From a virus, in the IMG/VR virus record IMGVR_UViG_3300025646_000081, positions 1 to 45,507 of that record: a DNA stretch of 45,507 nucleotides; one strand, written 5' to 3'. This document shows positions 1-45,507 of this stretch, piece after piece. The translations under genes were made by a program, and so were the position numbers. The notes beneath the pieces are model-generated. The model searched no databases. It had not been told where the DNA came from and worked only from the letters and a program-made list of their open reading frames with translations. Position 1 is the first letter of the stretch. Each line of letters opens with the position of its first letter.

Positions 1-2
1 GC

Positions 3-290
3 GAGACGTCAGCCGTAGGGCGTGCTTTGGCTATGCTTGGTATCGGTATTGATGCTTCTATCGCTTCAGCGAATGAGGTGCAGGATGCGATTGCACAACA
101 AGAGTCAGGTATAGACCTGACGAAGAAGCCGCGTCAACCTAAAACTGAAGAGGTTTCGATCATGGATAAAGCCGTGAACTACGTGAAGGGGGCGACAGAC
201 AAGCAGAAAGCTTTCGATAGTATCATCTCTAAGTATGGAGGTGAGCTGACCGACAAGCAGAAAGCTGGTCTCAAGAAGTTTGTACGATGA
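3..290 (+). CDS. Erf-like single-strand annealing recombinase, C-terminal part (cut by window edge)
   Basis: The frame is open from base 3, so this is the C-terminal ~95 residues of a gene that begins outside the window. The visible part opens with ETSAVGRALAMLGIG followed by an ASA-E-VQ segment. That signature is typical of phage Erf/Sak-type annealing proteins, in which a Ser/Thr-rich 'TSAVGRALA' helix sits near the end of the conserved domain. The remainder is a charged Lys-rich tail ending in a predicted helix. A TTG and an ATG at 27-35 could pass for starts, but they fall inside the conserved motif and are not real starts. Its stop overlaps the next gene by 4 nt (ATGA). A RecE-like exonuclease two genes downstream fits a phage exonuclease/annealase recombination pair. 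The family call rests on one motif only. Confidence 0.62.
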   Translation, partial: ETSAVGRALAMLGIGIDASIASANEVQDAIAQQESGIDLTKKPRQPKTEEVSIMDKAVNYVKGATDKQKAFDSIISKYGGELTDKQKAGLKKFVR

Positions 291-634
291 AGGTTAAACT
301 GAAGGACATTAAATTTAACGGTCAATGGCGTGGGAGTAGCATCAGTAAGATTACTATTCCCATGCCAGACCACTCTTACACTGACCTTAAACCTCGTAAA
401 ACCATATACAGAGGAGGCATTAAGAAAGAGAGGATTGTCCCTTGCTGTTGGAAATACAGCGGCGTTGTTGACGCTCCAGAACTTGTCACCTTTGAGTTTT
501 ACTCGGTGAAAAAGATAATCGGAGATAAAGTGATGAGGGGTGAGTTTGAGACAGAAAAAGAAGCGCTTAAAGCAATAGACATGTTCCTTATCCGCAACAA
601 CAAGGAGCCTAAATACATAATGAAAAGCAAATGA
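287..634 (+). CDS. Hypothetical early protein
   Basis: This encodes a 115-residue basic protein that I do not recognise. It begins with a Lys-rich beta-like stretch (MKVKLKDIKFNG) and has adjacent cysteines (PCCW) near residue 53. It ends in a helical segment with a basic tail. No signal peptide or membrane helix is visible. It is joined by 4-nt ATGA overlaps to the Erf-like gene upstream and the exonuclease gene downstream, so it is almost certainly co-translated with the recombination genes. An accessory role in recombination is possible, but this is inferred from position only. Confidence 0.72.
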   Translation: MKVKLKDIKFNGQWRGSSISKITIPMPDHSYTDLKPRKTIYRGGIKKERIVPCCWKYSGVVDAPELVTFEFYSVKKIIGDKVMRGEFETEKEALKAIDMFLIRNNKEPKYIMKSK

Positions 635-1419
635 TTGATATCCCTGAAGCACTGGAGATGAAGTATGGCAAGTCACACTTGTCGTACTCCTCCCTAAAGG
701 TCGCACTCGACGACATGGCAAAGTTCGACATGTACATGAAGCAAGAGCTAAAGTTCGAGTCACCAGCACTTGACTTCGGTACGCTCTACGATATGCTTCT
801 GTTTGAGCGCCAGAAAGCAATGCAATCTTACACCATCATGTCTGACGACACGGTACTGGAATGGTGTTCTGACGAAGTAAAGAAGATGAAGCGCCCAAGT
901 ATGTCTGCTGAGTTTAAGAAAATCAAAGCAGAGATGACGGAGCAGTCTGAGGCTGAAGGCAAGAAGATCGTGTCTCCTGACGACTGGAAGATGGCAAACG
1001 ATATGATTGACAGGCTCGAAGCTTGTGGTCTTGCCGACCAGTACCTGTCGAGCAGTAACTACCAAGTTGAGTTCAATGAGATGCTTGGACCCGTAAAGGT
1101 CAAGGGATTCCTCGACTGCCTCGGTGACGGATACATAGTAGACTCCAAGTCCACCAAATCCATATCTAAGTTCAGGTACAGCGTCCGAGACTTTAGCTAC
1201 GACATCCAGGCGTACATATACACGAAAATCTTCGGTGTGGATGAGTTCTACTGGCTCGTTCAAGAGAAGACGTATCCTTACCTTCCAGCAATCGTAGAGT
1301 GCTCAGAAGAAACTCTATTCGCTGGTGAGATGAAATTCAATGACGCAGTTAACAGAATCGAGAAATTTCTTTCAAATGACGAATTACCTCAAAAGGATTA
1401 CCTCAGGCTTAAAATCTGA
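631..1419 (+). CDS. PD-(D/E)XK exonuclease, RecE/RecB-like
   Basis: This 262-residue protein is probably a DNA exonuclease that resects ends for the annealing protein. The N-terminus has the SxLSYSSLK...F..G...D.LLFE pattern (residues ~15-59) typical of phage PD-(D/E)XK exonucleases related to exodeoxyribonuclease VIII. The nuclease core is visible as E147, then D162 in GFLDCL, then the D171-S-K173 pair in YIVDSKS. A RecB-type helix follows with Q193 and Y197 (DIQAYIY). Upstream it overlaps the 115-residue gene by 4 nt. A gap of about 100 bases separates it from the SSB-like gene. The motif order is complete, so activity is likely. Whether it acts 5'-3' like RecE cannot be read from the sequence. 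Confidence 0.85.
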   Translation: MIDIPEALEMKYGKSHLSYSSLKVALDDMAKFDMYMKQELKFESPALDFGTLYDMLLFERQKAMQSYTIMSDDTVLEWCSDEVKKMKRPSMSAEFKKIKAEMTEQSEAEGKKIVSPDDWKMANDMIDRLEACGLADQYLSSSNYQVEFNEMLGPVKVKGFLDCLGDGYIVDSKSTKSISKFRYSVRDFSYDIQAYIYTKIFGVDEFYWLVQEKTYPYLPAIVECSEETLFAGEMKFNDAVNRIEKFLSNDELPQKDYLRLKI

Positions 1420-1523
1420 GAAAACATCATACATAATGTGCGGATCTGCCCTTCTAATAATCTATACAGCATCAATATCTCTTATATCTTTAATCATTAA
1501 TCTAATATTTTAATTTACAAACC
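1420..1523 (+). other. AT-rich intergenic leader before the SSB-like gene
   Basis: This is the longest gap in the early block (104 bases), AT-rich near its 3' end. It contains TATCTTTA at 1485-1492, one base off the TAnnTTTG -7 consensus, so a promoter for the SSB-replication genes is possible but weakly supported. No small open frame or hairpin stands out. Confidence 0.35.
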
Positions 1524-1829
1524 ATGAGTGAAACTAAGTATGACTCCGTTCTCGTCGGCTGGGCTGACGAACCCAAGTACAATGACAACAACGAGCTGAT
1601 GAGCTGGTCTGTTCGTCTCAAAGACAATGAGCTGAAAGACATGCTCGACCAGTACGTTACACGCCGCGACGAACAAGGACGCGGTGGAAACGTATACGTA
1701 ACGCTCTTTATGAGCAAAAACGGCAAGGCTTGCGCCCGCGTTTTCAATCCAAACAGCGAAGCCGCTAAGGAGAAGCGCGAGTCTAAATCCGCCAGCCAAC
1801 AAGTGGTGCAGGATGACCTTCCTTTCTAA
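1524..1829 (+). CDS. Single-stranded-DNA-binding-like protein
   Basis: This is a 101-residue protein. Its last five residues are DDLPF, matching the acidic/aromatic C-terminal tip that SSB proteins use to recruit partners. A charged linker rich in Lys, Glu, Ser and Gln precedes the tip, as in SSBs. The N-terminal ~75 residues are predicted mostly beta (for example VYVTLFMSKNGKACARVF), compatible with a small OB-like fold, but I cannot confirm the fold. It lies between the recombination nuclease and the primase-helicase, where a phage SSB is expected. The start follows an AT-rich leader without a Shine-Dalgarno site. The call rests on the tip plus context. The body is not a recognisable standard SSB. 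Confidence 0.58.
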   Translation: MSETKYDSVLVGWADEPKYNDNNELMSWSVRLKDNELKDMLDQYVTRRDEQGRGGNVYVTLFMSKNGKACARVFNPNSEAAKEKRESKSASQQVVQDDLPF

Positions 1830-2166
1830 AGGGTTTGGGGCGTTCGCCGCGATAGAATGGGGGTTGAGGGACTTGAAGTTTCTCAGCCCCCAAACTTTCT
1901 CTGGACGTAAAGGATCGAGAGAAATGACGTTTACGGTCCACGCAGAGAATTATGATAGTGATTTTTCTGTGTCCGTACCGTATTTTGAGACAGACTTTTT
2001 ACTCTTGTTCATCCCCAATAAAGAAGGTGACAACTGCGTAGTTCTTACGAGAGCAGACACTTGGGAGAAAAGGGGCTTAAGGGTAGATATGACATGGATA
2101 TCAAAAAAGCTAAAGCGCAAATGGAATGCAAACCTCAAGGCCCCCGATATACTCCCTAACGCTTGA
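1813..2166 (+). CDS. Hypothetical early protein
   Basis: This 117-residue protein is unrecognised. With the start used here it overlaps the SSB-like gene by 17 nt. A second ATG at 1924 (residue 38) is a serious alternative: AAAGGA lies 9 nt before it, the stretch before it holds an mRNA hairpin (1830-1898), and the first 37 residues look less protein-like than the rest. The region after residue 38 alternates charged and hydrophobic residues (FETDFLLLFIP) and ends in a basic segment with KKLKRKW. It overlaps the following gene by 41 nt. No function can be assigned. Confidence 0.6.
   Translation: MTFLSKGFGAFAAIEWGLRDLKFLSPQTFSGRKGSREMTFTVHAENYDSDFSVSVPYFETDFLLLFIPNKEGDNCVVLTRADTWEKRGLRVDMTWISKKLKRKWNANLKAPDILPNA
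1830..1898 (+). other. Long-loop inverted repeat just after the SSB-like gene
   Basis: AAAGGGTTTGGGG-like bases at 1830-1840 can pair with CCCCAAACTTT-like bases at 1888-1898 (8 Watson-Crick pairs plus G-U and A-U extension), closing a ~47-nt loop. It begins right after the SSB-like stop. It is too open for a standard terminator. It could be an mRNA processing or stability element and favours the downstream start at 1924 for the next gene. Confidence 0.35.
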
Positions 2167-2383
2167 CATAGCGATTAAGAAAGGTAACAGGATACAGAAC
2201 CTTGAGGCCTGGGCAGTATCGCGATACGACAACCCAGCAGACATCATGGCGCACTGTAAAACAACAATGGACAGACTAAGGAACGACCACTTCAAGAAGT
2301 CTCACAAAGGAGAAAGAAGAGTGATTGTAAAGAAAGTTAGGTCCAAAAAGATAGTAGGATACGTAAACAGCAACGCAATATGA
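2126..2383 (+). CDS. Small basic hypothetical protein
   Basis: This 85-residue protein is strongly basic in its second half (HFKKSHKGERRVIVKKVRSKK) and its family is not recognised. A short beta-like N-terminus is followed by a helix (AD-IMAHCKTTMDRLRN) and a basic strand pair. Its start lies 41 nt inside the previous gene, which is long for this genome, but the next in-frame ATG (residue 41) would remove half the protein. Its stop overlaps the DUF3310 gene by 4 nt (ATGA), which supports translational coupling and a real gene. Nucleic-acid binding is plausible from charge only. Confidence 0.62.
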   Translation: MQTSRPPIYSLTLDIAIKKGNRIQNLEAWAVSRYDNPADIMAHCKTTMDRLRNDHFKKSHKGERRVIVKKVRSKKIVGYVNSNAI

Positions 2384-2670
2384 AACCTAAGCATTACGAT
2401 ATGAGAATTCCACCAGTGGAGTTCATTGTAGCTAACGACATACCGTTTCTTGAGGCCAACGTAATCAAGTATGTATGCAGACACAGACAGAAGGGTGGAA
2501 AGGAGGACATCCTGAAAGCAATCGAATACCTCCAGTACATAATTAAAGATCAATATACCGATGAAAGTAACGTTCTTCAAGAACCTGTACGACAAGAACA
2601 GTCCTCACCACGTAGAAATTTACACGGCTCTGGAGCGTATCAGGGAGGGCCAGTCGAAAACCACGATTGA
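2380..2670 (+). CDS. DUF3310 family protein
   Basis: The first ~60 residues match the DUF3310 layout: a KPKHYD start, an E-F-I-x-A-N-D segment, then F-L-E-x-N-V-I-K-Y-x-C-R-x-R-x-K-G-G, E-D-I-L-K-A and a closing Y-L-x-Y-I-I-K helix. DUF3310 includes the C-terminal part of T7 gp1.7, a nucleotide kinase; in most phages the role is unproven. A job in nucleotide metabolism fits the downstream ribonucleotide reductase. The family normally ends near YIIK, but here the frame runs a further ~36 residues (rich in Gln, Pro, Gly, Ser) that are read out of frame from the start of the primase-helicase gene, a 110-nt overlap. That tail looks overprinted rather than ancestral. Confidence 0.82.
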   Translation: MKPKHYDMRIPPVEFIVANDIPFLEANVIKYVCRHRQKGGKEDILKAIEYLQYIIKDQYTDESNVLQEPVRQEQSSPRRNLHGSGAYQGGPVENHD

Positions 2671-4366
2671 AGCTGTTCGCAATGGTGACAAAGAAGCTAA
2701 AAAGCAACTCCCCATTGTCTGCTTTAGCGGTGAGTTCTCAGACCGCAGTGATGAGGGCCTGTTTGACCACAGCGGACTTATTGTTCTGGACTTCGATCAT
2801 ATCGACGTTGAGAAATCAAAAGCGGTACTGGCTACTGACGGCTACGTATACTCTTGTTGGGTTTCTCCATCGGGTGACGGGCTCAAGGCGCTGGTTCGTG
2901 TAACCAATCCTGAGCGCCACCGCGACCACTTCCGCGCTCTGAAGACATACTTTCACAAGCAATATGACCTTGAGGTAGATGAGTCTGGAGTAAACGAGTC
3001 TCGTGCATGCTTTGAGTCATACGACCCTGACCTTATCCTAAATCCTGGAGCTAAGAAGTTCGGGGCATTCGCGTCTGAGCGTAGCGAGCAGGTTCAGGAA
3101 GCGCGTAAGGGTGCCGTAACCGACTACATGAAGCTCAACCTTGCATGCCGCATGATTAGGCAGTGTGAGGACGGAGACAAGCACAACACGCTCCTCCGCG
3201 CCGCTAGGCTCCTAGGAGGCTTCGTGGGCGCTGGAAGGATCGAGGAAGATGAAGCCGTCAGGATCCTCATGAGGGAAATCACTAAGCGTGATATTGACAG
3301 CGAGGAGCACGCCATGAAGACCATCCGAGAAGGATTGGAGAAAGGCAAGAACGACCCCATTAAAGACACGATTGGTGCCGAGCAAGATGCCCAGCGAGAG
3401 CTTCTCATTAATGATGGGGATATGTCCTTCATCTCTTCTGACGACGAAGACTTTAGGTGGATTGACGACTACGCCAACGGTCGCATTAAGGTGGGGTTGG
3501 ATACTGGAGACAAGAAGCTCGATGAACACTTCCGATACAAGAAAGAGTTTGTCATCATCAACGGTCACAGTAATGTAGGTAAGACAACCATGATGCTTTA
3601 CATGATGGTGAACGCCGCACGCAGGCACAACTGGAAGTGGGTGGTGTACTCCTCTGAGAATCGTACAGCCTCATTGAAGATGACGCTTATGCAATTCGCC
3701 ACTAACAGGAAGATCGGGGATATGACCTACGACCAGCGTAAGATTGCGTACACCTGGGTTAATGAGCACTTTACCGTAATCAGCAACAATCAGGTATACA
3801 GCTACAGCGACATACTTATCTTCCTTGAGAAGATTTACAGACAACAGGAGTTCGATGCTGTTCTGGTTGACCCCTACAACAGCCTTAAGCTGGAGCTCTC
3901 TGGACAAGGCAACAGTCATGACTACCATTATCAAGCCGCTTCTGAATTCCTTACGTTCTCAAACGCAAATGATGTGGCAGTGTGGTTGAACATGCACGCT
4001 GTTACTGAGGCTCAGAGGCGCAAGGGTGAAGATGGACTTCCTGTAGCTCCGTATGCTGAAGACACCGAAGGAGGAGGCAAGTTTGTTAACCGAGCAGATT
4101 GCTTCCTTACGATCCATAGGAAGGTTCAAGCACCAGACAACAACGTCAAGAAAACAACTGAACTCCATGTTCGGAAGGTTCGAGATGTCGAGACTGGAGG
4201 CATGCCAACGTCGATTGATGAGCCTTTAACGTTCACCATGGACACGTCAATGACATCCTTCAGGTCGAATTACACACAGGAAAAGCTGTTCCAACCTATT
4301 GGAAATGAGTTCAAAAACTACAAAGATTTTAAGATGTCCCCAAATAAAGACTTCATGTCGATTTAA
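2561..4366 (+). CDS. Primase-helicase: BT4734/VirE-N-type primase domain fused to DnaB-like helicase
   Basis: This 601-residue replication protein would prime and unwind phage DNA. Residues ~1-160 match the BT4734/VirE-N group of archaeo-eukaryotic-primase-like domains. They include a KNLYDKNSPH N-terminus, LPIVCFSGEFS, the metal-binding LIVLDFDHID (D77, D79) and the SPSGDGLK loop (102-109). A conserved Arg follows in NESRACFESYDPD. Residues ~190-265 are helical, as in PriCT-type linkers. The C-terminal half is a RecA-fold helicase with Walker A GHSNVGKTT (335-343) and Walker B FDAVLVDP (431-438), then an NMHAVTE segment. The N-terminus is a full family start, so the 110-nt overlap with DUF3310 does not come from a misplaced start. 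This domain pair is common in Bacteroidota elements and supports that host. Confidence 0.88.
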   Translation: MKVTFFKNLYDKNSPHHVEIYTALERIREGQSKTTIEAVRNGDKEAKKQLPIVCFSGEFSDRSDEGLFDHSGLIVLDFDHIDVEKSKAVLATDGYVYSCWVSPSGDGLKALVRVTNPERHRDHFRALKTYFHKQYDLEVDESGVNESRACFESYDPDLILNPGAKKFGAFASERSEQVQEARKGAVTDYMKLNLACRMIRQCEDGDKHNTLLRAARLLGGFVGAGRIEEDEAVRILMREITKRDIDSEEHAMKTIREGLEKGKNDPIKDTIGAEQDAQRELLINDGDMSFISSDDEDFRWIDDYANGRIKVGLDTGDKKLDEHFRYKKEFVIINGHSNVGKTTMMLYMMVNAARRHNWKWVVYSSENRTASLKMTLMQFATNRKIGDMTYDQRKIAYTWVNEHFTVISNNQVYSYSDILIFLEKIYRQQEFDAVLVDPYNSLKLELSGQGNSHDYHYQAASEFLTFSNANDVAVWLNMHAVTEAQRRKGEDGLPVAPYAEDTEGGGKFVNRADCFLTIHRKVQAPDNNVKKTTELHVRKVRDVETGGMPTSIDEPLTFTMDTSMTSFRSNYTQEKLFQPIGNEFKNYKDFKMSPNKDFMSI

Positions 4367-4382
4367 GCTGTAACTTCCCCAT

Positions 4383-4922
4383 GTGAAGCGAAAGAGAGGA
4401 CAGACTTCTAAAAGGAAGACTGCCAAGAAAAGGGAGTTGGGAAGATACAAGAGCGGATTAGAAAAAACGTGTGCTGACCTGTTAGCTGAATCGGGGATAC
4501 GTTTTGACTATGAAGATCGAGAGTATCTACTAATGGACAAGTTCCGATACGAAGGAGTCTATTGGAAAATGACCTCCAAGAACAAGGAGATGTCCGATCG
4601 CAGTAATAGCATTGCGCTCCCCATACGCTACAAGCCCGACTTTGTTGCCAAAGACGAGAGCTGGATAATAGAGACGAAGGGCTTCCTTCACTCTCACCAC
4701 GACTTCCCTATGCGCTGGAAGCTGTTTATGAAATACTTAACTGAGCTTGGAAAACCGCTACCTATGTTGTTTATTTGTAAAAATAGACAGCAGATAGAGC
4801 ACGCTGTAAGTATTATAAAAAACAATGAACCAGATAACAAAGGAGGACGTGGGCAGAAGCTACGGGGTGGCAACCGAGAGGATGCATCGCCTGATAGCGA
4901 AATTCTACGAGGACCTATTTAA
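4383..4922 (+). CDS. T7 endonuclease I-like Holliday junction resolvase
   Basis: This 179-residue nuclease resembles T7 endonuclease I in layout: a basic N-terminus, YKSGLEK (E27, like T7 E20), a FDYE segment, YKPDFV (D86, like T7 D55) and IIETKGF (E97 and K99, like T7 E65 and K67). It would resolve branched DNA made during replication and recombination before packaging. The start is GTG at 4383. The nearby ATG at 4381 is followed directly by a stop and cannot be used. After the conserved part, about 30 residues rich in Gly, Arg and Asp are read through the start of the next gene (98-nt overlap). They look like a non-conserved overprinted tail. Confidence 0.8.
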   Translation: MKRKRGQTSKRKTAKKRELGRYKSGLEKTCADLLAESGIRFDYEDREYLLMDKFRYEGVYWKMTSKNKEMSDRSNSIALPIRYKPDFVAKDESWIIETKGFLHSHHDFPMRWKLFMKYLTELGKPLPMLFICKNRQQIEHAVSIIKNNEPDNKGGRGQKLRGGNREDASPDSEILRGPI

Positions 4923-5097
4923 TAGGGAGGGAGACCCGAAGCGTCACCCAGGATACGTGATCGAACTGACTCAGAAATTGAGGCAACAGATTAATTTCGA
5001 GCTTGATCTAGTCCGCGAAGCATCTAACCAATTTTACGAAGCTCATGCTGAGTCAGAGTCGGAGGGCCTATTCAGGCTCGACGGGAAGAGTAGCTGA
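4825..5097 (+). CDS. Small helical hypothetical protein
   Basis: This 90-residue, mostly alpha-helical protein with many charged residues is not recognised. Helices around KFYEDLFNRE, YVIELTQKLRQQINFELDLVREA and NQFYEAH suggest a small bundle or an oligomerising adaptor. The start lies 98 nt inside the resolvase gene. A later Met (residue 20, base 4882) would shorten the overlap to 41 nt. An AGGAGG at 4841-4846 sits only 2 nt before an in-frame GTG, too close to act as a normal ribosome-binding site. The 3' end overlaps the next nuclease gene by 53 nt. Its place between two nuclease genes suggests a DNA-metabolism accessory, by position only. Confidence 0.62.
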   Translation: MNQITKEDVGRSYGVATERMHRLIAKFYEDLFNREGDPKRHPGYVIELTQKLRQQINFELDLVREASNQFYEAHAESESEGLFRLDGKSS

Positions 5098-5542
5098 GGT
5101 TAGATTCGTGAGAGCGGCAGAGGAGTTAGGTCTTAACGTAACAAAGTCCTCCCGTGAAGAGGATATGAGAGAACACGTAGACTACTGGCTTGCCTTCAAT
5201 GAAAAGGGTAAGTGGGGGGTAGACGTGAAAGGAAACAACTTGCCCGACGAGATATGGGTCGAGTTGATGAACGTAGGGGGAAATCCAGGCTGGTTGCATG
5301 GTAGTGCTAAGATAATAGCATTTGACATGCCAGAGGAACGTGGATTTTCAGTCGTCGACAGGCTTGAACTAAAAGAGTGGGTCGATCAGAATGTTGAGCT
5401 TGAACACGTCACGCATAAACGAGATGCATACAGGAAACTGTATCGACGAAAAGACAGGCAAGACCTTATAACTAAACTTATCCTACGGGATCTCAGAGAG
5501 TTAAAGTCGTATCGAGTATGGCAATATTTTGACGATTACTGA
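5045..5542 (+). CDS. PD-(D/E)XK-type nuclease, unclassified
   Basis: This 165-residue protein has a compact PD-(D/E)XK signature. It has an N-terminal helix with GRVAEVRFVRAAEELG (E18 a candidate catalytic acid), then EHVDYWLAF (D46) and a strand GKWGVDVKGN (D60, K62) followed by WVEL and GWLHGSAKIIAF. The spacing and the D-x-K pair are those of restriction-endonuclease-like enzymes. The conserved core starts right after residue 14, so the chosen ATG leaves a short leader that overlaps the previous gene by 53 nt. It is the third nuclease of this fold in 5 kb and resembles neither T7 endonuclease I nor RecE. Its job could be repair, host DNA breakdown or homing-like cleavage; I cannot tell which. 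Confidence 0.7.
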   Translation: MLSQSRRAYSGSTGRVAEVRFVRAAEELGLNVTKSSREEDMREHVDYWLAFNEKGKWGVDVKGNNLPDEIWVELMNVGGNPGWLHGSAKIIAFDMPEERGFSVVDRLELKEWVDQNVELEHVTHKRDAYRKLYRRKDRQDLITKLILRDLRELKSYRVWQYFDDY

Positions 5543-5571
5543 GTATCTTGTAGGCCTTTCCGAAAAAAAAT

Positions 5572-7476
5572 ATGAGCACAGAAAAACTTACTCCATGGGG
5601 TGAGGTGGGATACCCCACGTTCAAGCGAACGTATGCAAGACCTACCACAAACGGCAAAACAGAAGAGTGGCCTGACACGGTAAACCGTGTGGTGGAAGCT
5701 TGCAACTACCAGCTTGGTTGTGACTTCAAGGACCACGAAAAAGAAGAGCTTAGAAATATTATGCTTGACCTCAAAGGCACAGTTGCTGGCAGGTTTCTTT
5801 GGCAACTCGGAACCAAAACCGTAGATCGTCTGGGGTTGCCGTCCCTCCAAAACTGTGCGTTTGTGGTTGTTGATGATCCAGTCCGACCGTTCACTTGGGC
5901 ATTTGAAATGCTCATGCTCGGTAGCGGTGTCGGATTCAACATCCAAAGGGAGAATGTATACCAACTCCCGAAGGTCGGCTCCACAAAAGTGAACATTGAA
6001 AGGAAGGACGTAAATGACGCCGACTTCATTGTTCCTGATTCACGAGAGGGGTGGGTTCAGCTCCTTGAGCGCGTCCTTGAGTCTCACTTCTGGCAGGATG
6101 GTGCCTGTGAAGACTTTACTTTCGCCACTCATCTTATTCGTCCTAAAGGAGCGAAGATCAAAGGATTTGGTGGTACTGCCAGTGGAAGTGAAGACTTGGT
6201 GTGGGGTATGCTTGAGATTAACAAAATCCTGAACGCAAAGTCTGGGCGGCGACTGTCTAGTGTGGATTGCCTCGACATCATGAATATCATCGGTAAGATT
6301 GTGGTGGCTGGAAACGTCAGGAGGTCTGCTCAGATCGCTTTGGGAGACTTTGATGATATCGACTTCCTTCGCGCTAAGCGATGGGACCTTGGTAACATCC
6401 CGAACTGGAGGGCTATGTCTAACAACTCAGTTGTATGCAACGACATCTCCAAGCTTCCTGAGGAGTTCTGGGAGGGGTATAACGGAAACGGAGAGCCCTA
6501 CGGTCTGATTAATCTTGAGACTTCACGGAAGTGGGGAAGGACAGGTGAGTACGAATACCCAGATCCAAACGTACAAGGGTACAATCCGTGCGCTGAACAG
6601 AGCCTTGAGAACTTCGAGACTTGCTGTCTTGCTGAGGTATATCTTCCTAACATTGATTCTTACGATGAGCTCACCAATGTTCTTCGATACCTGTACAGGG
6701 TGAACAAGCATAGTCTTGCAATCCCGTGTGCAGTAAAAGAAACTGAAGATATCGTACACAGGAATATGCGCATGGGTATTGGAGTTACTGGATACCTTCA
6801 GGCTTCCGAAGAACAAAAGTCTTGGTTGAGCAAGGCTTACTATTACCTTCGTGAGTACGACAAAGAATATTCTAAACAACATGGGTTTCCTAATTCCATT
6901 AAGCTTACTACAGTCAAACCCTCTGGAACGTTGTCACTTCTTGCTGGCGTTACACCTGGCGCACACCCTGGATATTCCCAATATTACATTAGGAGAATCC
7001 GAATGGCGGCAAATAGCGAGCTGGCACGAGTTGCTAGAGGCAACGGGTATGGCGTAGAGTATGTCCGAAACTTCGACGGTAGTGAAGACCACAGTACGGT
7101 GGTTGTTAGCTTCCCTTGCTCTTTCCCAGAGGGTACGAAGTTTGCTTCTGATATGACCGCCTGCGATCAGCTAGACGTTATCAAGCGACTTCAGAGCGAG
7201 TGGTCAGACAACTCTGTATCTGTGACGATATACTACAGAAAGGAGGAACTTGATGAAATCAAGGAGTGGCTTCGTGAGAACTACATCAATGTGAAGTCTG
7301 TTTCTTTTCTACTCCACAGCGACCATGGTTTCGATCAGGCTCCGCTGGAAGAGATTACGAAAGAGAAGTACGAGGAGATGAAAGCTTCTGTAACCCCGAT
7401 CACAATCATCGACAGCATCTCGCTGGATGAAGTGGAGATCGACAACTGTGATACTGGAGCATGTCCCGTCCGATAA
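5572..7476 (+). CDS. nrdJ: Class II (adenosylcobalamin-dependent) ribonucleotide reductase
   Basis: This 634-residue monomeric reductase makes deoxynucleotides for phage replication. Its key residues line up with the Lactobacillus leichmannii enzyme. LQNCAF (C95) holds the first redox cysteine. YNPCAEQ (N338, C340, E342) is the finger-loop thiyl site. FETCC (C351/C352) holds the partner cysteine. The CDTGACPVR tail (C626, C631) carries the shuttle cysteines. LGSGVGFN, GNVRRSAQIALGD and TPGAHPGYSQYYIRR are also family hallmarks. It is about 100 residues shorter than the 739-residue L. leichmannii protein. No small subunit, activase or B12 riboswitch is present, as expected for class II. The leader is A-rich (eight A's just before TATG) without Shine-Dalgarno. 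It is the last gene of the + block and is followed by a hairpin terminator. Confidence 0.93.
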   Translation: MSTEKLTPWGEVGYPTFKRTYARPTTNGKTEEWPDTVNRVVEACNYQLGCDFKDHEKEELRNIMLDLKGTVAGRFLWQLGTKTVDRLGLPSLQNCAFVVVDDPVRPFTWAFEMLMLGSGVGFNIQRENVYQLPKVGSTKVNIERKDVNDADFIVPDSREGWVQLLERVLESHFWQDGACEDFTFATHLIRPKGAKIKGFGGTASGSEDLVWGMLEINKILNAKSGRRLSSVDCLDIMNIIGKIVVAGNVRRSAQIALGDFDDIDFLRAKRWDLGNIPNWRAMSNNSVVCNDISKLPEEFWEGYNGNGEPYGLINLETSRKWGRTGEYEYPDPNVQGYNPCAEQSLENFETCCLAEVYLPNIDSYDELTNVLRYLYRVNKHSLAIPCAVKETEDIVHRNMRMGIGVTGYLQASEEQKSWLSKAYYYLREYDKEYSKQHGFPNSIKLTTVKPSGTLSLLAGVTPGAHPGYSQYYIRRIRMAANSELARVARGNGYGVEYVRNFDGSEDHSTVVVSFPCSFPEGTKFASDMTACDQLDVIKRLQSEWSDNSVSVTIYYRKEELDEIKEWLRENYINVKSVSFLLHSDHGFDQAPLEEITKEKYEEMKASVTPITIIDSISLDEVEIDNCDTGACPVR

Positions 7477-7552
7477 GTGAGTGCTGGATCAGCCAGTTGT
7501 ATTATCTTAGCACTGTTACACCGACCTAGTGCGGGGTAATTTCGCTAACCTT

Positions 7553-7576
7553 AGAGGGGCCCTTCGGGGCCTCTCT
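7553..7576 (+). terminator. UUCG-looped terminator between convergent early and late genes
   Basis: A 10-bp stem (7553-7562 with 7567-7576, one G-U pair) closes a UUCG tetraloop on the + strand. It lies 76 bases after the ribonucleotide reductase stop and is followed by a loose T-rich stretch. The loop is UUCG only in the + direction, so it mainly suits the early operon. On the - strand there is no U-tract. Its last base is the first of the holin stop codon. Confidence 0.75.
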
Positions 7577-8019
7577 TACTTTCTGACTTTTTCGATTGTC
7601 CTACCAGCAAAGTACGCACCGAACACAGTAAGCATAAGGAGCTCCAGTAGGTTGATGTAGTTGTCTGGAGGCATAAACGCTTGATCCAGTCCATCCCACA
7701 CCATGACAACCATGAAGAACAAAGTGAGGGCGATAAGTGTCACTGGGCGTATATACTTAGCCAGTTTGACATCTCCCTTAGCGTCAGCCTCCCACCTTCT
7801 TGTCACTTGCTCCTGAGCGGAAATCTCTTGTTCTGCCGCTAGACGATCGAACTCTAGCTTATCCTGAGCAGTAAGCTCTGGGCTACCGTCTACTATACGC
7901 TTTACAATACCCAATACCCCTTTGTCTGGTATCACATCAGCAAAGTTGCCCGCCACTTCAGGTAGCTTTTCATTAACCCATTTTCCGACCTTAGTGTCTT
8001 TAAATTTCTTATCGCTCAC
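7576..8019 (-). CDS. Holin, 3-TM/gene-transfer-release type
   Basis: This 147-residue membrane protein is probably the holin that triggers lysis. After a charged N-terminal half with a coil-like EFDRLAAEQEISAQEQ it has RRWEAD, then YIRPVTLIALTL leading into a first membrane helix (92-110). A second helix follows (121-140), then a basic tail. The R-W-E-A-D...IRP-T pattern before the first helix is characteristic of the holin family described for gene transfer agent release (Holin_3TM). Its start overlaps the end of the giant virion gene by 11 nt, so it is the last gene of the late strand. No endolysin is next to it. Confidence 0.82.
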   Translation of the reverse strand: MSDKKFKDTKVGKWVNEKLPEVAGNFADVIPDKGVLGIVKRIVDGSPELTAQDKLEFDRLAAEQEISAQEQVTRRWEADAKGDVKLAKYIRPVTLIALTLFFMVVMVWDGLDQAFMPPDNYINLLELLMLTVFGAYFAGRTIEKVRK

Positions 8020-11000
8020 TGTCGTAGATTTCTTGGAGTATATCGAATAGAGCTACGGTGTGCGGCATGAACCTGCTTCCGTCGTATTCTTTTGAACTAG
8101 CATACTTTTCAGCTACTTCGTTCAACATCTCTATCTTCTTCTCGTCTGTAGCGTTCTGATACTTAGCCCCTTTAATTACCTCTATAGCATCTTTGTATCT
8201 GGCCTGACCAGCAACCATCATAAGCCTGTTTATCTGCTCTACGTTTAGGTACACCCTTCCCTTCATGAACTCTTCGTCGTTCATCCAGCTGTACTCCTTG
8301 CCGAGCATCCTAGCTGCTTTCAACTCTTTCTTACTCTTCACGTCAGGCACAGATAGCGACCTCTTGGCGGCGTAAGACGGGGTGCCACACAGTTCGGTGA
8401 GGTCCTCAGTCTGTTCGTACAGCCTCCAAATCTCATTTGAGAGTGGGTCCGCTGTACCCTGTCTCGACTTGGAGATGTCGAAAAGTTGATATGCAATCGA
8501 ATTAGCACCCCTTGGCGTTTGTGTGATCGGCTCGCCTTTCCAGTTGTATCTAACAGGATGGTCAGCCAGTCCGAAAGTTCTGTCTTTTATGGTATACTCA
8601 AACTTTTTTAGTATGCGCTCCATAGCGTCCATATCCTTAGTCGTTCTTGTGTCGGGCAAAAATTCTCTCTCAGCCCTGTAGAAGGCACTCATTTGGTTCG
8701 GGAGGACCGCCGCACTTCCAGCCTGGAACAGTGAGTTTACTAGATTCTCTGCGTTTCTCTCTACGTCATCTCCAGTAAGTACTTTCAAGAATCCATTCAG
8801 GCCCTGTACAAAGCTTTGTTCCATCATCATGGATATAGCCGAAAACGAGTTTAGACCGAAGAACCCTGTAATCGCGTCAGTAAAGAAGTCAATCGGCCCG
8901 TCATACTCCTCCTCCTTAATGTCCGACACGTCGCTCATGTCGACAGACTGAACAGCTGTAGCCAGTACTGCTCCGATCATGCCGAGCTTATCATACTTCA
9001 CGAACCTGTCGTCTTTCTTTTTTTCTGGGCTCTCTCCTGAAATTAGTCTTTTCAGAGCAGATACATTAATGCTACTTGGGGGGAACACGTCGTAAGCTAT
9101 GTTCCTTTCTTCATCCTCATCCCACTGTATTGCTCCAGAAATAATTCCTTCTTTAATCATGAGCATAGCCGCCTCCATAGTTACCGCCCCTAACATCATC
9201 TTGGATAGCGTCTTTGATGCCTCCTCTGTATTGCCGTCACTGATGTTGTTTGCCATCCTTATGATGCCGACATATGGATTCACCCAAGTAAATGTCTCAT
9301 ACAGAATGTTTGCTGGTGTAGATCTAAACGGAACCATAGCCCTAAACAACCCCTTCGCAAATGCAGTTCCATTAACGAATGGGATGGCATCAAGGGCCTT
9401 GGCTGTAGCGTCCGTAAGCGTAGATATCACTTGATTTGTAGTTCTACTTGCTACGGTTTCTTCCTGGAAGGTAAGCTTTCTCCCCTCAGTCTGAGCTTTG
9501 GCGAGCTGCTCTCTTGTTGGATATTTCAGGAACCGAGCCAGCGCCTCTCCCTCTAGGCCCATATTAAGTCCAGTTTGGTACAGATACAACCCCTCTGCGT
9601 AACGCCTGAACGGAATATCACCAAAAGACAACATCCTAAACATGGTTTCAGCGGGGATTCCTAGCGTCCCCTGAACAAACAGCTTAGCTCTCTGAGAGGT
9701 GCTGAACTTACCATCTGGACCCATTGGAAGGTCCTTGTTTATAGCAGCCATAAGAGATCTAAACGGAGCCAGACCTCTGTTTACTCTCCACTCAGATATG
9801 TCTCTATCTTGACCCGTTACGAAAGTGTCTGAAGACTCAACAAATCCCTCACCAAATTTTCTGACGGCGTACATATATGCCATCAAGCTAGGCCTCCTGC
9901 GCATTTCCAAGTCCTTGCCCATGATGTTTCCAACCTTTACGTAGGCCGCTTCAATGGGTAGGGATATTGTAGACACAGCTACGTTTCCTACCGCATTCAC
10001 CATGTTTGCGCCTACGTTTAGGACCTGAGACATTGTGGTTAGGAGGTTCCCTTGAACAAGCTGACCAAAAAGGTCGCCCCACCCTTTCTCAATGTTTTTA
10101 TTCGCAAACGTGTCTAACTGCCTTTCAAGGGTTTTCAATTTTTTGATGGACGACTCTAGCTCTGCATCAACTTCCTCTCCTCCTACCGCTCTTCTCATAA
10201 GATCTTCCACCACGGACTGTTGTTGAAACAGGTCAAGAGTAAGTTGTTTTAGCTCACTCTTCTGAGCATCAGATAGTTTATTTCCAGAAGCTTCAACAGA
10301 TGAATTAATTGTAGCCTCCAAACCTGCTGGAGTTGAAGACTTTAGCTCTCTAAAGTGACGCAATATTCTACCTGCCGTAGTACCCATAGCGGCGAGTTCA
10401 GCTATGATTGCTGGGACCCTATCTACTTCTCCACGAGCAATAGCTCTTCTGATAAGCTCAGATCCAGCCAGAACCCCCATATCGTCATTCCTTTGAGATA
10501 GGCGACCGATGGCATCGTCGGTCATCGTATCTATCAACTCCTGGTCTGTGAGGTCTTGGAGTCTGTTTTTTATTTCTTGCAGGTTCTGCGGGGCAATGTA
10601 GTTGCTAGGGTTGTTAATGATGTCTGCTCTAGCCTCCGTGTACTTTCTAGCCGCCTTAGCTGCAGTCTGCCGCATGCGCAATCCCTTCTTGGTGAAGCTT
10701 GCAATAGAGGCTCTCTCCATGGCTTCCCCCATGTTATTAGCCACTTCAGATTCATCAATAGCTACCTCAGATGGGATAGACATGTTGTCATATGCAGCCT
10801 CCGCCTCTTGCCTACTTCCAAACTCAATGCCCTGAGACTTAGAGTACCCGATAAACCTATTTATTGCCTTATCGTATTTATCTCCCCTCTTAATTCTCTT
10901 ATTTCTCTGTTGTTCTGTTTCGGTTCTTCCAGATGCCAACACGGGATCGGACATATCGTAGTACTCAATTTTACCCCTTAGGTATACATTTCCGCCTACA

Positions 11001-14000
11001 ATCGTAGCCTCTTCAGCGGACTTGATCGGGCGTCCAGCCATGTCTACAAACACGTTATGACGGAAGGGGTTAAATACAGCCCTTACTCCACTGTAATCAA
11101 GCTCAGTACCAGCATCTACAAATTCCCCGTTTACACTCGCCATCGGGAACTTGTTTTCCTGGAATGTAACGATCTTGTTTCTTGCGTTTTGATTTACAAA
11201 CAGGGTGGCGTTTTTTACAGTTACAGCGGGGGCATATTTCAGCGCTTCACCAGAGGCTGTTTTGTCGTGCATAGTCTGCACTGGAACCCCAGTGTTTTTC
11301 ATTACATTAAGGTTTAGCCTAACCCCAACTTTTTGACCTTCAGATATTTGAACCCCCTTACCTATAATTCTTCTTGAAGTAGCATCAGTATTTAAAGCTT
11401 CATCTACGGCTTTTTGAGTCAAGACCACTTCAGCTCCTCTGACCCTAACCTTAGATCCCTGATCGACACTCCTTTCCCTGTATAATTCGTTTTCAGTAGC
11501 CTCGATGATTTTAGGAGCTGACTCAGTTACAATCCTGCGACCAGGTGTCTGGAACCGCTTAGCTTCCTTTGGGACCTCTTGAGAGAACATATCGAGTTGA
11601 TCCCCAGGGTTGAATATGGAAGACCTGTCAATCGCCATGCTGGAAAGATCTTCCTGCAGGTTTCTTTCTTGAGCGGACTTGTAATCGCTCACAAATCTTT
11701 TGCCTCTGTATAAATTCCAAGTGTAAATCCCATCCATGTACATCATCTGCTGTACTTGGAACGGGGTTAAATTCATTTCTTTTGCTACGGCAGAAACGAA
11801 TCCGCGAGACTGCCTTTTATCAGACGCAGTAAAATCTCTAAGAGCAGACAAGTTGTTTCCAGTAAGCTCCGCGTAGAACCTTTTCCCTTTTGATATTAGA
11901 GCATCATCTCCGCTAGACTTCATGGATCTGATGTCGTCAAATATTTCTGGGTCAGACATGCCTATGTTGACATCCCTGCCCGCATTCTTCATCGCCTCAA
12001 CTACTCTTATGCGAACATCAGTAGGTATGACAAGACCCTCTGAAAAGTCAGTAAGACTGAATTTGCCTCTGTATATGTTGTACTGATCCTTGAAATTGCT
12101 ATCCATCGGAATCGCATCAGGGTCCCCCATATTACCTAGAGTCAAGTCAGCAAGCTTTTCTGTGTTTTCTCCAATAGTTTTTGCAAGAAGAGGAACTCCG
12201 TTTTTATCTCTCTTCTTCATCTCATTGAAGAATCTGTTCTTATCAAACTTCCCGTCTTTTAGGTATTGCTTTACGACATCGTTTATGTCAGAAAGATGCC
12301 CTGCCATAGCACCCGCCCTCTGACCGTTGACAGACTCAAGAGTTCCATCAGACTCCTTTTTGGCTATAGATTCTATACGGTCTCTAGAAATAAACTCTGA
12401 AGACCCGCTTTGCATCCTAAGAAGTCCAGCAGAAAACAACTGATTAGCAAGTGTAATATTAGGGTCGAGTTGAGACCCGTTAGAAGTGTATGATAGTATC
12501 AAGTCATACACTCCATCAAAATCCCTGGGGTCGATTTTAATATCTGGATCAGAATCAAGCCTGCCATACAAGACCTCCTTCCCATCGTTGTAGTTTTTTA
12601 TGACATTCTTTATGTCAAAACCCTCCAGCATAAGGTGGTTTTTTGCCACATCTAAGGCTTGAGCTGCATACCTTACGCTCTCCTTCATCGATGGCGAATC
12701 TCCAATCTGCTGCTTCACCATATAAGACTCGTACTGCAACAGGCTCACCTTGTCGTTGGTTGAGCACGTCTTGCTTCCTACATCACAAAGGGCTTTTCTC
12801 TTTTGATCAGTTTTGAGTTCAAAATCATCCCTCGCGGATTCGCTTTCTGAAAACTTGTAGAATGATATTACGGCAGATCTTTCAATGGGGTCTACACCAG
12901 ATTGATCCTCGTACTCCAGTTCCATCTCTTCAACAAGTCTAGACACGTCCTCATAGGTAGCGACCTCTTGAAGTATCTGATTGTATTCTTTAGTATGATT
13001 GAACGGTCTGTTTTCGTTAGCCTCCGATAAAATTTCATTTATTTGCTCGACCTGCTCGTCGGTAGCAAAATCCCTAAACTTATCAATCACGATCCTGTAG
13101 TCAAAACCTACGTTTTGTTGATTTAGGTAGTAAGGAACGCCCTGACTTTTTTCTTGATTAATCCTGTTTTTATTTACAAAAGAAATTATTTTAGGTATCG
13201 TCCTTCTTTTTTCCTTTGCTTGTTCTCTTTCTATTGCCGCACGGTCGACTGGAGGTTTCATCTTCCAGCGTCTCATAATGTTGGCATCAATATCTACTTC
13301 CTTCCCATCAATGACAGCCTGAAAACCAGTGAAGTTGAGCTGACCCATTTTTGTAGCGTGCTTCCACCAGTTTATGAAGTGCCACTTTCCATTAAAAGTT
13401 TGACTTTTTAAAGTGGACTCGCCAGTAAGCCCAGCTTCCGCACCAGACCTAAACACTCTTGGCTGCCACCATGTAACCCTAAACGACTGGTCCTCAGGAA
13501 GTTTAGACGGTGATATCGCTGACCTCTCTGTTGTGTTGTCTACCACACTTTCTGCTACCTTAACAGCACTTCCGTCCCTTACCATAGCACTAAACGCAGA
13601 AACTATTTTTTCTGCGCTGTCTAGGCTAGTAATTGTAAAGGTGTCTTTACCTACCGAAGCCTTTAGAATCTTGTTGAGCATTACTCGAATACGATCCATA
13701 AGGGTTGGACTATACTCGTAGTTGAGCATTTCAGCAACGTACTCAGCAAGAGCTTCGTCAATTACCGCATCCTCCTTTGCCCCTGCCTTTTCGTAAGCCG
13801 ACTTTTTTGCCTCTACTCTATTTATTAGATCCTTGTTTCCAGTACTTCTTGCAATCCCCTCCATGTCGCTAAGAAGCTTGTCGAGGGCTGGCCTGTTGGA
13901 TCTGTATAGCTTTGCCAAAGACGGGGACAAGGTAACATGGAATACCTCCTCAACAAGTACAGCAAGCGGATCTTTACCAGCAGCCTTCGCCTCTGCGAAC

Positions 14001-16972
14001 CTAGATGGATTTATGTGCACCTCAACAGAGCCGTCAGGATTTATGACCGCATGACCTAGTTTTTGAGTCTGTCCTACCCTGTCTGCCTTGTCTCCAGATT
14101 CTGCAGTATCATGTACAACAAACTTGTACTTGTCTCCGAAATTTTCGTTAAACGTAGAAGCTAATTTGTTATTGATAAATCTAGCGTACTTAGCCAGCAG
14201 CGGTCCCTTTGCAATGACTCCGATACTGCCATCCTTCTTTGGAGTGTATTCGGTAAACTTACCTTCAATTCCCCTTATATCAGACGGCTCTGGCTCAGGC
14301 GTCACCTCTTCTGTTTTGGGCTCTTCTACAACCGCCTCTTCAGGAGCCATAAACTTTCGTATGTCTACAATCCTTTCAGCCTCTGGTTTTAGTCCAACCT
14401 CAGTTTCTCCACTTCCTCCAGTATCAATCTCTTCGATAGCCTCCAAGTCAAATACGGCCTTTTGATTGTACTGCTTTCCTAGATTTACAGCTATGTCCTT
14501 ATCAAGGACCGCAGAAATGTCTATGTATGTATTTCCAGACCCCTCGTCAAACCAAGTGCCAACAGCTAAAACATCCTCATTGCCTTCAAGAATGTCTTTA
14601 TTTTCCTCCAGGTAATCAATTACATCTTGCTCTGTAATCTCTCTACCTTCTACGATTTTTGATCTTTCTGGGAAAATACTTACACTAGCTTTAGGTTGCC
14701 CAATCAGGTCCCTACCGTCAAGTGAGAAAGTGCTACCTCCATTACTCTTGTGGGCTTCAAGCTGGCTTGATGCGTTGTATTGTTGGGTCTGCTCTGGTTT
14801 TGCTTCTATCTCGCCCATTGGACTGATGTCCATTCCGAGATGAAGTCTTAGAGCTTGTTCAGCTTCATATTCTTTTGTTGCAGCTGTTACAGCTTCTTCT
14901 AACGCAGAAGCATCAGCCGCTTCTGTAGCTGCCCCTCTAGACGCTTCAGCCGTTTCTTTTCTGGCTTTAGCCAGCTCACCAAGAAGCCTGAGAGCTTCTT
15001 TCCTCTTTTCAATAGCCGCGTCTCTGTTCTGAATAGCATCTGTGTATGCGCCCTGATCAAACCCTTCCGTCCCAAAATACTCTTCCTGTACGGACACGGA
15101 TTCAGACAACACGCTCACATCATCAGAAAGCCCTTCAAGCTTGTTAGCAATCTTGGAATCTTCTATCAATCTCGACTCCTGAGAAGAGAGATTGGTGTTC
15201 TCATTAGAGTAACTTTCGACAATAGATTGCCTTTGCTTTACTATGCTTTCAATCTTAGTTTTTGCAGGCCCTAAATCTGCTCCATCTGCCTGAGCCTTCC
15301 TATATTCTATTACAGCTTGTTCTAAAGAAAGATCGAGCTGCTTGATTCTATTCATATCGGCAGGGTGCCGCACTGCCATCATAGTGTAAAACGACTCTCT
15401 TTCCGCTGCGTCAGATCTTCTATCAGACTCGTAGCTGTCTACAAACCCAGAGAGATCTTGACTCGTGTTAAGGCTTTCAATATCCTTTTCTACCCCAGAC
15501 CTCTCCACTCTTGATTTGGATGCAGCCTGAGGCCCTGTAACAAGCTCTCTTCCAGCTCTAAGCCCGCTAAAAGCAGCTCCAGGAGACGCAATAGCAGCGG
15601 AAGAGAATCCGCCCAAGAGCAAAGACTCTACAATTCTTTCTGCGTATTGCTCCCCTGTGTAGTCTTGGCCTGATGCAATGTCTTGATAAACCATATTTGA
15701 TGCCTCCTGAATGGCCTCAACAACGGCTTCAGTGGCAACATCAACACCCTGCTCTTTCATATACCCTTTAAACATCTGCACTGCTGTTTGGGTAGTGGCT
15801 GGGTTTCTAGCCACTTCTGTAAGAACCCTCCCAGCAATCTTAGCCTGAACTCCGCCAGCAACTCCAGTAAGAACAGCATCGATAGAGGCCCCTCCTATTC
15901 TAGCCAGTTCTCCACTGGCAGAGTCCATGTCGTAAACAGGGTCGATGCCTTTTTTTATTCTATCCAAGTCCTCAGACCTAGATCTCATGTATGAGTCTGT
16001 TCCAGCCATGATGCCAACGGATACACCACCAACAACCCTTGATGTAGCGCCCAAATAAGGAATAAAATATGGGGCAGACTCTGCAGCTGTCCTAAAGGAC
16101 CTAGTTATCACCTCTCCTATATCACCATTAGAAAGGGCTTCAAAAAAAGTTTGATCATACTGAGTGGTAGAAGCCGCCTTGAACTCGTCAATTTCCTTCT
16201 GCGCTGCGTTCTTAATGGCGGTAGCCATATCAACACCCTGAAATCCTATAGTGCTAAGTGAAAGCAAACTACTTCCAATACTAGCAAAAGCAGCTCCCAA
16301 GTCCACTGCAATGTCAGTAACAGCGCTGCCAATACCCGTAACACCTTCGTTGTATCGTCTGTCCCCGTCAAGAGGAATAGCGAGGCCATAATCGTTATAT
16401 AGCTTTGTGGCGGCTTGAGTTAGGTCCGTTCCTTCTGGAAGCCTGCCTATTATCTCTTCGGTATATGACTCCCTAAGGTCTCTTTCTTTTTTAGAGTACC
16501 TATCCTTAAACTCAAGTTCAATAGCGTATCTTTTCTCTCGGTCTGTTTTATCCGATTCGTTTATCTCTTTAACTTTGGCACCAAATTCAGCATCTTCAGA
16601 AAGAAGGCCTTGTATGATTTCGGTCTTTTCGTTGAAGAATCTTTCTTGATACTCCTCACCTATCTCACTAAGAGATGAATAAGTCTCAAGCTGTTCAGAT
16701 ACTGGCTCAGGATCTTGAGAGGAAGAACCCGAAGGTGTACCTGCCGATACAGACGCCAAGGTAATAGGGGCGAACTCTTGGATTGGTTCTGGTGAACCTG
16801 ATGGGGCTTGAGTTTCTGGCTCTTCTTTTTTTTTAAACGAAGACACAAGATTTAGAGCGTCAGCGAATTGACCGCTAAAATCCCCGCTGAGGAAAATTTT
16901 TCTTGCTATATAATCGTCGTCACGCCCCTCCTCTCTGTATTGGGCGATTATGCTGTTAAAGTCCTCGTTCAT
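8009..16972 (-). CDS. Giant multidomain virion/ejection protein (2987 residues)
   Basis: One uninterrupted frame of 2987 codons takes about a fifth of the window. Its layout fits an internal virion (ejection) protein of the large polyvalent type. It has a charged N-terminus, then Gly/Ala-rich hydrophobic segments at ~220-250, 297-330, 360-385 and 445-473, and an acidic coiled-coil-like stretch at ~480-710. A degenerate zincin-like region follows (EEVFHV at ~1009, DEALAEYVAEML at ~1070). A helical unit at ~1731-1757 has LTPFQVQQMMY, and a unit at ~1880-1930 has KVGVRLNLNVMKNTG. The long C-terminal part has NLLTTMSQVLNVGANMVNAVGN (~2306) and more hydrophobic helices at ~2591-2617 and ~2658-2678. 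Similar proteins are packaged and injected with DNA. It follows two other candidate internal proteins and precedes the holin. No intact catalytic site was found. Confidence 0.75.
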   Translation of the reverse strand: MNEDFNSIIAQYREEGRDDDYIARKIFLSGDFSGQFADALNLVSSFKKKEEPETQAPSGSPEPIQEFAPITLASVSAGTPSGSSSQDPEPVSEQLETYSSLSEIGEEYQERFFNEKTEIIQGLLSEDAEFGAKVKEINESDKTDREKRYAIELEFKDRYSKKERDLRESYTEEIIGRLPEGTDLTQAATKLYNDYGLAIPLDGDRRYNEGVTGIGSAVTDIAVDLGAAFASIGSSLLSLSTIGFQGVDMATAIKNAAQKEIDEFKAASTTQYDQTFFEALSNGDIGEVITRSFRTAAESAPYFIPYLGATSRVVGGVSVGIMAGTDSYMRSRSEDLDRIKKGIDPVYDMDSASGELARIGGASIDAVLTGVAGGVQAKIAGRVLTEVARNPATTQTAVQMFKGYMKEQGVDVATEAVVEAIQEASNMVYQDIASGQDYTGEQYAERIVESLLLGGFSSAAIASPGAAFSGLRAGRELVTGPQAASKSRVERSGVEKDIESLNTSQDLSGFVDSYESDRRSDAAERESFYTMMAVRHPADMNRIKQLDLSLEQAVIEYRKAQADGADLGPAKTKIESIVKQRQSIVESYSNENTNLSSQESRLIEDSKIANKLEGLSDDVSVLSESVSVQEEYFGTEGFDQGAYTDAIQNRDAAIEKRKEALRLLGELAKARKETAEASRGAATEAADASALEEAVTAATKEYEAEQALRLHLGMDISPMGEIEAKPEQTQQYNASSQLEAHKSNGGSTFSLDGRDLIGQPKASVSIFPERSKIVEGREITEQDVIDYLEENKDILEGNEDVLAVGTWFDEGSGNTYIDISAVLDKDIAVNLGKQYNQKAVFDLEAIEEIDTGGSGETEVGLKPEAERIVDIRKFMAPEEAVVEEPKTEEVTPEPEPSDIRGIEGKFTEYTPKKDGSIGVIAKGPLLAKYARFINNKLASTFNENFGDKYKFVVHDTAESGDKADRVGQTQKLGHAVINPDGSVEVHINPSRFAEAKAAGKDPLAVLVEEVFHVTLSPSLAKLYRSNRPALDKLLSDMEGIARSTGNKDLINRVEAKKSAYEKAGAKEDAVIDEALAEYVAEMLNYEYSPTLMDRIRVMLNKILKASVGKDTFTITSLDSAEKIVSAFSAMVRDGSAVKVAESVVDNTTERSAISPSKLPEDQSFRVTWWQPRVFRSGAEAGLTGESTLKSQTFNGKWHFINWWKHATKMGQLNFTGFQAVIDGKEVDIDANIMRRWKMKPPVDRAAIEREQAKEKRRTIPKIISFVNKNRINQEKSQGVPYYLNQQNVGFDYRIVIDKFRDFATDEQVEQINEILSEANENRPFNHTKEYNQILQEVATYEDVSRLVEEMELEYEDQSGVDPIERSAVISFYKFSESESARDDFELKTDQKRKALCDVGSKTCSTNDKVSLLQYESYMVKQQIGDSPSMKESVRYAAQALDVAKNHLMLEGFDIKNVIKNYNDGKEVLYGRLDSDPDIKIDPRDFDGVYDLILSYTSNGSQLDPNITLANQLFSAGLLRMQSGSSEFISRDRIESIAKKESDGTLESVNGQRAGAMAGHLSDINDVVKQYLKDGKFDKNRFFNEMKKRDKNGVPLLAKTIGENTEKLADLTLGNMGDPDAIPMDSNFKDQYNIYRGKFSLTDFSEGLVIPTDVRIRVVEAMKNAGRDVNIGMSDPEIFDDIRSMKSSGDDALISKGKRFYAELTGNNLSALRDFTASDKRQSRGFVSAVAKEMNLTPFQVQQMMYMDGIYTWNLYRGKRFVSDYKSAQERNLQEDLSSMAIDRSSIFNPGDQLDMFSQEVPKEAKRFQTPGRRIVTESAPKIIEATENELYRERSVDQGSKVRVRGAEVVLTQKAVDEALNTDATSRRIIGKGVQISEGQKVGVRLNLNVMKNTGVPVQTMHDKTASGEALKYAPAVTVKNATLFVNQNARNKIVTFQENKFPMASVNGEFVDAGTELDYSGVRAVFNPFRHNVFVDMAGRPIKSAEEATIVGGNVYLRGKIEYYDMSDPVLASGRTETEQQRNKRIKRGDKYDKAINRFIGYSKSQGIEFGSRQEAEAAYDNMSIPSEVAIDESEVANNMGEAMERASIASFTKKGLRMRQTAAKAARKYTEARADIINNPSNYIAPQNLQEIKNRLQDLTDQELIDTMTDDAIGRLSQRNDDMGVLAGSELIRRAIARGEVDRVPAIIAELAAMGTTAGRILRHFRELKSSTPAGLEATINSSVEASGNKLSDAQKSELKQLTLDLFQQQSVVEDLMRRAVGGEEVDAELESSIKKLKTLERQLDTFANKNIEKGWGDLFGQLVQGNLLTTMSQVLNVGANMVNAVGNVAVSTISLPIEAAYVKVGNIMGKDLEMRRRPSLMAYMYAVRKFGEGFVESSDTFVTGQDRDISEWRVNRGLAPFRSLMAAINKDLPMGPDGKFSTSQRAKLFVQGTLGIPAETMFRMLSFGDIPFRRYAEGLYLYQTGLNMGLEGEALARFLKYPTREQLAKAQTEGRKLTFQEETVASRTTNQVISTLTDATAKALDAIPFVNGTAFAKGLFRAMVPFRSTPANILYETFTWVNPYVGIIRMANNISDGNTEEASKTLSKMMLGAVTMEAAMLMIKEGIISGAIQWDEDEERNIAYDVFPPSSINVSALKRLISGESPEKKKDDRFVKYDKLGMIGAVLATAVQSVDMSDVSDIKEEEYDGPIDFFTDAITGFFGLNSFSAISMMMEQSFVQGLNGFLKVLTGDDVERNAENLVNSLFQAGSAAVLPNQMSAFYRAEREFLPDTRTTKDMDAMERILKKFEYTIKDRTFGLADHPVRYNWKGEPITQTPRGANSIAYQLFDISKSRQGTADPLSNEIWRLYEQTEDLTELCGTPSYAAKRSLSVPDVKSKKELKAARMLGKEYSWMNDEEFMKGRVYLNVEQINRLMMVAGQARYKDAIEVIKGAKYQNATDEKKIEMLNEVAEKYASSKEYDGSRFMPHTVALFDILQEIYDSER

Positions 16973-16990
16973 GTATTAGTACCTTGACCT

Positions 16991-16998
16991 CAAAGATA
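16991..16998 (-). promoter_or_regulatory. Promoter -7 box (TATCTTTG) for giant-protein/holin unit
   Basis: The - strand reads TATCTTTG, matching the Bacteroidota -7 consensus TAnnTTTG. It lies in the only gap between the giant gene and the gene before it, 18 nt upstream of the ATG. It differs by one base from the seven identical TATATTTG boxes elsewhere on this strand. No convincing -33 element is visible. Confidence 0.55.
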
Positions 16999-17002
16999 CT
17001 AA

Positions 17003-18253
17003 TTAATCCATTTGCCCTAGTAATTTGATGAGCGCGTCTTTTCCGTACTTAGACGCCATTTTTGAGTTGACTTCTTTGAAAATTTCGTCGTCAAATCTAA
17101 CGGGTATATACTCCACCCCTTTTGAGTTTGTTAATGCCAATATGGGGTTTAATTGATCGTCTAGATATATGCCGTCAATCTTGTACTTGCTCTCTTCTTC
17201 CCCGTCACCAAGCATAACGTAAATTCCAGCATCTCCAAGGGGAGCATACGTGGCTTGTACACTGACTTCTTTACCATCAACAAGTGTTGGAACTGACATT
17301 CCAGTAGATATACCGCTGGTCAAAGAAGAAAAGTTCTCGGCTTCTTCATTGTTTACTTTGTCCTCGCTTTTTTTCTTAAAGGGCTTCCATCCCTCGTTTA
17401 CAGAGGCATCGGCATAAGAGTCAACAGCCCGCTCAATAGCGTTGGGAGAGGACATTATCTCATCTACAGTAAGAGGTTTTTCAGAACTTTGATTTTCCTC
17501 ACTACTTACAAACCACCTAACAGCGTCCCTTTTCTTTAATCCCGTTTGGTCAGACATAATAGTGCTGGCGGCCCAATCTACAGCCTGTTGCCTGTTCTCA
17601 AACACCTTAGTGTCGTCTTTCGGCCTATTTACGTTATAAAAGTCTTCAGGCCTAACAGGGTCTGTGGCTGTCAGATAATTGGACTCATCAAAGAAAGACA
17701 GGTCCACAAGTGAGGGGTCGTTGATGTCGTGATCACCGTTAGGGTCAGATATGACAAAAGACCCGTTTTCAAGCCTTACCCTGAACCTGTTTGTATCTAG
17801 CTCTGCTGTCTTTGCTAGGTAATCATCCAGGCTCCTTCCGTCCATCAGCCCTTGTGAAGACCACTCATCAGGATTAACACCTGACCTTTTAAGTCTTGTG
17901 TTCTGTACTAATATTGGGTGAGTTGTTTTGTAGTACTTCTTTCTGTCATTAAGAAAGAACTCCAACTGATCCAACGCCGTCTGATACTGAACTCTCCCCT
18001 CTTCAGTCTTGAGCATTTCGTTCTTACTGTCTTTCAATATGTTAGCCATCTGCGTGGCTGCATCGAAGTCTCTTTGATACAGACCAGAAGAAGACATAGG
18101 AGGGACCTCTCCAGCAGATTGCATAGCCGCTTCTTCAGCTGCTTTCTCAGCTTCTTGAAGCGTAACGTACTTCTCTATCTGCTTCCTAGTCTCCCCGAAA
18201 AAATCTTGTCTTTCAGGTTTCCCTAAGTCTACTGCTCCGTATAAAGTGCTCAT
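17003..18253 (-). CDS. Putative internal virion protein
   Basis: This 416-residue hydrophilic protein is not recognised by family. It opens with an Ala/Glu-rich helical segment (EAEKAAEEAA, ~34-43) and continues helical to ~115. Acidic mixed regions and a beta-rich stretch follow near the C-terminus (ASVNEGWKPFKKK, then YAPLGDAGIYVMLGDGE). There is no signal peptide or membrane helix. It overlaps the upstream gp14-like gene by 4 nt and sits just ahead of the giant protein. In podoviruses this slot usually encodes the middle of three ejection proteins (gp14-gp15-gp16 of T7), so a similar role is inferred from order and not from similarity. Confidence 0.7.
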   Translation of the reverse strand: MSTLYGAVDLGKPERQDFFGETRKQIEKYVTLQEAEKAAEEAAMQSAGEVPPMSSSGLYQRDFDAATQMANILKDSKNEMLKTEEGRVQYQTALDQLEFFLNDRKKYYKTTHPILVQNTRLKRSGVNPDEWSSQGLMDGRSLDDYLAKTAELDTNRFRVRLENGSFVISDPNGDHDINDPSLVDLSFFDESNYLTATDPVRPEDFYNVNRPKDDTKVFENRQQAVDWAASTIMSDQTGLKKRDAVRWFVSSEENQSSEKPLTVDEIMSSPNAIERAVDSYADASVNEGWKPFKKKSEDKVNNEEAENFSSLTSGISTGMSVPTLVDGKEVSVQATYAPLGDAGIYVMLGDGEEESKYKIDGIYLDDQLNPILALTNSKGVEYIPVRFDDEIFKEVNSKMASKYGKDALIKLLGQMD

Positions 18254-19188
18254 CGTGATTGCTTATCAAACTTCTTAAACAGCTGAGCGGCGTACTTACT
18301 CTGCCGTGCAATGGCGGCTGCTTGCTCTGGGTTCAACACGTACTCACCTCCAGTAAGCTCCCCGATCTTAGACCCGTCTTGCATTACGTCAATAGGGTTT
18401 GACCTGTGAGAAAACTCCCCAGGGGTCTTCTTTACTTTACCTCCAGCAGCATCTATTCCAGCCGCCCTAAGAGCCGCCTGAAGCCTCTCCAGTTCAGCAG
18501 TTTGATTTGGGGTTCCAGAAAGCTGCTGAAGCCCCTCAAGGCCCCCTCCAAAGTCAAGGCTGTTAAATGTTTCCGCACCTCCTCCAGCGCCTCCACCAAA
18601 CAGTCCAGCTCCAGCAGCTTGACCCAGCGTACCAACAAGACCTCCTGCAAAGTCATACCCAAGCTGTCGCCTTTGCTGTCCAGCTTGGAAAGCTCCTTCC
18701 ATGCCAGACCTAGCCTGAGCCCTAGCCATAGCAAGGTCTGCGCCTATATCACCTCTCTGCTCTTGCCTAAGTTGCTCTTCCATCTGACCAACCCTAGCCA
18801 TAGCCCCAGTTTTCCTTCCGTACTCTGCAGCCCCTATGTTAGCCATAGTGCTGGCAGCCTGCTGTTGCTGTGCCCCAAGCCCGCCAAGGATCGCTCTAGC
18901 CCCACCAGCCTTCAAAGCCCCTACAGCTGTACCTGCCTGACGCTGAGCTTCTTGCCTTTGAAGATCGGCAGTAGGATCTTGCATAGCGTACTGCATGTAC
19001 TTACGCATCGTGGGTCCGATACCGTACATACCCTCTCTTTCTTTCGCAAGCTTGTCTGCTTGAGCCTGCCCTTCAGCCCCAAGCTCTTGATAGCGAGCCT
19101 CTTGTTCTTTGAGCCCCTTGCTCTGACCAAAAGCGGAAATACCCTGACCTACAACAGATCCTATGAGTGACAAAGTAATTGGGTCCAT
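18250..19188 (-). CDS. Internal virion protein, gp14-like
   Basis: This 312-residue Ala/Gly/Gln-rich helical protein starts with MDPITLSLIGSVVGQGISAFGQ, a small hydrophobic N-terminal helix typical of short podovirus ejection proteins. The middle (~60-190) is a long Ala/Gln/Arg helix, then a Gly-rich hinge (GLFGGGAGGGAE). The C-terminus has the block TPGEFSHRSNPIDVM...GGEYVLNPEQAAAI (~255-295), which I recognise as recurrent in phage virion proteins of this gene position, often followed as here by a basic end. It begins its own unit, with a TATATTTG box 4 nt before the ATG, and is coupled by a 4-nt overlap to the next internal protein. Specific biochemistry is unknown. Confidence 0.72.
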   Translation of the reverse strand: MDPITLSLIGSVVGQGISAFGQSKGLKEQEARYQELGAEGQAQADKLAKEREGMYGIGPTMRKYMQYAMQDPTADLQRQEAQRQAGTAVGALKAGGARAILGGLGAQQQQAASTMANIGAAEYGRKTGAMARVGQMEEQLRQEQRGDIGADLAMARAQARSGMEGAFQAGQQRRQLGYDFAGGLVGTLGQAAGAGLFGGGAGGGAETFNSLDFGGGLEGLQQLSGTPNQTAELERLQAALRAAGIDAAGGKVKKTPGEFSHRSNPIDVMQDGSKIGELTGGEYVLNPEQAAAIARQSKYAAQLFKKFDKQSR

Positions 19189-19192
19189 GTTA

Positions 19193-19200
19193 CAAATATA
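19193..19200 (-). promoter_or_regulatory. Promoter -7 box (TATATTTG) for internal-protein unit
   Basis: Exact TATATTTG on the - strand, only 4 nt (TAAC) before the ATG at 19188, inside the 13-base gap after the large tail gene. With a start site 4-7 nt after the box the mRNA would begin at or near the start codon, i.e. leaderless. Confidence 0.68.
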
Positions 19201-19201
19201 G

Positions 19202-22200
19202 TTATTGCTGACCTAACGAGTGATCCTGATTGGATTGAACGAAATGTGTATTCACACAATATAGCTCGATAAGTGTAGCTTGGTTATTAGTTAGTGTTAT
19301 TTCTGCCCAATGTCCACGGATTGGGTCTCCGTTTTGATCTTGATCCGTTACAAGAACAAGATTACTTCCAGTAAGCGACACAGAGGTACCCGCGTTTAGC
19401 TGTATTTCTCTAGTGCCAGCAACAGAAGCCAGGGTTCTAGGAGTGTTATTGCCGCCGATTGGAGTTCCTATGTCCGTTAGGTTTCCGCTGCCGTCAACCT
19501 CCATAACCGCAGAGCCTGCCATAAGAGGTAATGTATTTACTCTATTTACAAAAGAGATGAGGCCGCTTCCGATGTCTGCAGATGCAACTTCCCCAATAGG
19601 AATAATATGTTTTGTACTATTATCAGAAGAGTCCCTTCTGATAGGGGCATACCTGCTCCCTTCTTTGGACACAAAATCGGTTTGGTCAATGCTACCTAAG
19701 GCTCCAGTGTCAGTAAGGATTGAAGTAGCTGTCCACCTTGCGTCTGACGGGGCACCCTCTAAGGATATAGCGTTAAACACCTTAGACATGCTAGGATTGT
19801 AGTTGCTCACCACTTTAACCAACGATTCTCCAAACGTACCGTAGAAAGTGTTGTAGTCTGTTTCGTTTGTGTGAGAGAAGAATATCTCAGCATCGTCCGA
19901 CAAAACTGGGTCTACGTAAGTAGCGGAGTACATAGTGCCATTCTGGTCAGCATACATGTCTGGATAGAACGTATACCTGCTCTGCCACACCCCAGCGCTT
20001 ACATTATACCCCAGAGTCAGTCCTCCGTAAAGGAACTCTTCGCTTCCTTCAACCTCAGGGTCATAAGATGGGTTGTTAATCTGTCTTAGGGTTACATAAT
20101 ATTGATCATCTTCTGGGTCGTATCCACTTACAATACGAGAACCCCCTTGAGCCAGGAACGAATCGAGGTTAGACTTAAACAGGGAGTCTACACCGTTTTC
20201 TGAAATCGGGGACAGTCCTTCTGAAGTAAGCCTAACAAGCTTCTTTCTTGACGTGTCTACAAAGAACCCATTGCCGTCGCGAATAAGAACAGACTCAGGG
20301 TTACTCCCGCATCCAAAGTCTCCAGCATAGTATGCTGGGGTATTGAGTACGTTAGTACTAATAGAAACAATACCATCCGTTGTTGGGGAGGTAATGATAT
20401 CTTTGTTTACTGGCACCCTAGCAACTCTATTCTCTTGAAAAGCAAGTAGATAGTCATCTCTAAACGTTCCGATATAGTTACACGCCCCGTTAGCTGAGTC
20501 AAGGCTGAAGAAGTTAGCGAGACTAGGATTGAATGATGATAGTGAAAGGTTTGCTACGTCCTCGGCATAGGCGTCGCTATATGTAATTCCGTTATATCTG
20601 CGGATCGTTGCAGCGTTTTCAAACGGCAGATGAGCACGACCCTTCGCCCATATAGACGAAGAAAATTCATCATTTATATCATCCGATTCTATTTCTAGAG
20701 TCTGATAAAACCAATCACCAGGCTCCAGCGGGTCAACATAAGACATCTTACAAGAAACTGGCCTAAAATAACAGTCGCCATTAGTAACTACTATGCTGTC
20801 TCCGTGATCATTTATTGCTGGATCTTTTCTTGGTCCCACGTCGGCACCATGACCTATTTCATAATATACCTTTTGTTCAGGCTGAGACTTTGGTGAGTAC
20901 ATTTCTACTGTTGTCCCAGGCCAATAATTAGTAGGAGTACTACTGTCTCCATTTTCTCTTTGTTCACCAGTTACCTCAAACCAGTCATAACCAGTGTACT
21001 TTAATGTGTTTCCGTCCACCCCTTCTACTAGAGAGGTTATTTCTGGCGACTCTATTATAAGAAATGTTCCAATATGCGGATCTTCTCCATTATGGGAGGT
21101 TGAGACATTTTCAATTTCCCCTTGATTGCTTGAGTCGTATTGTTTGACTCCAATAATGTTAAACTCGATAACGGTTTCCGAATCTGAAGCCAGAGGATAA
21201 GAGTCAGTAAACGATGATTGAATTCCGCTTCTTCTTCTAATAACCCTTAATTTGTCTCCTTCAGTAAAAGAATAATCCCTAGTAGGATTTTTTTCATCCT
21301 TATACTTGTCTAAAGTTATAAGAGAAACAGCCAGCCTTTTGTCATCAGGGTCAGGAATCCAATTTCCATTACTGGAGTCTTTCTTTCTAAACCTATATGC
21401 GTCACCTACAGTGTACTGAGTAAAATCTCCTATTGAGTTTCTTCCTGAGTAAACTATCTGAAACCTTTTAGCCCATGAAGGAGGATTAAAAGAATCATCA
21501 AAGTTTATTGTAACGGATGCAGGCCCTCTATTTGTTCTAGCAGAAGACCCAACATCTTCAACGTAAACGCTACCAAGCTCATTTACATTACCAGACCTGT
21601 TATGCTCATCATAGTATACTAAACCAAAATCATGAGTGCTCCCAGATTTAAAAGTAGGTACAATTAATTTAGCAAAAGCTTTAGCTAATTTATTAGATAT
21701 GTATGTAGCGTTTTCTATAGATGAATAAGATATCTCACTTTGAAGATTGCCTCCAGTGTCTAATACGTTATTCCAAGAGGCGCCAGAAGAACTAACACTT
21801 TGAACTACATCACCTCCAGGACCAGTTATTTGACCTACTGGCTCTAGAGTCTCCATTTCAATCCTGGAAACTCTAGGCTTCATTATTATTGTACTTGTTG
21901 TAGTTGTTGTATCATCAAATCTCCAGTATACGTTAACACTTCCGTTATAGTTTCCAGAATAGTTTCCAGAAAATGATTCGTTACTAAAAGAGTACTTTTG
22001 AACTGTTTCAATCCCAAATAAGGCTGCATTTAGTCCAGATATGACTTGATTTATCTGCGAGTCTGTTGATACAGAATATTGCAATACAAAATCATCTTGG
22101 TCGCCAGGATATGAGGAGTGAACCAATGCTAACGATGTGGAAGTGAGCGTGTCTGCAGACTGACCACCCTGACCAGTAACTAGGTCTTCAGCTGTTACAC

Positions 22201-23620
22201 TTGAATCAGCTGATATTAAATCCCCAGAAGCGGCAGTGGCTGTAAAGTTGCCAGCGTCAAACTTAAATTTTATCTCTATACTAGTTCCAGCTGGTACTAC
22301 TGTTTGAAAATCAGCAGGAGGTGTTGTTTCAAGAGAATCAAAAGAGCCCCCTCCCAATAAGTCTACTTTTACATTTGGATCTGGGGTCGCCCCATCTATA
22401 AGAATGACATTGTTTACGTCTCCAGTCGATATAAAGTTATTGGACCTGCTTGAAGACGGAAGCGCCGAATAGTTAACATCCATAGTGACTATGGGATTAA
22501 CATTAGGCCTTCCCTCTTCGTAGTTTGAGTACATAACCCTGTTGCCAGTTATAGATTGACCAACAGCAGTAAAAGGAATGTTGTCATAAAGCTTGTTTAC
22601 AGTAACCTGCGAAACAGAGTCTCCGTAGCTATCGTTATAAAACCTATAATTTCTACTTGAATTATCAAAAACAACTACTTGACTTCCGTAGATATCTCTT
22701 GTAACATCTGATCCTAGAGTAACATCGTCTACTATAAAAAAAGCCCCATTATTCCCCTTTCGAGCAAGAAATCTAATTCTCTCAACATCTATTGGGAGTG
22801 TTGATATTGACGGGTTTATGACAACAACGTTGTCTGTTGTTCTGTAAACACCATACCCTTCTTCGTCCATTTTAGAAAAGAAAGAACCCCTAGGGATGGC
22901 AGGAGCTGAGTATGGAGATATGGCAGATTCTTCTCCGTCAGTATACACATACTGATAAGCAAACTGAAATATGTTTTTGTTAAAGTTGTTTTGAGAAACA
23001 GAAGCATCTGTCTCAAAAACAACAGACGGTATGTTGTTAGGAGCGGACTTTATAGCTCCATAAGCCTGATTAAAAGTAGTGTCTGATCCAGGTGTTCCAT
23101 AGTCTAAAGCTAATTGCCTATCTACATTTATTTTTCTTGGCGGGTTTATTCCGTCAGTAAAATATAACGCGCTTTGAATTACACCATCTTGCTGAAAGGC
23201 TGAGTTAACTACATCCGCTTTAACAAAGCTGTTAGCTCTAAATCTTAAAAGAGGAGCTTTTATTACCCTTTTGTAAGTATCGTCTGACGTATTGTACTGA
23301 TATATAGCGTGTTCTGAAGCAGCATAATTATTTCCAGAAGAAGCGCTATTATCAGCAACAAACCAATATATGAATCCCCTCTGAGGATCAGACACGCTGC
23401 CGATAACCGTTACTGCATTGGAGTCTTCGATCCTGTCTGCAGCAGTAAGAGGCGTACCAGCGATCGTACCCCTGACGTTCTTAATGACGCCAGAAGAACT
23501 GCTTCCGCTTTCAGCCATCGTAACGTTCTGGGCGTCAATCATCTCCCCGACTTCAGGGCGCACTAGCCGCTGATCCGCGTCCGCTTGGAGTCTGTTTGGG
23601 ATTGTTTTATCAATAGCCAT
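19202..23620 (-). CDS. Large tail/stabilisation-type virion protein
   Basis: This 1472-residue, beta-rich protein starts with MAIDKTIPNRLQADADQRLV...MIDAQNVTM. I know this N-terminus from 'stabilisation' or tail proteins of Bacteroidota podoviruses. A VIGSVSDPQRGFIYWFVAD strand pair follows (~72-90). The body is a long series of Gly/Asp/Asn/Ser-rich strands, consistent with beta-propeller or nozzle-like architecture. The last ~500 residues include YIGTFRDDYLLAFQENRVARV, another propeller-like piece. It is coupled to the upstream connector gene by a 1-nt TAATG overlap and followed by the internal proteins, matching the tail-nozzle position (compare T7 gp12 and P22 gp10). No enzyme motif was seen. 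Confidence 0.75.
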   Translation of the reverse strand: MAIDKTIPNRLQADADQRLVRPEVGEMIDAQNVTMAESGSSSSGVIKNVRGTIAGTPLTAADRIEDSNAVTVIGSVSDPQRGFIYWFVADNSASSGNNYAASEHAIYQYNTSDDTYKRVIKAPLLRFRANSFVKADVVNSAFQQDGVIQSALYFTDGINPPRKINVDRQLALDYGTPGSDTTFNQAYGAIKSAPNNIPSVVFETDASVSQNNFNKNIFQFAYQYVYTDGEESAISPYSAPAIPRGSFFSKMDEEGYGVYRTTDNVVVINPSISTLPIDVERIRFLARKGNNGAFFIVDDVTLGSDVTRDIYGSQVVVFDNSSRNYRFYNDSYGDSVSQVTVNKLYDNIPFTAVGQSITGNRVMYSNYEEGRPNVNPIVTMDVNYSALPSSSRSNNFISTGDVNNVILIDGATPDPNVKVDLLGGGSFDSLETTPPADFQTVVPAGTSIEIKFKFDAGNFTATAASGDLISADSSVTAEDLVTGQGGQSADTLTSTSLALVHSSYPGDQDDFVLQYSVSTDSQINQVISGLNAALFGIETVQKYSFSNESFSGNYSGNYNGSVNVYWRFDDTTTTTSTIIMKPRVSRIEMETLEPVGQITGPGGDVVQSVSSSGASWNNVLDTGGNLQSEISYSSIENATYISNKLAKAFAKLIVPTFKSGSTHDFGLVYYDEHNRSGNVNELGSVYVEDVGSSARTNRGPASVTINFDDSFNPPSWAKRFQIVYSGRNSIGDFTQYTVGDAYRFRKKDSSNGNWIPDPDDKRLAVSLITLDKYKDEKNPTRDYSFTEGDKLRVIRRRSGIQSSFTDSYPLASDSETVIEFNIIGVKQYDSSNQGEIENVSTSHNGEDPHIGTFLIIESPEITSLVEGVDGNTLKYTGYDWFEVTGEQRENGDSSTPTNYWPGTTVEMYSPKSQPEQKVYYEIGHGADVGPRKDPAINDHGDSIVVTNGDCYFRPVSCKMSYVDPLEPGDWFYQTLEIESDDINDEFSSSIWAKGRAHLPFENAATIRRYNGITYSDAYAEDVANLSLSSFNPSLANFFSLDSANGACNYIGTFRDDYLLAFQENRVARVPVNKDIITSPTTDGIVSISTNVLNTPAYYAGDFGCGSNPESVLIRDGNGFFVDTSRKKLVRLTSEGLSPISENGVDSLFKSNLDSFLAQGGSRIVSGYDPEDDQYYVTLRQINNPSYDPEVEGSEEFLYGGLTLGYNVSAGVWQSRYTFYPDMYADQNGTMYSATYVDPVLSDDAEIFFSHTNETDYNTFYGTFGESLVKVVSNYNPSMSKVFNAISLEGAPSDARWTATSILTDTGALGSIDQTDFVSKEGSRYAPIRRDSSDNSTKHIIPIGEVASADIGSGLISFVNRVNTLPLMAGSAVMEVDGSGNLTDIGTPIGGNNTPRTLASVAGTREIQLNAGTSVSLTGSNLVLVTDQDQNGDPIRGHWAEITLTNNQATLIELYCVNTHFVQSNQDHSLGQQ

Positions 23621-24444
23621 TAGAGCTTAGGTGCTTGCTTGGAGTTCTTACGAATGGTTTTGAGCAACTCTTCTTTCGTGAAGGACTTCATACGAGCATT
23701 AGCCTTTCTCCTCTCGTTATAGTACTCTTGCCTAGCCCTAGCCTTCTCGTTGGCTGGTACAGCTGCCTTGCGCTCAATAAGCTTGTAGTATATGTATGAA
23801 CGAAGAGCCTCCTCAGCGTATATATGTATTCTAGGATTGGTTGCTCTAGCTTCGTCAGCTACGTATTCAATTACCACCTCCCCAATACTAGAGTTGCTTT
23901 GAATTTCAATTCTGTTTTGGTCTAGGTTGACCCTAAACTCACCAAAGTACTTTCCTCCTCCAGATCCATACAGTGTCCCGTGGCTGTTGTCGTAAACAAA
24001 ATTTCTAAACAGGTATGAGTTCATACCTTCAGATATGCTAGAATCAACAGAAGGACTTCCGCTCGCTGTAGCAGATTTTGAATCTTCCCTGTCATAAAGC
24101 CCATCGCCGTCCGAGTCGTAGTAATAACCCCCAGACTCAGAATACTTCTGGGACATGTTTATGTTTTTGTTCTCTCCAAGAACGTATACGAGTCCATCAC
24201 CACCTACAACTCCAACCTTTGTCCAGTCTATAAAATCATCAGGAAGAGTAACAGTGTTGTTGTTTGAAACAGGTAGCTTCAAAGACCTTACAACTTTGAG
24301 CATATCAAAGCCCATCTCTCTTACTCCTCTTAAAGCAAAGCTCCTAACAATATTGTCGGATGCGTAGCTTACGTAATCATCTCCGTCAAGAGTGACAACG
24401 AAGTCATTAACTACTTGGCTTATGGGTATGTAATTTCTTGACAT
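23620..24444 (-). CDS. Head-tail connector / tail tubular-like protein
   Basis: This 274-residue virion protein has an N-terminal SYASDNIVRSFALRGVREMGFDML helix region. Beta strands with LPDDFIDWTKVGVV follow. The C-terminal helical part (IYAEEALRSYIYYKLIERKAAV, then basic NERRKANARMKSF) is characteristic of structural proteins next to the tail tube in Bacteroidota podoviruses. A notable insert at 110-121, DSDGDGLYDRED, is a calcium-loop-like DxDxDG motif within a Ser/Gly-rich hypervariable-looking segment. It lies in a three-gene unit with 1-nt overlaps on both sides. The likely role is an adaptor between connector and nozzle. The exact T7/P22 counterpart is not resolved. Confidence 0.7.
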   Translation of the reverse strand: MSRNYIPISQVVNDFVVTLDGDDYVSYASDNIVRSFALRGVREMGFDMLKVVRSLKLPVSNNNTVTLPDDFIDWTKVGVVGGDGLVYVLGENKNINMSQKYSESGGYYYDSDGDGLYDREDSKSATASGSPSVDSSISEGMNSYLFRNFVYDNSHGTLYGSGGGKYFGEFRVNLDQNRIEIQSNSSIGEVVIEYVADEARATNPRIHIYAEEALRSYIYYKLIERKAAVPANEKARARQEYYNERRKANARMKSFTKEELLKTIRKNSKQAPKL

Positions 24445-25178
24445 CAGTAAGTGCTTTCTTGTTTACGCTCGGCTTGCTCTCCCTGACTAGCCGAGGACAC
24501 GAACTGATCCCTGAGGTTAAATCCAATCAGCTGACCCATTTCTATGACCAAATCATTCAGATAGTGGTCAGGAAGCTCAAAATCTATTGACGCTGCTGTA
24601 GGGGTGTCATTTGCAGAAACAACTACGTTTGGAAGAGCAGCGGTTGGCTCTCCAGCTGCAGTGATGCCCTGAGGGTACTTGTAATACCTAAGTCTTATCC
24701 TGTTTATAGCCTCAGGAAACACCTCTATATCCTGGCTAACAAGAGCAACAGGAAACTCAGCCGTTGGCCTGCTTATATCGCTAAGCAGAATGCGCTCAAT
24801 TTTGTCTTCGTCATAGCACATTTCTATAGATGTCCTAGTTGACTCCCCCAAAAGAACACTTCCATCCGTAGTGGCTGATATTATCCTTGACAGGTCTTCT
24901 GGCTTTTCAAAAACACCCCCAGTTTTTGATATCGTTGACACTCTCGCGAAAATAGCGAGATCCTCTTCTATCCTCTTGAACTTAGACTTGTCCCTACCAG
25001 GATTAAATCCTGCCCTATTTACTCTTTTTGCGTCTTTTATTTCATCAAAAAGCCTATTGAAAAGCCTAAGCTGAGCTATCTGTGCAAAGTTGTTAAATAC
25101 GGTGGGCGTAACAAATCCGTTCTGGTCTTTGTTAACCAGGTCTTTAAGAGTGTTGTATACAGCGGATACGCTTGCCAT
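24444..25178 (-). CDS. Head-tail adaptor / tail tubular-like protein
   Basis: This is a 244-residue virion protein starting MASVSAVYNTLKDLVNKDQNGFVTP...FN-FAQIAQ. That N-terminus is common in Bacteroidota podovirus adaptor proteins. The C-terminal HYLNDLVIEMGQLIGFNLRD helix is also typical, and the centre is beta-rich. I start it at the ATG at 25178. An in-frame TTG at 25193 would place the initiator inside the TATATTTG box and adds only MYICC. The ATG is 4 nt after the box. Its stop overlaps the next start by 1 nt (TGATG). It likely sits on the portal and receives the tail; the inference is from family feel and gene order. Confidence 0.72.
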   Translation of the reverse strand: MASVSAVYNTLKDLVNKDQNGFVTPTVFNNFAQIAQLRLFNRLFDEIKDAKRVNRAGFNPGRDKSKFKRIEEDLAIFARVSTISKTGGVFEKPEDLSRIISATTDGSVLLGESTRTSIEMCYDEDKIERILLSDISRPTAEFPVALVSQDIEVFPEAINRIRLRYYKYPQGITAAGEPTAALPNVVVSANDTPTAASIDFELPDHYLNDLVIEMGQLIGFNLRDQFVSSASQGEQAERKQESTY

Positions 25179-25182
25179 ACAG

Positions 25183-25190
25183 CAAATATA
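25183..25190 (-). promoter_or_regulatory. Promoter -7 box (TATATTTG) for connector/tail unit
   Basis: Exact TATATTTG on the - strand, 4 nt (CTGT) before the chosen ATG at 25178. It abuts the T-tract of the terminator at 25203-25218, so the previous transcript ends where this one begins. It also decides the start of the downstream gene. Confidence 0.7.
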
Positions 25191-25202
25191 CAAAAAGAAA
25201 AA

Positions 25203-25218
25203 GCCGCCCGAAGGCGGC
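25203..25218 (-). terminator. Intrinsic terminator, UUCG loop
   Basis: On the - strand a GCCGCC/GGCGGC stem with a UUCG loop is extended by G-U and A-U pairs and followed by five T's, C and five more T's. It lies 23 bases after the stop of the AT-hook-like gene (25242) and is the clearest rho-independent terminator in the window. Confidence 0.9.
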
Positions 25219-25241
25219 CTTTCTGTTGGTGTTTTGATCGT

Positions 25242-26042
25242 TTAAGCAAGCTGCTTATCTATCTCATCAACCAGGTCTGAAGCTTTTTCAGTTAGGCAAT
25301 ACCTAACAAAAACATCTACTGGGTCCTTTCCTGCTGGTACAGAGATGATGTGAGCATTGGTGTCAAACCACTTTATAGCGTCATGGTCGGCTTTGATGAC
25401 TTGATAGGATATAGCCTGTCTTACTTTTGCTTTCATGGCTACAACAGGGTTGTCAAACGACTCGATAAACTGCTGAGGGGATGCCTTAGCTTTCCTAAGC
25501 AGGTCGTGCTTAATCTCTGCTACAGGACGATCTATATCTATTGAGTAACCAAGAGCTACTGACAAAAGGTCTTCTAGTGGTTTTGACCTTAGCATTGTTA
25601 TCGCATCATTGACAAGAAATTCACTTTCGATGTCAATAGAAAGCTCTTTTTCTTTATCTACTAAAGAAAAAATATTTCCTCCATTGTCTTTATTTCCTGG
25701 ATGAGCATCTAAGTAGGCCCTTAGGTTTGGTTTTTCTGGAGGGACAAAGATCCTACCGTCTCTGAATATAATAGGACTTTTTATTGAGTTCTCAGATTGC
25801 TCATCCCTATATATGGAATTCTCTCTTTCGCAATATCTAATCTCTCTTACTTTATTGATGTCTTTATCATATACCGTTATTCCGCTTTGCATAAGCATCA
25901 TGACCGCAGACGATTGAAGGGCCTTGTATTCTACAGGCGCTTCTTTTTCCGTTCTTTTTATAGTCGTTGTTGACGACTGTGTACTACGCTGTGTGGTAGT
26001 TGCTTTAGGCCTCCCTGGGGGGCGATTAGTTGTTTTTTGCAT
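25242..26042 (-). CDS. Virion-associated hypothetical protein with AT-hook-like N-terminus
   Basis: This 266-residue protein has an N-terminus (~1-38) that is basic and Thr/Ser-rich with RPPGRPKA, an AT-hook-like GRP core that may touch DNA. The rest holds a beta-rich part with RYCERENSIYRDEQSEN, a PIIFRDGRIFVPP strand pair, NLRAYLDAHPGN and then helices. This IxY...S-I-x-x-DEQ...F-x-x-G-x-x-x-V-P...L-x-x-F/YL-x-x-HP order recurs in marine phage proteins next to the capsid gene, with unknown role. It is isolated as its own unit between two terminators, downstream of the capsid. No matching TATATTTG box lies upstream; only an AT-rich leader does. Head completion or DNA-associated packaging roles are guesses. 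Confidence 0.68.
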   Translation of the reverse strand: MQKTTNRPPGRPKATTTQRSTQSSTTTIKRTEKEAPVEYKALQSSAVMMLMQSGITVYDKDINKVREIRYCERENSIYRDEQSENSIKSPIIFRDGRIFVPPEKPNLRAYLDAHPGNKDNGGNIFSLVDKEKELSIDIESEFLVNDAITMLRSKPLEDLLSVALGYSIDIDRPVAEIKHDLLRKAKASPQQFIESFDNPVVAMKAKVRQAISYQVIKADHDAIKWFDTNAHIISVPAGKDPVDVFVRYCLTEKASDLVDEIDKQLA

Positions 26043-26073
26043 GATATTAAATTAAATGTTGCGAGTAGTAAAA

Positions 26074-26098
26074 GGGGGAGAGGACACTCCCCTCCCCC
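26074..26098 (-). terminator. Terminator/attenuator after the major capsid gene
   Basis: On the - strand an 11-bp stem (GGGGGAGGGGA with TCCTCTCCCCC, one G-U pair) closes a GTG loop and is followed by TTTT. It starts 17 bases after the capsid stop. The short T-run suggests termination that may be partial, letting some transcription reach the next gene, which has no obvious promoter. Confidence 0.82.
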
Positions 26099-26114
26099 AG
26101 TTACCTATATTGTA

Positions 26115-27488
26115 TTACTTGAGCAGGATGTGCTGGTTAGCAGCACGAGTGACCAAGTTGCACTCAGAGCGGTAGTTGAACTTTACAGTGTCCTTACCGT
26201 TGGTGACGTGACCAAGAACGCCGCCACCTTCGATCCAGTGCTCCATCTCGCGTGAGTAGTTGCCAGCGGACTTGTAGTTCATCTCCAAAGAAGGAGCCTT
26301 AACTCCGCTCTTCGCATCAGCCACTTGAGTCATCGGCAACATAGCACCCTTGATGGTACCATTCAAACCTCCCAAGGTAGGATCATTAAGAAGCTTCCAG
26401 TCGTGCTTGTGGAACGTGTATCCACCACGGGTAAAGCTCTTAAATCCAAGGCTTACAGCCATATCCTGAGAGTTGTTGAAAGCACCGAACTGACTAGCCA
26501 AGCCACCGCTCAAGTCCGCTCCTGCACCCAATCCTGTTGCAAGCATGTCGTCTACATCCAAGGAGGTCTGGCGATTCACATACATAGCGTACTCACCAGG
26601 GGCTCCTTCTTTGTCGAGTTCAAGAATAAGCAAGTCAATGTCACCGTACGTCTCAAACGTACCAGTAGCCGTGATACCTCTCTTCTCAACAGCCTGGAAG
26701 TAACCTTCAGAACCAACCTTGCCTGACGCATTTGCAACGGTAGTGTCTGCCGCAATACCTGCAAGATCATTAAGTGCTGGGTCGGCAGCGCTAGTGTTAA
26801 GCTGAGAGTACAGAAGCATCATCTCCCTCTGATTCATGAACCTCTTGCGAGTATCCATTTCGTTCTTCAGGTACCACATGTACTGACCGTTGACATTCAA
26901 CCAGCCAATGTTGGTGGCTTGAGATCCATTAACCTCGTACATCTCTTTGGTGATGATGTAGGGGTTTCTGCGCCTTACAATACCAGTGTCATAAAAAGAC
27001 GTGGGCTGTTCAGTACCCTGTCCATATACGTTACCGATTATTGCAGCCGTGCCAGAAGCGTTGGTGAGGGCGCTGCCGTCCATCACTACTACTTCAACTC
27101 CTGTTGTGCTGATTTTTCCAGTTACAACCACTCTTTGACCAGAGGCAAGGAGGAGGACGTCATTAACCCGAACTTTAGTGTTATCGCAGGTTACCTCTGC
27201 ATTGGCGTCTGCCGCCGCAGCCGTAAGCGCAGAGTAAGCGACAGTCTTGTGAAGACGACCCTCCTCGTACCACTCTACCTCGTCAGAAGTACCAGCGTTC
27301 TTTTTAGCGCCCGTAAGCTCCAAGAAGCCAGTGATACCTTGATCACCGTAGGTTTGAACGAAAAGGTCCCGAACGTCAGGTTTCGTTGGGTCAATCAGCG
27401 TGCCAAGAGACACGTAGTTTTCTGGGGTTGCTTTCAGACCCCCCAGATTAGGGTCTGCTACATTAGATACATTACCAGTAAAAGCCAT
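26115..27488 (-). CDS. Major capsid protein
   Basis: This 457-residue protein reads as an HK97-fold major capsid protein of the Bacteroidota podovirus/crAss-like sort. It has an N-terminal MAFTGNVSNVADPNLGGL arm and LFVQTYGDQGITGFLELTG. An inserted beta domain spans ~95-155. Then come RRRNPYIITKEMYEV, NGQYMWYLKNEMDTRKRFMNQREMMLLYSQ (written here in part as RKRFMNQREMM), IDLLILELDK and the C-terminal KSFTRGGYTFHKHDW...HWIEGG region. It follows the putative scaffold and is followed by a terminator, the usual setting for a highly expressed capsid. Its 22-nt leader is 16/22 A, a feature linked to strong translation in Bacteroidota. The identification comes from motifs and context, since HK97 folds share little sequence. 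Confidence 0.85.
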   Translation of the reverse strand: MAFTGNVSNVADPNLGGLKATPENYVSLGTLIDPTKPDVRDLFVQTYGDQGITGFLELTGAKKNAGTSDEVEWYEEGRLHKTVAYSALTAAAADANAEVTCDNTKVRVNDVLLLASGQRVVVTGKISTTGVEVVVMDGSALTNASGTAAIIGNVYGQGTEQPTSFYDTGIVRRRNPYIITKEMYEVNGSQATNIGWLNVNGQYMWYLKNEMDTRKRFMNQREMMLLYSQLNTSAADPALNDLAGIAADTTVANASGKVGSEGYFQAVEKRGITATGTFETYGDIDLLILELDKEGAPGEYAMYVNRQTSLDVDDMLATGLGAGADLSGGLASQFGAFNNSQDMAVSLGFKSFTRGGYTFHKHDWKLLNDPTLGGLNGTIKGAMLPMTQVADAKSGVKAPSLEMNYKSAGNYSREMEHWIEGGGVLGHVTNGKDTVKFNYRSECNLVTRAANQHILLK

Positions 27489-27510
27489 GTTTTCTTATTT
27501 TTTGTTGTTG
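27489..27510 (-). promoter_or_regulatory. A-rich leader of the capsid gene
   Basis: The 22 bases between the scaffold stop and the capsid ATG contain 16 A's, one T and one G on the - strand, with no Shine-Dalgarno. In Bacteroidota A-rich leaders favour initiation, so this likely boosts capsid translation relative to the scaffold upstream. Confidence 0.5.
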
Positions 27511-28572
27511 TTAGATAAAACCGAATCCTCCTCCGCTCTGCCCTAATGCTTGTCTTAGTTGGGCGGCGATAGAGTCTTCTTGAGTCTGTCCTCCTTGATT
27601 CGGGGTCTGAGCTTGTACGTTAGCTGCTTGATTCACCAGTCCTCTTTGACCGTCCGCCATGCCCTGCCTGTAAACAGATTGGACAATAGCTTCCATGTTG
27701 TCAATTACGGCTCTGTGAACATTCAGCTTGTCGTAGTCCCAGCTCCCATCCTGTTGGACGTAAGGATCAAAGAACTCGTCAAGGCGAGTATTCTTCTCCA
27801 CCAACTCCCTTCGGTATTGATCGTTGAGGCCAAACATGAAGTTGTTCCCGTTGCCAAGGTCAAATTCAACCCCGTCAAGAGCTTCAGTTTCATACCTCAT
27901 AGAGCTATACCACTGGTCGTCAAATGGAGAATCAAAATTTTCGCTCTCTCTCACCTCTGGAGCTGAATACCTACTTCTAAGTTCTTCAATTCCGTTACGT
28001 GCGTTTTGAGCGTCAATTTTTATTTGCAACTGCGAGAGTTTCACCTCCTCCTCTGTGTGCAGATCGGGATCGAGCTTGTACTTGCTATTCATTAGCATAG
28101 ACACCTCATCTTGAGACAGGTTGGGGTATTCAGATGACATCTGAACCTGGATAGCAGTCATATCGTCCATTTCGGAAGGATTAAGCTGCTGATATATAAA
28201 CCAGTCTTGAGGAGATCTTCCAGTTTCAGAAACAAATTCAGCAATCGCTGAAATTCTTTCGTCAAGCTCGCTCTCTTGTTGCTCTACAAAAAGATCATCG
28301 ATGCTAGTCAGCTCCCTACCAGTTCTTTCGCTCAGGTAGTTAACGACCGCGATCTCAAGATCTTCTTGAGAATAATTTTCTACATATTCAGTTTGAGTTT
28401 CCTCCGTTGAGGACCCTTCAACTTGGGGCTGTGATTCAACGACCCCTTGTTGTGGTTGTTTAATTTCGTTCTGAGTTTGTTGACTAGCAATAACTTCAGA
28501 TTCATCTACGAAAGAAAAGCTGGGCGTTCCTTGCTCTTGTACTCCCGTATTATCAACTTGTTGATCTTCCAT
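27511..28572 (-). CDS. Putative capsid scaffold protein
   Basis: This 353-residue, very acidic, Gln/Glu-rich protein lies directly upstream of the capsid gene. The first ~75 residues are low-complexity (QQTQNEIKQPQQ, SSTEETQTEYVE). The middle is helical with an Asp/Glu bias (DLEIAVVNYLSERTGREL, then WFIYQQLNPSEMDD), and the C-terminus is Gln-rich with a helix (IAAQLRQALGQ) and a GGGFGFI end. Acidic helical composition, a disordered N-terminus, a short helical C-terminus that could bind the capsid, and gene position all fit a scaffolding protein. No protease is encoded alongside. The assignment is by context and composition. Confidence 0.75.
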   Translation of the reverse strand: MEDQQVDNTGVQEQGTPSFSFVDESEVIASQQTQNEIKQPQQGVVESQPQVEGSSTEETQTEYVENYSQEDLEIAVVNYLSERTGRELTSIDDLFVEQQESELDERISAIAEFVSETGRSPQDWFIYQQLNPSEMDDMTAIQVQMSSEYPNLSQDEVSMLMNSKYKLDPDLHTEEEVKLSQLQIKIDAQNARNGIEELRSRYSAPEVRESENFDSPFDDQWYSSMRYETEALDGVEFDLGNGNNFMFGLNDQYRRELVEKNTRLDEFFDPYVQQDGSWDYDKLNVHRAVIDNMEAIVQSVYRQGMADGQRGLVNQAANVQAQTPNQGGQTQEDSIAAQLRQALGQSGGGFGFI

Positions 28573-28586
28573 AAATTAAATTTTAG

Positions 28587-28594
28587 CAAATATA
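28587..28594 (-). promoter_or_regulatory. Promoter -7 box (TATATTTG) for scaffold-capsid unit
   Basis: Exact TATATTTG on the - strand, 14 nt before the scaffold ATG, in the 30-base gap after the cluster of small basic proteins. It would drive scaffold and capsid, ending at the hairpin at 26074-26098. Confidence 0.68.
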
Positions 28595-28602
28595 AGTGTG
28601 AA

Positions 28603-28842
28603 TTACTTACGGTATTTTGCCACCTTCTTTTTAATATTCTTAGGCTGAGAAACAAACTGCTCCCCCTTTTTATTTCCCTCTGCTTTGGCTCTATTTGTAG
28701 CTGCTTTCTCAGCAGGTGAAAGAGCCTTCCAAGCCGCGTCAGGTAAGTATCTGCGCTTACCTTCTGACCTCTTTCCGCTAGAGGTACGCCACTTCTGTGC
28801 AGTCCACTTTTTCAAGCTTTGTTGTGACTTAGCGAGTGCCAT
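28603..28842 (-). CDS. Small basic phage protein, DUF5872-like
   Basis: This 79-residue protein has more than a quarter Lys/Arg. It shows SLKKWTAQKWRTSSGKRS, GKRRYLP, LSPAEKAATNRAK, GEQFVSQP and KKKVAKYRK, the order of motifs I associate with the phage family annotated DUF5872, of unknown function. It is the last gene in a run of tiny proteins ahead of the scaffold gene and is coupled to the previous one by a TAATG overlap. Charge and position suggest it could bind DNA or enter the capsid, but nothing in the sequence proves it. Confidence 0.78.
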   Translation of the reverse strand: MALAKSQQSLKKWTAQKWRTSSGKRSEGKRRYLPDAAWKALSPAEKAATNRAKAEGNKKGEQFVSQPKNIKKKVAKYRK

Positions 28843-29027
28843 TAGTTCTTATATCCGCCTCCAGCTTTTTTATACTCAGAAGCGAGTAGTTGTGCTTTTC
28901 TAGCCGACCACTGACCAGGTTTGCCGCCCTTACTGCCTGCTTTAATACGATTAAACAGACTCTTACGCATTCCAGGCTTGGTGTAATTGCCAGCTTCGTT
29001 TACGCGAGATTTTACTGCTTTAGCCAT
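28842..29027 (-). CDS. Small basic conserved phage protein
   Basis: This is a 61-residue basic protein with NEAGNYTKPGMRKSLFNRIKAG, then KGGKPGQWSARKAQLLA and a Gly-rich YKKAGGGYK end. I know this motif set from many uncharacterised phage proteins but not a function. I start it at the ATG at 29027, 8 nt inside the previous gene. An in-frame TTG at 29036 would add only three residues and is less likely. Its stop shares one base with the next start (TAATG). Confidence 0.75.
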   Translation of the reverse strand: MAKAVKSRVNEAGNYTKPGMRKSLFNRIKAGSKGGKPGQWSARKAQLLASEYKKAGGGYKN

Positions 29028-29202
29028 GAGTAGCAATTTTAAAGTTTGCTTTTTCCACAGCTCCAGGGTGAGGCTTGTAGCTGCCTTCCATCAAGTAATA
29101 TCTACCAGACTCTTCCATCCAGTGATATCCTGTAGGTGCTGAAACACCCACCTTTTTGTTGGACACTTTAAGCTTCTTGCTCTTTCTTTTTACTGGGTTC
29201 AT
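29020..29202 (-). CDS. Small basic hypothetical protein
   Basis: This 60-residue protein has a very Lys-rich first third (KRKSKKLKVSNKK), then APTGYHWMEESGRYYLMEG and YKPHPGAVEKA. The GYHWM...YYLM...YKPH order recurs in small phage proteins of unknown function and may be a compact beta unit. It is coupled to both neighbours by short overlaps in the cluster of tiny genes before the scaffold. Confidence 0.72.
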   Translation of the reverse strand: MNPVKRKSKKLKVSNKKVGVSAPTGYHWMEESGRYYLMEGSYKPHPGAVEKANFKIATHG

Positions 29203-29408
29203 ACCACTTTGTTTTTTGCAAGCAACAGCTTAATTTCCTGAATGTCTTTAAGCAAGGTTTTTACGTCTTTCTTAAAATCGCTGTTGTCACCCTCTAAAGC
29301 TTCCACTCTAGCGACCAACCTAGCATAATCCATTTGGTGTTTAATCCAGACCCCAACCAAAGATCCAGCTACCAGCAAAAACTCAAAGTGTGTGATATTT
29401 TCAAGCAT
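29199..29408 (-). CDS. Small membrane-anchored coiled-coil protein
   Basis: This 69-residue protein has one N-terminal membrane helix (FEFLLVAGSLVGVWI, ~8-22) followed by a heptad-like charged helix (LVARVEALEGDNSDFKKDVKTLL...IKLLLA). I chose the ATG at 29408 because it forms a TAATG junction with the previous stop, the linkage used at eight other places here. An ATG at 29420 adds four residues. A single anchor plus coiled coil resembles phage lysis accessory (spanin or holin-like) or membrane-docking proteins, but the position among virion genes leaves this open. Confidence 0.68.
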   Translation of the reverse strand: MLENITHFEFLLVAGSLVGVWIKHQMDYARLVARVEALEGDNSDFKKDVKTLLKDIQEIKLLLAKNKVV

Positions 29409-29701
29409 TAGCAATTCCATTTCCTCAGTGCAAGCGCCTTACGTGTCGGTTTGCCATTGGGCTTTTTCATTGGCCCTTTGACCCCACTCATGCGAGCGCA
29501 AAAACTCTTTCTCCTCTTAGCTGCCTTGCTTCCAGGTTTCAGTTTGGAGGGTTTTGTGGTAACAGCCATCTTCAAGTTGCTACCAGTCTCTCTGTTGTAT
29601 TTATCTACTCCAGCCTGTGTAAGCCCACCCTTAGGGTCTTTATGCTCCCCCATTTTGAGTCGGACTCTTCCTCCTTTTTTGTAGGACTTACAGGCTTTCA
29701 T
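29408..29701 (-). CDS. Small basic Cys-containing phage protein, DUF6321-like
   Basis: This 97-residue, highly basic protein has GGLTQAGVDKYNRETGSNLK, AVTTKPSKLKPGSKAAKRRKSF (in order), CARMSGVKG and a KALALRKWNC end. This pattern matches the phage family annotated DUF6321, whose function is unknown. Conserved cysteines near the middle (CARM) and at the last residue could pair or bind a metal with the N-terminal KACKS. It is the first gene of the tiny-protein unit, with a TATATTTG box just 5 nt before its ATG. Confidence 0.8.
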   Translation of the reverse strand: MKACKSYKKGGRVRLKMGEHKDPKGGLTQAGVDKYNRETGSNLKMAVTTKPSKLKPGSKAAKRRKSFCARMSGVKGPMKKPNGKPTRKALALRKWNC

Positions 29702-29706
29702 AAATG

Positions 29707-29714
29707 CAAATATA
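29707..29714 (-). promoter_or_regulatory. Promoter -7 box (TATATTTG) for small-protein unit
   Basis: Exact TATATTTG on the - strand, 5 nt (CATTT) before the ATG at 29701, in the 17-base gap after the small tail-linked gene. The spacing implies a leaderless or near-leaderless message. Confidence 0.68.
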
Positions 29715-29718
29715 ATAT

Positions 29719-29979
29719 TTACGGTTTTACCCCGTATTCCCCCTCTGTTAGCGTATATACCTTAGCGCCACCAGTGTCCTGACACAGATACGTCATAGAG
29801 AAAGTCTCTCCTTCGGGCACCTCTAAGGTGTCGTAGGTAGCGAGGTAAGTACCGTCCTCCTGAAGGCACTCTTCAAATTCTTGCTCAAGAAACGTCCACT
29901 CTAAATTTGGACACCTTGAGTCGGTCCAAATTGACTCAAGGTCTTGTTCTGACGATATTACTACTGTTTTAATAGCCAT
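29719..29979 (-). CDS. Hypothetical acidic protein following the RCC1-like gene
   Basis: This 86-residue acidic protein is not recognised. The first third is strand-helix (VVISSEQDLESIW), then an acidic helix (LEQEFEECLQEDG) and beta strands (TYLATYDTLEVPEG, FSMTYLCQ) with three cysteines overall. It is joined by a TAATG overlap to the RCC1-like gene, so the two are probably made together, perhaps as a chaperone or cap for the tail protein. That role is positional inference. Confidence 0.65.
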   Translation of the reverse strand: MAIKTVVISSEQDLESIWTDSRCPNLEWTFLEQEFEECLQEDGTYLATYDTLEVPEGETFSMTYLCQDTGGAKVYTLTEGEYGVKP

Positions 29980-31277
29980 TATGTTGCTGCTGTTGATACT
30001 AATAGTACTTCTCCCGCATTTTGATTTTGCTCTTTAAATGAAAGCATTACTTCTTTTATGCCTACAGTGATGTCATTGCCATCTAATAGATCATTAAAAG
30101 GAAGCCATGTGTTTTCTGCGGGGGGTGTTTTGGTGCTGGCGTTTCCTACAAAACTTCCAGCAGGTAAATTATCATCCCAGTTTACATACCAAGTTCCATT
30201 CTTTTTTGCAAACATAATTTCATCACCTTTAGAAGTAGACCAATCTTGGAATCTAAGGTCTTCATAATCTGTGTCTGTTCCAATTTGTCGATATCTTCTA
30301 TCTGATATAGTTGGGCCTATACCCCAAGAAGAGGAAGCATTACGAGAGCCGTACAAAGAACCGTCTGTTTTAATAACCCAATGACAGGTTCTACCTTTAG
30401 TAAAAGGTGTTTCCCAATCGGTGTCAGTTCCTACTTGAATGGGATAAAAAGAGTCGGTAGCAGTGCCTTGGCCGAGAGCACCATAATTTCCTTCTCCTAT
30501 TCCAAACAACTTTCCGCTTTGTGTTACAACAAGGGTGCTATCATACCCTGTGTCTACTTTAGCAATAGTTTCTGTCCAGTCTGTAGATGCTGAAGATTTA
30601 ACCCTTGTAAACGGCTTTGCAGAACCAGCTGTTGTTCCTAACCCAGTCTTGCCAAAATTATTAGCCCCTGCAGTATACAGATATTCAGCACCAGCACCTC
30701 CTTTAACAGCAAAAGTAGTGTAAGGATAAGAAGGCCAAGAATTAATATAAACCCAATCTGTATCAGACCCGTACTGGAGCCATCCGTTATTAACGTTATT
30801 AGTACCTCGCCCAGTGTCTCCATTATCTGCAAACTGACTAATGCTGCCGCACCACCAAAGTGTACCATCTGTTTTTATAGCCCAACAACCATTTACATGA
30901 GGTTCGAATTGAGCTACGTTAGTAAGTGATAATTTGAATTCATGTGCATCACCATTAACTGTTCTTCCCAGCTGCGTTGTATTAATCCAACCAGCAGAAT
31001 AAAGATTATTAGAACCATCTACAGCAAAGTAATGATACAAACCTTGCTTTATTCTTTCTATGTCTGTCCTAGTGTCTATCTGGGCTTTATATAAGCTTAC
31101 TGAAGAGTCTCCAAAAAACTCTTGAGCATTTGGAGTTCTTGAATTAAAAGTTCCTGATTCAAAATACAATAATCCTGTATTTGATTCCGCCACGCCACCT
31201 CCCGACGGTACGTCTTGTCCGTTTATAGATGCAATATTTGCCATGTCAATTTCGTTATAACTACTCGTGTTTGCCAT
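29979..31277 (-). CDS. Tail protein with RCC1-like beta-propeller repeats
   Basis: This is a 432-residue protein. After an N-terminal IASINGQDVPSGGG segment, which is common at the base of phage tail proteins, it has at least five RCC1-like repeats. They are near residues 84-105 (LYSAGWINTTQLG), 132-158 (AIKTDGTLWWCG...DTGRGT), 189-215 (LYTAGANNFGKTGLGT), 249-272 (LFGIGEGNYGALGQGT) and 299-325 (VIKTDGSLYG). Such repeats fold as propeller blades, and in phages they are likely receptor- or glycan-contacting. It lies in the tail block, coupled by TAATG to the fibre gene upstream. Proteins with RCC1 repeats occur in phages, but the ligand here is unknown. Confidence 0.75.
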   Translation of the reverse strand: MANTSSYNEIDMANIASINGQDVPSGGGVAESNTGLLYFESGTFNSRTPNAQEFFGDSSVSLYKAQIDTRTDIERIKQGLYHYFAVDGSNNLYSAGWINTTQLGRTVNGDAHEFKLSLTNVAQFEPHVNGCWAIKTDGTLWWCGSISQFADNGDTGRGTNNVNNGWLQYGSDTDWVYINSWPSYPYTTFAVKGGAGAEYLYTAGANNFGKTGLGTTAGSAKPFTRVKSSASTDWTETIAKVDTGYDSTLVVTQSGKLFGIGEGNYGALGQGTATDSFYPIQVGTDTDWETPFTKGRTCHWVIKTDGSLYGSRNASSSWGIGPTISDRRYRQIGTDTDYEDLRFQDWSTSKGDEIMFAKKNGTWYVNWDDNLPAGSFVGNASTKTPPAENTWLPFNDLLDGNDITVGIKEVMLSFKEQNQNAGEVLLVSTAAT

Positions 31278-32974
31278 TACCCAAGTTCAATATAGTCTGG
31301 TGAAGGATCTACGTACAACAGCGTAGAAGACAAAGCGTAACCAATAACCCTTACGAAGTCCCCAGGTGTTTGTGGTATTGCACTAGTTACAAGACCAGAG
31401 CTTGTACTTATATACATTAAGTCTCCAGGGTTTGCACTTGTGTTTTGACCACGTATACCCCTAACCAAAAGGCCATCACTAGTCGCGCTAGATCCAAGAG
31501 CTATTCCAAACAAACCTTTCGTTCCCGATAAAGAATTTGCGTCTGCCTCCACCCACGTAGCGTTTGCTACTGGGCTTCCACCGTCAGATGAAAGTATATA
31601 CGCCTTGCCTGCGCTCAGGTTGGTGTTGTTTCCATATTTCACTACTTGACCTTCGTATGAGCCACTTCCGTATGCAGAAGAGCGAGTGAAAAATTCCAAG
31701 TACTGACCGTCTAGCTCGTTTGTAGACCCTCCTCCGCTAACGGTGGTAAAAGAAAGCGTGCCAGACCCGTTTGTAGACAAAACTTGACCGCTAGTTCCAT
31801 CAGCATCTGGTAGAGTGAAAACAGTATTAGTAGCTGTAGTTGCGTCAGGAACTTGAAGAAAAACCCCTCCGTTTCCTTGCGCCCCCTGTATAAAAAGCCT
31901 AGGTGATGAAGCAGAAGAGATCGCATTAATGCTCAGAACGTTTTGCACTACGGGGTTTACTTTTTCAATCGTATCCACCCAAGAAAGGACTCCACTTCCG
32001 TTGGTGCTTAACACCTGTGAACTCGTTCCTGCCCCGTCAGGAAAAGTAAGAGTTGTACTAGAGGTGACAAAAGTTGGAGCCTTGAGTTCAATGTAGTTAT
32101 TATTAATTACGTTAGCTCCCTCAAGTTTGATTCCCCCGCCACTGAGTGATCCGCTATCTACTTTAAAGTCTCCAAACACCTGCACTCCATTGGCGGAGCT
32201 GACCTTCATTATGTCTGTCGTTCCATCGTCAATAGTAAGTGTGTTACCATCAACATCTATGGTTCTGTCAGCCGTAAGGGTTTGATCCGCCCCACCAAGC
32301 CCTCCGCCTCCGCCCTGAGCGACGAATTCCAGTGCGGTGCCAGCTGAGTTAACAGCCAAAACCTGCCCAGATGTACCCAGGCTTGCTGGAACCTCCGTTA
32401 GGCTGGTTATAGATAGGTTCTCTATCGTTGTGTCAAGGAAATCTATCCTTGCGTCCCCTTGAGTTAGTGACCCACCATATATTCTAAGGGCTTTGTGAGA
32501 CGTTTCGTCTCCTGACGTTTCTACATAGAAGTCCATCCACCCGTTGACTCCAGTGGAGGACATCTCTATGTAGTTCCCTTCTACTCCAGCCTTAAAATCT
32601 TCATTGGAAAGAATTACCGCCGCTCCATTATTAATGGAATCGTTATGTACAAACTCTGTGGTTTCGGATTTTTGAGAAAGCGAATCTCCTTTTATGTAAG
32701 AATCTATCTCTCTATTTGCCTCAAGAATCGCATTAGCAAGATCGGCACACGCATTTGCGTTAGCAGATATAGTCGCACCAGAAAAATCCTTTATATCAGA
32801 AGCAGCAATACCTTGTATTCTTTTTTCTCCTCCGACTTCTATGTCTACTTCTGAGTTTCCAGTAGCAACCACATTAACTTTTACGTAAGGGCCAAAAGAA
32901 AAAACTTCGTCAAAAGAGGTGTCCCTTATGTCGATTTTTTTAACCTCACCAATCTTGTATATTCTTACTTCCAT
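31277..32974 (-). CDS. Tail fibre-like protein with repeated modules
   Basis: This 565-residue, Ser/Gly/Thr-rich beta protein has three copies of a short repeat: GTSGQVLAVNSAGTALEF (~200), GTSSQVLSTNGSGVLSW (~316) and GTSGQVLSTNGSGTLSF (~393). This is typical of phage fibre shafts. A module at ~102-179 (KSETTEFVHNDSINNG...) is shared with the next upstream gene. A Gly-rich hinge (AQGGGGGLGG) splits the N-terminal and shaft regions. The C-terminal ~140 residues are a different beta domain ending YVDPSPDYIELG, possibly receptor-binding. It opens its own transcription unit and is coupled to the RCC1-like gene. Confidence 0.75.
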   Translation of the reverse strand: MEVRIYKIGEVKKIDIRDTSFDEVFSFGPYVKVNVVATGNSEVDIEVGGEKRIQGIAASDIKDFSGATISANANACADLANAILEANREIDSYIKGDSLSQKSETTEFVHNDSINNGAAVILSNEDFKAGVEGNYIEMSSTGVNGWMDFYVETSGDETSHKALRIYGGSLTQGDARIDFLDTTIENLSITSLTEVPASLGTSGQVLAVNSAGTALEFVAQGGGGGLGGADQTLTADRTIDVDGNTLTIDDGTTDIMKVSSANGVQVFGDFKVDSGSLSGGGIKLEGANVINNNYIELKAPTFVTSSTTLTFPDGAGTSSQVLSTNGSGVLSWVDTIEKVNPVVQNVLSINAISSASSPRLFIQGAQGNGGVFLQVPDATTATNTVFTLPDADGTSGQVLSTNGSGTLSFTTVSGGGSTNELDGQYLEFFTRSSAYGSGSYEGQVVKYGNNTNLSAGKAYILSSDGGSPVANATWVEADANSLSGTKGLFGIALGSSATSDGLLVRGIRGQNTSANPGDLMYISTSSGLVTSAIPQTPGDFVRVIGYALSSTLLYVDPSPDYIELG

Positions 32975-32991
32975 TGCAGCCCTTAGTTCTG

Positions 32992-32999
32992 CAAATATA
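32992..32999 (-). promoter_or_regulatory. Promoter -7 box (TATATTTG) for fibre/RCC1 unit
   Basis: Exact TATATTTG on the - strand, 17 nt before the ATG at 32974 in a 32-base gap. An AAGGG lies in the leader, a weak Shine-Dalgarno at best. Confidence 0.65.
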
Positions 33000-33006
33000 A
33001 AGTAAA

Positions 33007-33654
33007 TTACACGGCCTCAGTGTACAGCCCACCAGTGTTAGACACCTTCAAGTAGTATCTATTTCCGTTAGATGCAGAAATAATTATACGCCCTTCAAAC
33101 TCGATGACGGGACCCTGCTGAATATCGGTTCCGAATATGTGTATCGCCCTATCCGTATTGCCGCTGGGGGTTTTAACGTTTATGTCTATATCCCCATAGG
33201 TACCCGTGCTATTAAACTCGATGTGGTTGCCTTGAACTCCGATCTTGGCTGACTCAGATGATAGTATCATAGCACCCCCATTGGCTATGCTTTCATTATG
33301 CACAATATCCGTGGTTTCGCTTTTGCCTGACGTCAAGTCTGGCTTTATGAAGTCATCTATGTTATATGAAGACCCCGTATAAACTGGAGCTTCATTAAAT
33401 AAGAACTTTTGATTAAGAGCGGACACCGTATCTGAAACACTAGATCCTGCCTGCGTAGTTCCGTTAAAGCTTATGTGCTGATACGGAAGAGAAAAAAATA
33501 TGTTTTCTCTCCCCGAAGCTGTTTGGAATGATATGTCTATTGAATTAGATTCGTCAGAGTTTATAGAAGCTTCGACATCAAACCTTAGGTCACACGACCT
33601 CTCTCCGTTGCTAGTCTTAAACGAAACAACATCCCTGTTTCTAGTTACAATCAT
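33007..33654 (-). CDS. Tail protein sharing a module with the next fibre gene
   Basis: This is a 215-residue beta-rich protein. Residues ~111-186 (KSETTDIVHNESIANGGAMILS..., GNHIEFNSTG, IHIFGTDIQQGPVIEF) align clearly with ~102-179 of the following fibre protein, so the two genes share a duplicated module. The N-terminal half (VSFKTSNGERSCDLRFDVEAS) is beta-sandwich-like, and it ends in NRYYLKVSNTGGLYTEAV. It overlaps the dockerin-bearing gene upstream by 4 nt. It may be a second, shorter fibre or a base on which the longer one sits. Function is inferred from the shared module and position. Confidence 0.7.
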   Translation of the reverse strand: MIVTRNRDVVSFKTSNGERSCDLRFDVEASINSDESNSIDISFQTASGRENIFFSLPYQHISFNGTTQAGSSVSDTVSALNQKFLFNEAPVYTGSSYNIDDFIKPDLTSGKSETTDIVHNESIANGGAMILSSESAKIGVQGNHIEFNSTGTYGDIDINVKTPSGNTDRAIHIFGTDIQQGPVIEFEGRIIISASNGNRYYLKVSNTGGLYTEAV

Positions 33655-35135
33655 GATATTAAAAGATGCAGGTCTATATTTTCAACTCTGATAAACTGAA
33701 CGTTTCCGCCCGACTGAAAATGCCAACTCATGTGCATTTCACTGACAACAACGTTGCTTGACCCTGGCCTAGATTCAAGGTCGTATTGATTTGTTATTGT
33801 AGACCACAACGGTCCAGTTACAATCGGAAACAAGTCAGGATTGTTTCCCCCCGCCACGCTGTTTCCGTCCGCACCCCCAGGCGTCCCATTTGTGGGATAG
33901 TCAAGCAGTTGAATTTGAGAGAAGTTGTTTCCAGTGGAGGTTTCTATGACATCTCCATTCTCATCAATAAATCTAAAGTTTAGATACGCTTTGGCTCTTA
34001 TTTGAGATGTTTCCGAATGGAAAACACTAAAACCCGTGGGGTACACCCCTCCGCCAGCAGATCCTGGGGTGCCTGCAGCAGTACTGACAGAGAGGCTTAT
34101 ATCAAACCCAGGAGCTTTAAGTATGTGGTCTAAAGTAACGGGGGATCCATCTATCTCTAATATTTTTATGTAAGACGCATCAGAGATTTGAGTACCAGGG
34201 GATCCGTTGTTAAGTATAAAGTCTAGAGAATTAGAGTTCCCCGTCTCGTCTGTATCCCCAGGTCTAATGTGAACTGTATTATTAGGCCAAAAACTAACCG
34301 CTGATGAGCTCTCGTAAGGATTAGTAATCCAATCATTAGGAGGGATCTGAGAAAACGTTGCTTTATATTGACCCGCTGCTCCTAATTCTGGGTTAAACGA
34401 CTTCCAGTTCGGTCCTCCCCAATGAATGTGCATGTCACAAAAGACATCTTGGTTTCCGAAGTTACCGAGCAGGATGAGCAGGTCAGATATGCCCACGACT
34501 CCATCTCCGTCTAGGTCTCCCAGAACTCCGCTACCTGAGTTAGTAAATGACCCGCTAGTACCGTACCCGTTGTCGATCAAATCCTGAGCAATCCCTTGAC
34601 CCAAAACTTGCACCACGAAGTTTTTAAGGTCCAGGTTTGTCATCCTGTAATGGGTCTCGCTATTTCCTCCAGTAATTATATCACCTACGTAGCTTATACG
34701 CCTCATTAAAAAGGCATACTTCTCAATATCTAGCTCTGCTATTGCATTACCTAGGGATTCGGGAATATAACTTCCGTCTAATGCTTGAACTAGATCTGGG
34801 GCGTCGTCATACGTAGTAAAATCATTGATTATTTCCTTGAAGTTGCCGCTAGAAGTAAAGTCAGTCTGGTTCTGAGAAACAAAGTACTTTTTTAAGGATT
34901 TGTCATATACAAAAATACCCTGTCCCCTAAACTCTTCGGGTATATCTTCAACAGTGGTCCATGTGGCCCCACCCAAAAGCTCACTCCAGTTTGAAGAGCT
35001 AAACCCGTTGGAGTGGGGCACACCAACCTCGTTAGATGATCCCCCCACTACTTGATACCCTATAACCTGATTGTTAAATAGATCAAGGACTGGGCCTCCA
35101 GAAGCTTCTAGTACGTCTCCAATGAATACAGGCAT
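33651..35135 (-). CDS. Tail/fibre protein with a dockerin-like calcium-binding repeat
   Basis: This is a 494-residue protein. The N-terminus MPVFIGDVLEASGG resembles that of the 631-residue tail gene two places upstream (MAIFFGDELKSS), which suggests a common attachment domain. Residues 206-227 (GDLDGDGVVGISDLLILLGN) match a single dockerin-type calcium loop-helix (DxDGDGxxxxxDLxxLL), preceded by a Ser/Gly linker (GTSGSFTNSGSG). The C-terminal half has histidine/tryptophan-rich beta segments (DMHIHWGGPNW; EMHMSWHF) that look like a carbohydrate-binding or jelly-roll-like unit. It is coupled by 1-nt and 4-nt overlaps to its neighbours. A receptor-binding or decoration role is likely; no hydrolase motif was seen. 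Confidence 0.7.
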   Translation of the reverse strand: MPVFIGDVLEASGGPVLDLFNNQVIGYQVVGGSSNEVGVPHSNGFSSSNWSELLGGATWTTVEDIPEEFRGQGIFVYDKSLKKYFVSQNQTDFTSSGNFKEIINDFTTYDDAPDLVQALDGSYIPESLGNAIAELDIEKYAFLMRRISYVGDIITGGNSETHYRMTNLDLKNFVVQVLGQGIAQDLIDNGYGTSGSFTNSGSGVLGDLDGDGVVGISDLLILLGNFGNQDVFCDMHIHWGGPNWKSFNPELGAAGQYKATFSQIPPNDWITNPYESSSAVSFWPNNTVHIRPGDTDETGNSNSLDFILNNGSPGTQISDASYIKILEIDGSPVTLDHILKAPGFDISLSVSTAAGTPGSAGGGVYPTGFSVFHSETSQIRAKAYLNFRFIDENGDVIETSTGNNFSQIQLLDYPTNGTPGGADGNSVAGGNNPDLFPIVTGPLWSTITNQYDLESRPGSSNVVVSEMHMSWHFQSGGNVQFIRVENIDLHLLIS

Positions 35136-35506
35136 TATTCTGCCATTTCAATAAACTCAATACATCCCTTAATGTCAGAAGGTTTAATACCACTAGTCTC
35201 GACACCATACATGTTTATCTTTTTGATATGCACCTCATGCTCCTCGTTCAAAAGCTCTCTTACATCTTCACTAAACTTTTCGGCAGCCTCGTCAGATACA
35301 ACTTGCTTGCCGTCGTCGTCGCTATATACTTCAGCCTTTAAAGATTCGATAAACTCATTCCTCTTTTCTTCAAAAGGCCTTACTATAGCCTCTAGGTTTT
35401 TTACATTTTGAGCCACCGTGTAGCTCAATTTAAAAGGAAGGTCGCAGTGAGAAAGCTTCGAGAACCCGTTAAGGCTTTCGATGCACTTCAGCATTGTAAT
35501 TTTCAT
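35135..35506 (-). CDS. Small hypothetical protein, possible tail-assembly factor
   Basis: This is a 123-residue protein. It starts MKITMLKCIESLNGF, has LPFKLSYTVAQNVKNLEAIVRPFEEKRNEF (given here in part: FKLSYTVAQNVKNLE), an acidic helix (DEAAEKFSEDVRELLNEEHEVHI) and an SDIKGCIEFIEMAE end. The KLSY-x-I/V-x-x-N followed by a long coiled helix recalls DUF1617-like small phage proteins, but the match is loose. It opens the unit behind a TATATTTG box and is coupled by TAATG to the dockerin-bearing gene. A chaperone or assembly factor is a guess from size and position. Confidence 0.65.
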   Translation of the reverse strand: MKITMLKCIESLNGFSKLSHCDLPFKLSYTVAQNVKNLEAIVRPFEEKRNEFIESLKAEVYSDDDGKQVVSDEAAEKFSEDVRELLNEEHEVHIKKINMYGVETSGIKPSDIKGCIEFIEMAE

Positions 35507-35523
35507 GTGGATTAAAGTTTGCT

Positions 35524-35531
35524 CAAATATA
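35524..35531 (-). promoter_or_regulatory. Promoter -7 box (TATATTTG) for tail unit
   Basis: Exact TATATTTG on the - strand, 17 nt before the ATG at 35506. It sits inside the spacer of a 6-bp inverted repeat (AGTTTG at 35516-35521, CAAACT at 35532-35537), which could be chance or an operator. Confidence 0.62.
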
Positions 35532-35536
35532 CAAAC

Positions 35537-37783
35537 TCATCCCATAACAACAAACTTGACAACATCACCGTTCTCAAAACCGTTAGCAAAAACATCGCAG
35601 CTATTTTTGTATTCATCAGGGAAGGTCCCCGATTGAGTTCTAACCCTAACCTTAGGGTGAACAATACTTCCTACTGGAAGGTTTCCAGCTGCTTGAGATA
35701 TTACAATACCGACCACATGAACGAATCCATCCTCTAGGTCCAAGCCGTGATATATTCTAACAGAACCATCTGGGCGAGGCGCTGAGGTTGAACCTGAGGC
35801 ACCGTAGTTTACAGTAACAACAGAGGTCCTAGTATAAGACCTAACAAAAGTTTGGTTGTATGTGCTTTCAGATCCGCCATCAGGGGTGTACGTAAACGAC
35901 TCTGTTCTGCTGTACTTTTTAAGCAGGCCATACGGAGTGGTAATGAACTTCAGTGTATTCTCTTCCGCATCCGTATCATTCATATCGTGATACAAGAACC
36001 TGTCGTCTGCTTGTTGTGTGGTCGGAACGACACGCACGTCAACGGTACTAAGTATTCTTCCCTCTATTGGGTTTGTGGTGTATGTTGCTGGAGTAACACC
36101 ATCAGCTTCATAAGTGGCTACTTCGTATCCATGAGCCAAGTACCACCCACCGTAAAGGGTGTTGTCAGTGTTGTACTTGTAGTTTATATATGGTCTGGCG
36201 TTGTTTATGTTAGTTCCACTACCATGGAAAACCTCAATGCCAGAAGGCTGCAAACTAGCCGATGAAACGTTAGACGTAATGGTTCCGTCTGATTCTCTGG
36301 CTACGTTTAAAGAGAGAAGGTTATCTTCAAAAGAAACTTCCTCTGTAGTTGTTGTTATAAGACTACCAGCTACGGTAAGATCCCCGTCTATAGTGGTGTC
36401 TCCATACACCCTAAGGTTGCTGGACGTTCCGTTTCCACTATCCCACAAGGTAGAGGTTCCGATAGTTAGTCCTCCCGCCGCGGTGTCGGTTCCAAGCTGA
36501 ATAATCCTATTAAGAGCAATGGCTAGGTTTCCGTTTCCGTCTGTATCTACAGTAGTGCTCGCTGCGGAGCCATTATCGTAATCATATATAACTACGTTTG
36601 TTGCGTTGTTGGCTGGGTCAGGGGACATTACGGTGCTGGCGTAAACTCCCTGAGGAAGGTCGTCTATAATTCCAGTCCCATCTCCGTTCGTTATGTCCTC
36701 AAAAGCCGCCGTCCCAAGGGTTTTCTTAAATACTTGGCCTGCGCCGTCTACTACTAAGGCGCTGGTTAGACCAAGAACGTCTGAGTAGAGGTTGGTGATT
36801 CTAGTTCCAGAAAGCTGAGCAGTAACAGCCCCACTATCATCCGTGACGACTTGGATGTTCGCAGCGGCGCCTAGAACAACACCTGAAGCCCTGTTTACCT
36901 GCAAACCTGGAGTATAGTTGCCTTCTGCAGAGTTGTTGGTGTTGGGCTGAACCAAAAAATTGGTCCGTATGTTACTCTGAAGATTCTCTCCAGGGACTCC
37001 TGTCTGACCTACGTCAAGCAAGGTATTATATCCAGACTGCCCGACATTATATGTCGTGGCAACAGCATCACCATTCCACAACCTCAAGGACCTTCCTTGG
37101 TGCTGTCCGTTGATCTTGAGCCTTATTCTTTTTTGAGGAGCATCGGCGCCTGTGAGGTTAACTATCTCTATACTTGAGTCACCTGTGGCTAACCCTTGAT
37201 TAAATACATTCGCTACATCGTCGTAAGTAGGGAACGTAAACGCAAGAGTTCCGTCTCCGACAACCAAAGGTGTTGTGACAATAGTATTGTCAGCGTCATT
37301 GTATGTCACCCCGCTGAAGTCAGAAATTCCTCCACCTCCACCACCAACGAGACTGTCCAACAACGCCCAGGCCGCAGGAACAGCTGTAAGGGTTCCGTTA
37401 TCGTCTGTTACTGTAAGGGTAGCCTCGCTGTTTGGCGTTTCTATCAGCGTGATATCGGTAAGGCAGTAGAACTTTCCTATCCCGTTTGTAGTCGAAGGAG
37501 CTTCAAAAAACGTATCCGTACCGTCAATTTCAACCGTGATCGTGTTATCCCCGTTAGCAGCGCCTGTTGTAGTAAGAGGGTCTGTGTTTCGGACAAAAAC
37601 TATAGAACTATACTCCTTGAGCTGCCCGATAGCAGCTGCAGACACTATGTGCTTGAGCTTAGCCAGCTCAAAAAGGTTGTCTACCGAGGTCCTTATACCA
37701 CCTTGAATCTCATCACTCTCGACCAGTCCGTACCCGTTGACCGTCGAGTTGTGAGTTAGCGCATCAATAAATCCTATAGCCAT
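35537..37783 (-). CDS. Tail fibre-like structural protein
   Basis: This is a 748-residue, Thr/Asn/Gly-rich beta protein. A helical N-terminal segment (RTSVDNLFELAKLKHIVSAAAIGQLKEY) could be a base-attachment or trimerisation part. It is followed by many short strands. A shaft-like piece, GDTTIDGDLTVAGSLITTTTE...FEDNLLSLN (~465-500), is the 'Gd-T-I-x-G-D-L-x-V-x-G' pattern common in phage fibres. The C-terminal ~230 residues are a separate beta region (YINYKYNTDN, WYLAHGYEV, YGLLKKYSRTESFTYT) and may contact the receptor. It sits 9 bases downstream of the 631-residue tail gene with no promoter box. Confidence 0.72.
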   Translation of the reverse strand: MAIGFIDALTHNSTVNGYGLVESDEIQGGIRTSVDNLFELAKLKHIVSAAAIGQLKEYSSIVFVRNTDPLTTTGAANGDNTITVEIDGTDTFFEAPSTTNGIGKFYCLTDITLIETPNSEATLTVTDDNGTLTAVPAAWALLDSLVGGGGGGISDFSGVTYNDADNTIVTTPLVVGDGTLAFTFPTYDDVANVFNQGLATGDSSIEIVNLTGADAPQKRIRLKINGQHQGRSLRLWNGDAVATTYNVGQSGYNTLLDVGQTGVPGENLQSNIRTNFLVQPNTNNSAEGNYTPGLQVNRASGVVLGAAANIQVVTDDSGAVTAQLSGTRITNLYSDVLGLTSALVVDGAGQVFKKTLGTAAFEDITNGDGTGIIDDLPQGVYASTVMSPDPANNATNVVIYDYDNGSAASTTVDTDGNGNLAIALNRIIQLGTDTAAGGLTIGTSTLWDSGNGTSSNLRVYGDTTIDGDLTVAGSLITTTTEEVSFEDNLLSLNVARESDGTITSNVSSASLQPSGIEVFHGSGTNINNARPYINYKYNTDNTLYGGWYLAHGYEVATYEADGVTPATYTTNPIEGRILSTVDVRVVPTTQQADDRFLYHDMNDTDAEENTLKFITTPYGLLKKYSRTESFTYTPDGGSESTYNQTFVRSYTRTSVVTVNYGASGSTSAPRPDGSVRIYHGLDLEDGFVHVVGIVISQAAGNLPVGSIVHPKVRVRTQSGTFPDEYKNSCDVFANGFENGDVVKFVVMG

Positions 37784-37792
37784 GTCTTGTTT

Positions 37793-39688
37793 TTATGAGA
37801 TGTTGTAAACAACGGAGGTGTCATTAAACGAACCAGCCGCGTTACTTATGTATACAGTGTAGTTTATTGCCTGGGCCCCTCCAGCAACGCCAAGATCTAC
37901 TGAAACCCCAGCACCTGGAGTAACCTTCGTGAACGCATCAGTAAGATTCTGACCAGAGGCGAGGTCAACTACGGTGTTGTGTGTTGGGGAATCCCCTGAA
38001 TTGTCTGTGTTAGGGTAGCACAAGTACAGATATTCGTTTGCTGCAGAGCCAGAATTGACCGAGAAGTTTCCTATGCTACTAATAACAGAAGCATCGCCAG
38101 TGCCCATATCAATCGGTATATCCGAAGATGCAGAAGCAGCGGTAAGAATAGCGCTTGCTTGAGAGCTTGCGTTTGTGTCATCAAAAGAAGTCGTAGCGTA
38201 GGCTATTCTAACTGGAGCGAACATTTGAACGGTCGTAGTGCTGTTCGGAACCTCATTTGTAGACGTTGCCGCCGTGCCATTGTCTATAATTTCAACCCTG
38301 TACTTTATTTTATCGTAATCCCTACTAGTTATAGGCAGAGACTCGCTTCCAGTATAAACCGCAGAAAGGCCATCATCAAAGGTTATTGTAGATGTGGAAT
38401 TGTAAGCTATTGAAACCGAAGTTTCATGAACCGTTGTATAAGTGTTTGAGTTATCAAAAGCCCTTTTAACTCTAAGGGTGCTGATCGTCGTTGTCGGGGT
38501 GTTGTTCTGAACAGTAAATGAAACGTCAGAGTTGACATTTCCATAAAGCCTGTCTCCACTAGTTGTGGTGATTTGAGAAGCTTCGTTTGTACTTATCACA
38601 CCAGTATCAATCCTACTTACGTTTCTGGACGTTATTGAAGCTTGAGAATATGCACTTACACTTATGTGACCTTTCCTGTTGTCCTCAGAAAGCTTTGACG
38701 CCGTGTCGTCTTGATATCCAGTAACCTCTACCCTGTACTTAAAATTACCAGAATCTCTCCCCGCCAAGTCGTAGGTTGTGTCCTGGAAGTAAAATTGCGA
38801 AGTAACAGTGGATGAATTGTAAATATTTAGAGCCTGAATCCCAGAAAAGTTTTGAGTAAGTCCATTGGAGTTTGAAGTGAGGTTGCCAGTCATCTGCCAG
38901 GCGCTACCGCTCCATTCTATTTTCGCTATTGAAGTATCCGTAGAGAAAGCAGTAGAGCTATCCCTAAAGACCTCTATCTTTTTTATTCCAAAGTCCTGAA
39001 GGTTTCCGCTGCTGTCGGAAGAATCCATAGAGACGACGTTGGAGTTTTTTACTGTGAAACTACCTACCAAGCCAGCAAACTCATCAAGCCTCTCGGCTAT
39101 ATCGAAGGTTCTCGTCCCCATTTTACCATTATTAAAGACGATATCGCCTGTAACTGGAACTTGATACTGAGTTAGAGCCTCTTCAATGGCTTCAAGTGCA
39201 GTCTTTCCAGATAGGGGCACGTTTTGACCCGTGAGGTATTTACCAAAAGCTCCATCAGCACCAATGTTTGCAATGATGTCGCTTGCAAAGACTGGAGTGT
39301 TACCTATAGACTTCCAGTTTGGGTTTCCAGATACAGTAAAAAAGCTATAATAGTCTGTTCCCTGAACCCCCGTGTCGTTGTTTGGATTATCTAGATCAGT
39401 ATCTGAGTCGGGATTATAATTGCCTGTGGTAATAGATCCCCCCGAACCGTTACTAAAGAATCCAATGTATATAAATACATCTCCCGTGGCCCTGTCTACG
39501 AGTACGGTTCCCTGAGAGACCTTAGGCCAGGGGACGTTAGTAGCATTAAAAAGATCGTCAGTAGCAAGGCCCACAGGGTTTGTAACGTCTTTGACAAATA
39601 TTACACCCTTTGCATTGTTTTCCGAGATGTCGATTATCGGAAAATTTTTATTTGAACTTTTTAGTTCGTCTCCAAAAAATATAGCCAT
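37793..39688 (-). CDS. Tail/baseplate-type structural protein
   Basis: This is a 631-residue, Ser/Thr/Asn-rich beta protein. The N-terminus (MAIFFGDELKSS...VIFVKDV, TVLVDRATGDVFIYIGF) resembles the dockerin-bearing tail protein's start. A helical motif (GKTALEAIEEALTQYQVPV, ~162-180) follows, then repeated Ig-like-looking stretches (FKYRVEVTGYQDDTASKLSEDN; IKYRVEIIDNGTAATST), two similar KYRVE units that suggest tandem domains. No enzyme or transmembrane feature was found. It is coupled on its 5' side by TAATG. It is probably part of the tail hub or fibre attachment. Confidence 0.7.
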   Translation of the reverse strand: MAIFFGDELKSSNKNFPIIDISENNAKGVIFVKDVTNPVGLATDDLFNATNVPWPKVSQGTVLVDRATGDVFIYIGFFSNGSGGSITTGNYNPDSDTDLDNPNNDTGVQGTDYYSFFTVSGNPNWKSIGNTPVFASDIIANIGADGAFGKYLTGQNVPLSGKTALEAIEEALTQYQVPVTGDIVFNNGKMGTRTFDIAERLDEFAGLVGSFTVKNSNVVSMDSSDSSGNLQDFGIKKIEVFRDSSTAFSTDTSIAKIEWSGSAWQMTGNLTSNSNGLTQNFSGIQALNIYNSSTVTSQFYFQDTTYDLAGRDSGNFKYRVEVTGYQDDTASKLSEDNRKGHISVSAYSQASITSRNVSRIDTGVISTNEASQITTTSGDRLYGNVNSDVSFTVQNNTPTTTISTLRVKRAFDNSNTYTTVHETSVSIAYNSTSTITFDDGLSAVYTGSESLPITSRDYDKIKYRVEIIDNGTAATSTNEVPNSTTTVQMFAPVRIAYATTSFDDTNASSQASAILTAASASSDIPIDMGTGDASVISSIGNFSVNSGSAANEYLYLCYPNTDNSGDSPTHNTVVDLASGQNLTDAFTKVTPGAGVSVDLGVAGGAQAINYTVYISNAAGSFNDTSVVYNIS

Positions 39689-40962
39689 TACTCAGAAAGT
39701 GTTATATGCAAATCTAGTTTTAAATCTTCCGTAAATGCCCCAGGGACAACAAACCTATAATACCTGACCGCATGTCCTTCCGCATTTAAGTAGTTGTCTC
39801 CAAGTGGATTTGTTCCGCCCAAAGATACAATAGAATTAGAAAGAGAATAAGCCCCAGAGCCCGCCGTGGTAGCCGCAACTTCTGACAGCAAAAACTCAGA
39901 AGGCAACTCTATAACTAAAAATCTATTTGAATCGTTTACACTGTAAGTGTTTCCATCTATCGACAAGGGAACAATAACCTCTCTACCTTCAGAAGTAAAG
40001 TCAACTATTATTTCAGAATATATGTCTTCGTTCGGGTCTTGAAAAAGTATGTTCTCTATAAATGCGGACTCTGACTGATATAAGTTCGGTTCTTGATTTA
40101 GTGGGTTAGGTGATATATTAGAACCCTGAGGATCAGCGCAGACGCTAGTAAACGCTCTTATTTTTTTACCAACGTAAAACTTTACAAGCTCAATTTCTTC
40201 AATAACGATTTGTGACGGACCATAACCAAACTGCACCTCGTCCTGCCAAAAAACAACAGCTATTATCTTATTTTCTCCAAGCTGAACCCCGTCAATAAGA
40301 TCGAAGTATGAAAACACTTGAGATTGGTCGTATAGGCTTGTATCCCAGCTTGTTTTATATATAGCACTTATAAATTGATTAGAAGGAACAACCTTCACTA
40401 CAAGAGGCTGAGCGTCTAAATAATTTGCGTTTTTTACACTAATAGAACCAGAAGTAAGAAACAGATCGCTACTGATGTCCATTTTAAACTCACTAGCAAA
40501 AGTGTTTGTTTGCTGACTTCCTATATCAGCGCCGTCTAAAACCAAATAGACACCACCAGACACATAAACATTACTGTCTGTCAGCATGTTCCTTATTATG
40601 ACTTCAAGGCTTGTTTCTTCTCCTATTTCAAACCCTTCCTCTATATCACCTACCTCATTCGTGACAAACAACTCTGAAGACAGCTCACCCGTCCCTGTAC
40701 CAGCCTCTCCAGGATCGCCTTTAGGTCCCTGTATGAGAACAACCTTAAATGGCCTAACCTCAGGTGAGCTTACTACGACCGAAGGAGAGGCTATAGGTTC
40801 TATAGAAACCTCAGGTGGGGAGATAGAAGGAACATTTATTATGCTGCTGTTTTGATTTACGTGGACAGTCCTTACTTCATTAATAGGAGCCGCCACTGCG
40901 GGTGAAGATTGCCCCGTTATTCTTATGACTGGGCTAGATTCGTTTACTACCCTTACAGCCAT
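39688..40962 (-). CDS. Tail structural protein with short collagen-like stretch
   Basis: This is a 424-residue protein. The first ~75 residues are Pro/Ser/Val-rich and extended (SISPPEVSIEPIASPSVVVSSPEV). A short GPKGDPGEAGTGTG collagen-like patch (~79-92) follows, of the kind that joins modules in phage fibres. The remainder is beta-rich with KTSWDTSLYDQSQ and YYRFVVPGAF. It overlaps its neighbours by 1 nt on both sides (TAATG). The related KTSW and Y(Y)RxV strand style in the next gene's tail proteins suggests a shared building plan. It is assigned to the tail/baseplate by order and composition only. Confidence 0.68.
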   Translation of the reverse strand: MAVRVVNESSPVIRITGQSSPAVAAPINEVRTVHVNQNSSIINVPSISPPEVSIEPIASPSVVVSSPEVRPFKVVLIQGPKGDPGEAGTGTGELSSELFVTNEVGDIEEGFEIGEETSLEVIIRNMLTDSNVYVSGGVYLVLDGADIGSQQTNTFASEFKMDISSDLFLTSGSISVKNANYLDAQPLVVKVVPSNQFISAIYKTSWDTSLYDQSQVFSYFDLIDGVQLGENKIIAVVFWQDEVQFGYGPSQIVIEEIELVKFYVGKKIRAFTSVCADPQGSNISPNPLNQEPNLYQSESAFIENILFQDPNEDIYSEIIVDFTSEGREVIVPLSIDGNTYSVNDSNRFLVIELPSEFLLSEVAATTAGSGAYSLSNSIVSLGGTNPLGDNYLNAEGHAVRYYRFVVPGAFTEDLKLDLHITLSE

Positions 40963-41396
40963 TATGAGTTAGTTACATCCTCGACCACAGTAAACTTACC
41001 ATACAAGTAAGTTTTTATTTCTTCACTCAATCCTTGTATTTTCTTATGTTGCAAGTCATAAACATACTCTCCAGATGTATTTAGATCTTGAGCGTCGCAA
41101 GTAATAACCAACTTTGAGTTTTCAGCGTCTCCAGTTTCTCTCGTAAACTTAAAGTCAGTACTAGCCGTATCTATTGTTCCGCTTGGGTTGTATATGGTGT
41201 TATACACGGGGCTTGTAGACTCTTCGTTTTGAGAGGTTCTAACTTGCATCTTCCACTGACCCTGAAGGGTTGCATCTTCTGGATCGTCGCCCTGAAGGGG
41301 TATCTCTACACCAAAATCAATACCAAGACTGAAGGTGTCCCCCTTTCTGCATACTATATCTAGCCTAGAGGCTGTATCAAGATTGACCTGTGCCAT
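40962..41396 (-). CDS. Small tail/baseplate-type protein
   Basis: This 144-residue, beta-rich protein starts MAQVNLDTASRLDIVCRKGDTFSLGIDF. The RxGDTF-L opening, followed by a W-x-M-x-V-R strand (GQWKMQVRTSQNEE) and a YVYDLQHKK...TYLYGKFTVVEDVT end, is the layout of phage proteins that sit at the base of fibres or baseplates and contain one immunoglobulin-like sandwich. It overlaps the end of the portal gene by 20 nt and the next tail gene by 1 nt, so it is translated as part of the same unit. Confidence 0.68.
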   Translation of the reverse strand: MAQVNLDTASRLDIVCRKGDTFSLGIDFGVEIPLQGDDPEDATLQGQWKMQVRTSQNEESTSPVYNTIYNPSGTIDTASTDFKFTRETGDAENSKLVITCDAQDLNTSGEYVYDLQHKKIQGLSEEIKTYLYGKFTVVEDVTNS

Positions 41397-43851
41397 TTTG
41401 TATTATTTGGTTTACTATCTCCTGAGGATCTTCGGATCTACCACCCGTGATTGGCTCTGGAAGCTCCCCTCTTTCCCCTTGCCTTTGTGATATAAGCTTA
41501 CTCTGCTCAGAAGCTTGCTTCTTAACCCTATCGTCCTTTCTGTCTTCTTTTAGAACCTCAAGCTTTTCTTTAAACTCTTTTTCTTCTGTTCTGAATCCAA
41601 GTGTCGCTTGAGCCTTGATCATCTCAATCTCTTTTCTGTGCTCGTGCTTTAGAACCTCCATCTGAGCGTCTAGCTGAGACTTCATTTGCTCCATTTGAGC
41701 ATCTATCTGAGCCTTCATCTGCATCTCCTGCATCTTAGCTTGGCTTGCGGCTTGTGCGCTTTGAGCCTGAATCTGAGCCTGCATCTGAGAGTTTTGTTGA
41801 GCAAGCTGCTGGTTAGCCGCCATACGCTTCTTGCGTCTAACTACAAGGAGCCTTTCGGCTTGATTCACATCCTTGAGCTGCCTTATGGCTATGGCGTCCT
41901 CTATGTCAAGTTCTTTCTGAGACAAGGATATCTGTATATTCTGCTCCAGATACTGCTTTTCTACATCCTCCATTTCCTTGACGACTTGCACCCCAAAATT
42001 GTACATAGCCAGATCACTAAATGTAGTTAGAATCCCAATATTTTCTTTACCTATTGCGTTTTCGTAAGCCTTATACAAAATGCTTTCTCTAGGTATTACT
42101 TGGAGACACTTGACTATATCAGAGCACACTTTCTTATACAGCACCATCGACGAGTTGGTGATGTCGTATATAGCATTGTTTCCTGCAGCTATAGCCTGCT
42201 GCCTAACACCAACCAGCTGTTCTCCTTTCGGTGTTGTCCCATCCATGGCTTCATTGATGCCAGTGGCGTCCCTGATCATCCTCAAGTAATGATTGTACAG
42301 GGCAATAAACTCGTTTATGTTGCGAACGCTATTGTTGATCTCCCTAATTGGAGGGTTCTGAAATCCCCCTTCAGGGTTTTTGCTTCTGTAGTAGAAAACA
42401 CCCGTTTGCTCGTATATGTCATGAAGCTCAAGCGGCTGAAGCTCTCCACCTTTGCCCAGCTGTACGTTTTCAAGCCCTTCTACGTCAATGATAATCCCGT
42501 CTGGTTTCGCCTTGGCTATTGACTGCTGTATTTTAAGGTGAGTAATCTGCAACTGGTCTGCAAAACCTATACAGCTATCAACCATAGACTTAGGTATCAT
42601 ATCCTCCATGTTGGTTGCAACAACAGAGTAGGACAGGTTGGTTCTGGTTAAATCGTGAACGTTTTTAGGGATGTTAGTCTTCATGCCGTAGTTAAACAGC
42701 ATATCACAACCAATGATATAGCTACCTCCGTAAACAGTGGCGTTTTCAAGTTTTGAAACTTCCCTTTTGTAAACCGAGTTGGTTGGCTCCTTGTAACTGT
42801 CTCCTTTGAAATAGAAGCCCATGTTGCCAAACCTGCTTTCTTTTTCCTCGAAGTACATGCAGTCTACAGACATGAACTCAAAGTCCATCACCTCAATCAT
42901 GTACTCGTCATAGCCGAACTTATTTCTTTTCAGATACTCGTCGTACCTGCTCTGACCTATTTTAGAAGCGTCGTACCCATACTTTTTGGCTGCTTTCAGA
43001 CCTATTTCTTTATACTGCTCTTCAGTAAATTGATCTCCAGCAATTCTTTTCAATTCTTGTATCGGAATCCTTTTTACATGACCAGCATATACAAGGTCTC
43101 CAAAGCTTGGGTCGGTTGTGAAGCTGTGAATGAAATCAACAGGATCCACGTATGAGACATTGATTCCGTAGCTTGGGTCATTGTCTCTTTTTGTAACCGC
43201 CATACCCAAGGTAGTGAGGTCATTAACGCACCTCCTGTATACAGTGTCGTTAAAGTCATTCCACTTTAACGTCATATCTGTAGCTATTTGAGCGGCAATC
43301 TCTGACGTGGACTTGATATTATTGCCGATAAATATTTCAGCCTCCTCAAGGGTATCTGGTATGCTTTCCATTTCAGAGACATTGACACCAGTGTCTTCCT
43401 GTATCTGACCAAGCTTCTTTTTGTTGGCAACCGCCATCTCCACCTTCTTCCGCTCTAAATCCTTTTCGCTGGAAGACAATGGGTCTACCGCCTCCAGGTT
43501 AGGGTACGGAGAACTAGATAAAATTTTGTTTACTACAATACGAACGAACTTAGGCAGGATCGGTACTGGAGTAAAGTCTATATTTAAAAAACTACCGTCT
43601 CCATTGTTTGGATCTAAGCTCGTCAAAAGCTGCCTATATATGGAAGTGTCTTGAGTTCCGTTGGCGTATTTCCTGTTCCTTTCAAAAACTTTGCGCCTCT
43701 TCCTCATCAATGATTCGTCATGATCGAACCCTCCCCACTGAGAAGAAATAGCCTTTGCATACCGCAACCCGTATTCCTTTCCGTCCTTTATCGACTTTGG
43801 TGCGAGTGGATCAGGAAAGCTGACACTATTATTCCCTTGTTTGCCGTACAT
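41377..43851 (-). CDS. Portal protein
   Basis: This 824-residue protein is the likely dodecameric portal through which DNA enters and leaves the head. Evidence includes its place directly after terminase and a conserved-looking core (RKRRKVFERNRKYANGTQD, then PILPKFVRIVVNKILSS). It also has NDLTTLGMAVTKRDNDPSYGI and YVDPVDFIHSFTTDPSFGDL. Then YNHYLRMIRDATGINEAMDG appears, a typical portal stem motif (LRxI-x-x-A-T-G-I-N). After ~670 it ends in a long Gln/Met/Lys coiled coil (MQAQIQAQSAQAASQAKMQE and onward to ~785), an unusually long barrel/crown-like extension. The ATG is 7 nt after a TATATTTG box. Confidence 0.88.
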   Translation of the reverse strand: MYGKQGNNSVSFPDPLAPKSIKDGKEYGLRYAKAISSQWGGFDHDESLMRKRRKVFERNRKYANGTQDTSIYRQLLTSLDPNNGDGSFLNIDFTPVPILPKFVRIVVNKILSSSPYPNLEAVDPLSSSEKDLERKKVEMAVANKKKLGQIQEDTGVNVSEMESIPDTLEEAEIFIGNNIKSTSEIAAQIATDMTLKWNDFNDTVYRRCVNDLTTLGMAVTKRDNDPSYGINVSYVDPVDFIHSFTTDPSFGDLVYAGHVKRIPIQELKRIAGDQFTEEQYKEIGLKAAKKYGYDASKIGQSRYDEYLKRNKFGYDEYMIEVMDFEFMSVDCMYFEEKESRFGNMGFYFKGDSYKEPTNSVYKREVSKLENATVYGGSYIIGCDMLFNYGMKTNIPKNVHDLTRTNLSYSVVATNMEDMIPKSMVDSCIGFADQLQITHLKIQQSIAKAKPDGIIIDVEGLENVQLGKGGELQPLELHDIYEQTGVFYYRSKNPEGGFQNPPIREINNSVRNINEFIALYNHYLRMIRDATGINEAMDGTTPKGEQLVGVRQQAIAAGNNAIYDITNSSMVLYKKVCSDIVKCLQVIPRESILYKAYENAIGKENIGILTTFSDLAMYNFGVQVVKEMEDVEKQYLEQNIQISLSQKELDIEDAIAIRQLKDVNQAERLLVVRRKKRMAANQQLAQQNSQMQAQIQAQSAQAASQAKMQEMQMKAQIDAQMEQMKSQLDAQMEVLKHEHRKEIEMIKAQATLGFRTEEKEFKEKLEVLKEDRKDDRVKKQASEQSKLISQRQGERGELPEPITGGRSEDPQEIVNQIIQNGTGQS

Positions 43852-43858
43852 CTAACGG

Positions 43859-43866
43859 CAAATATA
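43859..43866 (-). promoter_or_regulatory. Promoter -7 box (TATATTTG) for portal unit
   Basis: Exact TATATTTG on the - strand, 7 nt before the portal ATG at 43851, within the 21-base gap after the terminase stop. It would serve portal and the four genes downstream, up to the fibre gene ending at 35537. Confidence 0.68.
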
Positions 43867-43872
43867 AGAAAG

Positions 43873-45507
43873 TTAACGGTGCCATTCTTTTAGTTTTGTT
43901 TTTCTAAAGAACACCTTGTCTGTTAGGTCTGATTTTTGTTTTTTCGGCTTCTCTTTTTGAGCAGCAAGAAGCGCTAATCCAGAACTGATTGTGAGGTCAT
44001 ACTTTGTTCTGTTTGATATTTTATAACCAATCCAATCCTCAAGAGTCCTGTTAAAATACATATTCCCGAACTCAGCGGTTTCTGCCGTGATACCCACGTA
44101 ATTGTGTATGTAAGCCTCTATAGCGTGAGCATGTGCCTGTATGACGTCTTGAGAGTTTGACGGTATTCCTTTAGTCCTAACTTTCGATGGGGAGGCAGAT
44201 TGCAAGTGATCTGGCCTATCCATTAGGTAATCCATGTAACCCCTTGATTCAAAGTATCTTACTATGCCGTACTTATTGTTCTCTACAAGTAGCGGGTACC
44301 CATAATAAAAAGCAGCCATTAAAACATCTTCGTAAAATATACTAGCTAAGTCTGGTCTAGATGCGTACTCCAAAACAAACATGTTTCTGGGTACGTCCCC
44401 ATTCATACTAAACTTATTGTACAAATGAAGAGCCCCTTTAGAGCCTCTTCCATCAACAGTCTCGTCAAGGTCATAAGAGTCAACGCCACCAACACCATAC
44501 AAAAAATTACCTGGTTTCTTTTTTCCTCGGTCATCGATCACATTGTTTCTCATTTCGGCTGGTGGCTGCCAAGACACCCTGAACCTTCCCCTTGGGTCTG
44601 GAGAAAAAATAACCTCCTTATCTTTCTCCTTCCATAGGAAATTTCCTACAACAACGGGGTCGGGATACATGTTGTTGTTCCGATCTATCTGCTGATAAAT
44701 TTTTCCTATATTAAATACACTGCCTTCGATTGAGTCACGAAACGCTTCGTCTTCAGTTAGAGGAAACTGCCTTATAATCTCATTAAGCTCGGATGGGTCG
44801 TGTTTTAAGGATTTTCTTTCATTATTCAAAAATTCCCTGCTTCCCTGGTCTATAATTTCGCCGTCTACACCTTCTACGGATCTTGTCGGGTTTTCAATTA
44901 CAGGGTTTCCATACATGTCGAAAAATCCCTCAAGCGCTTCATCTGCTGGTATGAAAATCCTATACAGACCAGACCTGGTACGCCCGTTGGCGTTCCTTTC
45001 AGACGGGTCAGAATCGTCCCACAGATTTTTGTACTCATTACCCCCCTTGTCCATAGGGTTAACAGTACTACCTACTAGAGCCTTCCCAACAATGCGTTTT
45101 CCAACGATGAGACAAGTTCTCTCAATGCGCCACGCTTCTTTAATGTCGGTAGGTTTTTCCCACTTGCCAGCCTCGTCGAGGTAGAGCATATGAAGTTTTT
45201 CTCCGTCATAGGCGTTATTAGTGGTGTTTTTCCAATTAATGATCGTGTTGAGTGCGTCGCCCTTCTGCGACGTCTTATTCTTCTTGGTGATTCGTTTTGA
45301 TGGTTCCCGAAAAGCGAGCTCCATACGTGGGTTCGTAGTGCCATCCTGAATAGGTTTAAAGAAGAATGGGTAGGCCCTGAACATGGGCACTACTTTCTTC
45401 ATGAATATATTCTCCTGAGCATCTTTACCAGTCTTTGACTGAATGCCCAGCAGCTTGTCTTTAACCTGAGTAGCTTCATCCACAAGTACAGAAGCACAGA
45501 TATTAGT
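43873..45507 (-). CDS. terL: Terminase large subunit, N-terminus cut by window edge
   Basis: The frame is open to base 45507, so the visible ~544 residues lack the N-terminus and the Walker A site. A GTG at 45483 is an internal Val, not a start. Positions below are counted from that Val. Seen are a hydrophobic strand with CASVLVDEATQVK just inside the edge, the Walker B strand MLYLDEAGKW (99-108), and a coupling motif LVGSTVNP (137-143). The RNaseH-fold nuclease has VGGVDSYD (D335), LLVENNKYG (E401) and a C-terminal DVIQAHAHAIEAYIHN helix. It would cut concatemers and pump DNA into the portal encoded next. It is the most upstream late gene in view; its promoter is outside. Confidence 0.9.
   Translation of the reverse strand, partial: TNICASVLVDEATQVKDKLLGIQSKTGKDAQENIFMKKVVPMFRAYPFFFKPIQDGTTNPRMELAFREPSKRITKKNKTSQKGDALNTIINWKNTTNNAYDGEKLHMLYLDEAGKWEKPTDIKEAWRIERTCLIVGKRIVGKALVGSTVNPMDKGGNEYKNLWDDSDPSERNANGRTRSGLYRIFIPADEALEGFFDMYGNPVIENPTRSVEGVDGEIIDQGSREFLNNERKSLKHDPSELNEIIRQFPLTEDEAFRDSIEGSVFNIGKIYQQIDRNNNMYPDPVVVGNFLWKEKDKEVIFSPDPRGRFRVSWQPPAEMRNNVIDDRGKKKPGNFLYGVGGVDSYDLDETVDGRGSKGALHLYNKFSMNGDVPRNMFVLEYASRPDLASIFYEDVLMAAFYYGYPLLVENNKYGIVRYFESRGYMDYLMDRPDHLQSASPSKVRTKGIPSNSQDVIQAHAHAIEAYIHNYVGITAETAEFGNMYFNRTLEDWIGYKISNRTKYDLTISSGLALLAAQKEKPKKQKSDLTDKVFFRKTKLKEWHR

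Follow-up and report, generated by a model that had tools for sequence, protein, structure and literature searches.

Probable Bacteroidota-type -7 boxes before the late genes of a marine phage and their predicted leaderless spacing

Bacteroidota differ from model bacteria both in their promoters and in their translation starts, and little is known about how the phages of this phylum time their late genes. The virus record IMGVR_UViG_3300025646_000081 (45,507 bases), which was analysed in full and is called the window here, raises this question through an octamer, TATATTTG, that recurs shortly before its late genes: do these boxes mark late promoters, and if so, of what kind? Our comparison with relatives suggests that they are very probably -7 elements of the Bacteroidota sigma-A type, at which late transcription would start at several points and of which about half would give leaderless or nearly leaderless messages. 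The literature searched yielded no paper that names TATATTTG for a phage.

The record is classed as linear and is therefore perhaps incomplete, and the promoter of the terminase gene lies beyond it. The terminase, portal and structural proteins show kinship with phages of Flavobacterium, Cellulophaga, Maribacter and Tenacibaculum, and a Bacteroidota host is likely, as deduced solely from the related isolates on these genera.

Boxes in the window and at the same junctions of relatives

A preliminary description of this DNA had placed seven exact copies of TATATTTG, and one TATCTTTG, at the positions of Table 1, in small gaps just before start codons. Exactly seven copies of the octamer are found in the window, all on the - strand, the TATCTTTG is present on this late strand as well, and all eight boxes lie within gaps between late genes, at distances of 4, 4, 5, 7, 14, 17, 17 and 18 nt from an ATG. 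In 100 dinucleotide shuffles the octamer occurred on average 1.5 times on both strands together and at most six times, so that none of the 100 reached seven. The looser class TAnnTTTG is at its expected level (34 found, 33 expected) and is not enriched as such; the signal therefore resides in the exact octamer and its placement. A box had been claimed for nearly every late gap of more than 10 bases, and 8 of 10 such gaps have one, the two exceptions being the gap ahead of the probable major capsid gene (27489-27510) and one that contains a terminator (26043-26114). The gene behind box 25183 probably starts at ATG 25178, a longer ORF from TTG being one that would overlap the box, and once this start is used no equal octamer lies inside a gene of the window; gene starts were taken from ORFs with ATG only.

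Table 1. Predicted promoter boxes and terminator-like elements of the window
Feature	Position	Strand	Remark
Late promoter -7 box TATATTTG	43859..43866	-	7 nt before portal gene ATG 43851
Late promoter -7 box TATATTTG	35524..35531	-	17 nt before ATG 35506
Late promoter -7 box TATATTTG	32992..32999	-	17 nt before ATG 32974
Late promoter -7 box TATATTTG	29707..29714	-	5 nt before ATG 29701 (DUF6321 protein)
Late promoter -7 box TATATTTG	28587..28594	-	14 nt before ATG 28572
Late promoter -7 box TATATTTG	25183..25190	-	4 nt before ATG 25178; leaderless geometry
Late promoter -7 box TATATTTG	19193..19200	-	4 nt before ATG 19188; leaderless geometry
Late promoter -7 box TATCTTTG	16991..16998	-	18 nt before giant 2987-aa gene, ATG 16972
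Intrinsic terminator	26074..26098	-	After probable major capsid gene
Intrinsic terminator	25198..25223	-	Directly upstream of box 25183
Terminator-like hairpin	7553..7576	+	Between convergent early and late strands

The octamer was counted in two sets of related loci. In the first, made up of the window and 80 loci that surround the portal gene, 124 octamers lie in 42.8 kb of gaps against 26 in 940 kb of coding sequence. The second, another 80 loci retrieved via a different late protein, has 231 octamers on the late strand against 18 on the other. Fifteen near-complete genomes, which partly coincide with the second set and do not form an independent sample, with a few contigs also in the first, have about 117 octamers on the late strand against 8 on the opposite one, while the reversed control pattern gives about 30 (both strands). 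Three of the related genomes, G021, G023 and G025, carry end repeats of 81, 123 and 114 bp, respectively, and are therefore probably complete, at 60-63 kb.

At the orthologous junctions before 43851, 29701, 28572, 25178 and 19188, box and spacing are retained in close relatives although the flanks diverge. The box before the portal gene stands 5 or 7 nt from the ATG in G001-G005 and 20 nt in G012 and G017; that before 29701 is retained with 5 nt in G001, G003 and G004, and as TATCTTTG with 4 nt in G005; that before 28572, the closest upstream promoter box for the probable capsid gene, is kept at 14 or 15 nt in G001, G003, G004 and G005; and the 4-nt spacing before 19188 is found in most relatives. 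The giant gene is preceded by TATCTTTG or TATATTTG at 18-20 nt in G019, G020, G021 and G024. The relatives give less backing to boxes 35524 and 32992. For 32992, a 17 nt spacing before large late genes is also seen in G001, G019 and G020; the promoter call at 35524 is less certain because the box is missing at the same junction in G001 and G003. Position, strand, conservation and spacing of the boxes, their link to a terminator and the lack of a -33 element are established by comparison at the sequence level, while a start of transcription at the boxes, the form of polymerase that reads them and the translation of leaderless messages are inferences. On this comparative basis there is good support for the proposal that near-identical host-type -7 promoters follow one another along the late strand, with one ahead of most late modules.

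A 1472-aa structural late protein of the window (19202-23620) has a C-terminal crAss muzzle domain (PF25729), and a ribonucleotide reductase is encoded at 5572-7476, with cellular matches in a scan of genome contigs at 30-39% identity that come mostly from Nomurabacteria, a Lokiarchaeote being the top one.

Promoter anatomy and the early strand

All eight window boxes conform to the Bacteroidota -7 element TAHHTTTG, which is conserved in relatives. Upstream of it, dereplicated late sites (51 in one analysis, 86 in another) have an AT-rich block at -15 to -21, with an AT fraction near -18 of 0.71-1.00 across the eight window sites, and nothing at the -33 position. This is close to the promoters mapped in F. 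johnsoniae, which have TAHHTTTG, a start 4-5 nt past the box and an AT-rich block near -18 (PMC6847099). A sigma-A-type RNA polymerase would then start 4-5 nt after each late box, giving several start points along the late strand, and the preference for A at the fifth base after the box (23 of 39 sites with longer leaders) may be an independent hint of the start point. In comparison with the Bacteroidota sigma-A consensus (sigma-ABfr; TTTG / TAnnTTTG) the phages thus share the -7 box, the AT block near -18, a weak or absent -33 and the predicted start, and differ in that their inner bases are mostly TA. E. coli-type promoters occur in the window at shuffle level, and no Rfam family was found there.

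From the lack of a convincing -33 element the preliminary description had concluded that a phage factor may help recognition. The lack itself is confirmed, with TTTG at N20-22 in 1 of 86 late TATATTTG sites of relatives and at N19-22 upstream of one of the eight window boxes. The conclusion does not follow from it alone, as a -33 element is hardly visible in the mapped F. johnsoniae promoters either (PMC6847099) and, being weak in that organism itself, is not a firm requirement for a Bacteroidota sigma-A promoter.

A phage factor is nevertheless thinkable because the early-strand promoters of relatives often do have the -33 TTTG. Their boxes are mostly TATCTTTG or TACCTTTG, and many are preceded by TTTG at N20-22 and a run rich in A; most leaders measure 22-53 nt. 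Promoters built as AAATAAATTTGGAA ... TATCTTTG, followed by G-poor leaders, are seen on the early strand of G001, G019, G020, G022, G025, G027 and G031. In dereplicated relatives, with early and late assigned by strand and gene content rather than by expression time, TTTG at N20-22 is found at 18 of 48 early-strand boxes against 1 of 86 late TATATTTG (Fisher p ~1e-8). This contrast rests on the relatives, because the early strand of the window is only 7.5 kb long and has no promoter bearing a -33.

It is possible, though we consider it rather unlikely, that the late promoters need such a factor, the phage altering the host RNA polymerase to read -7-only boxes in a T4-like manner. Besides the early/late difference, this would fit the late boxes of distant isolates, which also mostly lack TTTG (2 of 81 have it), the fixed inner TA, a stricter requirement than that of the host consensus, and the conservation in nearly all relatives of a MarR-like winged-helix protein. 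The latter, of 138 aa and encoded outside the window, is transcribed in G021 from the early strand, away from a late box, and is present in 14 other genomes; its winged helix is a prediction, with MarR proteins as the best solved matches (E ~0.002, TM ~0.55), and to call it a candidate regulator is a guess. In L200 its gene occupies 8787-9200 (-), on the early strand although surrounded by the late region and likewise divergent from a late box, with homologues in L012, L005, L001 and others. Against a phage factor, no sigma-70 region 2 was found in the window or in 17 relatives and isolates, where a very divergent factor could still be present, and region 4 matches only below the cut-off; no shared operator lies upstream of the AT block, which argues against a classical DNA-binding activator; and two early promoters of G022 consist of TATATTTG with a -33, so that the octamer itself is not late-only. 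A virion RNA polymerase within the giant 2987-aa protein was also considered and rejected, there being no DxDGD-type motif and no PDB sequence match.

Late promoters of phage T4 consist of a -10 element only and have no -35. The present clade resembles T4 in having early promoters with an upstream element and late ones with the proximal box only, but differs in that no sigma-like late factor was found and the box is of host type rather than new. One may go one step further and speculate that this clade of marine flavobacterial phages has two classes, early promoters with -33 and long leaders, and late ones with -7 only, often leaderless, which a phage factor would switch on and whose messages the ribosome would favour late in infection; we consider this combined scheme rather unlikely as well. 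The related flavobacterial podophages (Elemovirus, Pachyviridae, Pervagoviridae), which are connected to the window by terminase and portal, likewise have late boxes without -33, but in elemoE and ctfjg026 TATCTTTG outnumbers TATATTTG and leaderless spacing is rarer.

Spacing, terminators and predicted leaderless messages

The distance from box to ATG is bimodal. In the 15 genomes it is at most 7 nt at 47 of 86 sites (exactly 4 nt at 32 of them), 8-13 nt at none and 14-35 nt at 35, while the reversed control pattern has 4 nt in 1 of 95 and 8-13 nt in 17 of 95 cases (Fisher p ~1e-12 at 4 nt and ~1e-5 at 8-13 nt). The other samples behave similarly, with 4 nt at 17 of 51 sites in the first set, and in the second 4 nt at 44 of 115, 8-13 nt at one and 14-31 nt at 56. 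For one and the same gene the box can stand 4 nt from the ATG in some lineages and 14-24 nt away in others, the N-terminal codons being similar.

If transcription starts 4-5 nt after the box, a spacing of 4-5 nt therefore corresponds to a leaderless message, and one of at least 14 nt to a leader of about 10 nt or more. About half of the late messages in the clade are accordingly predicted to be leaderless or nearly so, with the ATG at the start or a few bases from it, and the remaining sites would give the longer leaders; short leaders between these two lengths are avoided, as judged from the spacing. In the window the predicted start falls on the start codon at two sites with 4 nt and one with 5 nt. 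A genome-contig scan with the phage ribonucleotide reductase, sought as a host comparator, gave no Bacteroidota, and host leader lengths were therefore drawn from papers: 5.5% of messages are leaderless in F. psychrophilum and 3.7% of leaders are under 10 nt in B. thetaiotaomicron, so that leaderless messages amount to a few percent in mapped hosts, against leaderless spacing at about half of the phage sites; this rarity in hosts weighs against the reading proposed here. The leaderless genes described by Zheng 2011 (PMC3160421) are marked by a TA-like box some 12 nt upstream of their start codons, and the first T of the box at the 4-nt phage sites is also 12 nt before the ATG; their type is commonest in Actinobacteria and Deinococcus-Thermus, whereas here a Bacteroidota box is used in phage late genes. 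The ribosomal protein bS21, sought in 17 records as a phage-encoded partner for leaderless translation, was not found.

The junction before 25178 links the boxes to termination. In all 38 dereplicated relatives a strong intrinsic hairpin immediately precedes the box, at about -16 to -24 kcal/mol and with very different stem sequences, its T-run occupying the AT block, and distant relatives have the same arrangement with TATCTTTG. This placement of a box directly behind a terminator, found at one junction, is a further difference from Bacteroidota sigma-A promoters; here one transcript would end and the next begin. The claim of eight separate transcription units is, however, too strong, as clear terminators were seen at just three places, behind the capsid gene, in front of box 25183 and at the end, and most boxes would therefore provide additional starts nested within a transcript that reads through. 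No box belongs to the probable major capsid gene (26115-27488) itself, a terminator follows it, and the next gene has no visible promoter; hairpin-like sequences occur at the same junction in G003, G004 and G005.

The terminator directly 5' of a box is also difficult to reconcile with the view that the boxes act in the RNA, as signals that help translation to start, and not as promoters. Their closeness to start codons and the absence of Shine-Dalgarno sites in Bacteroidota (PMC6847099) would speak for such signals, but the distance to the ATG varies between 4 nt and more than 30 nt and leaves the range 8-13 nt empty, the conservation reaches upstream as the AT block, and genes with overlapping starts have no boxes, which together make this explanation very improbable. 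That the boxes are a chance or compositional artefact of AT-rich gaps agrees with the level of the TAnnTTTG class in the window, but is contradicted by the excess of the exact octamer over all shuffles, by the strand and gap bias and by the conservation at orthologous junctions, and can practically be dismissed.

With the boxes read as sigma-A-type -7 elements, what is new is the leaderless spacing, together with the difference between early and late promoters. If this reading is true, the octamer would allow late units to be recognised simply in many uncultured marine phages, the two strands would let promoters that have a -33 element be compared in nature with others that lack it, and the late genes would provide a natural collection of leaderless messages from a phylum in which such messages are rare.
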